The notes under the pieces: generated by a model
Seen by the model: only the letters and a program-made list of their open reading frames with translations
What the model was told of the DNA's origin: nothing
The model's database searches: none
Part shown: piece by piece, positions 1 through 47,965 of the stretch
How positions within the stretch are numbered: position 1 is the first letter of the stretch
Layout of the letters: every line of letters begins with the position of its first letter
Position numbers and translations under genes: made by a program
Source: Betaproteobacteria bacterium
Lineage (GTDB): Bacteria > Verrucomicrobiota > Verrucomicrobiia > Methylacidiphilales > UBA1321
Length of the DNA stretch: 47,965 nucleotides
Direction: 5' to 3'
Assembly (NCBI GenBank): GCA_903970275.1
Contig: CAJCIA010000183.1
Location: 1-47,965, forward strand

Positions 1-10
1 ATATTAAAAA

Positions 11-2560
11 TCATCGCATCGAGTGAAGGTCGAAGAGTTCGGGCTCGCGGATCACGCCCTGGTGATCGAGGTAGTGGTCGGAGATCAGCACGTTGAAATC
101 GAGCAGCAGGTCGGTGAGCTCGGTCAGCTTCTGGCTGAACTCGGGCGCGGGCGCGTCGGAAAGCCCCGCGCCGTCACCGTCGGGATCGGTTGGGAAGAAA
201 TAGGCGGGCAGGTCCATGAGGTTCAGCTCGGCGATGACCCGCTCGCAATGGCGTAGGGGCGCCTCGGCGCCCTTGGCGGGACGATCGCCCATCGTGGTGC
301 GCAGCGCCCGCTCCATGCGCGTGAGGCAGTAGAGCGCGGAGCGCGGGAAATCGGCGTCCTGCAAAAGTAGCCGCGCGGCACGGGCCGCGACGGGCCGGGC
401 ATGGAAGAGCGACCGGTAGGCGTACTGGCCCGCGACCATTTGCAGCAGGAGGTCGAGGCTGGCGCTGCTGGCGGCGTCGACCCGTGTTTCCTCCTCCGGC
501 GCGAGCACCTGCTGGAGGATGAGGATGGTCATCAGGCTGCGCTCGGCGTAAACGCCCAGCTGCCAGAAGTACCAAGCGTCGTCGTGCAGCATGTGCTTCT
601 CGAGCGCGCCGCTCAGCTCGTCGAGCTGCATGATCACCTCCTGGTGAAGCGAGCGGTCCTCGAGCCGGGTGCGCACCTCGTCGCTGCCGGCCTGGTCGGC
701 ATAATGGCCGAGCTGGAAGTAGAGACGGTTGAGGACGGACGAGACCTCGGGCGGCACGTGCTCGCGCACGCTTTCCGCATTCTGGCGGCAGCGGCGAATG
801 AATTCGATGACCGAGCCGCGGTTCTTGCGATCGAGCAGGAAGTAAAACGGCACGTCCTTCGCGCGGGTCAGCTCCTTACTCGGCTTGACGAAGAAATCGG
901 CGGAAAGCCCGTTGATCTCCGCCAGCGCGGCCCACAGGCGCGCGCGGGTGCCACCACCGGTGGCAAGCGGCGGCGGCTGCATCTGCACGATGCGCACGCA
1001 GCGCGCGGTCGCCTCCGCCCGCTCGGCGTAACGGCCCATCCAGAAGACCGACTCCGCCACGCGGCTGGTCAGGCGGAGGCGGCGCGGGGCTTCCTCAGCT
1101 TGCGGAAAGAAGGAGAATTCCGGGACGGTCGGCCGGCGCAGGATCCAGACGTCCTTGATCGCGTCGGTCGTCTGGACAATCGCGCTGGTCAGCGCGGTTG
1201 AGCCCCCACTCCAAGCCAGCGCGCAGGGCGCGACGCGATTCTGCGCCAGCGCGAAAGCCCGCACGGTGACCGTCTGGTCGCGCAGGCCGGTCGCGGTCCA
1301 GCAGGAATGGCGCGAGCCAGTGGCCGCCTTGAAGGCCACGTAATCGCTCGGGTTCGCCTCAACCTTTTGCCAGAAACGATTCCACTCGAAGGCCGGCATC
1401 TGCCGGGCCATGTACTCGTGCTCCGGTCCGCCAAGCCAGGCATGCCGGATGACGTAGCTATCGCGCTTGTCGTTCACTTCCTCGCGCACATCGATGTCGC
1501 GCAGCTCGAAGCCGTGTGGCGACGCAAGGATCATCCGCTCGCCGGTGTAATACTCGATGATGTTGGGCAGATGCGTGGCCAGCGCGCGATTGTTCGCGAG
1601 GTCGGAGCCGAGTCCATTGGCTACCGCGAGCGTGCCCTTGCGCACACACGAGAGCAGGCCCGGCACGCCCACCCGGCTGTCGCCGTCGAACGTGACCGGA
1701 TCCAGCAGCGAGGTGGCAAGCCGGCGCAGCACGACATCGACGCGCTCCATGCCCGCGATCGTTTTCAGGTAGAGGCGGCTGTCGAGCACGACGAGGTCGT
1801 TGCCCTGCACGATCGGCACGCCCATCTGCCGCGCGAGCGCCGCGTGATCGAGGTAGTGATCGTCGCCGCTGCTGCCCTTGGCCAGGAGGACGCTGCGGGC
1901 CATTCCTTCCGGCTTGCGCGCCAGCTCCTGCAGGACGTCGAGCACCTGGGCGGGAAAGTCCTCCACCGGCAGGATCTCGCGGCCGTCAAAAAGCCGCGGC
2001 GCGACCTGGCGCATGACCTGCCGCTTCTTCATCGCGTAGGTCGCGCCCTCCGCCACGCCCAGGTTTTCGTCCATCACCATCCACTCGCCGTGGGCGGTCC
2101 GCTGCAGGTCGAACGACGTGAGCTGCAGGTAGGGCACTGGCGCGCAGGGCAGCCGCGCGCAGCCACGATGGAAATTCGGGTCCGCATAGACCGCCTCGTA
2201 GGGCACCACGCCGGCCTTGAGGATTTCCTGGCCGTGATAGATATCGTGTAGAAACGAATTCCAGGCGCGCACGCGCTGGGAGAGGCCCTCTTCGATCCGC
2301 GCCCATTCCTCGCCACCGATGACTACCGGCATCAGGTCGAAGCCGGCATGTCCGCGTAGCTCGGGGCGCGCCTCGCCGCCGGGGAAGTAGGCGCCGTCCT
2401 CCTCCTGCAACTCGTCGGCGAGAGAGAAGATGCGCTCCAGGTGATCCGGCGACATGGCGCCGAGTTGGTGCTGGACCTCCCGGATCATCTCCGCCGCGGG
2501 CTGGTCCACGCCCGTCTCGGGCGGCGCCTCGCCGGAGCTCGGGAAGGCGGTGGCGGACAT
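11..2560 (-). CDS. Circularly permuted ATP-grasp / alpha-E domain fusion protein
   Basis: The 849-residue protein fuses two families that are often separate adjacent genes. Residues about 80-490 resemble the circularly permuted ATP-grasp type 2 family (old DUF404/DUF407), with stretches such as MVMDENLGVAEGATYAMKKR and NNRALATHLPNIIEYYTGER. From about 495 to 840 it is the helical alpha-E domain (old DUF403), opening with SRVAESVFWMGRYAERAEAT, which contains the ER motif that names the family. These families are predicted, not proven, to form amide bonds in a peptide-ligation or tagging system, often next to a transglutaminase-like protease or a proteasome-like hydrolase. Neither partner is visible on the sequenced side; they could lie beyond position 1. 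There is no signal peptide, so it is probably cytoplasmic. The start is the ATG followed by SATAFPSSGE. Domain assignment is secure; function is unknown. Confidence 0.9.
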   Translation of the reverse strand: MSATAFPSSGEAPPETGVDQPAAEMIREVQHQLGAMSPDHLERIFSLADELQEEDGAYFPGGEARPELRGHAGFDLMPVVIGGEEWARIEEGLSQRVRAWNSFLHDIYHGQEILKAGVVPYEAVYADPNFHRGCARLPCAPVPYLQLTSFDLQRTAHGEWMVMDENLGVAEGATYAMKKRQVMRQVAPRLFDGREILPVEDFPAQVLDVLQELARKPEGMARSVLLAKGSSGDDHYLDHAALARQMGVPIVQGNDLVVLDSRLYLKTIAGMERVDVVLRRLATSLLDPVTFDGDSRVGVPGLLSCVRKGTLAVANGLGSDLANNRALATHLPNIIEYYTGERMILASPHGFELRDIDVREEVNDKRDSYVIRHAWLGGPEHEYMARQMPAFEWNRFWQKVEANPSDYVAFKAATGSRHSCWTATGLRDQTVTVRAFALAQNRVAPCALAWSGGSTALTSAIVQTTDAIKDVWILRRPTVPEFSFFPQAEEAPRRLRLTSRVAESVFWMGRYAERAEATARCVRIVQMQPPPLATGGGTRARLWAALAEINGLSADFFVKPSKELTRAKDVPFYFLLDRKNRGSVIEFIRRCRQNAESVREHVPPEVSSVLNRLYFQLGHYADQAGSDEVRTRLEDRSLHQEVIMQLDELSGALEKHMLHDDAWYFWQLGVYAERSLMTILILQQVLAPEEETRVDAASSASLDLLLQMVAGQYAYRSLFHARPVAARAARLLLQDADFPRSALYCLTRMERALRTTMGDRPAKGAEAPLRHCERVIAELNLMDLPAYFFPTDPDGDGAGLSDAPAPEFSQKLTELTDLLLDFNVLISDHYLDHQGVIREPELFDLHSMR

Positions 2561-2685
2561 GAAGTAAAAAGTGCCGCAGGCGCCGTGCCGAGGGAAGGAG
2601 AAGTTTGTGCGGGGCTAGAAGTTATCGCCGAAAGGGATCAAAGATTGTAGCAACAGTTGATGACCGTCGTGCAGGTGCTGCAGAT

Positions 2686-2719
2686 GGTAGCCGCCGTCGG
2701 CTCGACGGCGGGGCGCGCC
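2686..2719 (+). repeat. REP-like palindrome, copy 1 (left half of pair 1)
   Basis: The copy begins with the foot GGTAG, continues with a hairpin whose arms read CCGCCGTCG and CGACGGCGG, and ends GCGCGCC. It faces copy 2 in inverted orientation, and the two together span 2686-2862 (177 bp). The arm sequence differs from the commonest copies (CCGCCG instead of CCGGCG), with the matching change in the other arm. Confidence 0.8.
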
Positions 2720-2832
2720 GGTGGATGCGGGCCTGGCAGGAGGCTTCGGGCGTTCCTCAGGAAGGGAATCGCAATCGAAGTAGGACGTGAATCGCGGAGC
2801 GGAGATGGCTTGGGAAACGGGCTCTTGTGGCC

Positions 2833-2862
2833 GCGACCGGCGTCGGGCCGACGCCGGCTACC
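2833..2862 (-). repeat. REP-like palindrome, copy 2 (right half of pair 1)
   Basis: Read on the minus strand it is GGTAG, then arms CCGGCGTCGG and CCGACGCCGG around a two-base centre, then TCGC. It is nearly identical to the copy at 18080-18109 and is the inverted partner of the copy at 2686. Confidence 0.85.
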
Positions 2863-3053
2863 CCGACGCTCGGCAGTCGGCGGCAACTTCCGGAGAGCTC
2901 ACGACTCGGTGAGAGTCGTGCTGAAAAAGGCTAGACCGAGATTTCTACAAGGAAGCGTCGTGAATGAGCGCCGGTTGGCATTCTGCTGTGCTATGTTGAC
3001 TGCAACTGCTTGAGACCATCGCGGCCATTTCACCCGGCGTCCCAACGCGGCCT

Positions 3054-3788
3054 TTACGGCCGGTCGGTCTTGCGCGCCGTCTCCTCACCGTTCTGTTCCA
3101 CCTTCTGCGTCTCGGACTTGATCTGGCCGCCGAGCTTCTGCGCCTCGTCCTTCGCGACCACCGCCGCCTGCTGCGCCGCGGGCGCGAGGTAGAACTTGAA
3201 AAGGTGGTAGTAAAGATCGACCACCTCGCGCGCGATGCTGAAGGCGTCCTCCTTGCGCACCACGCCGGCGTGCACTTGGGAGAGGTCGCGAATGCCCTCG
3301 CGGCGAAAGGCCAGCTTGGTGCGCGTGATGTGGTAGTAACTGGTCACGATCATCACGCTATGGAAGCGACGCGCGCGCATCTCAGCCGCCACGTCGCGGG
3401 CCGTGGCGTCGGTGTTGATCCCGCCGCGATCCTCCAGGATGGCGCGGCTGGGAATACCGTGGGCCATGAGGTAACGCGCCATGCCCGGGGCCTCGGAATA
3501 GCCGTCGCCCTCCACATGGTCCGCGCCACTGACAATGACAATCGGCACGCGGTTGGCGCGATAGACCTCGATGGCCTTGTCGAGCCGCTCCTTCAGCACG
3601 GGCGAGGGCTGGTCGTTGGCCTGCATGCCGGCGCCGAGCACCACGGCGCAATCCGCCTTCTCGCCCGAATCGTTCATGCCGTCATAGACGATCCATACCG
3701 CCGTGAGCGCAAACACCAGCACGGCGAGGGTCAGCAGCCGCGACAACAACCGGAAGAAACCGCGAATCATCGCCGCACGTTGCCGCAA
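3054..3788 (-). CDS. YdcF/SanA/ElyC-family (DUF218) membrane-anchored protein
   Basis: The protein has 244 residues. A short basic N-terminus and one hydrophobic segment (about residues 15-33, LLTLAVLVFALTAVWIV) would anchor it in the inner membrane with the rest outside. The DUF218 fold follows: DCAVVLGAGMQ near residue 42, IVIVSGAD near 83, and a later SVMIVTSYYHITRTKLAFRR segment, whose TSxxHxxR pattern is typical of the family. SanA and ElyC members affect envelope permeability and peptidoglycan or polysaccharide precursor metabolism, but the chemistry is unsettled. The last 40 residues are charged, alanine/glutamine/lysine-rich and outside the family core. It lies between two REP-bearing gaps on the same strand as its neighbours, with no sign of a tight operon. 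Family call is confident; substrate is unknown. Confidence 0.85.
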   Translation of the reverse strand: MRQRAAMIRGFFRLLSRLLTLAVLVFALTAVWIVYDGMNDSGEKADCAVVLGAGMQANDQPSPVLKERLDKAIEVYRANRVPIVIVSGADHVEGDGYSEAPGMARYLMAHGIPSRAILEDRGGINTDATARDVAAEMRARRFHSVMIVTSYYHITRTKLAFRREGIRDLSQVHAGVVRKEDAFSIAREVVDLYYHLFKFYLAPAAQQAAVVAKDEAQKLGGQIKSETQKVEQNGEETARKTDRP

Positions 3789-3921
3789 GAGTCCGGTCAG
3801 CGCCAGCCGGAACGCGGGTGGGATTTGATCATTTGATCTAAGCGCTAGTCACCGCGCTGACACCGTCAGTATTGGTTGATGATCGCGCCGGCTGAGATCT
3901 ATTTGTCATCGGAATTCTTTC

Positions 3922-3954
3922 GGCGCGACCGGCATCGGGCCGATGCCGGCTACC
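3922..3954 (-). repeat. REP-like palindrome, single copy with compensated arms
   Basis: Read on the minus strand it begins GGTAG, with arms CCGGCATCGG and CCGATGCCGG, then TCGCGCC. Compared with the usual CGTCG/CGACG arms, one G:C pair has become A:T in both arms, so the hairpin is kept. It ends one base before the stop codon of the TPR gene at 3956, on the 3' side of that gene. I could not find an inverted partner in the neighbouring 165 bp. Confidence 0.85.
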
Positions 3955-3955
3955 G

Positions 3956-4729
3956 TTACGTGATCTGGCGGCGCAGGGCTTTAGCTCGGCTAACCCAGAC
4001 GGCTTCGCGCCGGCGCTGAAAGTTGGTGGTGTATTCCGCGCCGTTGATCACCTCGTCGAGGTGGCGGGCGGCCTCCTCGCGCGAGCCGCCGGATTTCAGC
4101 AGCAGCTCCGCATACTGGACCCGCGCGCGGGAATATTGGTAAAGCGCCAGCACCTGCCGCCACGTCGCCAAGGCCGGCTCGGTCTGACCCGCCGCCGCCT
4201 GCGCCTCGGCCAGCGTCATGAGCGTGTAGCCGTAATCATGCTTGGGATTGACCGCGCAGACGCTGGTCAGAAGCGGCAGCGCCTCACCGGGCCGGTTCTG
4301 ACGCATGAGGCAGTTTCCCAGGTGGGCGCGTGTATCCTCGTCGCCGGGATCGCGATCGTAGGCCGCGCGGTACGACGTTTCCGCGTCCTGCAACTTGCCT
4401 TGGCTGAAGTAGATGTCCGCAAGCTGGAGATGCAGGTGCGCCTTGTCCAGGTGGTGAATCTCGGCCTTGAGCCGCGCGATCTGGCGCCGGTCGGCTGCCC
4501 CCGGCAGCTCGAAGCCAGCCAACGGGTTTCCGATTGGCCCCGCCTGCCGGTAGACCATCAAAAAGTAGAGCACTGCGGACAGCCCCCAACCGATGAAGAT
4601 GATAACGGCCCAGATGTACTCCCCTCGCCGCACCGCATCGACAAACATCCAAACCTGAAACGCGGTCACGACCAGCGCGAAGAGCCCGACGCCGCCGCCG
4701 CCGGCCAGTTGCAGGATCGTGTTCAGCAC
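3956..4729 (-). CDS. Membrane-anchored tetratricopeptide-repeat protein
   Basis: The protein has 257 residues. Two hydrophobic segments occupy about residues 13-33 and 38-60 (LFALVVTAFQVWMFVDA and YIWAVIIFIGWGLSAVLYFL), resembling the short N-terminal membrane module seen in PLDc_N-like proteins. From about residue 95 it carries three to four TPR-like helical hairpins, for example HLHLQLADIYFSQGKLQDAE and LGNCLMRQNRPGEALPLL. TPRs mediate protein contacts, so this is probably a membrane scaffold; no catalytic motif is visible. The start is the ATG before LNTILQLAGG, and a 249-bp gap separates it from the divergent hpnH, so its promoter should lie there. A REP-like hairpin abuts its 3' end. Partner unknown. 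Confidence 0.8.
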   Translation of the reverse strand: MLNTILQLAGGGGVGLFALVVTAFQVWMFVDAVRRGEYIWAVIIFIGWGLSAVLYFLMVYRQAGPIGNPLAGFELPGAADRRQIARLKAEIHHLDKAHLHLQLADIYFSQGKLQDAETSYRAAYDRDPGDEDTRAHLGNCLMRQNRPGEALPLLTSVCAVNPKHDYGYTLMTLAEAQAAAGQTEPALATWRQVLALYQYSRARVQYAELLLKSGGSREEAARHLDEVINGAEYTTNFQRRREAVWVSRAKALRRQIT

Positions 4730-4927
4730 CCTCTCTTAGTCCCAAAGCGTGTGGCGGGCGTCAATGGAACAAAGCCACCGCACTGTCAATCCGCGCAGGC
4801 TGTGGGGCTCGAATGGCAAAGATTACAACTTCATCCCCATCTCAGGCATGTCGGATCAACGTAGGCAATTTGCTCATAGTCAAAAGGTTATTCAGTTCTT
4901 GCCCCGCCGAATACTCGACACCTAATC

Positions 4928-4955
4928 TTGACAATGATCCCTCTGCCCGTACTCT
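4928..4955 (+). promoter_or_regulatory. Possible sigma70-type promoter of hpnH
   Basis: A perfect -35 hexamer TTGACA (4928-4933) is followed after 16 bases by TACTCT (4950-4955), a weak -10 match. This would start transcription about 15-20 bases before the ATG at 4979. The surrounding 150 bp is noticeably richer in A and T than the genes. The -10 match is poor, so this is tentative. Confidence 0.35.
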
Positions 4956-4978
4956 CCACCCTTTAATCGCACCCCACT

Positions 4979-5989
4979 ATGGTACCTATCTCCCAAGCCT
5001 GGACAGTCGCGTCGTACGTTGCTGTGCAAAAGTTCATCAAGGGCCGCAAGCGCTATCCGCTCGTCCTGATGCTCGAGCCTCTTTTCCGCTGCAACCTGGC
5101 CTGCGCCGGCTGCGGCAAGATCCAGTATCCCGACCACGTCCTGAGCAAGCGCCTCACCCCGCAGCAGTGCTTTGACGCGGTCGAGGAATGCGGCGCCCCG
5201 ATGGTCAGCATCCCGGGCGGCGAGCCGCTCATCCATCCGGAGATCAAGGAGATCGTCGACGGGCTGGTCGCGCGCAAGAAGTACATTTACCTCTGCACCA
5301 ACGCACTCCTGCTCAAGCGCAAGCTCGACCTTTTTACGCCTTCCAAGTACCTCACCTTCTCGATCCATCTCGATGGCCTGAAGGAGAACCACGACACCGC
5401 AGTGTGCCGCGACGGCACGTATGACACCGCCGTGGAAGCGATCAAGGAGGCGGTCAAGCGCGGCTTCCGCGTTTGCACGAACACCACCCTCTTCAATCAC
5501 GCCAACCCGGCCGAAGTGCGCGAGTTCTTCGACGTGGCGATGGACATGGGCGTCGAGGGCATGATGCTCTCGCCCGGCTACATCTACGAGAAGGCGCCGG
5601 ACCAGCAGGGCTTCCTGCATCGCGATACGAGCAAGCAGCTCTTCAAGCAGATCCTCGACCAGCCGAAGAAGAGCTGGAAGTTCAACCTTTCGCCCTTGTT
5701 CCTCAAGTTCCTGCAGGGCGACTTCGATTTCGAGTGCACGCCATGGGGCAGCCCGGCTTACAACATCTTTGGGTGGCAGAAGCCCTGCTATCTCCTCCAG
5801 GACGGCTACGTGAAGACCTTCAAGGAATACATGGAGGACACGGACTGGGACAGCTACGGCAACAAGAGCGACAACCCGAAGTGCCAGGACTGCATGGTTC
5901 ATTGCGGCTTCGAGCCCTCGGCTGTCGATGCTACCTTTGGTTCCTGGTCGGGCTTCCTGGCCACGGCCAAGGCCACTCTCACCGCCTAA
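4979..5989 (+). CDS. hpnH: Adenosyl-hopene transferase HpnH (radical SAM)
   Basis: HpnH adds the 5'-deoxyadenosyl group of S-adenosylmethionine to diploptene to give adenosylhopane, the entry step to extended (C35) hopanoids. The protein has 336 residues, the usual length. It contains the radical-SAM cluster motif CNLACAGC (CxxxCxxC) near residue 38, preceded by RYPLVLMLEPLFR, a strong signature of this family, and SIPGGEPLIHPE as the GGE-type SAM motif. A cysteine-rich tail (CQDCMVHCGFEPS) is also typical and may hold or shield a second site. The ATG at 4979 fits the family N-terminus (ISQAWTVASYVAVQKFIKGR). No squalene-hopene cyclase or other hpn gene is in the window. A small protein gene follows 14 bp downstream and probably shares the transcript. 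Confidence 0.93.
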   Translation: MVPISQAWTVASYVAVQKFIKGRKRYPLVLMLEPLFRCNLACAGCGKIQYPDHVLSKRLTPQQCFDAVEECGAPMVSIPGGEPLIHPEIKEIVDGLVARKKYIYLCTNALLLKRKLDLFTPSKYLTFSIHLDGLKENHDTAVCRDGTYDTAVEAIKEAVKRGFRVCTNTTLFNHANPAEVREFFDVAMDMGVEGMMLSPGYIYEKAPDQQGFLHRDTSKQLFKQILDQPKKSWKFNLSPLFLKFLQGDFDFECTPWGSPAYNIFGWQKPCYLLQDGYVKTFKEYMEDTDWDSYGNKSDNPKCQDCMVHCGFEPSAVDATFGSWSGFLATAKATLTA

Positions 5990-6003
5990 GCCCTCCGAGC
6001 GCC

Positions 6004-6396
6004 ATGCCAGCTGACGTCAAGACGGGTCCAGGCGCACGTCCTGCGACCCTGCAGGGAAGCGTGTTTGTGTTCCAGAGCGAGCAGGACCGAATCGAGGCGA
6101 TCGACAAGGCGTTTGATTACCGCGGCGATGTCACCCTGCAGGTCGCAGGTCAGCCGGTGGAAGGCTACATCTTCAACCGCGACGCTGCGGCCCGGCCCCC
6201 GCGGATCGAGCTTTTCGTCAAGGATAGCGACGAGCCCCGCATCATCCCCTACGCCGACATCGAGTCGATCGCCTTCACCGGTCGCGACACCGCCGATGGC
6301 AAGTCGTGGGATGCCTGGGTGAACAAGAAGGCGGAGCAGCGCCAGGCGGAAGCCGAGCGCCTCGCCGCCGAGGCGGCCGCCCGCGGCCACCTTTAG
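6004..6396 (+). CDS. Small conserved-looking hypothetical protein, co-transcribed with hpnH
   Basis: The protein has 130 residues, starting at the ATG 14 bp after the hpnH stop. It looks soluble, with no signal peptide or membrane segment. A beta-rich core (GSVFVFQSEQDRIEAIDKAF, then DVTLQVAGQPVEGYIFNRDA, then ADIESIAFTGRDTADGKSW) ends in an alanine/glutamate/arginine-rich helix. The pattern of short strands around VEGYIF and RIELFV suggests a small barrel, but I do not recognise the family. The composition and codon use match neighbouring genes, and the frame stays open at high GC with a plausible start, so I regard it as real. Adjacency to hpnH hints at a hopanoid or membrane link; this is inference only. 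Confidence 0.7.
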   Translation: MPADVKTGPGARPATLQGSVFVFQSEQDRIEAIDKAFDYRGDVTLQVAGQPVEGYIFNRDAAARPPRIELFVKDSDEPRIIPYADIESIAFTGRDTADGKSWDAWVNKKAEQRQAEAERLAAEAAARGHL

Positions 6397-6407
6397 TCAG
6401 GCTTTTA

Positions 6408-6450
6408 CCGGGGACTCCTGACCCCGGCGTCCGGTAGTGACCTACTGGAC
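6408..6450. other. Two back-to-back stem-loops between orf6004 and the hybrid kinase
   Basis: The first hairpin has arms CCGGGG (6408-6413) and CCCCGG (6422-6427) around an 8-base loop. The second has arms GTCCGGTAG (6429-6437) and CTACTGGAC (6442-6450), nine pairs with one G:U, around TGAC. Neither is followed by a T run, so they are not standard intrinsic terminators. They could stabilise the 3' end of the hpnH transcript or block read-through into the kinase operon. They lack the GGTAG foot of the REP-like family. Confidence 0.6.
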
Positions 6451-6516
6451 GGTCAGTGAGCTTTCGCTAGCTTCGTTAAACTGCGGTTTTCTGGCCGTGT
6501 CCTTCGCCTATTCCTC

Positions 6517-9500
6517 ATGAGACTTTCTATCGGCGTCAAAATCGCTCTCGGCTTTGCGTTGGCCCTGACCGCGCTGCTTTGCCTCGGCTTCCTCACCTTC
6601 AGCGAACTAAGCGCGCTGAACGTGGAATCCTCTTGGGTCGATCACACCTACCAGGTGGAGTCGAAGCTCCAGAACCTGACCGCCAACCTGGCCCGGGCGG
6701 AGAGCAGCGCCCGCGGTTACCAGCTGAGCAACCTGCCCTCCCTGCAGACCGAGGCGGATGCAGCCGCCGCCGCGCGCAGCGAGGTCGCGCAAATCCGGTC
6801 CCTCACCTCCGACAATCCCACGCAGCAGGAACGGCTCGACCGTCTGGAACCGCTTATCCAGCGGCGGCTGGATAGCCTGCAGCAGATCACCAGCACGCCC
6901 AACCTCCCCGCCGCCGATCGCGATACGCTGGTGCGCGGCGGCGAGTCGGTCATGGATCAGGTGCGGCAGGTCATCAACGACATGCAGGCCGAGGAAGCAC
7001 GCCTGCTCAAGATCCGCAGCGATGGCGAGGCGCAACTTTCCAATCATGTCCGCCTCACACTGGAGTGGGGCACCGCCCTCGCCTTTCTGCTCATCGGCAG
7101 CGCCGGGTTGCTGATCACCTACAGCATCACCAACCCGCTGCGCCTTCTCGCCGATGGCGCCTCCCGACTGGGCGGCGGCGATTACACGCACCGGGTGCTC
7201 GTGCGCTCGCGGGACGAGGTGGGGCAGCTCGCCACCAACTTTAATCGCATGGCCGAGCAGGTGGAGGACCGGCAGCGCACGCTGGCCGAGCAGGATTGGC
7301 TGAAGGGCGGCCTGACCCGCCTGGCCGGGTTGCTTCAGGGTCAGCGAGATCCGGCAGAAGCGTGCCGCCTTGTGCTGACAGAATTGGCTGCGCTGGTGGG
7401 TGCGCACAGTTCGGCCCTCTACGTGACTGCTGGCGACGAGACGCCTGTGCTCCAGCTTCAGGCCACCTATGCCGCCGACGCCGCTCCTGAGGAAATTGAA
7501 CCCGGCAAGGGCCTCGTCGGCCAGGCGTATCTCGATCGCCAGCGCATCCAGCTCAACGAAATCCCGGAGGGCTATTTTCGCATCAACTCGGCGCTGGGCC
7601 ATGGGACGCCGCGCTCCTTGCTCATCGAACCTGCCGTCTATGACAACCAGGTGCGTGCCATCCTCGAACTGGCGCTGCTCAAGCCGCTCACGGACACACA
7701 ACTCGCGCTGATCGAACGCGTGGCCGAGAATCTTGGCGTCATCCTGACGACGATTGCCGCCAGCCAGCGCACCGAGGAGCTTCTGACGCAGTCCCAGGCG
7801 CTGGCCGGTGAATTGGGCACGGCCAACCGCGACCTGCGCCAGTCCGAACTTCTCCTCCAGGAGCAGCAGGAAGAGCTCAAGCAGACCAACGAGGAGCTGG
7901 AACAAACCAACGAGGAACTTCAGCAGACCAACGAGGAAGTAGAGGAAAAAGCCAACCTGCTCTCGACCCAGAAGAAGCAGCTGGAGAAGACCAATCGCGA
8001 GATCGACGTGGCGCGCACAGCGCTGCAGGAAAAGGCCGAGCAGATCGCCCAGACCTCCCGCTACAAGTCCGAGTTCCTTGCCAACATGTCGCACGAGTTG
8101 CGTACGCCGCTCAACAGCCTGCTCATCCTTTCCAAGATCCTGGCCGAGAATCCGGACGGCAACCTGAGCGAAAAGCAGGTTCAGTATGCGACGACCATCC
8201 AGTCCTCCGGCCACGATTTGCTCGAGCTGATCAACGAGGTGCTGGACCTGTCGCGCATCGAGTCGGGCGTGGTCGAGATCGAGACCGAGGAGACGCGGCT
8301 TTCCGACCTTCGCGACTTCGTCGAGCGCACCTTCCGCCCCATCGCGGAGAACAAGAAGCTCGAATTTTCCACGGAACTGGCCGAGGGACTTCCGGCCACG
8401 CTTGTCACCGACCAGCGGCGCCTGGAGCAGGTGCTCAAGAACCTGCTCTCGAATGCCTGCAAGTTCACCGAACAAGGCTCGGTGCGGCTGCGCATCGCCC
8501 CGGCCACCAGCGGCTGGGAAGCGGACAAGACGTCACTCAGCCGGGCCAGCCAGGTCATCGCGTTCAGCATCATGGACACGGGCATCGGCATTCCGGAAAA
8601 CAAGCAGAAGCTGATTTTCGAGGCCTTCCAGCAGGCTGATGCCGGCACCTCGCGCAAGTACGGCGGCACCGGGCTTGGGCTGTCCATCAGCCGCGAGCTG
8701 GCCAGCCTGCTCGGCGGCAGCCTCCAGGTCTCGAGCCGGCCGAACGAGGGCAGCACGTTCACACTTCTCCTGCCCGCCACGTTGAGCCCGGCGGACTCCA
8801 AGCCGGCGTCCTTCAAGTCGGCCCCGCCTCCTGCGTCCAAGCCCGTTCCCTCCAGCACTCCGTCACCGTCGCCCTCCCCGCTGACGGAGACGCCGCTGAT
8901 CGACGATGACCGCGCCAACCTGCAGCCGGGTGACATGCTCCTTCTCATCATCGAGGACGATCCCAACTTCGCCGGCATCCTGCGCGATTTCGCCCGGGAA
9001 AAAGGCTTCAAGACGGTGGTGGCCTCGACCGTGAACGCAGGCGTGGCCATGGCGCGGGAGCTCCATCCATCCGCGATTACGCTCGACCTGCACCTGCCCG
9101 ACAACGATGGCTGGCTGGTGCTCGACCAGCTCAAGCACGACCCACAGACGCGCCACATTCCTATCCACATCATTTCCGCCGACGAGGAACGGGACCGCAG
9201 CCTGCGCCTTGGCGCGGTCTCGCATTTCCAAAAACCGGTCACGCGCGAGATCATCGACCAAGCCCTCAGCCAGACCATCGACTTCCTCAAGCGTCCGCTG
9301 AAGAACCTCCTCATCATCGAGGACGACGCGAACGAGCGGCAGGCCATCGTGGCGCTGATCGGCAACGGCGATGTGCACAGCACCGCCGTCGGCTCGGCCG
9401 CCGAGGCCTTCGCGGAACTGGACCGGATCCGGTACGACTGCATCGTGCTCGATCTCGGCCTGCCGGACAAAAACGGACTCGATCTCATCCGGGAGATTCA

Positions 9501-10104
9501 CCAGAAATACGGACACGCGGCGCCGCCCGTCATCGTCTACACCGGCCGCGAGCTTTCCCGCCAGGAGGAGACGGAGCTGCGGCTCATTTCCGATTCCATC
9601 GTGATCAAGAACGCCCGGTCGCCGGAGCGGCTGCTGGATGAGACGGCGCTCTTCCTGCACCGGGTGCAGACCAAGCTGCCCGAGGCCAAGCGCCGGATGA
9701 TCGAGCAGGTGCACAAGAGCGACTCGGTGCTGACCGGGCGCAAGGTGCTGGTGGTCGACGACGACGTCCGCAACATCTTCGCCATCACCTCCGCCCTCGA
9801 GGCGTCGCACATGCAGGTCAACTATGCGGAGAGCGGCCAGGCGGGAATTGACTTCCTACAGCTGCATTCCGACGTCGAGATCGTGCTCATGGACGTGATG
9901 ATGCCGGACATGGACGGCTTCGAGGCAATCCGCCGCATTCGTGCCATCGACCGCTTCAAGAAGCTGCCGATCATTTCGGTGACGGCCAAGGCCATGCGCG
10001 GCGACCGCGAGAAATGCCTGGAAGCGGGCGCCTCCGATTACATCACCAAGCCGGTGGACATGGATCAATTGCGCTCGCTCCTGCGCGTCTGGCTGTACCG
10101 TTGA
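6517..10104 (+). CDS. Hybrid sensor histidine kinase with HAMP, GAF and three receiver domains
   Basis: The 1195-residue protein is membrane-bound. In order: a membrane segment (about 7-28); a periplasmic helical domain that looks like CHASE3 (about 38-180); a second membrane segment (about 185-206); HAMP (to about 255); GAF (about 275-410); a long coiled coil with repeated QTNEELEQTNEE heptads (about 430-510); HisKA with phospho-acceptor H526 in SHELRTP; an HATPase with N box (LLSNACKFTEQG) and G boxes (DTGIGIPE, GGTGLGLSI). A proline/serine linker leads to three receivers starting near 807, 930 and 1076. Their acceptor aspartates lie in ITLDLHLP, IVLDLGLP and VLMDVMMP. The first gene of a five-gene signalling operon, it is likely its stress or redox sensor; the ligand is unknown. 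No strong ribosome site precedes the ATG. Confidence 0.93.
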   Translation: MRLSIGVKIALGFALALTALLCLGFLTFSELSALNVESSWVDHTYQVESKLQNLTANLARAESSARGYQLSNLPSLQTEADAAAAARSEVAQIRSLTSDNPTQQERLDRLEPLIQRRLDSLQQITSTPNLPAADRDTLVRGGESVMDQVRQVINDMQAEEARLLKIRSDGEAQLSNHVRLTLEWGTALAFLLIGSAGLLITYSITNPLRLLADGASRLGGGDYTHRVLVRSRDEVGQLATNFNRMAEQVEDRQRTLAEQDWLKGGLTRLAGLLQGQRDPAEACRLVLTELAALVGAHSSALYVTAGDETPVLQLQATYAADAAPEEIEPGKGLVGQAYLDRQRIQLNEIPEGYFRINSALGHGTPRSLLIEPAVYDNQVRAILELALLKPLTDTQLALIERVAENLGVILTTIAASQRTEELLTQSQALAGELGTANRDLRQSELLLQEQQEELKQTNEELEQTNEELQQTNEEVEEKANLLSTQKKQLEKTNREIDVARTALQEKAEQIAQTSRYKSEFLANMSHELRTPLNSLLILSKILAENPDGNLSEKQVQYATTIQSSGHDLLELINEVLDLSRIESGVVEIETEETRLSDLRDFVERTFRPIAENKKLEFSTELAEGLPATLVTDQRRLEQVLKNLLSNACKFTEQGSVRLRIAPATSGWEADKTSLSRASQVIAFSIMDTGIGIPENKQKLIFEAFQQADAGTSRKYGGTGLGLSISRELASLLGGSLQVSSRPNEGSTFTLLLPATLSPADSKPASFKSAPPPASKPVPSSTPSPSPSPLTETPLIDDDRANLQPGDMLLLIIEDDPNFAGILRDFAREKGFKTVVASTVNAGVAMARELHPSAITLDLHLPDNDGWLVLDQLKHDPQTRHIPIHIISADEERDRSLRLGAVSHFQKPVTREIIDQALSQTIDFLKRPLKNLLIIEDDANERQAIVALIGNGDVHSTAVGSAAEAFAELDRIRYDCIVLDLGLPDKNGLDLIREIHQKYGHAAPPVIVYTGRELSRQEETELRLISDSIVIKNARSPERLLDETALFLHRVQTKLPEAKRRMIEQVHKSDSVLTGRKVLVVDDDVRNIFAITSALEASHMQVNYAESGQAGIDFLQLHSDVEIVLMDVMMPDMDGFEAIRRIRAIDRFKKLPIISVTAKAMRGDREKCLEAGASDYITKPVDMDQLRSLLRVWLYR

Positions 10105-10159
10105 ATTCCGGTCTCCTGACTGGCGTGCGGGCGGCAGTTGAACGAAGCTGGCTGCGGTC

Positions 10160-10990
10160 ATGCGAGAATATCCCGACGATCCGGAGGCCGCCGACGTCCG
10201 GTCGCTGCTCGAGACGCTTTACGAACTGGCGGGCGCCGACTTCCGCGCCTACGCCTATTCCTCGGTCAAGCGGCGCATGCTCGTCCAGGTCGGGCGCGAG
10301 AACACCGGCACGATCGCGGGGCTGGAAAAGCTGGTCCGGCACGACCCGGCCACGCGCGACCGCCTCATCACCACGCTCACCATCCATGTCACCGCCATGT
10401 TCCGCGACCCGGCGTTCTACCGGGCTCTGCGGGAGGAACTGGTTCCGATGGCCCGCACCTACCCGTTCATCCGGCTCTGGGTGGCCGGCTGCTCGACCGG
10501 CGAGGAGGTCTATTCGTTGGCCATTCTCCTGCAGGAGGAGGGGCTCTATTCGCGCTGCCGCATCTATGCCACCGACCTCAACGAGCGGGTGGTGCAGAAG
10601 GCGCGCCACGGCATCTTTCCGCTCAGCGCCATGCAGGAGTACACGCGCAACTACCAGCGCGCCGGTGGCACGCGTTCCTTTGCGGAGTATTATACGGCCG
10701 ATAGCGAATTCGCCATCCTGCGCCCGGCGCTTCGGGAGAACGTCGTCTTTGCCGTGCACAACCTGGTCGGCGACGCCTCCTTCAACGAGTTTCACGCCAT
10801 CTTCTGCCGCAACGTCATGATCTATTTCAACCGCTCGCTCCAGGACCGGGTGCACGGGCTGCTCTACGACAGCCTGATGACCTACGGCTACCTCGGCCTC
10901 GGCCGCAGCGAGACCATCCGCTTCACCCCGCACGCAGCCGACTACGAGGAAGTCTCCGCGCGCGAAAAACTTTTCCGGAAAATCCGATGA
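10160..10990 (+). CDS. cheR: CheR-type protein-glutamate methyltransferase
   Basis: The protein has 276 residues. CheR enzymes transfer methyl groups from S-adenosylmethionine to glutamates on chemoreceptors. The helical N-terminal CheR domain covers about residues 10-65. The SAM-binding core includes LWVAGCSTGEEVYSLAILL, the diagnostic GCSTGEE motif, then IYATDLNERVVQKAR (the acidic residue that holds SAM ribose). A later VIFCRNVMIYFN-type segment is seen as HAIFCRNVMIYFNR. There is no methyl-accepting receptor in the window, so the substrate may be a kinase of the same operon, as proposed for CheR/CheB pairs linked to hybrid kinases. The gene starts 55 bp after the big kinase, and its end overlaps cheB by ATGA. 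Confidence 0.92.
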   Translation: MREYPDDPEAADVRSLLETLYELAGADFRAYAYSSVKRRMLVQVGRENTGTIAGLEKLVRHDPATRDRLITTLTIHVTAMFRDPAFYRALREELVPMARTYPFIRLWVAGCSTGEEVYSLAILLQEEGLYSRCRIYATDLNERVVQKARHGIFPLSAMQEYTRNYQRAGGTRSFAEYYTADSEFAILRPALRENVVFAVHNLVGDASFNEFHAIFCRNVMIYFNRSLQDRVHGLLYDSLMTYGYLGLGRSETIRFTPHAADYEEVSAREKLFRKIR

Positions 10991-11547
10991 TCGTCATGGG
11001 CGGCTCCCTCGGTAGCATGGCGGCGCTGCGCCTGTGCGTGCAGGACCTGCCCACCTCGTTTTCCCTGCCGATCGCCGTGGCCCTGCACCGGCACCGGGAA
11101 TCGGATGACGCACTCGTGAGCCTGCTCCAGCGGGAGCTCGCCCTCGCCGTGCGGGAGGTGCTCGACAAGGACCCCCTTCTGGCTGGACACGTGCATGTGG
11201 CGCCGTGCGATTATCACCTGCTCGTCGAGCCCATGTACTTCTCCCTTTCCACCGACGATCCCGTTCAGTTTGCGCGGCCTTCCATCGATGTCCTCTTCGA
11301 GTCGGCCGCCAGCACCTTCGGTCCCCGCGCCATTGGCGTGATCCTGACCGGAGCCAACCGCGACGGCGCGCACGGGGCGCGCGAGATCCGGCGCCGCGGG
11401 GGCACGGTTATTGTCCAGGACCCCACCACTGCGGAATGCGATGTCATGCCCCTAGCGGCGATCGAAGCCGTGCCCGACGCGCTGGTGCGTCCGCCCCAGG
11501 AAATCGGCCGACTGCTCTGCGCGCTGGCCAACCCCACTCCCTCATGA
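10987..11547 (+). CDS. cheB: CheB-type methylesterase domain protein without a receiver
   Basis: The protein has 186 residues, only the catalytic half of a classic CheB, which removes methyl groups from receptor glutamates. The residues expected of the Ser-His-Asp triad are present: Ser in VMGGSLGSMAAL near the start, His in ALHRHRES, and Asp in GVILTGANRDGAHG. The N-terminal receiver domain that normally gates activity is absent, so control must come from another protein, plausibly one of the receivers encoded next to it. The ATG overlaps the cheR stop (ATGA), and its own stop overlaps the next ATG, indicating tight translational coupling. The MIVMGGS start leaves almost no residues before the first strand, so this start fits the fold. 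Confidence 0.9.
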   Translation: MIVMGGSLGSMAALRLCVQDLPTSFSLPIAVALHRHRESDDALVSLLQRELALAVREVLDKDPLLAGHVHVAPCDYHLLVEPMYFSLSTDDPVQFARPSIDVLFESAASTFGPRAIGVILTGANRDGAHGAREIRRRGGTVIVQDPTTAECDVMPLAAIEAVPDALVRPPQEIGRLLCALANPTPS

Positions 11548-12728
11548 ACGAGCCTCGCGTCAACATTCTCATGGTCGACGACGAGCCGGCCAATCTCATT
11601 GCCCTCGAGGCGACGCTGGAGGGCCTGGGGCAGAATCTCGTCCACGCGCGCTCGGGCACGGAGGCGTTGCGCCAGGTGTTGGACCACGATTTCGCCGTCA
11701 TCCTTCTCGATATCCAAATGGCGGGCTTGAGCGGGATCGAGACCGCTGCCGCCATTCGCGAGCGCGAACGTTCCCGCCACATCCCCATCATCTTCCTGAC
11801 CGGCATGGACAAGACGCAGGAGACGATGTTCCAGGGTTATTCCGCCGGCGCCGTCGATTACCTGGTCAAGCCGATCCAGACCGATGTGCTCCTGGCCAAG
11901 GTGGGTGTCTTCATCGAGCTGGCGCAGGCGCGGCAGAAGCTGCATGCGGAGATCGAGGAGCGGACGAAGACCGGCGTGGAAATCTCCATGCTGAACCAGG
12001 CGCTGGCGGACAAGAACCGCGAGCTCGAGCAGCGCACCGCGGAGCTGCAGGACACCGTGCAGGAACTCGAACGCTACTCCTACAGCATCTCCCACGACAT
12101 GCGCGCCCCGCTGCGCGCCATGAAGGGCTACTCCGACGTGCTGATCGAGGAGGCCAGCGAGACGCTTTCCGAGGAGCACCAGAAATTCCTGCACAAGATT
12201 TCCTCCGCGTCGCAGCGGCTCGACCGGCTGATCGAGGACGTGCTCAGCTACAGCCTGCTCTCGCGCTCCAAGTTCAAGCTCAAGGCCGTCGATGCCGACG
12301 CGCTCATCCGCGAGATCATCGAGCAGTATCCCGGCTTCCAGCCGCCCGAGGTCGAGATCGTGATCGACGGGCAACTGCCCGTGGTCTGGGCCAACGAGGC
12401 GACGCTGACCCAGTGCATCTCCAACCTGATCGGGAATGCGATCAAGTTTGTGCCCAAGGACAAGAAGCCGCGCATCGTCCTGCGCGCCGATGTTCATGGC
12501 AAGGATGCGACCATCTGGGTCCAGGATAACGGCATCGGCATCGCCCCGGCCGACCTTGATCGCATCTTCGGCATCTTCGTCAAGGTTCATGCGGTCGAGT
12601 CCTATGCCGGAACGGGGATTGGCTTGAGCATCGTCCGGCGCGCCGCAGAGAAAATGGGCGGTCAGGTGGGAGTTGAGTCAACTCTTGGCGAAGGCAGCCG
12701 ATTCTGGGTTAAGCTGAAAATGCCATGA
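11544..12728 (+). CDS. Receiver-histidine kinase fusion protein
   Basis: The protein has 394 residues and is soluble. An N-terminal receiver domain (NILMVDDEPANLIALEATLE, acceptor Asp in VILLDIQMAG, Lys in YLVKPIQ) is joined by a coiled coil (about 125-180) to a HisKA domain with the acceptor histidine in SISHDMRAPLRAMKGY. The HATPase has an N box (ISNLIGNAIKFVPKDKKP) and G boxes (VQDNGIGIAP, GTGIGLSIV). The HisKA and ATPase resemble those of bacteriophytochrome-type kinases, but there is no sensor domain, so input must come through phosphorylation of its own receiver. I chose the ATG at 11544 because it overlaps the cheB stop and begins right at the receiver fold. Its stop overlaps the next gene by ATGA. 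Confidence 0.92.
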   Translation: MNEPRVNILMVDDEPANLIALEATLEGLGQNLVHARSGTEALRQVLDHDFAVILLDIQMAGLSGIETAAAIRERERSRHIPIIFLTGMDKTQETMFQGYSAGAVDYLVKPIQTDVLLAKVGVFIELAQARQKLHAEIEERTKTGVEISMLNQALADKNRELEQRTAELQDTVQELERYSYSISHDMRAPLRAMKGYSDVLIEEASETLSEEHQKFLHKISSASQRLDRLIEDVLSYSLLSRSKFKLKAVDADALIREIIEQYPGFQPPEVEIVIDGQLPVVWANEATLTQCISNLIGNAIKFVPKDKKPRIVLRADVHGKDATIWVQDNGIGIAPADLDRIFGIFVKVHAVESYAGTGIGLSIVRRAAEKMGGQVGVESTLGEGSRFWVKLKMP

Positions 12729-13144
12729 AGACGATCCTGGTGGTGGAGGACACGGAGGACGACGTGTTTTTCCTCAAGCGCGCCCTGAAATCAGTGTCCA
12801 TTTCCAATCCCGTGCAGGTGGTGGATGACGGCCAGAAGGCCATCGACTACATGGCGGGCAACGGCATCTACGCGGATCGCGCGGCGTATCCCCTGCCCTT
12901 CCTGGTCCTGCTCGACCTGAAGCTTCCGTACATCATGGGTCTTGATGTCCTGAAATGGATTCGCGGCCGCCGCGAGTTCGACGACGTCATCGTGGCCGTG
13001 CTCACCTCTTCCCAGCAGGATAATGACCTGACCGAAACCACGCGGCTCGGCGGCAATTTCTATTTCGTGAAGCCGCCCTCCGCGCAGAAGCTGAGCGAGC
13101 TCGTCCAGAAGCTGGCGAGCCACTGGGGCCACACCGAGACGTGA
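12725..13144 (+). CDS. Single-domain response regulator (Rcp1-like)
   Basis: The 139-residue protein is a lone receiver with no output domain. The acidic pair is in ILVVEDTEDDVFFLKRAL, the acceptor aspartate in LVLLDLKLPYIMGLDVLKWI, the conserved Thr/Ser in AVLTSSQQD and the Lys in YFVKPPS. The insert between the second helix and the acceptor strand, and the LLDLKLPxxxGLDVL pattern, are typical of Rcp1-type regulators that partner bacteriophytochrome-like kinases such as the one encoded just upstream. It is the last gene of the operon (ATGA overlap with the kinase). It converges on the pfk gene with only three bases between stop codons, and no terminator hairpin is visible there. Confidence 0.92.
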   Translation: MKTILVVEDTEDDVFFLKRALKSVSISNPVQVVDDGQKAIDYMAGNGIYADRAAYPLPFLVLLDLKLPYIMGLDVLKWIRGRREFDDVIVAVLTSSQQDNDLTETTRLGGNFYFVKPPSAQKLSELVQKLASHWGHTET

Positions 13145-13147
13145 CCC

Positions 13148-14230
13148 CTAGGTCCCGAAGCTGATTCCCATCGCCTTCGCCGTCTCCACCATCTGGCCTT
13201 CGGGCTTCACGCACTTAAGCTGGCCCACCGCTTCCTTGATGGTCACCGCGCCGATGTGATAGTTGAGGTAGCTCACCATGTGGCCGAACTTGCCTTCCTG
13301 GATGAGTTGAACGGCGCCCACGCCGAAGCGGGTACCGAGTATGCGGTCCAGCGTGGTGGGCGCGCCGCCGCGCTGCAGGTGACCGAGGACCATGGCGCGC
13401 GTCTCGCGGCCGGTGCGCTTCGCGATCTCGTCCGCCACGCGATGCCCGATGCCGCCCAGCCGTGCCTCGCCCTTCACGTCGACATGCAGCGTCTCGAACT
13501 CGCCGCCCTCAGCGCGCGCGCCCTCCGCCACCACGATAAGCGTGGCATCCGCACCGCCGCCCATGCGCCGGTCGACAAACCCCGCCAGTCGCTCGTAGGA
13601 AAAAGGAATCTCCGGAATAAGGATCGAATCGGCGCTGCCAGCGAGGCCGCCGTGCAGGGCAATCCAGCCGGCGTAGCGGCCCATGACCTCAAGGACCATC
13701 ACGCGCTTGTGGCTGGCGGCGGTGGTGTGCAGGCGGTCGAGCGCGTCGGCCACGCACTGCACGGCCGAGTCGAAGCCGAAGGTCATGGCCGTGGCGGAAA
13801 TGTCGTTGTCGATCGTCTTCGGCACGCCAACGCAGGGCACGCCGTTTTCGAAAAGCTGGTCCGCCGTGGTCAGCGAGCCGTCGCCGCCGATGCAGACCAG
13901 CGCCCGCACGCCGAGGTCGGCAATCGTCCTCTTGGCCTCGTCGATCACCGCGGCGGGAATGACCGCCTTCTCGCCATGGCCGGACTTGGCCACAAAACGG
14001 CCCTTATTCGTCGTGCCGATGATCGTGCCGCCGACGGAGGTGATGCCCACGGTGTTCTCGGGCGTGAGAATCTTGTAGTTCACGGGCGAGAGCAGGCCCT
14101 CGTAACCGTCGATGAAGCCGAGCACTTCCCAGCCCAGGTTGTGCGCAGCGCAGACGGTCGCGCGAATGACCGCGTTGAGGCCGGGACAGTCTCCCCCGCT
14201 GGTCAGGACGCCGATGCGAAAGCGATGCAC
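13148..14230 (-). CDS. pfkA: 6-phosphofructokinase (group III, probably ATP-using)
   Basis: It phosphorylates fructose 6-phosphate to the 1,6-bisphosphate in glycolysis. The 360-residue protein carries IGVLTSGGDCPGLNAVIR at the N-terminus, GGDGSL for the phosphoryl donor, PKTIDNDI with the catalytic aspartate, and MGRYAGWIALHGG for the sugar phosphate. The donor-site residues are informative. The Gly of GGDGS (Gly104 in E. coli numbering) fits ATP, while the Lys of PKTIDND (position 124) is shared with pyrophosphate-using enzymes. That Gly/Lys mix is known for actinobacterial-type group III enzymes, which use ATP. Biochemical donor preference is therefore inferred. It is transcribed alone, with its 5' end facing the methyltransferase operon. 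Confidence 0.92.
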   Translation of the reverse strand: MHRFRIGVLTSGGDCPGLNAVIRATVCAAHNLGWEVLGFIDGYEGLLSPVNYKILTPENTVGITSVGGTIIGTTNKGRFVAKSGHGEKAVIPAAVIDEAKRTIADLGVRALVCIGGDGSLTTADQLFENGVPCVGVPKTIDNDISATAMTFGFDSAVQCVADALDRLHTTAASHKRVMVLEVMGRYAGWIALHGGLAGSADSILIPEIPFSYERLAGFVDRRMGGGADATLIVVAEGARAEGGEFETLHVDVKGEARLGGIGHRVADEIAKRTGRETRAMVLGHLQRGGAPTTLDRILGTRFGVGAVQLIQEGKFGHMVSYLNYHIGAVTIKEAVGQLKCVKPEGQMVETAKAMGISFGT

Positions 14231-14390
14231 GCTTTAGGTGCTAAACCGCTTTGCGAAAAGTGCAACCAAGAAGTCATTCCCCGCCCGCCGCCTAAGCGAT
14301 GATGCACATCGGAGTTTGTTGCACCGCAGCCCGGGCAACTTGCGCAGAAAGAAAGTGACGCCCTCGCCGCGATGGGCATTCTCCCATGGA

Positions 14391-15092
14391 ATGCGACGCG
14401 AGTTTTCCGAGGACAAGCCCGAGATCATGGATCTCCCCGGCCAGGATGAGAATGAACTGCGGCTCGATCTGGAGAATCTCGGCTGGCTCAATCGCACCTT
14501 CGGCGGCTGCAGCGCGGTGCAGAAGATGTTCCGGTACATCGCCGGTTCCGCGCGCCGCCTGACGCTCATCGACCTCTGCTCGGGCTACGGCGACCAGGGC
14601 CGCAATCTCATTGCGCATGCCCGGCGCCGCAACTGCGATCTCGCGGTGGTCGCGGTGGATCGCCAATTCGACACGCTGCGCCTCTCGCGCGAGGCGACCC
14701 CGGCACACCAGCGCATCTTCTTCGTCCAGGCCGACGCGCGGCATCTTCCGTTTCGGGAGGCGGGCGCCGACCTCGCGCTCTGCAGCCTGGCCCTGCATCA
14801 CTTCGGCGATCAGGATGCCGTCACGGTGCTGCGGGAAATGAAGCGCGTCAGCCGCCAGGGCGCCGCCTGCATCGATCTCGTGCGCGGACGCATCGCCGTC
14901 TTTTGCATCTGGCTGCTCACCGCTGTCGTTCTGCGCAACGACATGACCCGTTACGACGCGCGGCTCTCCATCCGCCGCGCCTTTACCCACGCCGAACTCC
15001 TTGCCCTGGCCGCCCGTGCGGGCTGGAGAAACCTCAAACAGACCAAGTTCTTCTGGTTCCAGCAAGCCGTGCGGACCGAGTCCCGCGCATGA
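14391..15092 (+). CDS. Class I SAM-dependent methyltransferase
   Basis: About 233 residues from the ATG at 14391 (MRREFSEDKPEIMD). The frame is open upstream to 14238, but that stretch is basic, low in structure and not domain-like, so I chose the internal start. Rossmann motif I is LIDLCSGYGDQG. The ribose-binding acid is in VVAVDRQFDTLRL, and DARHLPFREAGADLALCSLALHHF is the UbiE-like middle. The C-terminal MTRYDARLSIRRAFTHAELLALAARAGW resembles methyltransferases found beside polyketide synthases and GGR-like oxidoreductases. It is the first gene of a four-gene operon, and its stop overlaps the next start by ATGA. The acceptor is probably a hydroxylated polyketide or lipid; this is inference. 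Confidence 0.82.
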   Translation: MRREFSEDKPEIMDLPGQDENELRLDLENLGWLNRTFGGCSAVQKMFRYIAGSARRLTLIDLCSGYGDQGRNLIAHARRRNCDLAVVAVDRQFDTLRLSREATPAHQRIFFVQADARHLPFREAGADLALCSLALHHFGDQDAVTVLREMKRVSRQGAACIDLVRGRIAVFCIWLLTAVVLRNDMTRYDARLSIRRAFTHAELLALAARAGWRNLKQTKFFWFQQAVRTESRA

Positions 15093-15544
15093 AAACCGTC
15101 AACGCCATCACCATCCGCGCGCCGCTACCGGCCATCTTCGCCACGGCTTCCGACCTCGCGCGCTGGCCCGACTTTCTTCCCCACTACCGTTACAACCGCT
15201 TCCTCTCGCCCATGCCGTGGGGCGGCATCGTCAAGATGTCCGCCGTGCGCTCGGGCATTCCGACGACGTGGGTCTCTGTTTATCGCGTGGACGCCGACCG
15301 CTGCCAGCTCCATTTCGAGCACCTGCGCTCCACGCTCAACGCCACGCGCGGCATGATCGTGATTTGGAACTTCACCGAGACGCCGGAAGGCGTGCGGGTC
15401 GAAATCGATCATCAGCTCGATTTACGTTGGCCAGTCATTGGCGGGCTGGTATCAAAGTACATCGTGGGCCGTTTCTTCATCCATCACATCGCCACCCTGA
15501 CCCTCGCCGGGTTGAAACGCAAAGTCGAGGGGTTGGCCTCGTGA
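15089..15544 (+). CDS. SRPBCC-fold protein (polyketide cyclase/aromatase-like)
   Basis: The protein has 151 residues, starting MKTVNAITIRAPLPAIFATA, the usual opening strand and helix of the START/SRPBCC fold, followed by DLARWPDFLPHYRYNRFL. A long C-terminal helix (GRFFIHHIATLTLAGLKRKVE) closes the hydrophobic pocket. Members cyclise or aromatise polyketide chains, or simply bind hydrophobic ligands. Catalytic residues cannot be assigned by eye. It overlaps the methyltransferase by ATGA and the ketosynthase by GTGA, so the three proteins are probably made in fixed ratio. That context favours action on a ketosynthase-derived chain over a stand-alone lipid-binding role. Confidence 0.8.
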   Translation: MKTVNAITIRAPLPAIFATASDLARWPDFLPHYRYNRFLSPMPWGGIVKMSAVRSGIPTTWVSVYRVDADRCQLHFEHLRSTLNATRGMIVIWNFTETPEGVRVEIDHQLDLRWPVIGGLVSKYIVGRFFIHHIATLTLAGLKRKVEGLAS

Positions 15545-16779
15545 CGCGGCGCGTTGTCGTCACGGGCGTCGGGGCTCTCACTTGCATCGGCCATGAGGCC
15601 AAGGGTCTCTGGAACGGGATTCTGGCGGAGAAGTCGGGCATCCGCTTCACCACGCGATTTGACTCGGCGCCGTATGACGCCAAGTGCACGGCGGAGATCA
15701 ACGATTACGATGCCAACGCGTATTTTCCCCCGCACAAGCTCAAGCGCATCGATCGCTACGCGCAATTCGCGCTCGTCCTGACGCGCCAGGCCTTTGAGGA
15801 CGCGGGGCTCGACTACACCGCGGAGCATCCGCGCACGAACGCGGGCGTCAGCTTCGGCACGGCGCTCGGCGGCATCACCACGGCGGAGTTGACACACGAA
15901 AAGTTTGTCCGGGAAGGCTCCAAGCCGATTCCCGCGGCGCTGGCGCTGCAGGTCTTCGGCGGTTCGGGCCACAGCAACATCGCCATCGCACACGGCCTGC
16001 GTGGCTATGGCACGACCAATTCCAACAGTTGCGCCTCGGGCACGGTGGCGGTCGGCGAGGCGTTCCGCGTCATTCGCGAGGGCCGCGTCGATGTCATGGT
16101 GGCCGGCGCGGCGGAGGCGCCGCTGGCCTCGCTCACCTTTGGCGCATTCGACACCATCAAGTCGATGGCCAAGGAGACCAAGCACCCGGAAACCGCCTGC
16201 CGCCCGTTTGACTCCACCCGCACCGGCTTCGTCATGGGCGAGGGCGGCGCCAGCGTTGTCCTCGAGGAGCTCGAGCACGCGCGGGCACGCGGCGCTCGCA
16301 TTTATGCGGAGGTGCTGGGTTATTCGCTCAACAACGATGCCTATCACATGTCGTCCTCCCTGCCCGAGGGTGAATCGGCTCTCGTCGTCATGGGTGACGC
16401 CTTGCGCGAGGCCGGCCTGCGTCCGGACCAGATCGATTACGTAAACGCGCACGCCAGCAGCACGCCGATGAACGACGGCACCGAGGCGCGCGCTCTTTCC
16501 AAATTCTTTGGCGGCAAGACGCCCGCGGTCAGCGGCACGAAGGCGTATTACGGCCATCCGCTCGGCGCGTCCGGTGCGATCGAGGCGGCCATCTGCTGCC
16601 TCGCCATGCAGAACAACTGGATTCCGCCCACGCTCAACTGCCACGAGCCGTGCGAGGAAGTCGGTCCTGGCTTCGACCTCGTCCGCCTCAAGGGCCGCGA
16701 GGCAAATCTTCGCTACGTCATGAGCAATTCGTTCGGGTTCGGCGGCATCAACGCCTCGCTTGTTCTCGGCCAAATCTAA
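15541..16779 (+). CDS. Beta-ketoacyl-ACP synthase (FabF-like KAS)
   Basis: The protein has 412 residues, normal for KAS II. It condenses an acyl chain with malonyl-ACP. All catalytic residues are present: Cys in NSNSCASGTVAVGEAFRVI, His in VNAHASSTPMNDGTEA, the Lys following it in SGTKAYYGHPLGASGA, and the second His in that same segment. The start is GTG at 15541, which overlaps the previous stop and reads directly into RRVVVTGVGALTCIG, the family N-terminus. The active-site surroundings differ slightly from housekeeping FabF (HASSTP for HGTSTP). With no fabD, fabG or acpP nearby, this suggests a specialised synthase. No acyl carrier protein or chain-length factor is visible in the operon. 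Confidence 0.9.
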   Translation: MTRRVVVTGVGALTCIGHEAKGLWNGILAEKSGIRFTTRFDSAPYDAKCTAEINDYDANAYFPPHKLKRIDRYAQFALVLTRQAFEDAGLDYTAEHPRTNAGVSFGTALGGITTAELTHEKFVREGSKPIPAALALQVFGGSGHSNIAIAHGLRGYGTTNSNSCASGTVAVGEAFRVIREGRVDVMVAGAAEAPLASLTFGAFDTIKSMAKETKHPETACRPFDSTRTGFVMGEGGASVVLEELEHARARGARIYAEVLGYSLNNDAYHMSSSLPEGESALVVMGDALREAGLRPDQIDYVNAHASSTPMNDGTEARALSKFFGGKTPAVSGTKAYYGHPLGASGAIEAAICCLAMQNNWIPPTLNCHEPCEEVGPGFDLVRLKGREANLRYVMSNSFGFGGINASLVLGQI

Positions 16780-16846
16780 GCCGGTCGCTGGATTGACAGC
16801 GGCGGTCCATGGCCGAATCTCCTTCAGCGCGTCCCTTGCGCTTACG

Positions 16847-17923
16847 ATGGCTCCTTCCTTTTCACATGATGTCGTGGTGGTTGGTGCCGGCCTGGCGGGT
16901 TCAAGCGCCGCGCTGGCGCTGGCCCGCCGCGGGAACCGGGTGGCGCTGCTCGATCGCGCCAGCTTTCCGCGCCCAAAGGTGTGCGGCAACTGCCTTCACC
17001 CGCGCACTTGGAAAATCTGGGAGCAGCTCGGTCTCGCAGATTCCTTCCGCGCCCTCCCGCACACGGATATCGCCGGGTTCGACATTCAATGCGAGGGACG
17101 GCCGGTGCACCGGCTCGATTTTCAGGCGCAGGGACCGCGCTCCATCTCGCGCTACGTACTGGACGATTGGCTGCTTGGCCACGCTCGCGAGGCTGGCGTC
17201 GAGGTGTTTCCCGGCACGACGGTGACCGCCGTTGACGCGGAGCAGGGAACGGTGCGGACCTCGGGCGGCGAGTTTCGCGCGCGCTTGGTCTTCGGCGCGG
17301 ACGGGCGCAATTCGCTGGTGGCGCGTCAGGCGAGGCTGATGCCACCGCCGCGCCGCTGCCATCGCGTGGCGTGGCAGGCCACGTTGCTCGCGCCCCTCGA
17401 GCTCGACCGCCACGTTTATCTCCAGGTCTTTGAGGATGGTTATTTCGGCTACTGCCGCTTTGGCGATGACGGGGCGGTGGTAAGCTTGGTGCTCGATGCA
17501 CGCCGCAGCGCCGATCCGGTTGCCGCCGTGCGCCGCTATCTGCCGCACCTGCCCGAGCAGGAGTGGCTGCGCATGAGCCCGATCACCCGCGCGCCGGCGC
17601 GGCCGGGCCGGGATCGCGTGTGGCTCGTCGGCGATTCAGCTCACGTCATGGAGCCGTTCACCGGCGAAGGCATGTCCTTCGCCCTCGCCACTGGGCTGCT
17701 GGCCGCGGAGAGCGCCGCGCCCGCCCTCGATAGCGACAGGATCGCCCCTGCGCTGGCCGATTACACCCGCAAGCATCGCTCGCTCTACAATCGCGGCGCC
17801 TGGGTGAACACGTTCACCCGTTGGATTCTGGGCGAGCCGCAACGGCTAACGCATCTGCTGCGCCGTGTGCCCTTTCCGCGCTGCGCGCTGGATTTGCTTT
17901 CACGCCAGATACAGCTGGCTTAG
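16847..17923 (+). CDS. FAD-dependent oxidoreductase, geranylgeranyl-reductase-like
   Basis: The protein has 358 residues. The dinucleotide-binding motif VVVVGAGLAGSSAALALARR follows a nine-residue leader. Next come ASFPRPKVCGNCLHP, the PxxKxCG signature of the geranylgeranyl reductase/halogenase-like group, ARLVFGADGRNSLVARQA, and the second FAD motif VWLVGDSAHVMEPFTGEGMS. Members saturate or hydroxylate prenyl or polyketide chains. The frame extends upstream to 16760, but the ATG at 16847 sits at the proper distance from the FAD motif. It is the last gene of the operon, 67 bp after the ketosynthase. A REP-like pair starts eight bases after its stop. Confidence 0.85.
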   Translation: MAPSFSHDVVVVGAGLAGSSAALALARRGNRVALLDRASFPRPKVCGNCLHPRTWKIWEQLGLADSFRALPHTDIAGFDIQCEGRPVHRLDFQAQGPRSISRYVLDDWLLGHAREAGVEVFPGTTVTAVDAEQGTVRTSGGEFRARLVFGADGRNSLVARQARLMPPPRRCHRVAWQATLLAPLELDRHVYLQVFEDGYFGYCRFGDDGAVVSLVLDARRSADPVAAVRRYLPHLPEQEWLRMSPITRAPARPGRDRVWLVGDSAHVMEPFTGEGMSFALATGLLAAESAAPALDSDRIAPALADYTRKHRSLYNRGAWVNTFTRWILGEPQRLTHLLRRVPFPRCALDLLSRQIQLA

Positions 17924-17930
17924 GCGAGAA

Positions 17931-17963
17931 GGTAGCCGCCATCTGCGGGATGGCAGTCGCGCC
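17931..17963 (+). repeat. REP-like palindrome, divergent copy (left half of pair 2)
   Basis: It starts with GGTAG, then CCGCCATC, a short centre, GATGGC, and ends GTCGCGCC. Arms differ from other copies at several sites, but most changes are matched in the opposite arm. It begins eight bases after the stop of the FAD oxidoreductase gene. With 18080-18109 it makes an inverted pair of 179 bp. Confidence 0.7.
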
Positions 17964-18079
17964 ATGGCACATATCTAGTCATGGATGGATGTGCTTGGCG
18001 CGATCCAAAGGAGATCGCCGCTTGGATTAGTTAACGAGCGCGGGAAGATTGTCTAGCGCGCGATTGGTGTCCTTTCCTC

Positions 18080-18109
18080 GCACCCGGCGTCGGGCCGACG
18101 CCGGCTACC
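18080..18109 (-). repeat. REP-like palindrome (right half of pair 2)
   Basis: Read on the minus strand it is GGTAG followed by arms CCGGCGTCGG and CCGACGCCGG. It is identical through foot and hairpin to the copy at 2833-2862. Confidence 0.85.
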
Positions 18110-18199
18110 TGCAGAGAATCTGCGGCATTTCGGCCGCTGAGGCTCGGTGCGAATACCTCGCAACGGCGGCAGCGACCATTCCGCTCCCGACATAAGGGC

Positions 18200-18236
18200 A
18201 AAAAAAAGCGGCCCGGAAATCCGGACCGCTTTTTTG
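18200..18236 (-). terminator. Intrinsic terminator of the RRM gene
   Basis: On the minus strand a run of A leads into GCGGTCCGG, loop ATTT, CCGGGCCGC, then a run of T. The stem is nine positions long with one mismatch and is flanked by A and T tracts on both sides, so it could also act on plus-strand transcripts. It lies 16 bases past the stop codon of the gene at 18252-18641. Confidence 0.9.
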
Positions 18237-18251
18237 TGAAGCAGGAAGCGC

Positions 18252-18641
18252 TTAGTACCGGCCGCGACCGCGGTCGCCGCCGCGATCTCCGCCACGGCGA
18301 TCTCCACCGCCGCCACGACGATCACCGCCGCCGCCACCGCCACCACCGCGGAATCCACCGCCGCCACCACCACCACCGCCGCCTTCGCGGGGCTCCATGG
18401 GACGGGCTTCATTCACCGTCAGGGCGCGGCCGTTGATTTCCTGGCCATGGAACTTCGCGATGGCCGCCTGGGCTTCGTCGGCCGTTCCCATCTCCACGAA
18501 GCCGAAGCCGCGAGGGCGGCCCGTCACGCGGTCGTTGATCATTTGCACCCGCGCGACATTGCCCGCTTGGGCAAAGAGATCGGTTAGGTCATTTTCCGTC
18601 ATGCTGAAGGGCAGATTGCCCACATAGAGTTTAACGCTCAT
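18252..18641 (-). CDS. Glycine-rich RNA-binding protein (single RRM)
   Basis: The protein has 129 residues. One RRM fills about residues 1-80: RNP2 is KLYVGNLPFS and RNP1 is RGFGFVEM, with aromatic residues in the RNA-contact positions. The remaining 45 residues are a Gly/Arg tail with long Gly runs and RGG-like units (GGDRGGDRGRGRY), typical of bacterial glycine-rich RRM proteins that act as RNA chaperones, often cold-induced. The gene has one of the few strong ribosome sites here, AAGGAGA about four bases before the ATG, suggesting high expression. It has its own terminator. The Gly-coding stretch is a GGC/GGT-rich tandem tract that could vary in length. Confidence 0.92.
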   Translation of the reverse strand: MSVKLYVGNLPFSMTENDLTDLFAQAGNVARVQMINDRVTGRPRGFGFVEMGTADEAQAAIAKFHGQEINGRALTVNEARPMEPREGGGGGGGGGGFRGGGGGGGGDRRGGGGDRRGGDRGGDRGRGRY

Positions 18642-18643
18642 TT

Positions 18644-18650
18644 TCTCCTT
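18644..18650 (-). promoter_or_regulatory. Strong ribosome binding site of the RRM gene
   Basis: The minus strand reads AAGGAGA shortly before ATGAGCGTT. Most other starts in the window lack such a match, so this site supports both the start choice and strong translation. Confidence 0.75.
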
Positions 18651-18718
18651 ATGGCTTGCTGTTTGTTCCGGTCTTCGGATCTACGCTGCCACTGAGGTCA
18701 TACTCACAGCACCGACGA

Positions 18719-20149
18719 TCAACCCACCGTGAGCTTAAATGGTAAGAATCGTCCTGCACCGCGCAAGACAATTCTGGATGCGCCGGACATGCGCGCCCGA
18801 GGCCACCGGGCCGAGGACCAACCGAGCCCGACAACCACGGCCACATCGAGCTGAAGCGACGCCACCTGGAGCGGGAAATCGACCGCCGCCATGATCGCCA
18901 CGCCGCCCAGCGCCAGCGCAAAACCGAGCGCCCACGCGCGATCCTCACGCCGCCAGTCGCCCCGCCGCAAACCGGCGAGCGAGCGTCCAAGCGCACCGAA
19001 AAAGTAGACGCTCCACGCCGTCGCGCCCACCGCGCCCCACTCGAGAAAGGTCTGCAGATAATCGTCGTGAGCCGCGAGCCACCGGCCGTCCGGCGCGTTT
19101 GCGTCGGAGGCTTGCAATGCGGGAAAGATGACTGCGAAGGTGCCCGGACCTTCGCCAACCCAACCAGCCGCCGCCACGCCGGGAAGGCACGCGCGATCCA
19201 CCTCCAGCCGGTTACTGAGCGTCGCCTCACCGTGCGTTGCGAAGAGACGCTGCCAGCGGTCCTGGCTCACGGCCCAACCCGCGCCCCACGTGATCAGCGC
19301 GACGGCGCCGATGAGCACGAGCGCGATCATCACGCGGCCAGTTGAATGCTGTCGCCAGAGCGCGCGACGCTGCACGCAGAGAAAGACTATCGCGCACGCG
19401 AGTGCGACGAGCGGCGCCGCCTTGGAACCGCAAACCAACACGCCAGCCCCGAGGATCGCCAGCGCGCAGACCGTTGCGGCGCGCCAAATGGGTGACCGGT
19501 CGAGCGCAATCCACGCCGCGGCGCCGGCCACCGGCAGCGCAAGGTTCAGGTACTCGCCCGCGCTCGTCACGTTGCGGTATGTGGCGAAGAAGTAGTCCAG
19601 CCGCCGCGAGCCCCAGAATATATCCGTCGCATCGGTCCACCTTTGCGCGCAACCGAGGAGCACGATGGAAACGGCCACGGCCACCAGCGTCACTGCAAAC
19701 CGCTCGCGCCATACACGCTCCCGGCCGAGTGAGCACGCCACCAGCGCCGCGCCGAGCAGCGCCGTGACGCGCGCCATCATTTCCCAGGATAGATCGCGCT
19801 CCACTGAGCCGGGCAGCCAGTTGACCGTCGGATCGAGCGGGGCGAAGTAGCCGGTCGTTTCCGCAAAGAGTGAGCGGCTGTTCAGCGTGAGCAGCCAGCC
19901 TTGCAGCAAAATTGTTGTCACCGCCGCCATGAGCAGCCACGGCGGCCGATACCGCGCCGCGCCCGGCAGCCAGCACATCGTGGCGGTGAGCAGGAGCAGG
20001 TTTAGTTCATCAATCCCCGCCGGCCACGTGCAGCCCCAGCACCATGGCGCGAAGACCAGCGCGGCCTGGAGCAGCACGCCAGAAAGGCGCCGAAGTTCTT
20101 CCCTGCGCGGCGCGTCTGGCGCGAGAGACCGGCGCACGCGACTGGTCAC
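18719..20149 (-). CDS. O-antigen ligase / Wzy-type membrane protein
   Basis: The protein has 476 residues with about ten or more hydrophobic segments. The signature of the O-antigen ligase (Wzy_C) family is AAHDDYLQTFLEWGAVGATA in a large loop near residue 365, preceded by VGEGPGTFAVIFPAL. Such proteins polymerise or ligate lipid-linked glycans on the periplasmic face. In this operon, behind Wza, Wzc and a priming transferase, polymerisation of exopolysaccharide repeat units is the likelier role than ligation to lipid A. The start is one base after the stop of the upstream gene. It is the last gene of the operon, and no terminator hairpin was seen before the RRM gene. Confidence 0.88.
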   Translation of the reverse strand: MTSRVRRSLAPDAPRREELRRLSGVLLQAALVFAPWCWGCTWPAGIDELNLLLLTATMCWLPGAARYRPPWLLMAAVTTILLQGWLLTLNSRSLFAETTGYFAPLDPTVNWLPGSVERDLSWEMMARVTALLGAALVACSLGRERVWRERFAVTLVAVAVSIVLLGCAQRWTDATDIFWGSRRLDYFFATYRNVTSAGEYLNLALPVAGAAAWIALDRSPIWRAATVCALAILGAGVLVCGSKAAPLVALACAIVFLCVQRRALWRQHSTGRVMIALVLIGAVALITWGAGWAVSQDRWQRLFATHGEATLSNRLEVDRACLPGVAAAGWVGEGPGTFAVIFPALQASDANAPDGRWLAAHDDYLQTFLEWGAVGATAWSVYFFGALGRSLAGLRRGDWRREDRAWALGFALALGGVAIMAAVDFPLQVASLQLDVAVVVGLGWSSARWPRARMSGASRIVLRGAGRFLPFKLTVG

Positions 20150-20150
20150 G

Positions 20151-21599
20151 CTATTCCCCCTTGAAGCTCAGCATGACGTAAAGCGTCTTGAGCGCGATCG
20201 AGGCGTCGAGCAGCAGCGAGTAATTCTTGATATAATAGAGGTCGTACTTGAGCTTCTCGAGCGTGTCGGCGATCGACCGGCCATACGGATAATTCACCTG
20301 CGCCCAGCCGGTGATGCCGGGCTTTACCAGATGCCGAAAGTGGTAGCAGGGAATCTCGCGCTCGTGGACTTCCACGCACCGATCCCATTCCGCGCGCGGG
20401 CCGATGAGGCTCATGTCGCCGCGCAGGACGTTGAAGAGCTGAGGCATCTCGTCGAGACGCATGCGCCGCAGCCAGCGCCCGACGCGTGTAACCCGCCCAT
20501 CCACGTCGCGGGCTTCCAAGCCGGATGGTGCCGCCCGCATGGTACGGAATTTGTAGAGCGTGAATTCGCGGCGATCGCGTCCAATCCGGGTCTGGGAATA
20601 GAGAACGGGACCGGTACCTTCCAGCCGCAGTGCCAGAGCACAAAGCATCAGCAGCGGCGCGGCCAGTACCAACCCGAGGAGGGCCGCGGCGAGATCAAAG
20701 GCGCGCTTGAAGACGCAATGCGACGAGCCGCGCGCGAGGCGGAAATCCTGTCGCAGTGCCCAGAGCGGATCGAGCGGTGCGACCGGAATCTTCCTCCAGT
20801 ATTGCTCGTGAAACGCTTCCAGCGTGAAAATTGGCGCATGGCGAAAATGGGTGCGCACGAGCGTGTCCACGCTGGCAGAAGGCAGCCCGGCCAGCGGCTC
20901 CGCCAGCACCATGGCTTCGACGGAGGGATCGATCAGTTCGTCCAACGCGTCGAGGTCGGCGTCTTCAACCCGGGGCGTGCCGGGACCATCCAGCCATTCG
21001 CCCGCGCGTTCCCCGTTCAGGTCGACTACGCGCAGCGATTGGCGCAGGCAGGCGGCGCGGGTGTCCCGGTAAAATTCCACCGCCGCCGGACCGGTCCCGA
21101 TCACCACCAGCGTCCGTCGCCCCGCATCCTCGCGCGCGACGCGCCCGAGACCCCGGCGAAACACGAGCGTCATTGGCGCAAAGAAAAGAAAGGCGCCCAG
21201 CAAGGAGAGCCGGCTCCGGCTGACCTCCGGCACGGTGGCAAACTGCAGCAGGAGCGCGAGCGCGAAGGCGATCAGGCAGGCCAGCCCGTGCTGAGCCGCA
21301 AAGTCGACCGTCTGCGTGTCGCGCCGCAGATTGTAGCGCTCGGCCGCAACGAAAACGACGCCGATCGAGCCGAGACAAATGCCGATCGGCGCCAGCCACG
21401 GAAGCTCCGCCGCATGGCGCGCGTGGAGCAGGTCCAGATAGGAACAGGCAAAAGCCAGTGCATCGAGGCCAACTAGTACCGCGAGCAGCGCCGGGCCAGA
21501 GCGCGCACTCCTGCGTGCCGGCGCGGGCGCGGGCGAAACGCGGGGAGTCGCTTCAGCCAAAGGCACGCGCGGCAGGACGGGAAGGCGTGCCAGGTGCAT
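20151..21599 (-). CDS. Exopolysaccharide polyprenyl glycosylphosphotransferase (initiating enzyme)
   Basis: The protein has 482 residues. It transfers a sugar-1-phosphate to undecaprenyl phosphate, the first step of repeat-unit assembly. Four to five hydrophobic segments fill roughly residues 35-170. A Rossmann-like CoA_binding_3 region follows (RTLVVIGTGPAAVEFYR). The bacterial sugar-transferase domain runs from about 285 to the end: KRAFDLAAALLGLVLAAPLL (membrane hairpin), YKFRTMR, MRLDEMPQLFNVLRGDMSLI with the catalytic acidic residues, and KPGITGWAQVNYPYG. This is the classic WbaP/WcaJ-type layout; the sugar is not predictable by eye. It sits six bases after the Wzc gene. Confidence 0.93.
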   Translation of the reverse strand: MHLARLPVLPRVPLAEATPRVSPAPAPARRSARSGPALLAVLVGLDALAFACSYLDLLHARHAAELPWLAPIGICLGSIGVVFVAAERYNLRRDTQTVDFAAQHGLACLIAFALALLLQFATVPEVSRSRLSLLGAFLFFAPMTLVFRRGLGRVAREDAGRRTLVVIGTGPAAVEFYRDTRAACLRQSLRVVDLNGERAGEWLDGPGTPRVEDADLDALDELIDPSVEAMVLAEPLAGLPSASVDTLVRTHFRHAPIFTLEAFHEQYWRKIPVAPLDPLWALRQDFRLARGSSHCVFKRAFDLAAALLGLVLAAPLLMLCALALRLEGTGPVLYSQTRIGRDRREFTLYKFRTMRAAPSGLEARDVDGRVTRVGRWLRRMRLDEMPQLFNVLRGDMSLIGPRAEWDRCVEVHEREIPCYHFRHLVKPGITGWAQVNYPYGRSIADTLEKLKYDLYYIKNYSLLLDASIALKTLYVMLSFKGE

Positions 21600-21605
21600 G
21601 GCGTC

Positions 21606-23597
21606 TTACGCTTCCTTTTCTGCGTAGTTCTCGCCGTACTTTCCGCCCGAACTGTAGTGATAATAGTAGGTGCGGTGATACCCGAGGTCCGCGCGCCGCG
21701 GCAGGCGATTGAGCACGAGCCCGACCGGGCGCCGCCCTGCTCCATCCAGCACCCGCACCGCGCGCAGCACCGCCTCGCGCGGTGACGCCGCCGCCCGTAC
21801 GACCAGGCAGACCGACTGAATCTCGCCCACCAGCATCAGCGTGTCGCTCACCGCGTGGATGGGCGCGGTGTCGACCACGATCTGGTCGTAGCGCGTCATG
21901 GCCTCCGCCATCAGCCGCGCGAAGCCGCCGTTGGAAAGCAGCTCCGCCGGGTTAGGCGCCTTGGTGCCGCTGAGGAGAAGATCGAGGGCGGGCAGCGAGG
22001 TCGGGTGCGCATACCGAGGCAGCGGCTGACGCGCGAGAAGGTAATCGACCAGCCCGGTCGATTCGCGCTTTACGCCAAAGATTGCGTGCAGCCGCGGCCG
22101 GCGCAGATCGGCGTCGATCAGCAACGTGCGCTGGCCGCGACCAGCCAGGGAGAGCGCGTAGTTGGCCGCCGTGAAACTCTTCCCCTCACCCGGCAGCGCG
22201 CTGGTGAAAATCACGGATCGCCGTTCCTCGTCGACGCCAATCAACGCCATGGCCGCACGCAGCGAGCGGATCGCCTCCGCCGCGGGTGAATTCCGGTCAG
22301 TAAGAATCGGCAGGTCGCCCGGCAGCTCGGGCGGCAGCTTCTTCTCCTGGCGCTTGGCCGCCTTGCGCCGTGTCATTTCCGGCACCGCGGCGAGCACCGG
22401 CAGGCTGAGGAACTCCTCGGCCTGATCCACCGTCTTGAGCGACCGATCCATGGTGCTGAGCAGGAACGCCAGCGCTATTCCCACGCCCAGCCCCGCGATC
22501 GTTCCCCCGACGAGAAGTTCCAGCGGCTTTTGCAGCACGGGCAACTCGGGCAGCACCGGCTCATCCGCGATCTTGACCGCCGTTTCACTTTGCGCGCTGC
22601 GCAGAACGTCACTCTGGTTCTTCTGCGCGGTAAGCGAGGCGAAGAGCGTGCGCTGCGTTTCCAGGTCGCGCTTAAGCACCTGATATTGCCCGATCATCCG
22701 CGCGCGCAGTTCATCATTGATCCCGACGTTCGGGTCGATCACGACGGCCGGCTTCACTCCGTTGGCTTCGTCGTTGCGCACGATCCGCATCATCTCCGCA
22801 TCGAAGGCGTCCTGCTGCGTTTGCAGGAGGCTGCGCGCCTCGATCATGGCGGGATACTTGTCCTTGTAACGCTGGCTGAGCTGCTCGATGGCCGCGCGCT
22901 GGGCGGCAATCTGGTCGGCGTACTTGGCGAGCAGGTCATACTTCTGGATTTGCCGTTCCTCGTCGCCCAGCGCCGAGCCGAGCCGGTCCGCCTCGCCGAG
23001 CAGGAAGCGGTACGTTTCCTCCTCCGAGCCGCTCTTGTTTTCCATCCGCTCCTTGACGAAATTGTGGAGCAGCGCGGCACAGATGCGTTGCGCCGTGGCC
23101 GGCTGGGTGTGCAGGGCGGAGACCTCGATGAGCAGCGTTCCCTTAAGCAGCGTCACTCGCACTGAAGTCATCAGCGCCTTGATCTTCTCCTGGTCGGTGT
23201 AGGCCGAACCGTCCGGCTTGGGCGGGAAAAGCGAGAGATCGTTCTGCAATTCCGGATCGTTTGCCACCAAGAGAAGAAACGAGGGCCGGACCAAATCCTG
23301 CACAAGGGTGTTGAGCTCCTCCGCCGTGCTCAGGTTCGGCTCCGCATCGACCAGCTTGTCGGGCTGCACCTGCGTGGGCGGCGTGACCTGCAGGCTGCCC
23401 GACGCGCGGTAGACCGGCGCCTGGCGCGCGAGGTAGCCGTAGGTCACGAAAAAACCGACCACCGCCATGAGCGCGATCAGCCACAGCTTTTCCAGCAGGA
23501 TGACAATCACGTCGCCTGCCGTCGTTTCCTCCAGCTCGGGCGGCGGCACGAGGGAACGATTTGGCGCCCAAAGCAGGGGAGGTCGCGAGGCGTGCAT
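21606..23597 (-). CDS. Wzc-like polysaccharide co-polymerase and tyrosine autokinase
   Basis: The protein has 663 residues. It controls chain length and couples polymerisation to export through Wza. The Wzz domain sits at the N-terminus, with the first membrane helix near residues 32-52 (KLWLIALMAVVGFFVTYGYL). A long periplasmic coiled region follows, then the second membrane helix near 365. The cytoplasmic BY-kinase has Walker A SALPGEGKSFTAANYALSLA near 465, Walker A' TLLIDADLRRPRLH, and Walker B in DQIVVDTAPIHAVSD. A C-terminal tyrosine cluster (YHRTYYYHYSSGGKYGENY) is the autophosphorylation tail. Everything needed for kinase cycling is present. It lies four bases after the Wza gene. Confidence 0.94.
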   Translation of the reverse strand: MHASRPPLLWAPNRSLVPPPELEETTAGDVIVILLEKLWLIALMAVVGFFVTYGYLARQAPVYRASGSLQVTPPTQVQPDKLVDAEPNLSTAEELNTLVQDLVRPSFLLLVANDPELQNDLSLFPPKPDGSAYTDQEKIKALMTSVRVTLLKGTLLIEVSALHTQPATAQRICAALLHNFVKERMENKSGSEEETYRFLLGEADRLGSALGDEERQIQKYDLLAKYADQIAAQRAAIEQLSQRYKDKYPAMIEARSLLQTQQDAFDAEMMRIVRNDEANGVKPAVVIDPNVGINDELRARMIGQYQVLKRDLETQRTLFASLTAQKNQSDVLRSAQSETAVKIADEPVLPELPVLQKPLELLVGGTIAGLGVGIALAFLLSTMDRSLKTVDQAEEFLSLPVLAAVPEMTRRKAAKRQEKKLPPELPGDLPILTDRNSPAAEAIRSLRAAMALIGVDEERRSVIFTSALPGEGKSFTAANYALSLAGRGQRTLLIDADLRRPRLHAIFGVKRESTGLVDYLLARQPLPRYAHPTSLPALDLLLSGTKAPNPAELLSNGGFARLMAEAMTRYDQIVVDTAPIHAVSDTLMLVGEIQSVCLVVRAAASPREAVLRAVRVLDGAGRRPVGLVLNRLPRRADLGYHRTYYYHYSSGGKYGENYAEKEA

Positions 23598-23600
23598 GGA

Positions 23601-24539
23601 TCAGAAAAGAGTCTCGGGCACGGTGATCGTGTCTTCGTTCTGGATCAGAAGCCGTTGCGTGCCGGCGCTCTTTTGCATGGCGCGCGCATCGACCGTCTGG
23701 ACGGTCTCGCGGCCGTTCTCCGTGCGCTTGAGCAGCACGTGCGACGCGTTGGCCAGCCGCGTGAAACCACCGGCCAAGGCGATCGCGTCGGTGAGGTAAA
23801 CCGGTCGGTCGTCGTTTACGTCGTAATCGCCCGGCCGGTTGATCTGGCCCAGCACGGTGAAATGCCGTTTCGGCAAAATCGCGATGGTGATGGCGTCATC
23901 AGGCTTCACCTCGTAGGCGTCGGCTGCACCGTTGCCGATGGCGGCGTTCACCTGCGTCACCACCGGCTTGTCGTTCACCACCCGTCGCACGCTGACGTGC
24001 GCGGCGTCGGAGGTCGGCAGCAGGCCGCCCGCCATGGCGATCGCGTCGCTGAGCATGAGCGCGCCGTGCTCAGGATAGCTGTAGAGACCGGGCGTCCGCA
24101 CCTCGCCCATGACGTTGATCTTTTTCTTCGCGTACGAGACGATGCTCAGGCTGACGCGCGGGCTGACGAGGTAATCCTTGGCCAGCCCGGCGCGAATCGC
24201 CTCCGTCGCCTGGTCGACCGAAAGCCCGGCGACCATCACCGGCCCGAGCAGCTTCATCTCGAACTGCCCGTCCTTGCGCACGATCGCGTTGGTCGTCAGG
24301 TCGGGCTCCCGGAAAACGATCACTTCGATCACGTCGTCGGGCTGGAGCAGGTAATTCGGATCGATCGGCGCCAGCGTTCCACCGCGCGGCAACTCGTCAC
24401 CCGCGGCTGGCGCGCTCGCCGAGGAAGTGGAACCCGGGTCGGCGGCCGCAGGCGGCGCACTGTCCGGCGCGATGGCCTGGGCGTGCAGCCGCGCACCACC
24501 AGCTGCCACGACCAAGAGGAAAAGAATAAGCGCGCGCAT
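23601..24539 (-). CDS. Wza-type polysaccharide export protein (SLBB domains)
   Basis: The protein has 312 residues from the ATG at 24539, which begins a clear signal peptide (MRALILFLLVVAAGGARLHAQ). The longer open frame upstream has no signal. The Poly_export domain is YLLQPDDVIEVIVFREPDL and KDGQFEMKLLGPVMVAGLS. Two SLBB repeats follow: INVMGEVRTPGLYSYPEHG and FTVLGQINRPGDYDVNDDRP. There is no lipobox cysteine at the cleavage site, unlike E. coli Wza, so membrane attachment may depend on the barrel protein encoded just upstream. It forms the periplasmic and outer-membrane exit for the glycan. Confidence 0.93.
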   Translation of the reverse strand: MRALILFLLVVAAGGARLHAQAIAPDSAPPAAADPGSTSSASAPAAGDELPRGGTLAPIDPNYLLQPDDVIEVIVFREPDLTTNAIVRKDGQFEMKLLGPVMVAGLSVDQATEAIRAGLAKDYLVSPRVSLSIVSYAKKKINVMGEVRTPGLYSYPEHGALMLSDAIAMAGGLLPTSDAAHVSVRRVVNDKPVVTQVNAAIGNGAADAYEVKPDDAITIAILPKRHFTVLGQINRPGDYDVNDDRPVYLTDAIALAGGFTRLANASHVLLKRTENGRETVQTVDARAMQKSAGTQRLLIQNEDTITVPETLF

Positions 24540-24540
24540 A

Positions 24541-25785
24541 TCAATAGGTGAACCGCACCCGGGCTCCCACCTGGTTGTCGACGAAGCCATTGATCGTCGC
24601 CGAGATGTTCCGCCGGTATTGGTAATAGCCGCCGAGCGACCACCAATCGTTGGCCTGGTAATCGAGCGCCGCGCGCAGGGTGAAGTAGTCGTAGTCGAGA
24701 TCGTTTGCCTCGTCGGCGAGGTTGTCCTCGTAATGGGCGTTCTCGTAGCTGCCGGAAAGCGTCGCCCACAGCTTCTCCCGAAAACCCTGCGTCACCGAAA
24801 ACGAGGTGCCGGTGGCCAGGTAATCCTGCCCGAAGAACTTGGCCGAATAGTTATACGACCGGTAGGCGCTCACCGTGATGTTCGTATCGTCCCACGGGTT
24901 GTAGGTGAAGCCGGCGGAGAACACCGGGGTCACCGTGGTTTCCGACGATCCCTGCGTCTGCCGAAACTCGCCGCCCGCCGTGGCGGTAAAGCTCAGCTTT
25001 TCCGTGGGCGTGTAGACGACGCGTCCATTCACCTGCTGGAACGTCTGGTTCGGGCCCTCCAGATCCGCCGCGCCGCCGACCACGCCGAAGCCCAGCGTCG
25101 TCTTCGGCATGATTTCGTAGTTTAGATAAAGGCTGCCCGTCCATTGCTTGGAGCCGAAGCCCTGGTCGTAATCGTCGATGTCCTGCTGCGCCCGCACCGA
25201 GGCGCTCAGTTTCGCGCCAATGATGTAGTCGAAATTCACCACCGTGCGGTATTCCTGCACCTTGACGAGGTCGCCCTCGTCCGGTGCGCTGTTCTGCACC
25301 GAGGCGTATTGCTGGCTGACGACCAGGTCGCAGCGCGACCCGTGGTAGCCGTAAACAAACGAGCCGGTCTGTTCGAACGTGTCGTTGCCCGAATGATCCT
25401 GATAGACCACGAACCCCGGCGCGTAGGTCACCTGCACCGAGTTATCGACGCCCGTGTTGCGCGCCGAGTTGTAGGTGATAAAGGGAACGATGTCGTAGAT
25501 GAAATCGCCCGTCCGTCCCGCATCGCCCGGCTGGATATAGATATTGTCGTCGTAATAACCCGCGAGCGTCGCGCCGAACGTGATGGGGAGCCGCGTGTTA
25601 TCCTGGGCGGCGGCATCGGTCACCGCTCCCGGCTCCAGCGCGCGGTCGGGCGATTGCAGCGCGCGCGGCACCACGGCATCGGTCGGGCCGGCCATCGGGC
25701 CGCTCAGTTCCTGCGCGAGCAGCACGGAAGTTCCGAAGGTGAGCGTCCAAAGCATGGTGAGCACAGGGGCGGGAAGGGTTGTCAT
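24541..25785 (-). CDS. Outer-membrane beta-barrel protein of the exopolysaccharide operon
   Basis: The protein has 414 residues from the ATG at 25785, chosen because it starts a signal peptide (MTTLPAPVLTMLWTLTFGTSVLLAQ) and overlaps the upstream stop (ATGA). The mature part is made of alternating short strands rich in Tyr, Asn, Asp and Thr, such as TLAGYYDDNIYIQPGD and SASVRAQQDIDDYDQGF. It ends in NQVGARVRFTY, with the terminal aromatic expected of barrels inserted by Bam. It resembles the barrels found in Wza/Wzc-type loci of other phyla and may act as the outer-membrane pore for polymer, complementing the non-lipidated Wza. Role inferred from context. Confidence 0.85.
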   Translation of the reverse strand: MTTLPAPVLTMLWTLTFGTSVLLAQELSGPMAGPTDAVVPRALQSPDRALEPGAVTDAAAQDNTRLPITFGATLAGYYDDNIYIQPGDAGRTGDFIYDIVPFITYNSARNTGVDNSVQVTYAPGFVVYQDHSGNDTFEQTGSFVYGYHGSRCDLVVSQQYASVQNSAPDEGDLVKVQEYRTVVNFDYIIGAKLSASVRAQQDIDDYDQGFGSKQWTGSLYLNYEIMPKTTLGFGVVGGAADLEGPNQTFQQVNGRVVYTPTEKLSFTATAGGEFRQTQGSSETTVTPVFSAGFTYNPWDDTNITVSAYRSYNYSAKFFGQDYLATGTSFSVTQGFREKLWATLSGSYENAHYEDNLADEANDLDYDYFTLRAALDYQANDWWSLGGYYQYRRNISATINGFVDNQVGARVRFTY

Positions 25786-26606
25786 TGTGGGGGCGAAACC
25801 ACGAGGCGCTGGGGTGGCCGATGAATGGGCGGGTCGCCGACGTCCGGTCCGTTGCTCGCCTTGCCATTGCCCTCCGCGACATGAGGCTCGAGGCCGGCGA
25901 GCAGGCAGGTCTGCGTCCCGGCCGCCAGCGCTGAAAGCGGCAGCATCTGCAGCCTCCCGTCCACGTTGATCACCCCCACCTGGCCATTGCCGATGAGCAC
26001 CTGCGTGCGGTCCGGCTGGAGAGGCTGCAGCGCGGGAACGGCTGCCGGCGTTGCCCCGTAGATCGGCTCGTCCTCCGTGAGGGGGCGAGCGTCGCGGTCC
26101 GCGTGGGTGGAGACGGCCAGGCTCCCGCGCGCAACGTAGAAATAGGTGCCGCCGCCATGCATGCACATCACGCATTGGCCGTTCGCCATCGAGGCCTGCC
26201 CGTGCCTCAACCCGACGTGGTAACAATGAGGCGGGCGGGCGGCGAGCTTGATGGTGACTTGCAGCTTCCCCTGCTGAAGATGGAAGTTGGAACGCAGGTT
26301 CATCCCCGGCCCCTCCATGCGGCAGAGATGATCGTCGCCGTCGTAGGTCAGCGTCCCGGTCTCGCCCAGCCGCAGTTCCGAGCCGTCGAAGGCGCTGAGA
26401 AAAAGAACGCCGTCGTTGCCTGCGGAAAAGCGACCGGGCCCGAGCTTCTGACCGGCCTTGACCGGCTGCATGGGCAGCGCGTTCCCGGCGCCGTAGAGAA
26501 CCTGTCCTTCAACCCCGGTGACCAACACCTGCTGCGCCCGGACCGGAAACAACAGCCCGAGCGTAACCGCCGACAGGCAAAGAAAAAGGACGCGGTGACA
26601 ACTCAT
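25782..26606 (-). CDS. Secreted FecR-like domain protein
   Basis: The protein has 274 residues with a signal peptide (LFLCLSAVTLGLLFPVRAQQ). The following VLVTGVEGQVLYGAGNALPM and LFLSAFDGSELRLGETGTLT match the FecR fold: a G-x-V opening, a charged turn, then DGSxLRLG. There is no membrane helix after the signal and no sigma factor nearby, so it is not an anti-sigma regulator; periplasmic FecR domains of this kind occur with export and surface-layer systems. The C-terminus is proline-rich (DPPIHRPPQRLVVSPPQ). Its ATG lies inside the end of the glycosyltransferase frame, a 98-bp overlap that is unusually long. Function unknown. Confidence 0.75.
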   Translation of the reverse strand: MSCHRVLFLCLSAVTLGLLFPVRAQQVLVTGVEGQVLYGAGNALPMQPVKAGQKLGPGRFSAGNDGVLFLSAFDGSELRLGETGTLTYDGDDHLCRMEGPGMNLRSNFHLQQGKLQVTIKLAARPPHCYHVGLRHGQASMANGQCVMCMHGGGTYFYVARGSLAVSTHADRDARPLTEDEPIYGATPAAVPALQPLQPDRTQVLIGNGQVGVINVDGRLQMLPLSALAAGTQTCLLAGLEPHVAEGNGKASNGPDVGDPPIHRPPQRLVVSPPQ

Positions 26607-27810
26607 CGGCTGTCTTGGGGAATCGGCGGGCGTGTCCCAGCGTTAAGGTCAATTTTTCGAGGCAGCGCGGCTCCTGCCAGCGCGATAAATCGGCCTCGGC
26701 GGGCAGATGGCCGGCACCCAGCCGGGCGCGCCGGCGGATTTCGCAGGCCAACGGCACGCGGTCGCCATGACAGAACGATGCGGCCGAATCGCCCAGACCC
26801 GCCTGGTCGATCACGTCGGCGACAGGGCTTTTCTCCGGACCGATGTGGAGGAACGGCCGTCCCGTCGCGAGGATGTTATAGACCTTGCTTGGATGCAGCA
26901 GGCCGTTGAAGGCGTCTCCCATCACGACCACGTGCAGGTCGGCCGCGGAAAGCACCGCCGCCAGCTTCTCCCGCGGCAGATAGGGAATGAGCGTGACGTT
27001 GCGCGCCGCGTGCTCCTGCAGCGTGTTCCATTGCGCGCCGCCGCCCACCCAGCAGAAGTGAATGTGCGGGTCGTCGCGCAGCGCATCGGCCGCCGCCAGC
27101 AGCGTCTCCATCGAATGACACGCGCCATGGTTGCCCGCACACATCACCACAAACTTCCGATCCCAGCCTCGCGCGCGGCGCATGGTCGCGCGGCCCACCG
27201 CATCAAATCCTATATCCGCCTGCATCCAGAGCGGAATCACCTCCACGCTTTCCGAATCAGCGCCCTGGAAGAAAAGCGCGCGACGCATGGCGTCATCCAG
27301 CGCGATGATGCGGCTGGCCCGACGCAAGCTCCAGCGCGATACCGCCCGCGCCACCCGGGCCGTGATGCCGTTCTCCGCCAGCAGGCCGGCGGCAATCGCC
27401 ACCTCGGGGTGAAGGTCCATCGCCCAGATGACCAGCCGCGCGCCGCGCCATTTGGCGAGCACCGCCGCCACCGCCGGCAGCAACGGCGGAGTAGTCAACG
27501 CCACAATCACGTCGGGCTTGGGGCCGAACAGGCCGCGCAGCAAAATGGCGGCGAGAAACTTGACGAAGCCCACGACGCGGTCGGTGCGCGTCCGGCCGCA
27601 CGGTGTGGCGCTGCCCACGCGCACGACCCGCACGCCCGCGATCATTTCCCGCGCGGGATGAAACTTGTGGCCATCCTCATAGGCGCGCCGGCTGGCCATC
27701 ACGGTCACGTCGTGCCCCTCGCGCGCGAGATGCTCCGCCCAGCGGCCCAGGTACTGGCTGGTCGCCACGGGGTCGGGCAGATAGGTCTGATTGAGGAGGA
27801 GAACCCTCAC
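26509..27810 (-). CDS. GT4-like glycosyltransferase (WcaI/WbuB type) with a doubtful 3' end
   Basis: The open frame has 433 residues. It has the GT-B layout: MRVLLLNQTYLPDPVATSQY at the start, LVIWAMDLHPEVAIAAGLL in the N-domain, VMCAGNHGACHSMETLL opening the donor domain, and PSKVYNILATGRPFLHIGP near residue 325. It probably adds a sugar to the lipid-linked exopolysaccharide unit. The domain seems to end near LEKL, but the frame runs on about 50 residues into the FecR gene. A five-base A run (plus strand T at 26653-26657) sits exactly there; one base fewer would give a stop immediately, near 26649. The tail may therefore be an artefact or a real frameshift. It is the first gene of the operon and the only sugar-adding transferase in it. 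Confidence 0.85.
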   Translation of the reverse strand: MRVLLLNQTYLPDPVATSQYLGRWAEHLAREGHDVTVMASRRAYEDGHKFHPAREMIAGVRVVRVGSATPCGRTRTDRVVGFVKFLAAILLRGLFGPKPDVIVALTTPPLLPAVAAVLAKWRGARLVIWAMDLHPEVAIAAGLLAENGITARVARAVSRWSLRRASRIIALDDAMRRALFFQGADSESVEVIPLWMQADIGFDAVGRATMRRARGWDRKFVVMCAGNHGACHSMETLLAAADALRDDPHIHFCWVGGGAQWNTLQEHAARNVTLIPYLPREKLAAVLSAADLHVVVMGDAFNGLLHPSKVYNILATGRPFLHIGPEKSPVADVIDQAGLGDSAASFCHGDRVPLACEIRRRARLGAGHLPAEADLSRWQEPRCLEKLTLTLGHARRFPKTADELSPRPFSLPVGGYARAVVSGPGAAGVGHRG

Positions 27811-27841
27811 CCTCCTTTTATCGGTTGCGGCGCGTCGAAAT

Positions 27842-27862
27842 GCAGAAACTCGTTGTCACCTC
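27842..27862 (+). repeat. 21-bp direct repeat, left copy
   Basis: The sequence GCAGAAACTCG followed by TTGTCACCTC occurs here and again, identically, at 31228-31248. It lies in the gap between the divergent glycosyltransferase and fucosidase, about 50 bases before the fucosidase start. The two copies bracket the fucosidase and sialate esterase genes. Confidence 0.85.
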
Positions 27863-27911
27863 TCCGCCAAACCCGTTTACTCGGCGTAATCGCGCTCAAT
27901 TCCGTTTAGAC

Positions 27912-29543
27912 GTGAAAACTTCCCGACTTCTCCTTGGCTTGGTCCTGACCGGCGCGGCTTCCTCGCTCCTGGTCGCGCAAATGGTTTATCCGCCGGAGAC
28001 CCACGCCATCCCGATCCCCAAGATGGAGGACCTTCCGCTGGCACCCGGGCCGTTCCAGGGCACCGCGGAATCGCTCAAGCAGTTTCAATGTCCCGAGTGG
28101 TTTCGCGACGCCAAGTTTGGCATCTGGGCGCACTGGGGGCCGGCGGCGGTTCCCGGCGACGGCGATTGGTACGCACGGCAGATGTATATCGATCAAAACC
28201 GCTACGGACATAATGCTTACCAGACCCACCTGAAGTTGTATGGCCCGCCGTCCAAAGTGGGCTACAAGGACATTCTCCCCCTCTGGAAAGCAGAGAAATG
28301 GGATCCGGACCGTCTGATGGAACTCTATAAGGCGGCCGGGGCGCATTACTTTTTCGCTCAGGCGGTGCACCACGACAATTTCGACAATTGGAATTCCAAA
28401 TATCAGAAATGGAATTCCGTGAACATCGGTCCGCATCGCGACATGGTAGGCACCTGGCAGGCGGCCGCTCGAAAACAAGGTCTGCCTTTCGGCGTCTCGG
28501 AGCATCTGGGACACAGCTTCACTTTCATGCAGTCGTCGCACGGCGTGGATAAAACCGGGCCTTACGCCGGCATTCCCTACGACGGGGCGGACCCGGCGAA
28601 TTGGGATCTTTACCAATTGCCGGCGAACCCCCGCGACACCGGTTGGTACAGCAACGATCTGCGCTGGGCGCAGGAATGGTACGCGCGCATCTACGATCTC
28701 GTCACCACCTACAAGCCCGACCTTCTCTATAGTGACGGTGGCCTGCCCTTTGGTGAAGCGGGCCGCAACATCGTGGCGCAACTCTATAACCAAAGCATCC
28801 AGGCGCACAACGGGAAGCAAGAGGCGGTCTATTGCTGCAAGAAGAACTATCACGGCACCGATTTCATCGATGGTTCGTGTGTTGAGGACCTGGAGCGCGG
28901 AATGATGTCGGACATCCAGCCGCTGCCCTGGCAGACCGACACGTCCACCGGTGAGTGGTACTGGGTTCCGCACGACCGCTATCGCTCGAGCAGCGAGGTC
29001 ATCCACACGCTCGCCGATATCGTGAGCAAGAACGGGAATCTCCTGCTCAACGTGACGCTGCTCCCGGACGGCAGCCTCGCCCCGGAAATGGAAAACTTCC
29101 TGCATGAGATGGCCGACTGGATGAAGATCAATGGCGAGGCGATTTTCGGCACGCGGCCATGGACGATTTTTGGCGAGGGATCCACCGCTTTCCGGGCGGG
29201 GGCTTTTCACGAGAACTTCAAGTTCACGCCGCAGGACATCCGTTTTACGCGTAAAGGCGACGACATCTATGCGATCACCCTCGGTTTGCCCACCGGCCAG
29301 GTGATGATTCGCTCCCTGGCGCAGGGCTCGGCGCTTGTCAAGGGAGAGCCCAGCTCCATCAGCCTGCTGGGAAGTGCGGAGAAGCTTCAGTGGAATCGCA
29401 CCGATCAGGGCATCATTATCACCCTGCCCGCCACGCTGCCGTGCGCGTCGTCGCTTTGTTTTAAAATTTCAGGTTTCACCACCGTAGCCGACCTGACTCC
29501 TCAGGCCCTGCAAGCGGCAAAGGACCAGCTCAAGAAACTATAG
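27912..29543 (+). CDS. Secreted alpha-L-fucosidase (GH29)
   Basis: About 543 residues from the GTG at 27912, which begins a signal peptide (KTSRLLLGLVLTGAASSLLVAQ). The frame is open to 27825, but that extension has no signal and overlaps the direct repeat. GH29 signatures: FRDAKFGIWAHWGPAAVPG, AGAHYFFAQAVHHDNFDNW, and YKPDLLYSDGGLPFGEAG, whose Asp is the expected nucleophile. Next comes DIVSKNGNLLLNVTLLPDGS. The enzyme releases terminal fucose from glycans outside the cytoplasm. It sits 61 bp before a sialate O-acetylesterase on the same strand, forming a small host- or algal-glycan utilisation pair. No transporter or fucose catabolic gene is nearby. Confidence 0.92.
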   Translation: MKTSRLLLGLVLTGAASSLLVAQMVYPPETHAIPIPKMEDLPLAPGPFQGTAESLKQFQCPEWFRDAKFGIWAHWGPAAVPGDGDWYARQMYIDQNRYGHNAYQTHLKLYGPPSKVGYKDILPLWKAEKWDPDRLMELYKAAGAHYFFAQAVHHDNFDNWNSKYQKWNSVNIGPHRDMVGTWQAAARKQGLPFGVSEHLGHSFTFMQSSHGVDKTGPYAGIPYDGADPANWDLYQLPANPRDTGWYSNDLRWAQEWYARIYDLVTTYKPDLLYSDGGLPFGEAGRNIVAQLYNQSIQAHNGKQEAVYCCKKNYHGTDFIDGSCVEDLERGMMSDIQPLPWQTDTSTGEWYWVPHDRYRSSSEVIHTLADIVSKNGNLLLNVTLLPDGSLAPEMENFLHEMADWMKINGEAIFGTRPWTIFGEGSTAFRAGAFHENFKFTPQDIRFTRKGDDIYAITLGLPTGQVMIRSLAQGSALVKGEPSSISLLGSAEKLQWNRTDQGIIITLPATLPCASSLCFKISGFTTVADLTPQALQAAKDQLKKL

Positions 29544-29604
29544 GCCCAATTGTCTGGTCCGTGCAGTTTGACTCCTGAACAAGATCCTCGACTCCAATCA
29601 CCTC

Positions 29605-31203
29605 ATGAAACAATCATCTGCTCCTTTCATCATCCCCGCACTGCTTGGTTTTTTGGCGGCTTCTCTGGTACCCGGCACCAGCCGCGCCGATGTGCGGCTG
29701 CCCGCCATCTTTGGCGACCACATGGTCCTGCAGCAGGAAGCGACGCTTCCGGTCTGGGGCTGGGCCAACCCTCAGGAAAACGTGACCGTGACCTTTGGCA
29801 GCGAGAAGGCGCAAGCCACGGCTGGCGCGGACGGCAAGTGGCGGGTCGATCTCCCTGCCCTTCCCGCGGGAACGCCGGCCGGAACACTGGTCGTCGCCGG
29901 GAGCAACACGATCACGATCAACGATGTGCTCGTGGGCGAGGTCTGGGTTTGTTCCGGCCAATCGAACATGGAACTGCCGCTGGACAAGACAGACCATGCA
30001 AGTGAGGCGGCAAGCCAGGCGACGGACGATCAGCTTCGGATCTGCCAGGTGCCGGCGAATCTGGCGCTGGCCCCGCGCGACGATTTCTCGCCCGTCCCCC
30101 CGGTTGCGGACACCTGGGAGGTTTGCACGCCGGAGACGGTTGCCCACTCCTATGCCGTGGCCTATTACTTTGGCAAGAACCTCCGCACCACGCTGCAGCG
30201 GCCCGTGGGGCTGATCGAGGATGCGTGGGGTGGCACCCCGGCCCAGGTCTGGACCGATCCGGCGACCCTGCAATCCGACCCTGATTTTCACCATTATGTG
30301 GAAGCGCAGCAGAAGATCGCGGCCAAGTATCCCGGCGGGGACGCCGACTTTGCCACGCAGTTGGCCGCGCAGACGAAGCCCGGGGCAAAGCCGGGCGGTG
30401 CGCTCGTCAAAGGCGGATTTGGACCCACGCTCCCAAGCAGCCTTTTCAACGCGATGATCAATCCGGTCATCCCCTTCGCCATCAAGGGCGTGATCTGGTA
30501 CCAGGGCGAGGATAACGCCGGGCCCGCGGCGGCGCAGGAGTACGCCAAGTTATTCCCGGCGATGATCACCGGCTGGCGGACGTTGTGGAAGGAAGGGGAT
30601 TTCCCGTTCCTCTACGTCCAGCTGGCGAACCTCGCGCAACGCTATAGGGACAACTGGCCCCTCCTGCGCGAGTCGCAGCTTAAGACACTCTCCTTGCCCA
30701 AGACCGGCATGGCAGTGACCATCGACATTGGGACGCCCTACTACATTCACCCGCCCGATAAGGCGGACGTTGGCCTGCGTCTCTCGCTGCTGGCGCGGCA
30801 CATCGCCTATGGCGAAAACGTGGTGTGCTTCGGGCCGCTCTACGATTCCATGAAGGTGGAGGGCACCGGCATTCGCATCAGCTTTCGGCCGGACACTATC
30901 GGCGGCGGGCTGGTAATCGGCAGTTCGCCGTGGAAGGACCCGAAGGCGACGACGTTCCCTTCGACCACGGAGTTGCAGGGCTTCATGATCGCGGGCGACG
31001 ACAAAAAGTGGGCCGAGGCGCAGGCCACGATCGATGGCAACAGCGTGGTGGTCTCGAGCCCGCAAGTGCCGAACCCCACCGCGGTCCGGTACGCGTGGGC
31101 GCAGAGTCCGCTGGCCAACCTCTATAACAAGGACGGCCTTCCCGCCTCGCCCTTCCGTACCGATACCTGGGATCCCAAGAGTTCGATCGATCCCGCCAAG
31201 TAG
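29605..31203 (+). CDS. Secreted sialate O-acetylesterase-like protein
   Basis: The protein has 532 residues with a signal peptide (FIIPALLGFLAASLVPGTSRA). The family opening LPAIFGDHMVLQQEATLPVW is followed by a jelly-roll-like region, then the SGNH-type block VWVCSGQSNMELPL with the catalytic serine. Further landmarks are GLIEDAWGGTPAQVW, GVIWYQGEDNA and DIGTPYYIHPPDKADVGLRL, with the His-Pro-x-x-Lys pattern of the family. Such enzymes remove acetyl groups from sialic acids or from acetylated plant and bacterial polysaccharides, so the annotation should not be taken as proof of sialic acid use. It is probably co-transcribed with the fucosidase. Confidence 0.9.
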   Translation: MKQSSAPFIIPALLGFLAASLVPGTSRADVRLPAIFGDHMVLQQEATLPVWGWANPQENVTVTFGSEKAQATAGADGKWRVDLPALPAGTPAGTLVVAGSNTITINDVLVGEVWVCSGQSNMELPLDKTDHASEAASQATDDQLRICQVPANLALAPRDDFSPVPPVADTWEVCTPETVAHSYAVAYYFGKNLRTTLQRPVGLIEDAWGGTPAQVWTDPATLQSDPDFHHYVEAQQKIAAKYPGGDADFATQLAAQTKPGAKPGGALVKGGFGPTLPSSLFNAMINPVIPFAIKGVIWYQGEDNAGPAAAQEYAKLFPAMITGWRTLWKEGDFPFLYVQLANLAQRYRDNWPLLRESQLKTLSLPKTGMAVTIDIGTPYYIHPPDKADVGLRLSLLARHIAYGENVVCFGPLYDSMKVEGTGIRISFRPDTIGGGLVIGSSPWKDPKATTFPSTTELQGFMIAGDDKKWAEAQATIDGNSVVVSSPQVPNPTAVRYAWAQSPLANLYNKDGLPASPFRTDTWDPKSSIDPAK

Positions 31204-31227
31204 CCGGCGCTGCATTCGCGGGCGGTC

Positions 31228-31248
31228 GCAGAAACTCGTTGTCACCTC
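31228..31248 (+). repeat. 21-bp direct repeat, right copy
   Basis: It is identical to 27842-27862. It lies between the esterase stop and the nuoI start, 16 bases before the nuoI ATG. Its TTGTCA could serve as a -35 box (TACGAT follows at 16 bases), but that would put the transcription start inside nuoI, so a promoter role for nuoI is unlikely. Confidence 0.85.
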
Positions 31249-31264
31249 GTCCGCTTCCATTACG

Positions 31265-31792
31265 ATGATCGGCATGGTCGTGAACCGCCCGACGCTCTCG
31301 CGGTGGGAAAGCATGTATCTGCCGGGCATCCTCATCGGCCTCAAGATCACCGCGGGCCATTTCATCGATCACCTGCTCGGCCGCAAGAAGGTGACCATGC
31401 AGTACCCGGAGGAAAAGTGGCCGATGCCCGACGGCTATCGCGGCGCGCCCACGCTGGTGAAGGACGAGGAAGGCCGCGAGAAATGCGTCAGCTGCCAGCT
31501 TTGCGAATTCGTCTGCCCGCCGCGCGCCATTCGCATCACGCCCGGCGAGATTCCGCTCGATTCGCCCTACGCCAAGGTGGAAAAGGCGCCAAAGGAATTC
31601 GACATCGACATGATCCGCTGCATCTACTGCGGGCTGTGCGAGGAAGTGTGTCCTGAGGAAGCGATCTTCCTGCTCAAGGATTACGCCATCACCGGCCTGA
31701 CCCGCGCCGAGATGGTCCATGACAAGGACAAGCTTTACGAACTCGGCGGCATGCTGCCCCGGCCCATTCACAAGTGGGACGCAAAGAAGTAA
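31265..31792 (+). CDS. nuoI: NADH-quinone oxidoreductase subunit I
   Basis: The protein has 175 residues. This subunit carries the two tetranuclear clusters (N6a, N6b) in the connecting arm of complex I. Both ferredoxin motifs are complete: CVSCQLCEFVCPP with cysteines at about 74, 77, 80 and 84, and CIYCGLCEEVCPE at about 119, 122, 125 and 129. The N-terminal amphipathic part (YLPGILIGLKITAGHFIDHL) touches the membrane. I start at ATG 31265; ATG 31274 is an alternative. It opens a six-gene run of membrane-arm genes, but nuoA-H are not upstream, which is unusual. Confidence 0.94.
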   Translation: MIGMVVNRPTLSRWESMYLPGILIGLKITAGHFIDHLLGRKKVTMQYPEEKWPMPDGYRGAPTLVKDEEGREKCVSCQLCEFVCPPRAIRITPGEIPLDSPYAKVEKAPKEFDIDMIRCIYCGLCEEVCPEEAIFLLKDYAITGLTRAEMVHDKDKLYELGGMLPRPIHKWDAKK

Positions 31793-31819
31793 TCGGCGTC
31801 TGATTCATCCGCCCCAGCC

Positions 31820-32479
31820 ATGGACGTTTTCTTCTTCTGGCTCTTCTCGGCGGGGATGATCGGGTTCAGCCTGGCGGTCGTGCTCGGGCGCAATCCGGTG
31901 GCCAGCGCGCTCTGCTTCGCCACCAGCATGATCTTCATGGCGGCGCTTTTCGTCATGCTCAACGCCTTCTTCCTCGCCGCGGTGCAGATCCTCGTGACGG
32001 CCGGCGCGGTGATGGTGCTCTTCCTCTTCATTATCATGCTGCTCGATATCGGCGCAATGTCGCACCTGCCACGGCAGCGGGTGTGGATGGGCGTCACGCT
32101 CCTGCTCGCGCTGGGCTTTGTCTACCTGCTGGCACGGACGCTGGATCTGAATCCGCGCGGGGCGATGACGGCGGCATCCCTGCCCACCACCCCAAAAACC
32201 GTCATGCAGCAGCATGATGTGGTGGACACGAGTCACGGCCAATTTCGCCTGATTAACTCGCATCGGTACGCCGTTTCCAACGACGACACGCATCGCATCG
32301 GCCGCGTCCTCTTTACCCGCTACGTCGCGCCCTTTGAGGTGACCAGCCTGCTTATCCTCGTCGCCACCGTCGGCGTGATTGTCCTCTGCAAGGAGGAGCC
32401 GAGCGTCCGCCGCAAGACGGAAGAGGAGCTCGAGACCGAACCGCAGCGCACCGGCCCGGCACTCACCACCACCCGCTGA
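31820..32479 (+). CDS. nuoJ: NADH-quinone oxidoreductase subunit J
   Basis: The protein has 219 residues and five predicted membrane helices. It opens [20 protein letters not shown]. The third helix region ([20 protein letters not shown]) carries the pi-bulge-type stretch important for coupling in complex I. Between helices four and five there is a polar stretch ([20 protein letters not shown]) longer than in E. coli, and a charged C-terminal tail. It lies 27 bp after nuoI and 2 bp before nuoK. Confidence 0.92.
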
Positions 32480-32481
32480 CC

Positions 32482-32787
32482 ATGGAGATCACGCTTAACC
32501 ACTACCTCGCCGTCGCCGCGGTGCTGTTCGTCATCGGGCTGATGGGTGTGATCATGCGGCGCAATCTGCTCATCATCTATATGTCGCTCGAGATGATGCT
32601 GCAGGCGGCGAACCTGACCTTCGTCGCCTTTTCCCGGTTCGACAACCTGGTCGACGGCCAGGTCTTTGTCTTCTTCGTCATCACCGTAGCAGCCGCGGAG
32701 GTCGCGGTCGGCCTGGCGCTCATCGTCGCGCTCTATCGGCTGCGCCAGACCACCAGCGTGGACGCGCTGACCACGCTCAAGTTCTAA
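32482..32787 (+). CDS. nuoK: NADH-quinone oxidoreductase subunit K
   Basis: The protein has 101 residues, the standard length, with three membrane helices. The conserved glutamates used in proton transfer are visible: one in [18 protein letters not shown] and one in [18 protein letters not shown]. The start ATG is two bases after the nuoJ stop region, as is usual for this pair. Confidence 0.94.
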
Positions 32788-32805
32788 GCACCTCCGCACG
32801 ACTCC

Positions 32806-34767
32806 ATGCTTCCCTCTTCCGGACTCGCCTGGTGGCTGCTGATCCTGCCGCTGCTCTCGGCGGCCTCGACGCTGGTCTATCTCCACCGCAAGCCGAACAT
32901 GGCGATCTTCGCCTCGGTCGCGTCGGCTTCGCTCTGCTTTCTGCTCGCGCTCGGCATCGCCGCCGGGTCGGTGGGGGAGCCCACGCCCTTCGAGTGGATG
33001 TCGTTCCCCGGCCTGCAGATCGATGTCGGCATGATCCTCGACCCCCTTTCCAAGGGCATGCTGCTTGTGGTTACAGGCGTCGGGTTGCTCGTCCACATCT
33101 TTTCCATCGGCTACATGGCGCACGATCCGGCCAAGGCGCGCTTCTTCGGCGGGCTCTCCATCTTCATGTTCTCGATGACCGGCATCGTCATCGCGACGAA
33201 CCTGATCGAGATGTTCTTCTTCTGGGAGGGCGTGGGCCTGAGTTCCTACCTGCTCATCGGTTTCTGGTACGACCGCGAATCAGCGGCGCAGGCGGCGAAC
33301 AAGGCCTTCGTCTGTAACCGGCTGGCCGACTTTGGATTCATGGCCGGGATCTTGACGCTTTGGATGATGACCGGGTCGGTGTCGATCACGCAGGACGCGC
33401 TGCAGGGTGCGCTGCTCCACCCCTCACCGGTGGCGGAGAACCACGCGCTGGCCACCGCCACGCCACCGGTCACACCGGCATCGCGGCAGCCGCTGCTCAC
33501 GAATGGGGGTGGCGTGCAGCAATTCTCCGGGTGGCTCGCCTTCGTCCTCGTGCTCGGCCTCTTCGCCGGTTGCATGGGCAAGTCGGCCATGTTCCCGTTC
33601 CACGTCTGGCTGCCGGACGCGATGGAGGGCCCGACGCCCGTCTCCGCGCTGATCCATGCCGCCACCATGGTCGCGGCCGGCGTCTATATGCTCTGCCGCG
33701 TTTATCCCCTGCTGCTGCTTTCGCCGCCTGGGATGCTCTTCATCGCCGGCATCGGCTGCTTTACTGCCATTTTTGCGGCGCTCATCGCCGTCCAGCAAAA
33801 CGACATCAAGCGCATCCTCGCCTATTCCACGCTGTCGCAGCTTGGCTACATGGTCATGGCCGTGGGCTGCCGGGGACCCGCCGCCGCGATGTTTCACCTG
33901 AGCACGCACGCGTTCTTCAAGGCGCTGCTCTTCCTCGCCGCGGGTTCGGTCATCCACGCGCTGCACGACGAGCAGGACATCTGGAAGATGGGCGGGCTCG
34001 CCCGGAAAATCCCGCTGACGTTCTGGACCTTCCTCATTGGCTATCTGGCGCTGATCGGCTTTCCCGGTTTTGCCGGCTTCTTCAGCAAGGATGTCATCCT
34101 CGCCGTCGCGTTTCAGGCGCATCCGATCTTCTTTTGGGTGGGCGCGTTCACTGCCTTCCTCACCGCTTTCTATATGACGCGGCTCGTCGTCGTGGCGTTC
34201 TTCGGCCGCGCGCGGTCGAACGCGGCTGAGCATCCCCATGAATCCGGCGCCGTCATGACCGTGCCGCTGATCATCCTGGCGGTCTTCTCCGCCGTCGGCG
34301 GCTTCGCCTTGGGCATCGAGGGCTTTTACCATGGCTGGTCGATCTCCCAATTGCGCAGCACCGGGCAGCTTCCCTCCACGGGCGCAACGCCCCAGTTGCC
34401 GGCACTCGGCCTCTTGCTGGGCACCGTGGTCCCGCTCATCATGGTTTTCGGCGGCATCTTTCTTGCCTTCGCGCTCTACCGCGGCCGCGATTCCGATCCG
34501 CTCCACATCAAGGTACTCGCGAACAAGTTCTATTTCGACGAGCTTTACGATCGCCAGCTCGTCGGCGGCCAGCAGCTCTTCGCCCGCTTCCTCGGCTGGA
34601 TCGACGACTGGGTACTGGAAGGCGCGATCCTGCGCGGCGCAGCCTACCTCAGCGTCGGCGTGGGCGAACTCTGCAAGCTGATCCAGACCGGCAGCCTGCA
34701 GACCTACGCGTTCGTCCTGAGCATCGGTGGCGCCCTGCTCGTTTACTTCACCCTTTTCGCGCATTGA
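32806..34767 (+). CDS. nuoL: NADH-quinone oxidoreductase subunit L
   Basis: The protein has 653 residues. This antiporter-like subunit is at the distal end of the membrane arm. Landmarks are FFFWEGVGLSSYLLIGFWY with the conserved Glu, MGKSAMFPFHVWLPDAMEGP with the conserved Lys, SALIHAATMVAAGVYMLCRV, and LAYSTLSQLGYMVMAVGCRG. The C-terminus has the long lateral-helix region and closes with membrane helices. There is an extra proline/alanine/threonine-rich loop (residues about 205-235) that is not in E. coli NuoL. It lies 18 bp after nuoK. Confidence 0.94.
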   Translation: MLPSSGLAWWLLILPLLSAASTLVYLHRKPNMAIFASVASASLCFLLALGIAAGSVGEPTPFEWMSFPGLQIDVGMILDPLSKGMLLVVTGVGLLVHIFSIGYMAHDPAKARFFGGLSIFMFSMTGIVIATNLIEMFFFWEGVGLSSYLLIGFWYDRESAAQAANKAFVCNRLADFGFMAGILTLWMMTGSVSITQDALQGALLHPSPVAENHALATATPPVTPASRQPLLTNGGGVQQFSGWLAFVLVLGLFAGCMGKSAMFPFHVWLPDAMEGPTPVSALIHAATMVAAGVYMLCRVYPLLLLSPPGMLFIAGIGCFTAIFAALIAVQQNDIKRILAYSTLSQLGYMVMAVGCRGPAAAMFHLSTHAFFKALLFLAAGSVIHALHDEQDIWKMGGLARKIPLTFWTFLIGYLALIGFPGFAGFFSKDVILAVAFQAHPIFFWVGAFTAFLTAFYMTRLVVVAFFGRARSNAAEHPHESGAVMTVPLIILAVFSAVGGFALGIEGFYHGWSISQLRSTGQLPSTGATPQLPALGLLLGTVVPLIMVFGGIFLAFALYRGRDSDPLHIKVLANKFYFDELYDRQLVGGQQLFARFLGWIDDWVLEGAILRGAAYLSVGVGELCKLIQTGSLQTYAFVLSIGGALLVYFTLFAH

Positions 34768-34774
34768 TCCCCGC

Positions 34775-36313
34775 ATGACCCTCCTCGCGAGCAACGATTT
34801 TCACTTGCTGCCACTGCTGCTTGCGCCGCTGGTGGCAATCGCGTTCATTCTCGGCAAGGCCCCGCCGCGGCTGACCGCCGGGCTGGCCTGCGCCTTCAAC
34901 CTGCTCTACGCGATCGGCCTCATCCTTTTTTATCCGGCGGCGCAGGGCGGCTACCAGTACGAGATGAGTTACGCCTGGGTGAACATGCCCGGTCTGCCGC
35001 CGATCCATTTTCATCTCGGCGTGGACGGCATCAGCCTGCCGCTGGTTTTCCTCACCGCCATCGTCAGCTTCGCGGCCGTCGCCATCGCACCCGGGCTCGT
35101 GCGGCGCCCGGCGGAATACTACTGCTACCTGCTGCTCATGTCGCTCGGCGCAATGGGCGCGTTCACCTCGCTCGATCTCTTCTTCTTCTACATCTTCCAC
35201 GACTTCGCGCTCATTCCGACCTTCCTGCTCATCGGCATCTGGGGTTCGCAGAACCGCCAATTCGCCTCGTTCCAGGTGACCATCTACCTGCTGGCGGGCA
35301 GCCTCATCCTGCTCGCCGGCCTGGTGGCGCTGGTCATGGAATTGCCGCCGCCGGACCGCACCTTCGACATTCCTACCCTGCAGGCGTACATCTCCGCGCA
35401 TCCGCTTTCGCACGAGTCGCAGAACATCATCTTCCTGCTCCTCACCGTCGGGTTCGGCATCCTCGTTGGCCTGTTTCCCTTCCACTCGTGGGCGCCGCCG
35501 GGCTATGCCTCCGCGCCGCCCGCCGCCGCGATGCTCCACGCCGGCATCCTCAAGAAGTACGCGCTCTATGGCATGATCCGCATCACCATCCCGATGCTCC
35601 ACGACGGCTTCGTTTTCTGGCAGTGGCTGTTGCTTCTGCTGCTCGCGGGCAACTTTCTGTACGCCGGCTTCATCACGCTCGCGCAAAAGGAACTGCCCAC
35701 CATGCTCGGCTTCTCGAGCATCATGCACATGGGCTACCTCTTTCTCGGCATTGCGTGCTGGAACATCATCGGCGTGACCGGCGCGGTGGTGCTCATGGTC
35801 GCGCACGGCCTCAGCGCCGCGCTGCTCTTCGGCTTGAGTGGCGAGATCACGCACCGCTCGGGCGAGAACCGCTTCTCCGAGCTTGGCGGTCTGGCCAAGC
35901 GCGCACCGGTGCTCGCCATTCTCTTCAGCTTCGCCTCCATGGCTTCCATGGGCGTGCCGGGCCTGGCGAACTTCGCAGGCGAGCTTATGGTCTTTTTCGC
36001 CTCGTTTTTGCCCGGCAACGTTCCGGCCATGGCGCTGATCGCGATTTACGGCACGGTCATCACTGCCATCTTCCAGCTGCGCGCGATCAAAAACGTCTTC
36101 TACGGCCCCATGCCGCAGCGGTACGCCGCCGACACGCCTGCGCCGCCCGGCTCCGGCGTCATTGCCCTTCCCGCCATGACCGATGTCTCCTCGCTGGCCG
36201 AGCGGGCGCCCTACGTGCTGCTCACGCTCGCGTCGCTCGGCATCGGCTTCATGCCGTTCCTGCTTATTCATCTCGTGCAGCCGACCGTGACTCTGCTGCC
36301 GTTCATGAAGTAG
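34775..36313 (+). CDS. nuoM: NADH-quinone oxidoreductase subunit M
   Basis: The protein has 512 residues. It is the middle antiporter-like subunit. I use the ATG at 34775 (MTLLASNDFHLLPLLLAPLV), seven bases past nuoL; the open frame upstream overlaps nuoL and is not family-like. Typical segments: IHFHLGVDGISLPLVFLTAI, FFYIFHDFALIPTFLLIGIWG (His in place of the usual Glu context should be checked by alignment), GLFPFHSWAPPGYASAPPAA and LAQKELPTMLGFSSIMHMGY. It lies three bases before nuoN. Confidence 0.93.
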   Translation: MTLLASNDFHLLPLLLAPLVAIAFILGKAPPRLTAGLACAFNLLYAIGLILFYPAAQGGYQYEMSYAWVNMPGLPPIHFHLGVDGISLPLVFLTAIVSFAAVAIAPGLVRRPAEYYCYLLLMSLGAMGAFTSLDLFFFYIFHDFALIPTFLLIGIWGSQNRQFASFQVTIYLLAGSLILLAGLVALVMELPPPDRTFDIPTLQAYISAHPLSHESQNIIFLLLTVGFGILVGLFPFHSWAPPGYASAPPAAAMLHAGILKKYALYGMIRITIPMLHDGFVFWQWLLLLLLAGNFLYAGFITLAQKELPTMLGFSSIMHMGYLFLGIACWNIIGVTGAVVLMVAHGLSAALLFGLSGEITHRSGENRFSELGGLAKRAPVLAILFSFASMASMGVPGLANFAGELMVFFASFLPGNVPAMALIAIYGTVITAIFQLRAIKNVFYGPMPQRYAADTPAPPGSGVIALPAMTDVSSLAERAPYVLLTLASLGIGFMPFLLIHLVQPTVTLLPFMK

Positions 36314-36316
36314 ACC

Positions 36317-37867
36317 ATGCTGCACCTCCTCAATTCCAACCTTCTGCCTTACTTCGCGCCGGAACTCCTCGTCACGGTCTGGGCGATGGTGCTCCTGCTC
36401 GGCGACGCGTTCTTCGAGTTCACGCCGCGGCAGACCGCGAATCTCGCGCTGGCCGGCTTGGCCGTGGCGGCGGTCGAGACGCTGCTGCTGGACAGCGCGC
36501 CCATCGTCTTCTGGAACGGCATGTGCATCTGGGACGGCTCGGCCAAGTTCTTCGATATCTTCTTCCTCGCCGTCGCCGCGCTCGTCATCTGGATGGGCGA
36601 CGAGGTGCAGGCACCGGTGGAGTACGGCGGCGAGTTCGCCATCCTGCCGCTCTTCACCACCGTGGGCCTCATGCTTCTCGCCTCTGCGAACGATTTCATG
36701 CTCCTCTTCGTCGCGCTGGAGCTGGTCACCATCTCGTTCTACATCCTGGTCGCCTACCGCCGGCGCACCCTGGCCGCGCTGGAGGCGGGCGTGAAATATC
36801 TCATCCTCGGCGGACTCTCCTCCGCTTTCCTCGTCATGGGCGTCGCCTACATTTTCGGGGTGATGGGCACCACGCGGTTTGACGTGCTGGTGAACGCGTT
36901 CCACGGCGGCGTGCCGGTCATGGCGGCATTCGGGCTCATCCTCGTGCTCGTAGGCATCGGCTTCAAGATCGCGATGGTGCCCTTCCACGTCTGGGCGCCG
37001 GACGTCTACGAGGGCGCCCCCAACTCGATCACCGCGTTCCTGTCGGTCGGCTCGAAGGCGGGCGGACTCATCATGCTCCTGCGTATCGCGCTCGGCGCCT
37101 TTGGCGGTGATGGTGGAACCGCCGTCTGGTACCCGGTGCTCACGGTCGGCGCAATTCTCTCGCTGCTGCTGGGCAATCTCGCTGCCATCCCGCAGCGCAA
37201 CCTCAAGCGGCTGCTCGGCTATTCCAGTATCGGCCACAGCGGCTTCATCCTCGTCGCCGTAATCGGCGCAGCCGCCGCGCTGCCCCACCTGCCCCGCCCA
37301 CAGATGGCCGACATCAACACCGGCCAGGTCGCGGTCAGCGTCTACCTTGTCACCTATCTGCTGGCCACCTTCACCTGCTTCATCGTGCTCGCCCTGCTTC
37401 GCACCCGGCTGCCGGGCTTAGAGATTCATCATCTCGCCGGACTTTCGCAACGCGCTCCGCTGTTGGCCGCGGCCTTTGCGCTCGCGCTTATTTCCCTGGC
37501 CGGTATTCCGCCCCTGAGCGGCTTCGTGGCCAAGGCGTTGGTTGTGCTGGTGGCGTGGAATCGCGGCCTCTACGTGCTGCTTGCCCTCGTGCTTTTCGCC
37601 GCCGTGGCCGCGCTCTATTATTACCTTGGCCCGATCAAGGCGATGTATTGGTCGGAGCCGCTCGACCGCACGCCCATCATCGTCAGCCGGCCGGCCACCG
37701 TTGTTCTTTCCCTGCTTATCGCGCTCATGATTCTCACCGGCTTCTGGCCGCAATCGATTGCCTGCCTGATCAGCGGCGCCACCCTCGCCCGCGAAGGCGC
37801 GGCGCAAGGCACGCTTACCGCCGCCCCGCCAACCCCATCGCCAAGCGTCGCGCAAGCCACGCCCTGA
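36317..37867 (+). CDS. nuoN: NADH-quinone oxidoreductase subunit N
   Basis: The protein has 516 residues. It is the antiporter-like subunit nearest the quinone arm. Conserved segments: FVALELVTISFYILVAYRRR with the Glu of the proton path, GFKIAMVPFHVWAPDVYEGA with the Lys, LLGYSSIGHSGFILVAVIGA, and LISLAGIPPLSGFVAK. A proline/threonine-rich tail follows the last helix. It ends the nuo run; no terminator hairpin with a T tract is visible in the 58 bp before the next gene. Confidence 0.94.
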   Translation: MLHLLNSNLLPYFAPELLVTVWAMVLLLGDAFFEFTPRQTANLALAGLAVAAVETLLLDSAPIVFWNGMCIWDGSAKFFDIFFLAVAALVIWMGDEVQAPVEYGGEFAILPLFTTVGLMLLASANDFMLLFVALELVTISFYILVAYRRRTLAALEAGVKYLILGGLSSAFLVMGVAYIFGVMGTTRFDVLVNAFHGGVPVMAAFGLILVLVGIGFKIAMVPFHVWAPDVYEGAPNSITAFLSVGSKAGGLIMLLRIALGAFGGDGGTAVWYPVLTVGAILSLLLGNLAAIPQRNLKRLLGYSSIGHSGFILVAVIGAAAALPHLPRPQMADINTGQVAVSVYLVTYLLATFTCFIVLALLRTRLPGLEIHHLAGLSQRAPLLAAAFALALISLAGIPPLSGFVAKALVVLVAWNRGLYVLLALVLFAAVAALYYYLGPIKAMYWSEPLDRTPIIVSRPATVVLSLLIALMILTGFWPQSIACLISGATLAREGAAQGTLTAAPPTPSPSVAQATP

Positions 37868-37925
37868 TCGCCCATCCCGGCACCCGACTTGCATCGGGGG
37901 ATAGTTCGCGCATACTCAATATGTT

Positions 37926-38306
37926 ATGGAAGCAACCGTCAGCGCCGCTCCCCCCGTCGCCTATAAGATCGGCAACGAGAAGCTGTGCAAGATCACGCCC
38001 AAGGCCTCCGAGAAGCTGACCTCGCTGCTCGTCCGCCAGGGTCGGCCGCAGGGCGCGCTTCGCATCGCGGTCATTGGCGGCGGCTGTTCCGGGCTGCAGT
38101 ACAAGATGGACTTGGTGGACGGCCCGGCCAATCGCGACATCCTCGTGCGCTCGCAGGAGGTCAACGTGGTGATCGATCCCAAGAGCGCGCTTTTTGTTTC
38201 CGGCTCACTCCTCGATTTCAGCGAGGACCTGCAGAAGGGTGGCTTCAAGGTCACCAATCCGAGCGCCGCCGCGCATTGCTCCTGCGGCGAGAGCTTCAGC
38301 GCCTAG
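37926..38306 (+). CDS. A-type iron-sulfur carrier (ErpA/IscA/SufA family)
   Basis: The protein has 126 residues. A-type carriers deliver Fe-S clusters to apo-proteins. The three ligand cysteines have the classic spacing: C54 in IGGGCSGLQYKMDL and C118/C120 in HCSCGESFSA. SGSLLDFSEDLQKGGFKVTNPSA is the usual C-terminal body. Placed directly after Fe-S-rich complex I genes, it could serve them, but the membrane-arm subunits other than NuoI carry no clusters, so the link is only suggestive. The ATG at 37926 leaves a short Ala/Pro leader before the fold. The paralog (ErpA, IscA or SufA) cannot be decided by eye. Confidence 0.92.
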   Translation: MEATVSAAPPVAYKIGNEKLCKITPKASEKLTSLLVRQGRPQGALRIAVIGGGCSGLQYKMDLVDGPANRDILVRSQEVNVVIDPKSALFVSGSLLDFSEDLQKGGFKVTNPSAAAHCSCGESFSA

Positions 38307-38318
38307 GCGCGCCCTTTT

Positions 38319-39515
38319 ATGATGATCCGCTCCCTCCGCGGCCCCGGCCGTGTTGTCGCCTGCTGGCTGATGCTCGGTTGCGCCCCGTTGTTCGCCGCCG
38401 ACGACAAGACCCCGCCCCCCGCCGGCGGCGCCGACCCTGACGCGTCGACCACCACGTTCGGCGACACGATGACGAAGCAGTACTTCGGCCGCAATCCGCA
38501 CAACGGGATGGTGACGCTCTACACGCTCACGAACAAAAACGGCATGAGCGTCAGCATCATGGATTACGGCGCGACCATCACCAGCATCCGCGTACCGGAC
38601 CGCAACGGGAAGTTCGACGATGTGGTGCTCGGCTACGACCGCTTCGCGCCCTATCTCGCCATGAAGGACTATTTTGGCGCCACCGTTGGCCGCTACGCCA
38701 ACCGGATCGCGCGCGGCCGCTTCACGCTGAACAAGGTCAACTACCAGCTCGCGATCAACAATCCGCCCAACGCGCTGCACGGTGGCTGGTTCGGCTTCAA
38801 TCGCCGCCTGTGGAACTTCGAGCAGGTGGACTCCGACATCCCGGCCGTCCGCCTCACCTACCTGAGCAAGGACGGCGAGGAAGGTTATCCCGGCAACCTC
38901 TTCGTCAGCGTCACCTTCTCGCTCAACGACGACAACGAGCTGCGCATCGCCTACGCCGCCACCACGGACAAGACGACGATCCTCAATCTCAGCAACCACT
39001 CCTATTTCAACCTCGGCGGCGCCGCCAGCGGCACCATCCTCGACGATCTCGTTACGCTCCACGCCGACAAGTTCACGCCGGTTGACGCCACGCTTATCCC
39101 CACCGGCGAGATCAAGGATGTGGCCGGGACGCCCTATGATTTCCTCCAACCCACCGCGGCCGGCGCGCATCTCAAGGAGCTCAAGAACAAGCCGCTGGGT
39201 TACGACTTCAACTACGTGCTGAACAAGGGCTACTTCTCCGACTACGGTCTTGCCGCCACCGTGCAGGATCCCGGCAGCGGCCGACGCCTCGACATCTCCA
39301 CGGACCAGCCGGGCATCCAGTTCTACACGGGCAACTTTCTGACTGGCTCCTATGTTGGCCGCGAACGCAAACGCTATCCCCAATACGCCGCCATCGTCCT
39401 GGAGACCCAGCACTTTCCCGACTCGCCAAACCATGACAATTTTCCCAGCACCGTGCTGCAGCCCGGCGAGGATTTCCACAGCACGACGGTCTACAAGTTT
39501 AGCGTTGATAAATAG
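38319..39515 (+). CDS. galM: Secreted aldose 1-epimerase (galactose mutarotase)
   Basis: The protein has 398 residues. It interconverts alpha and beta anomers of aldoses. It carries an apparent signal peptide (GPGRVVACWLMLGCAPLFAAD), so it probably works in the periplasm, unlike cytoplasmic E. coli GalM. Family landmarks: MDYGATITSIRVPDRNGKFD, VGRYANRIARGRF, NALHGGWFGFNRRLW, LNLSNHSYFNLGG with the catalytic His, and VLETQHFPDSPNH with the Glu region. The start is 12 bp after the Fe-S carrier gene. A REP-like repeat begins eight bases after its stop. It may act together with the secreted glycosidases encoded in the window. Confidence 0.92.
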   Translation: MMIRSLRGPGRVVACWLMLGCAPLFAADDKTPPPAGGADPDASTTTFGDTMTKQYFGRNPHNGMVTLYTLTNKNGMSVSIMDYGATITSIRVPDRNGKFDDVVLGYDRFAPYLAMKDYFGATVGRYANRIARGRFTLNKVNYQLAINNPPNALHGGWFGFNRRLWNFEQVDSDIPAVRLTYLSKDGEEGYPGNLFVSVTFSLNDDNELRIAYAATTDKTTILNLSNHSYFNLGGAASGTILDDLVTLHADKFTPVDATLIPTGEIKDVAGTPYDFLQPTAAGAHLKELKNKPLGYDFNYVLNKGYFSDYGLAATVQDPGSGRRLDISTDQPGIQFYTGNFLTGSYVGRERKRYPQYAAIVLETQHFPDSPNHDNFPSTVLQPGEDFHSTTVYKFSVDK

Positions 39516-39523
39516 ACCAACGA

Positions 39524-39557
39524 GGTAGCCGGCGTCGTCCCGACGCCGGTGCGCGCC
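39524..39557 (+). repeat. REP-like palindrome (left half of pair 3)
   Basis: It begins GGTAG, with arms CCGGCGTCG and CGACGCCGG around TCC, then ends TGCGCGCC. It begins eight bases after the aldose epimerase stop. With 39662-39690 it makes an inverted pair of 167 bp. Confidence 0.85.
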
Positions 39558-39661
39558 ACAAGAGTTCGCGTCTTCGTGGCGTATTCCCCGCGCGCATCGT
39601 CGGCAAAGGCGCTCCTTGATCGCCCGAGGGAAGCGGCTTCGCTTTCCCAAGCGCCCCGAGC

Positions 39662-39690
39662 GCGACCGGCGTCTTCCGACGCCGGCTACC
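39662..39690 (-). repeat. REP-like palindrome (right half of pair 3)
   Basis: Read on the minus strand it is GGTAG, arms CCGGCGTC and GACGCCGG around a GGAA centre one base shorter than in other copies, then TCGCGC. It faces the copy at 39524 across a 104-bp spacer with no gene. Confidence 0.85.
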
Positions 39691-39795
39691 TTCTGACGCG
39701 GCTTTACTCCTTGCTTTGGAAGCCGCACTTACATCTCTGTTACTCCTCATTGCCGCTCTCGCCAACTTCGGCGCTCGTGGTACGCTGGACCCTTT

Positions 39796-41706
39796 ATGAC
39801 TTCCGTCCGTTTTCTCGTTTCCGTTGGACTCATTTCCCTGTTGGCCGGTTGTGGCCCGCAGCCGGCACCGCCTGCTCCGCCCGCACCTCCTCCCGCCGCA
39901 CCGGCCACACCGCCGGCTCCGCCAGCCAAGCCCAAGATTACGAAATTGGACGATCTGCCGCGCCACACCTACCCGGTCGAGGGCAAGGTGATCGACCTGT
40001 TCAACAACGACGCGAAGATGAACGCGCTCGCCGACCAGGTCCGCGCCGACGTAGAGAAGGACCTTACCGATTACGACATTGAGGATAAGACGACACTGAA
40101 GCGGTTGAAGGAAACGCTGCTTATCATCGCGCTGGTGCAGGGCCGCAACGACGATGCCCGCAAGCTCATCGGGGAGCTGACCGACCTCGAGCAAAAGCAG
40201 GCGCTCAAGCTCACCACCGGCCTGCTGTCCCTCACCCGCATGGATGTGGCGGACCGCACGGGCTCGAAAAACCTGAACGATCCCGCTTTCCAAAAAGCGT
40301 TCCAGGACGAACTGACCACCCGCACTGCGGCGCTGCCCTACGGGGTGGTGCAGGACGAATTGAAGTCTCTCAAGGCCGGTGCGGAGATTGAGAACAAGAA
40401 CCTGGTGCTCGGCGGCATCCAAAGCGAAATGGAGCCAACCGTGGCCAAAACCCACTCGCTCGATGACGGCATGGCGGCCGGCCTGATCGCCAATCGCGCG
40501 ACGCTGCAAAATTTCCTGCCGCTCGCTCCCTCCATCGACGCCGCCATGACCACGGTGATCAAGCAGCACAACGTGGCCAAGGCCGACGTCTGGAAGGCGC
40601 GCGATCTCACCCTGACCAAGGCCGACCATCTCACGCCCGTGGTGATCGGCATCTGGGATTCCGGCGTCGACCCGAAGGACTATCCCGGAAAGATGTTCGT
40701 CGATCCCACCTCCAAGGATGATCCGAACGGCATCGCGTTCGACCTTCATTCCAATCGCGTGCACGGCGATCTTTATCCGCTCGGGTCCGATGCCAAGCGC
40801 ACGACGGAGCTGCGATCGTTGATCAAGGGCGAGCTCGACCTGGAGGCCAACGTGGACAGCCCCGAGGCCACCGCTCTGATCGCCCGGATGAAGAAGCTGC
40901 CGCCCGCCGACGTGAAGAAGTTCGGAGAGGACATCGAGCTCTTCGCCAACTACGTCCACGGCACGCACGTCGCGGGCATCGCTTCAAAGGGCAACCCGGC
41001 CGCGCGCCTGCTCGTGGCGCGCATCACCTTCGATTACCACGTCATTCCGGAAAAGCCCACGGTCGAGCAGGCGCGCAAGGACGTCGTCGCCGACCAGGCC
41101 ACGGTCGATTACTTCAAGGCCCATCACGTGCGCGTCGTAAACATGAGCTGGGGCGGCTCGCTCTCGGACGTGGAGGACGCGCTGGAAAAGAACGGCGTCG
41201 GCGATCCGGACGAACGCAAGAAGGAGGCCCGCGAGATTTTCGACATCGGTCGCGACGGCCTCCTCGCCGCGCTCAAGAGCGCGCCCGACATTCTCTTCAT
41301 CACCGCGGCTGGCAACAGCGACAACGACGTCAACTTCGACGAGGTCATCCCCTCGTCCTTCGATCTGCCGAATCTCATGACCGTCGGCGCGGTCGATCAG
41401 GCCGGGGACGTCACCTCGTTCACCAGCTTCGGCAAAAACGTATCCGCCTACGCGGATGGCTTTGAGGTCGACAGTCCGATCCCGGGCGGGACGACGCTGA
41501 AGCTTTCGGGCACGTCGATGGCGTCACCAGAAGTCACCAACTTGGCCGCCAAGCTCTTCGCGCTTGATCCCGCACTGTCGCCGTCGGATGTCATTGATCT
41601 GATCAAGGGCGGCCTGGCGCCTTCCCAATCCGACCCCCGCATCCAGCTGATCGACCCCAAAAAGTCCCAGACGTTGCTTAAGGAAAAACAGAAGAATCCT
41701 TCTTAA
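39796..41706 (+). CDS. Subtilase-family (S8) serine protease lipoprotein
   Basis: The protein has 636 residues. The signal ends in a lipobox (LISLLAGCGPQ), so it is a lipoprotein, followed by a Pro/Ala-rich stalk (PAPPAPPAPPPAAPATPPAP). A helical region of about 230 residues without known motifs precedes the protease domain. The catalytic triad is complete: D288 in IGIWDSGVD, H388 in YVHGTHVAGIA, S574 in LSGTSMASPEV, with the oxyanion Asn in ITAAGNSDND. The D-to-H spacing (100 residues) is much longer than in subtilisin (32), with a charged, helical-looking insert. Substrate unknown; location suggests envelope protein turnover or nutrient use. Confidence 0.92.
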   Translation: MTSVRFLVSVGLISLLAGCGPQPAPPAPPAPPPAAPATPPAPPAKPKITKLDDLPRHTYPVEGKVIDLFNNDAKMNALADQVRADVEKDLTDYDIEDKTTLKRLKETLLIIALVQGRNDDARKLIGELTDLEQKQALKLTTGLLSLTRMDVADRTGSKNLNDPAFQKAFQDELTTRTAALPYGVVQDELKSLKAGAEIENKNLVLGGIQSEMEPTVAKTHSLDDGMAAGLIANRATLQNFLPLAPSIDAAMTTVIKQHNVAKADVWKARDLTLTKADHLTPVVIGIWDSGVDPKDYPGKMFVDPTSKDDPNGIAFDLHSNRVHGDLYPLGSDAKRTTELRSLIKGELDLEANVDSPEATALIARMKKLPPADVKKFGEDIELFANYVHGTHVAGIASKGNPAARLLVARITFDYHVIPEKPTVEQARKDVVADQATVDYFKAHHVRVVNMSWGGSLSDVEDALEKNGVGDPDERKKEAREIFDIGRDGLLAALKSAPDILFITAAGNSDNDVNFDEVIPSSFDLPNLMTVGAVDQAGDVTSFTSFGKNVSAYADGFEVDSPIPGGTTLKLSGTSMASPEVTNLAAKLFALDPALSPSDVIDLIKGGLAPSQSDPRIQLIDPKKSQTLLKEKQKNPS

Positions 41707-41771
41707 CCTAGCGCATCGCCGATTGTTACAATAAGGTGACACTCGCAAACCATTCGGCTAGAAGAACTCTC

Positions 41772-42215
41772 ATGGCCGGAAAAAAGCGAGATCCCAAACG
41801 AAGTCGGAACAGCGCAGGGAAGGAGATTTCCGTCCTGGCCTGGATTCAGGACGCTTACGGGAATGTCCTCATGGTCCAGCAGACCGCCGGCCGGAAGCTC
41901 TGGTCGTTGCCGGGTGGGAAAGTCCGCCCGCACGAGCCGATCAAGGCCGCGCTTCGACGTGAACTGCGCGAGGAAATTGGGCTGACCGTCAGCTCCGCGC
42001 GCGTGATCGACCTGTTCGACCGCCCGCGCAAGGGCGGCCTGGCCATGCTATTTCGCACCGTGCTGCGCCGCGGGAAGCTCAAGCTCGGCGAGAAGGAAAT
42101 CGCCGCCGCCGCCTTTGTCAGCCGCCTGCCGCTGAAGGCGACACCTTCGGTGCGGTATTTCTGGACGCGGCATTTCCCCAAGAAGAACTCCCGGGGAAAC
42201 GCGCTCGAGCTGTGA
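41772..42215 (+). CDS. NUDIX hydrolase
   Basis: The protein has 147 residues from ATG 41772, which has an AGAAGA-type ribosome site a few bases upstream; the GTG at 41736 is a weaker choice. The Nudix box is exact: GGKVRPHEPIKAALRRELRE followed by EIGL (G-x5-E-x7-R-E-U-x-E-E-x-G-U). The protein should cleave a nucleoside diphosphate linked to another group using Mg2+. The N-terminus is basic (AGKKRDPKRSRNSAGK). The substrate cannot be predicted. It converges on dps with seven bases between the genes. Confidence 0.9.
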   Translation: MAGKKRDPKRSRNSAGKEISVLAWIQDAYGNVLMVQQTAGRKLWSLPGGKVRPHEPIKAALRRELREEIGLTVSSARVIDLFDRPRKGGLAMLFRTVLRRGKLKLGEKEIAAAAFVSRLPLKATPSVRYFWTRHFPKKNSRGNALEL

Positions 42216-42222
42216 TCCCGGG

Positions 42223-42807
42223 CTAGTGCCCGTCCGCACCGCCCTGCCGGCTGGCCTCGAAGAGGAACCACGTGCGGCGCTCCGTCTGGTCGATCCAGTT
42301 TTCCAGCAGGCTCGCCGTCGCGATATCCTCGGCATCCTCGCACACTTCGTGGGCGGCGCGCATGCGCTTGGTGAGCTGCTGATTGTCGTCGCGCAGCTCC
42401 GCCAGCATGTCGGTGGGGTCAACGTATTCCGCGTCGTTATCCAGGATGCGCTGGTTGCGCGAGATCTCCCCAATCGACCGCAGGGTGGTCCGGCCAATCT
42501 TGCGCACGCGCTCGGCCAGGTCGTCGGTCATGGCAAAGATCTGTTCACCGTGCTCGTCCAGCATCAAATGGTAATCCCGGAAATGCGGTCCGCTCATGTG
42601 CCAGTGAAAATTCTTGGTTTTGAGGTAAAGCGCGAACACGTCTGCGAGGATGCCGTTGAGCGCCGCCGCCACGTTCTTGGTGCCCTCGGCCTCCAGATCC
42701 GTACGCGGGCTGAGACGCTCGTGCACATAGTTGGCCCGGCTTGGCTTGCCGTCGGTGTGGCCGTTCGTCGTGGGGGTCTTCTTTGAATTGCGATTGGGGG
42801 TAGCCAT
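42223..42807 (-). CDS. dps: Dps-family ferritin-like DNA-protection protein
   Basis: The protein has 194 residues. Dps dodecamers oxidise and store iron and coat DNA under stress. The ferroxidase segment is KTKNFHWHMSGPHFRDYHLM followed by LDEHGEQI, with the His, Asp and Glu ligands expected at the subunit interface. Then DDLAERVRKIGRTTLRSIGE and the C-terminal helix ENWIDQTERRTWFLFEASRQ. A Lys/Arg/Asn-rich N-terminal tail (NRNSKKTPTTNGHTDGKPSR) longer than in many members could bind DNA. It is monocistronic and divergent from the pqiA-like gene; no OxyR or Fur site was recognised by eye. Confidence 0.92.
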   Translation of the reverse strand: MATPNRNSKKTPTTNGHTDGKPSRANYVHERLSPRTDLEAEGTKNVAAALNGILADVFALYLKTKNFHWHMSGPHFRDYHLMLDEHGEQIFAMTDDLAERVRKIGRTTLRSIGEISRNQRILDNDAEYVDPTDMLAELRDDNQQLTKRMRAAHEVCEDAEDIATASLLENWIDQTERRTWFLFEASRQGGADGH

Positions 42808-42940
42808 GAATCTTCTTGGGTGAGGTGGAGAACCAGTATCGCCCCGTGTGCATCCCCGTCAACGCCACGATCAGCTTTCAACCGATTGCAGTTTACGGCA
42901 ATGCGCGCAGTCTTTGGATGGCCGGACCGATAACCTGATC

Positions 42941-44065
42941 ATGACCAAACGCCGTGCGAGCCCCGCTCCGCCCCTGTCGCGGAACATCATCCTGGCCGTG
43001 CTGGCGGTCGCGTATCTCGCGACCGCGTCCCTCGCGGCGTTCAAGCTCATCCAAAGCGCGGAGCACTCCACCCAGTCGATCGAGAAGATCTTCGAGCTCT
43101 ACAGCCTCAAGAACGAAGGCTCACAGGCGCTCGAACGCTACAACCACGAGCACCCGTTCCTCGGCATGTTCATTAACTCGCCGGCAAGGCAGGAGATGGA
43201 GCTACCCTCCGCCGCGGAATCGAATGAGGCGCTTCACTCCGAGCTTCCGCACGACCTGCGACTGGTGCGCGAGCAATCGCGCGTGGCCGCGTGGTGGTCG
43301 GAATTCCTGCTCTGCGCGAGCGTCCTCTACGTCGTCCTGGTGCTCACGGTGGAGCGAAGCCTCACCGCCCGGGGCACACTTTTTTCGCTCACCGCGGTCT
43401 CCCTCGTCTGCTTCATCGTTGGCATCCTCGCGCCTGCGATGGTGATCTGGACCGTGCCCAATATTCCCATGGCGACGGGGAACCTCAGCTTCATCATCCA
43501 GCATCAGGTGCGCGGCATAGCCGCCATCATCTGGGAACTGCTGACCGGCGGCCACTACATCATCGGCGGATTCCTGCTTCTCTTCAGTATCTGCACGCCA
43601 CTGACCAAGGCGTCGCTGACGTTCTTCGTCACCGTCTCCAGGAACAAGCAGTGGAATTACCGCGCGGGCGAGTTCCTCCACACCATCGGCAAGTGGTCGA
43701 TGGCCGACGTGTTTGTCGCCGCCGTGCTGCTGGCTCTTTACGCGCTCAAGTTCCAACAGGCCACCAAGTCGATCCCGTGCGTTGGACTCTATTATTTCAT
43801 CGGCTACTGCATGCTCAGCATGTCGACCACGGAACTGCTCGTGCACTCGGAGGAAGCGACCGGGCAGAAGGCGGGCGGGCTATGGGGCCGGCGGCTGGGC
43901 GTCTGGTCGATCGGCGCGGCGTTCGCCGCCTTCCTTGTCTTTGCTGGAACCTCGAGCGTCTACACCTACGAGCAGTACACGGTGAACGTGAAGCAGACGA
44001 TCAAGGCGCCGGAAAGTCCCACCAAGCTGGACAACTCGCACCTTGTCCTGCCGGCCCACAAATAG
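42941..44065 (+). CDS. Paraquat-inducible protein A (PqiA)-like membrane protein
   Basis: About 374 residues from ATG 42941 (MTKRRASPAPPLSRNIILAV). The open frame extends to 42848, but without a membrane-protein start. One N-terminal helix (about 15-32) is followed by a roughly 100-residue polar domain, then several membrane helices. The PqiA signature is LLLFSICTPLTKASLTFFVT followed by GKWSMADVFVAAVLLALYAL and IGYCMLSMSTTELLV. Only one PqiA repeat is visible, where E. coli PqiA has two, and the cysteine-rich motifs are missing. No pqiB (MCE) gene is adjacent. PqiA-type proteins support lipid transport across the envelope. Family call is good; function is inferred. Confidence 0.8.
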   Translation: MTKRRASPAPPLSRNIILAVLAVAYLATASLAAFKLIQSAEHSTQSIEKIFELYSLKNEGSQALERYNHEHPFLGMFINSPARQEMELPSAAESNEALHSELPHDLRLVREQSRVAAWWSEFLLCASVLYVVLVLTVERSLTARGTLFSLTAVSLVCFIVGILAPAMVIWTVPNIPMATGNLSFIIQHQVRGIAAIIWELLTGGHYIIGGFLLLFSICTPLTKASLTFFVTVSRNKQWNYRAGEFLHTIGKWSMADVFVAAVLLALYALKFQQATKSIPCVGLYYFIGYCMLSMSTTELLVHSEEATGQKAGGLWGRRLGVWSIGAAFAAFLVFAGTSSVYTYEQYTVNVKQTIKAPESPTKLDNSHLVLPAHK

Positions 44066-44081
44066 CGGGTCGGCCGCCAAC

Positions 44082-45083
44082 TCACGCCCGCTCGCGCGGG
44101 GTGATCCACAAGTGCACGAGCTGGTGCTGGCGCAGCACCGTCAGCCGGGAGCGCCGGTTCGGTTCGCGCAGGACCAGCAGCCGGTGCAGTTCGTGCACGG
44201 ACCGCAGTTCCTCGTTATCCAGCCAGATGAGCAGGTCGTTGGGCTCCACGCCCGCCTCGTCCGCGGCCGAGCCCTTCTCCACCGTGTGGACGAGGATGCC
44301 CGAGCGCTGGCGCAACTGGTGGAAGCGCGCGACCCGCTCGTGGATCGGCGCATCCTGTCCCGCCACGCCGATGTGGGCGCGGCGGATGTGGCCGTCTTTG
44401 ATCAGCCAGCTGGCGATGAACTCCGCCGTCTTGCTGCCGATCGCGAAACAGATGCCCTGCGCCGCGGCAATGATGGCAGTGTTCACCCCGATGACCCGCC
44501 CGCGCGTGTCGAGCAGCGGTCCGCCCGAGTTGCCCGGGTTGAGCGCCGCGTCGGTCTGCAGCACGTTGTCGATCAGCCGCCCGGTGCTCGAGGGAAACGT
44601 GCGACCCAGCGCGCTGACAATCCCGGCCGTCACCGTGTTGTCGAAACCAAACGGATTTCCGATGGCCACGGCGATCTGGCCCACGCGCACGTCCGCGGAA
44701 TCGGCGAAGCCGATATGGGGCAGCTCCGGCAGGTCGATGCGGATCACCGCGAGGTCAGTGTCCGGGTCGTCACCAACCAGGTCCGCGCGGGAAAGACGGC
44801 CGTCCGAGGTCTGCACCATGAGCTTCGCCGCGCCGTGCACGACGTGGCTGTTGGTCATGACCAATCCGTCCGGCGATATCAAAAAGCCGGAACCGCTGCC
44901 GCCGCGCCCTTTTTCGCCCTGCGTCGCGATGTGCACCACGGCCGGACCGGCTTGCTGCACCGTCCCGATGATGGCACGCGAATAAGCATCGAGCAGGCCT
45001 GTCTCCGCCGGCAGCGGTGGCGCGGGATCAAGCGGCGCGGAATGGTCGGTAACGGAAGCGTCACGATCCAGAGAAATATTCAT
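44082..45083 (-). CDS. HtrA/DegP-like serine protease with PDZ domain, no obvious signal peptide
   Basis: About 333 residues from ATG 45083. The trypsin-like domain has His in GLVMTNSHVVHGAAK, Asp in DPDTDLAVIRIDLP and Ser in ALNPGNSGGPLLDTRG; all three are intact. One PDZ domain follows, with SGILVHTVEKGSAADEAGVE and DNEELRSVHELHRLLVLREP. The N-terminus (NISLDRDASVTDHSAPLDPA) is polar and not a signal peptide; starting at ATG 45116 adds [11 protein letters not shown], a short hydrophobic stretch that still looks too short. It may be cytoplasmic or anchored indirectly. Promoter and operator-like elements lie just upstream. It converges on the pqiA-like gene. Confidence 0.9.
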   Translation of the reverse strand: MNISLDRDASVTDHSAPLDPAPPLPAETGLLDAYSRAIIGTVQQAGPAVVHIATQGEKGRGGSGSGFLISPDGLVMTNSHVVHGAAKLMVQTSDGRLSRADLVGDDPDTDLAVIRIDLPELPHIGFADSADVRVGQIAVAIGNPFGFDNTVTAGIVSALGRTFPSSTGRLIDNVLQTDAALNPGNSGGPLLDTRGRVIGVNTAIIAAAQGICFAIGSKTAEFIASWLIKDGHIRRAHIGVAGQDAPIHERVARFHQLRQRSGILVHTVEKGSAADEAGVEPNDLLIWLDNEELRSVHELHRLLVLREPNRRSRLTVLRQHQLVHLWITPRERA

Positions 45084-45085
45084 AA

Positions 45086-47965
<2,880 letters not shown>

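Follow-up and report, generated by a model that had tools for sequence, protein, structure and literature searches.

Seven intergenic palindromes in the 47,965-nucleotide stretch analyzed here (the window) are very probably REP units of the GTAG superfamily, which would spread as inverted, REPIN-like, non-autonomous doublets of about 181 bp and be mobilized in trans, most likely by a RAYT of the HUH-Y1, TnpA_REP type encoded elsewhere in the genome, on contig C112. The genome measures 2.93 Mb, is 87% complete, and is spread over 271 contigs, of which C183 is the window. Judged by sequence criteria, the repeats qualify as GTAG REPs and as REPINs, and the C112 RAYT as their cognate.

Repeat copies in the window and across the genome

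All seven palindromes that the first-pass annotation had reported were found at the positions it gave. They lie outside predicted genes, as had been claimed, and each scores 45 to 57 bits against the family's covariance model, whose training set included six or seven of them. A complete unit consists of GGTAG, a first hairpin (HP1) with a 9-bp stem and a 3-nt loop, a second hairpin (HP2) directly after it, and then TC. The palindromes and the larger elements that contain them are as follows.

2686-2711, plus strand: palindrome, GGTAG foot and HP1 with the compensated stem variant CCGCCGTCGG; 49.7 bits; this stem also occurs beside the C112 RAYT
2837-2862, minus strand: palindrome, found by pattern and covariance model
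3929-3954, minus strand: palindrome, found by pattern and covariance model
17931-17956, plus strand: palindrome, found by pattern and covariance model; degenerate, still detected
18084-18109, minus strand: palindrome, found by pattern and covariance model
39524-39549, plus strand: palindrome, found by pattern and covariance model
39665-39690, minus strand: palindrome, found by pattern and covariance model
2686..2862: head-out doublet, REPIN-like, 177 bp, of unit 2686 (plus) and unit 2862 (minus)
2786..2862, minus strand: REP unit, GGTAG 2862-2858, HP1 2857-2837, HP2 TCGCGG...CCGCGA; 57.3 bits; two adjacent hairpins in the fold
3877..3954, minus strand: single REP unit, GGTAG, compensated HP1 variant CCGGCATCGG, HP2 TCGCGCCG...CGGCGCGA, then TC; 54.5 bits
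17931..18109: head-out doublet, 179 bp, of degenerate unit 17931 (plus, 45.6 bits) and unit 18109 (minus, 50.8 bits)
39524..39690: head-out doublet, 167 bp, of B-type unit 39524 (plus), HP2 TGCGCGC..GCGCGCA, and A-type unit 39690 (minus)
39524..39598, plus strand: REP unit, GGTAG, HP1 (39529-39549), HP2 (39550-39596) and TC

Because six of the seven copies pair head-out (2686/2862, 17931/18109, and 39524/39690), the window holds three doublets and one single unit. In the first doublet, unit 2686 reads GGTAGCCGCCGTCGGCTCGACGGCGG and carries the B-type foot GGCGCGCC, and unit 2862 has the A-type HP2 TCGCGG..CCGCGA; about ten other copies in the genome match this doublet over its length at 70 to 79% identity. 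Folding z scores are -3.75 for the single unit 3877..3954 and -3.11 for unit 39524..39598, for which no shuffled sequence folds equally well. A search of the window against Rfam gave no family match above the gathering score.

Training a simple gene finder on the codon usage of the fetched loci gave 39 predicted genes in the window (92% coding). The neighbors of the repeats are ordinary genes, encoding ATP-grasp/Alpha-E, DUF218, TPR, FAD oxidoreductase, RRM, aldose epimerase, and subtilase proteins. For example, copy 3929-3954 adjoins the stop codon of the TPR gene at 3956-4729 (minus strand), and doublet 17931..18109 lies 3' of a gene ending at 17923. A terminator-like palindrome, separate from the repeats, is present at about 18203-18237.

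At the genome level, the analysis drew on searches by pattern and by model and on about 250 kb of retrieved sequence. The exact core, GGTAGCCGGCGTCGG-N0..4-CCGACGCCGG, has 41 matches in the genome (22 forward and 19 reverse), and its reversed-pattern control has none. The covariance model, trained on 27 copies, found at least 103 copies scoring above 25 bits, a lower bound on copy number because the best 150 of 8,961 candidates were scored. A looser pattern, GGTAGCCGNCG-N7..10-CGNCGG, which also takes in sister stem families, matches 231 times, against 1 match in the control. The genome-wide excess that the first-pass annotation proposed as a check on its REP reading is therefore present. The commonest stem in the genome, CCGGCGTCGG, is missing from 61 other genomes of the order, so the family appears to have been amplified in the host lineage. 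High G+C content is all that speaks for chance palindromes in GC-rich DNA, a reading that the two pattern controls and the 61 genomes refute and that we regard as vanishingly improbable.

Unit structure, doublets, and placement

GGTAG, which served as the search seed, is present in 73/73 aligned units, with HP1 directly behind it. The HP1 stem occurs in at least six pairwise compensated variants (CCGGCGTCGG, CCGCCGTCGG, CCGGCATCGG, CCGCCATCGG, CCCGCGTCGG, and CCGACGTCGG). The GCGC-rich end noted in the first-pass annotation is the first arm of HP2, a stem of 6 to 8 bp that closes about 32 nt and spans 45 to 47 nt in 65 of 75 units. An HP2 stem of at least 6 bp forms in 70/79 units; when arms were exchanged 500 times between units of one type, the average was 33 and the highest count 45. 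Single-strand folding gave the predicted pair of adjacent hairpins in all four units folded. HP2 comes in two types: type A is TCGCG..CGCGA, and type B is either [G/T]GCGCG..CGCGC[A/C] or GGCTCG..CGAGCC.

Where neighboring copies lie less than 250 bp apart, 34 of 41 pairs are head-out, with a length mode of 181 to 182 bp. By HP2 type, these 34 pairs comprise 28 A+B, 2 A+A, and no B+B combinations; the remainder could not be typed. This near-constant length and nearly invariable A+B composition make the doublet the likely mobile unit (a REPIN) on sequence grounds. The regularity is due in large part to shared descent, which itself points to the doublet as the unit that is copied.

The intergenic bias that had been proposed as a further check also held in the fetched sequence, in which 80 of 81 family copies fall outside predicted genes (250 kb, 81% coding). 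Convergent gene ends border 23 of 59 gaps bearing a REP of any family and 13 of 127 gaps without one (Fisher p of about 1e-5), a comparison made within loci chosen for carrying copies. This enrichment would suit hairpins recruited as RNA elements, acting as transcription ends or as stabilizers of mRNA 3' ends, whose number is set by selection and not by transposition; the hairpins are also very stable, and such roles for REPs are proposed by Di Nocera et al. (2013, PMC3733652). However, no T-run follows either hairpin in the copies listed, so the repeats are unlike intrinsic terminators, which we ruled out, and selection alone does not account for A+B doublets of nearly constant length (about 181 bp), for a GGTAG that is conserved while lying outside the stem, or for copies beside RAYT genes. 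We consider it quite improbable that recruitment as RNA elements explains the number of the hairpins, although they may have a secondary RNA role.

RAYT genes and the putative mobilizer

The first-pass annotation had predicted that a RAYT gene elsewhere in the genome would drive these elements and had proposed looking for one flanked by the same repeat. Five genes in the genome score above the cut-off of the model NF047646 (REP_Tyr_transpos); one of the five contains an in-frame TAG, and three family copies flank the gene on C112.

C112:247-690: RAYT gene, flanked by three family copies, HP2 included
C112:220-245, 789-814, and 935-960: family copies, 41 to 50 bits with the window model

The flanking units have a B-type HP2 and the stem CCGCCGTCGG, which in one of them begins with T; the same stem is found in window unit 2686. 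They stand in direct rather than inverted orientation, as do the copies at 32 of 54 related RAYTs. The gene encodes an intact protein of 148 aa (P0001) that scores 91.4 bits against a cut-off of 80, and its best PDB match is E. coli TnpA_REP (4ER8; E = 1e-9, 41.5 bits). Overall similarity to TnpA_REP is low and the flanking repeat has a different stem, but the two proteins align over the region of the HxH, W-Q..H..R, and Y-x3-N motifs. The catalytic HxH, Y, and N are invariant in 12 aligned proteins, that of C112 included, and its alignment to 4ER8 conserves W-Q-(x4)-D-H-(x2)-R, which corresponds to the residues that read GTAG in E. coli (W94, Q95, E/D100, H101, and R104; PMC6006769).

The other four RAYTs were ruled out as drivers by their flanks: those on C114 and C264 stand beside another stem family (TGTAG-CGGCGGTC..), that on C167 beside GGTAG-CCGGCGATG.., and that on C72 beside GGTAG-CCGGCGCTG... 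Since the C112 flanks carry CCGCCGTCGG, one compensated pair away from the commonest stem CCGGCGTCGG, and since the 271-contig assembly is only 87% complete, it could lack a better-matched RAYT, in which case the repeats would still be REPs and C112 would represent a sister subfamily. In line with this, a further stem family, CCGTCGACCT, has no RAYT in the assembly, and congener G033 has a RAYT that stands beside a similar stem. Against it, the units beside the C112 gene have their foot, loop, HP2 geometry, and TC end in common with the window family and are recognized by its model, and stem variants differing by one pair coexist within single doublets such as 2686/2862. The latter can be likened to the Y and Z REPs of E. 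coli, which share one RAYT (PMC6006769). We therefore judge a missing driver unlikely, and the C112 RAYT is the preferred candidate.

Relatives of this protein offer a wider view of the pairing. Among 80 named relatives, nearly all from Verrucomicrobiota or sister groups (PVC), 54 lie between matched REPs, whose foot is mostly GGTAGGG. The taxonomy of these relatives assigns the window to Verrucomicrobiota. Distance between RAYTs correlates with distance between REP stems (Mantel r = 0.39, p = 0.0002, n = 46), with r = 0.29 inside the GGTAGGG group. Closer to the host, GGTAGCCG repeats occur in all seven congeners, at 18 to 183 copies each, and none were found in other genera of the family; the congener RAYTs of the C112 clade have their own repeat stems on this common foot. 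The flanking copies and the covariation of RAYTs with REPs across the phylum thus point to the C112 RAYT as the putative mobilizer.

Comparison with congeners is also consistent with insertion at individual sites. Gene order near 17.9 kb and 39.5 kb is kept at about 70 to 75% identity, and at these two window sites the orthologous gaps of congeners showed no GGTAG hairpin with the exact stem. At 39.5 kb, the corresponding gene ends lie 189 bp apart in congener G034 and 376 bp apart in the window, a difference close to the length of the 167-bp element. No exact empty site or insertion junction is readable because the congeners are only about 70 to 75% identical.

That the doublet moves, where it is cut, exactly which segment is mobile, what HP2 does, and that the system is active today are inferred from these data. 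On single-stranded DNA, GGTAG and HP1 would form the RAYT binding site, with GTAG as the guide, and the catalytic tyrosine would nick and rejoin the strand beside this site. The doublet would be copied into intergenic DNA by such nick-and-rejoin steps, with HP2 and the following TC as part of the unit.

Relation to known systems and significance

The proposal of the first-pass annotation that the REP/RAYT system of enterobacteria and pseudomonads operates here in a different phylum is supported in its REP/RAYT reading, but such an occurrence is not new. According to Di Nocera et al. (2013, PMC3733652), the verrucomicrobium Opitutus terrae is "highly enriched in GTAG repeats"; the paper also describes structured spacers and heterodimers of REPs, and two SLSs in the CGTC-3 dimers of A. 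tumefaciens. Repeats of this kind were thus already known, Verrucomicrobiota included. As described there, GTAG REPs of O. terrae and other bacteria resemble the host family in several respects: the GTAG tail lies 5' of a G+C-rich stem that varies by compensated changes; dimers are head-out, and heterodimers occur; positions are intergenic (with a preference for convergent or unidirectional gaps in the published families); and a genome has several families, with RAYT genes flanked by the repeats. Compared by description with the O. terrae repeats, the host family differs in its stem CCGGCGTCGG, specific to the host genome within its order, and in the covarying HP2 of about 46 nt that follows HP1 in roughly nine-tenths of units. 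For subclass 2.4, REP stems that have three G-C pairs at their base are on record (PMC6006769).

REPINs (Bertels and Rainey 2011, PMC3116915) and E. coli BIMEs likewise appear to spread as two inverted REPs, and the pairing of Y with Z2 REPs in BIMEs parallels the heterodimers of the host. The host doublet is longer, however, at about 181 bp, and its asymmetry lies in HP2 (A, TCGCG..; B, [G/T]GCGCG..) and not in HP1. The IS200/IS605 elements are alike in their HUH-Y1 transposase, subterminal hairpins, and guide tetranucleotide, but the host repeats far outnumber the gene, which is not IS-like. In a scan that did not include C112, the RAYT model outscored the IS200 model for all three of the genome's own RAYTs that matched both.

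What is distinctive of the host family is the regular second hairpin together with the A+B asymmetry. A second hairpin is found behind HP1 in some relatives of the RAYT, for example as a shared ccgtcgcc..ggcgacgg foot at four loci (L203, L216, L227, and L228), and one of at least 6 bp is missing from 83% of 186 tails of relatives. The long-loop HP2 coupled to the host stem occurs only in the host genome among the sequences examined. We tentatively raise the possibility, itself rather doubtful, that HP2 and TC serve as a second functional part of the substrate for transposition, and that the A and B feet make the doublet ends non-equivalent, so that the doublet would be a directional miniature transposon and not two independent REPs. 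The left and right ends of IS200/IS605 would be the model for such non-equivalent ends.

The host genus bears on the question of how REPINs move. In assemblies of such genomes, the repeats may cause breaks and false homologies. A single genus holds nine related RAYT genes, almost all of which have a distinct repeat stem on the common GGTAGCCG foot, and the wider phylum adds dozens more RAYTs, mostly paired with GGTAGGG, a natural set from which rules for how RAYTs read their repeats could be drawn. Within this set, the fixed HP2 and the A+B asymmetry of the host family suggest a second recognition element.

RAYT genes and REPs elsewhere in the source genome

The RAYT genes on contigs C264 (L001/L025) and C114 (L002) of the source genome, G000, fall in a different clade from the C112 RAYT, the putative driver of the window's REP family, and have inverted TGTAGCGGCGGTCTATGACCGCCG repeats on their flanks. 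On C264 the gene contains one in-frame TAG and looks decayed. Two further RAYT/REP pairs are present:

C167 (L003/L112), RAYT/REP pair, REP stem GGTAGCCGGCGATG..
C72 (L004/L110), RAYT/REP pair, REP stem GGTAGCCGGCGCTG..

In several REPs of these two pairs, GGAATG follows a short second hairpin. The genome also contains GGTAGCCGTCGACCTCCGGGCGACGG repeats (L087, L091, L092, L093, and L103), for which we found no RAYT in the G000 assembly; in the congener G033, one RAYT (L158) is bordered by a similar stem. Either the GGTAGCCGTCGACCTCCGGGCGACGG repeats of G000 are orphan REPs, or their RAYT gene is missing.

Apparent doublet duplication and window features

Doublets of two head-out REP units with different second hairpins (A+B) also occur as a pair, apparently through recent local duplication:

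C249, 1937-2391 (L062), two near-identical A+B doublets, 94 bp apart

Between a REP doublet and an RRM-protein gene, the window itself carries a GC-rich palindrome preceded by an A-run and followed by a T-run, likely a bidirectional intrinsic terminator:

18203-18237, A-run, palindrome, and T-run
18252-18641, minus strand, RRM-protein gene

Separately, positions 1-953 of the window are 86% identical to positions 1-953 of C268, another contig of the G000 assembly, reflecting either a paralogue or a strain mixture in the assembly.

Related REPs in other organisms

RAYT-flanking REPs in four other Verrucomicrobiota (L203, L216, L227, and L228) share a near-identical 29-nt second hairpin (ccgtcgcc..ggcgacgg), preceded by differing first stems. 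In an Armatimonadetes MAG (L202), a related RAYT is accompanied by a pair of GGTAGCCGCC-type REPs; among the sequences examined, the GGTAGCCGCC foot was otherwise found only in the window's genus, and transfer or misbinning is possible.

Follow-up and report, generated by a model that had tools for sequence, protein, structure and literature searches.

Segments of DNA flanked by direct repeats are known from several systems. Insertion sequences and transposons produce target-site duplications, in which exact short direct repeats flank the segment and a single copy stands at the empty site; a duplication of 21 bp is longer than most of those made by insertion sequences. The islets placed by tyrosine recombinases lie between attL and attR, which are also direct repeats, and leave the target whole. 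Genes may also be gained without mobile-element genes, by illegitimate recombination or end-joining capture, and neither route requires that 21 bp be duplicated at the two ends. A 47,965-nt stretch of DNA (the window) from a draft genome of an uncultured Verrucomicrobiota genus was analyzed here, in which a GH29-type gene and a SASA-type carbohydrate esterase gene lie between identical 21-bp sequences upstream of nuoI. The comparisons described below suggest that this is probably a lineage-specific 3.37-kb insertion into the nuoI promoter with a 21-bp target duplication. The literature was queried by subject rather than by the name of the organism, covering end joining and illegitimate recombination, deletion between repeats, fucosidases and promoters of Verrucomicrobiota, promoter capture and islets; among the titles listed, none dealt with this locus.

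The 21-bp repeat and the enclosed genes

The exact direct repeat GCAGAAACTCGTTGTCACCTC stands at 27842–27862 and 31228–31248, with both copies on the plus strand and a spacing of 3386 bp. The earlier note had reported identical copies starting at these two positions, and all 21 of 21 letters agree. No other exact direct repeat in the window reaches 21 bp at a spacing of 0.5–10 kb. The whole draft genome (2,926,007 bases, 271 contigs, 87% complete) contained the 21-mer twice when up to three mismatches were allowed, both times at this locus, and no third copy was found in these 2.93 Mb. A motif recurring upstream of many unrelated genes, as the earlier note had considered, was thus not encountered. 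A 26-bp exact repeat, which is GC-rich, palindrome-like and dispersed, also occurs twice in the window, at 2837–2862 and 18084–18109 (15 kb spacing).

When the window was simulated 60 times with a second-order Markov model, the longest exact repeat averaged 16.2 bp, with a maximum of 20. The real sequences used for comparison were 89 loci (1.31 Mb; five duplicates had been removed from 94 loci beforehand), seven of which contained exact direct repeats of at least 21 bp at 0.5–10 kb spacing. These amounted to 19 pairs; two loci with constantly spaced repeats accounted for 11 of them, and one simple repeat accounted for four. The length of the repeat by itself is only mildly unusual, and since real loci carry comparable repeats, it is the position rather than the length that carries the argument. 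Gapped extension of the 21-mers into their flanks gave a score of 0 upstream and a downstream score matched by 6.35% of 2000 shuffles; therefore, the repeat shows no clear extension beyond 21 bp.

Two recognizable genes, both on the plus strand, lie in the 3365-bp segment between the copies (27863–31227), as the earlier note had described. The first (27912–29543, with a GTG start picked by eye) contains a GH29 domain (PF01120; 297.6 bits against a cut-off of 25.2; E value, 2e-88). Among solved structures, its best matches are to an alpha-L-fucosidase and to exo-alpha-L-galactosidases, which score almost equally (PDB 7snk and 7ljj), and therefore both activities fit this gene, which is called the fucosidase gene below for brevity. 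The second (29605–31203) contains a SASA domain (PF03629; 63.5 bits against a cut-off of 24.8) and resembles the solved structure 9h4u (E value, 3.5e-113). A signal peptide is apparent by eye in both products. Seven of the nine other overlapping ORFs between the copies (at least 100 aa, the nuoI frame aside) were scanned and had no Pfam match. No transposase, integrase or other recombinase gene was found among the Pfam-scanned genes and these seven ORFs, which agrees with the earlier note, and no integrase was found beside the segment, where the scanned neighbors are exopolysaccharide and nuo genes.

The nuoI promoter region and the two copies

The gene to the right of the segment is nuoI (31274–31792, plus strand; TIGR01971, 119.4 bits). 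It is followed by nuoJ- and nuoK-type genes according to Pfam, and then by three antiporter-type subunits, which we take from the usual nuo gene order to be nuoL–N. The nuoH gene was located on a separate contig of the draft (G000:C246, locus L054; 10397–11521), where the next ORF lies on the opposite strand and is not nuoI.

A consensus promoter scan upstream of nuoI returned one site, matching the consensus at 9 of 12 positions: TTGTCA (31239–31244), 16 bases, and TACGAT (31261–31266, plus strand), the latter ending 7 nt before the ATG at 31274. The core CTCGTTGTC was found upstream of nuoI in four of the five other congeners in which nuoI was found (G001, G004, G005, and G007). It belongs to a conserved block consisting of CTCGTTGTC, a 16-base spacer, TTACGAT and, 7–9 bases further on, a start codon; this block is shared by the present genome, G004, G005, and G007. 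Congener G001 has the core with a different −10 region, and G006 has lost the core and retained TTACGAT. In the wider family, the corresponding sequence is CTCGTTGC in G008 and G011 and TCGTTGC in G009. When the pattern CTCGTTGTC-N(13–20)-TTACGA was searched in eight genomes of the genus, five had one match each, lying at nuoI in the present genome, G004, G005, and G007 and elsewhere in G001; with the spacer fixed at N16, each of these five again had a single occurrence, at the same places. The conserved block and the consensus site together indicate that the right copy (31228–31248) is the upstream half, including the −35 box, of the predicted nuoI promoter. Comparison with the relatives also makes ATG 31274 the likely start of nuoI, from which the nuoI message would be nearly leaderless.

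The left copy (27842–27862) duplicates this −35 region 49 bp before the likely fucosidase start. The two copies match at 21/21 positions, and the counterpart of the right copy in congeners matches it at only 16/21 (G001), 15/21 (G004 and G007) or 14/21 (G005). At nine of the 21 positions, one or more of these four congeners differ, and positions 1 and 4 differ in all four. Therefore, the left copy appears to have been duplicated within this lineage; the sharing of lineage-specific letters points to a duplication after the species split, rather than to a selected site.

The left copy thus puts a −35 box upstream of the fucosidase gene, which it may or may not drive. By eye, its TTGTCA is followed after 17 bases by TTTACT; the promoter scan accepted no consensus −10 site after the left copy (0 sites), TTTACT included. 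If the left copy drives the fucosidase gene, an arriving operon would have gained host control in one step. A fuller version of this idea is that an insertion without a mobile element split the promoter by duplicating its −35 half, wiring the enzyme pair to complex I control with the nuoI promoter whole. The segment would then be a reversible glycan-use islet, which recombination between the two copies could remove cleanly, at a junction occupied by other genes in other species. We consider this combined version unlikely.

The corresponding junction in related genomes

The gene to the left of the segment (26509–27810, minus strand) is the first gene of an exopolysaccharide block and was annotated as a WcaI-like glycosyltransferase from Pfam (PF13579/PF13439), synteny and an NCBIfam match below its cut-off (NF007640; 137.3 bits against 276). 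Comparison of the locus in relatives, which the earlier note had proposed, revealed a cassette-free junction. In congeners G004 and G007, the glycosyltransferase gene adjoins the nuoI promoter with no fucosidase or esterase gene between them by tblastn (approximately 143 and 117 bp between gene matches, respectively), and the 3365-bp segment is missing. Judged by gene order and promoter, the junction in these two other species of the genus is the empty site.

In G001, the same border genes lie 1.5 kb apart with one 360-aa ORF between them, which has a GT-D-like match below the cut-off (25.1 bits against 27). The presence of a different ORF between the same borders suggests that this junction takes up genes. 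No such glycosyltransferase gene was found in the 9.6 kb covered upstream of nuoI in G005, the contig of G006 ends 140 bp upstream of nuoI, and nuoI was not found in G002 and G003. Thus, the seven other genomes of the genus comprise two empty junctions, one with another gene, one with another border and three that are unreadable (G002, G003, and G006), and none of the readable congeners has the fucosidase–esterase pair at the junction. As for direct repeats of at least 12 bp in the junction flanks, G005 has one 12-mer and G001 has none.

The pair was also absent from the 9–10 kb upstream of nuoI in family genomes G008 and G009 and from the 0.6 kb covered in G011. Across 80 nuoI loci of named genomes, many of them short and from a collection that may omit records of the window's own genome, no fucosidase or esterase match (E value ≤ 1e-15) was found in the stretches covered, and a glycosyltransferase was found in two, namely, G004 and G007. 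In another Verrucomicrobiota metagenome-assembled genome (L142), a 48-bp exact repeat stands upstream of nuoI at 1682 and 3844, 2.2 kb apart; both copies are outside the listed ORFs, and the enclosed genes, one of them Hsp20-like by eye, differ from the fucosidase and esterase.

The left flank of the segment is not cleanly ancestral. The gap between the glycosyltransferase gene and the promoter core is 39 bp here, compared with 103 bp in G004 and 76 bp in G007; therefore, either the left flank also changed or bases were lost in the event. A second variable stretch at the locus is the exopolysaccharide block at 18719–26606 (Wzy-like, sugar transferase, Wzc-like, Wza-like, and porin-like genes), which has no match in G004, where the counterpart of the gene at 16760 and the glycosyltransferase gene are 0.7 kb apart.

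Origin of the segment and comparison with known systems

The earlier note had suggested a test of the composition of the two genes. The fucosidase gene has the lowest G + C content of 24 ORFs (0.591), and the esterase gene (0.639) is ordinary for the window (0.641), as is the codon usage of both genes, which falls within the range of their neighbors. A foreign origin is therefore only weakly indicated by composition and codon usage. The most deviant codon usage of the 24 ORFs, with the lowest GC3 (0.57), belongs to the ORF at 45215–47155, which has no Pfam match and is perhaps a non-gene or foreign. No close donor was found for either gene among 387 genomes of the phylum (E value cut-offs, 1e-60 and 1e-100; up to three candidates scored per genome). 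The best long matches among those scored were 60% identical for the fucosidase, to a paralogue in the same genome, and 52% for the esterase. Esterase relatives are common, with a match in 11 of 12 family genomes, and partial matches of up to 62% over approximately 250 residues in congener G002 leave room for an origin of the esterase within the genus itself. In a plasmid collection, 15 of 72,556 records matched, none over more than 80% of the query, and the best matches listed covered 3–10%. A tRNA gene as the insertion target was rejected, since the window contains no tRNA; Rfam at gathering scores also gave no match in the window.

The earlier note had proposed either insertion or duplication of a glycan-use cassette. 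Insertion is favored by the empty junction in G004 and G007 and by the absence of the pair from every readable congener junction. Duplication of a cassette already in the genome is not supported by the sequences, the nearest fucosidase paralogue being only 60% identical in protein; the contig carrying that paralogue (G000:C165) starts with a partial LigD-polymerase match. The genome also holds a GDP-mannose 4,6-dehydratase match over the cut-off, and together with the below-cut-off WcaI-like glycosyltransferase, this suggests that the organism may make GDP-fucose. That the enzyme pair trims the organism's own polysaccharide is a guess.

The older gene order in the genus would have been the exopolysaccharide glycosyltransferase gene on the minus strand, a short gap, the nuoI promoter and the nuoI operon. 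The 3.37-kb segment with its two apparently secreted enzymes would have entered the promoter just after the −35 box, with duplication of 21 bp of the target, such that the right copy would leave the nuoI promoter complete and the left copy would leave a −35 box ahead of the incoming genes. A 21-base staggered break, fill-in and joining to a captured fragment would give the observed structure, and illegitimate recombination would be an alternative route. The insertion is most likely fairly recent and without a mobile element. We infer that the direction of the event was gain, which is also more economical than loss.

Several other explanations were weighed. The earlier note's alternative, a regulatory site shared by the fucosidase gene and nuoI, would make the two 21-mers one binding site selected ahead of two co-expressed operons. 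Its promoter component stood, since the promoter to which the right copy belongs is conserved across the family, and the closeness of the left copy to the fucosidase start also suits it. The remainder did not: only two copies were found in the draft at up to three mismatches, rather than a genome-wide site, identity between them extends over the positions that vary among congeners, and no consensus −10 follows the left copy, which makes a selected site distinctly improbable. An older cassette lost from the relatives would explain the single promoter of G004 and G007 through recombination between the repeats, but losses would be needed in G004, G007, and G001, the two copies must have remained identical over a period in which 5–7 of the 21 promoter positions diverged between species, and none of the regions covered in the genus and family has the pair at nuoI; we regard such a history as highly unlikely.

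Placement by a site-specific recombinase acting in trans, with the 21-mers as attL and attR, would agree with direct repeats of about this length flanking the segment and with an intact target, as is established for such islets. With no recombinase found inside, no third 21-mer found in the draft and no tRNA in the window, its probability appears very small. Equally small is that of an assembly artefact in which the contig was misjoined through the 21-mer. The draft is in 271 contigs, and 21 is a common assembler k-mer, but the contig would have to be misjoined twice through a single 21-mer, both borders are sensible gene borders, and neither the nuoI promoter nor either enzyme ORF is disrupted. 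A lineage-specific insertion with target duplication is retained as the probable explanation of the locus.

This probable insertion provides a clear snapshot of gene entry without a mobile element, in which the genes at the borders, the empty site, the duplicated target and the promoter that survived are all readable. It is a small, tidy genome change, an ordinary kind of event in unusually clear form. Compared with an insertion sequence or transposon, the segment has no transposase found inside and lacks clear inverted repeats at its termini. The sequences at 27873–27892 and 31188–31207, which lie 10 bp from the left end and 20 bp from the right end of the segment, agree at 15 of 20 positions when read as an inverted pair; the right-hand one overlaps the 3' end of the esterase gene. 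A score this high was reached by 6 of 500 shuffles and by 57 of 1000 randomly drawn window stretches of 3365 bp, and therefore no weight was given to the pair. A worn-down transposon is a possible origin. Compared with attL/attR islets, no integrase was found inside, and the target is a promoter rather than a tRNA gene. Excision between the copies, the reversibility raised in the earlier note, may be possible.

Staggered-break capture with end joining or illegitimate recombination appears likelier than a transposon as the mechanism. The locus resembles those routes in its gain of genes without mobile-element genes, and the genome contains Ku (PF02735; 136.9 bits) and LigD-polymerase (TIGR02778; 267.9 bits) matches, both over the cut-off, which make end joining possible and nothing more. 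The genus also has other glycan-use loci with both enzyme classes, which are direct neighbors in G003:C176 and are separated by 1.7 kb in G001:C2. Those loci are divergent, the pair of G003 being 48% identical to the present one (43% by tblastn), whereas the pair described here is in tandem and lies at nuoI.
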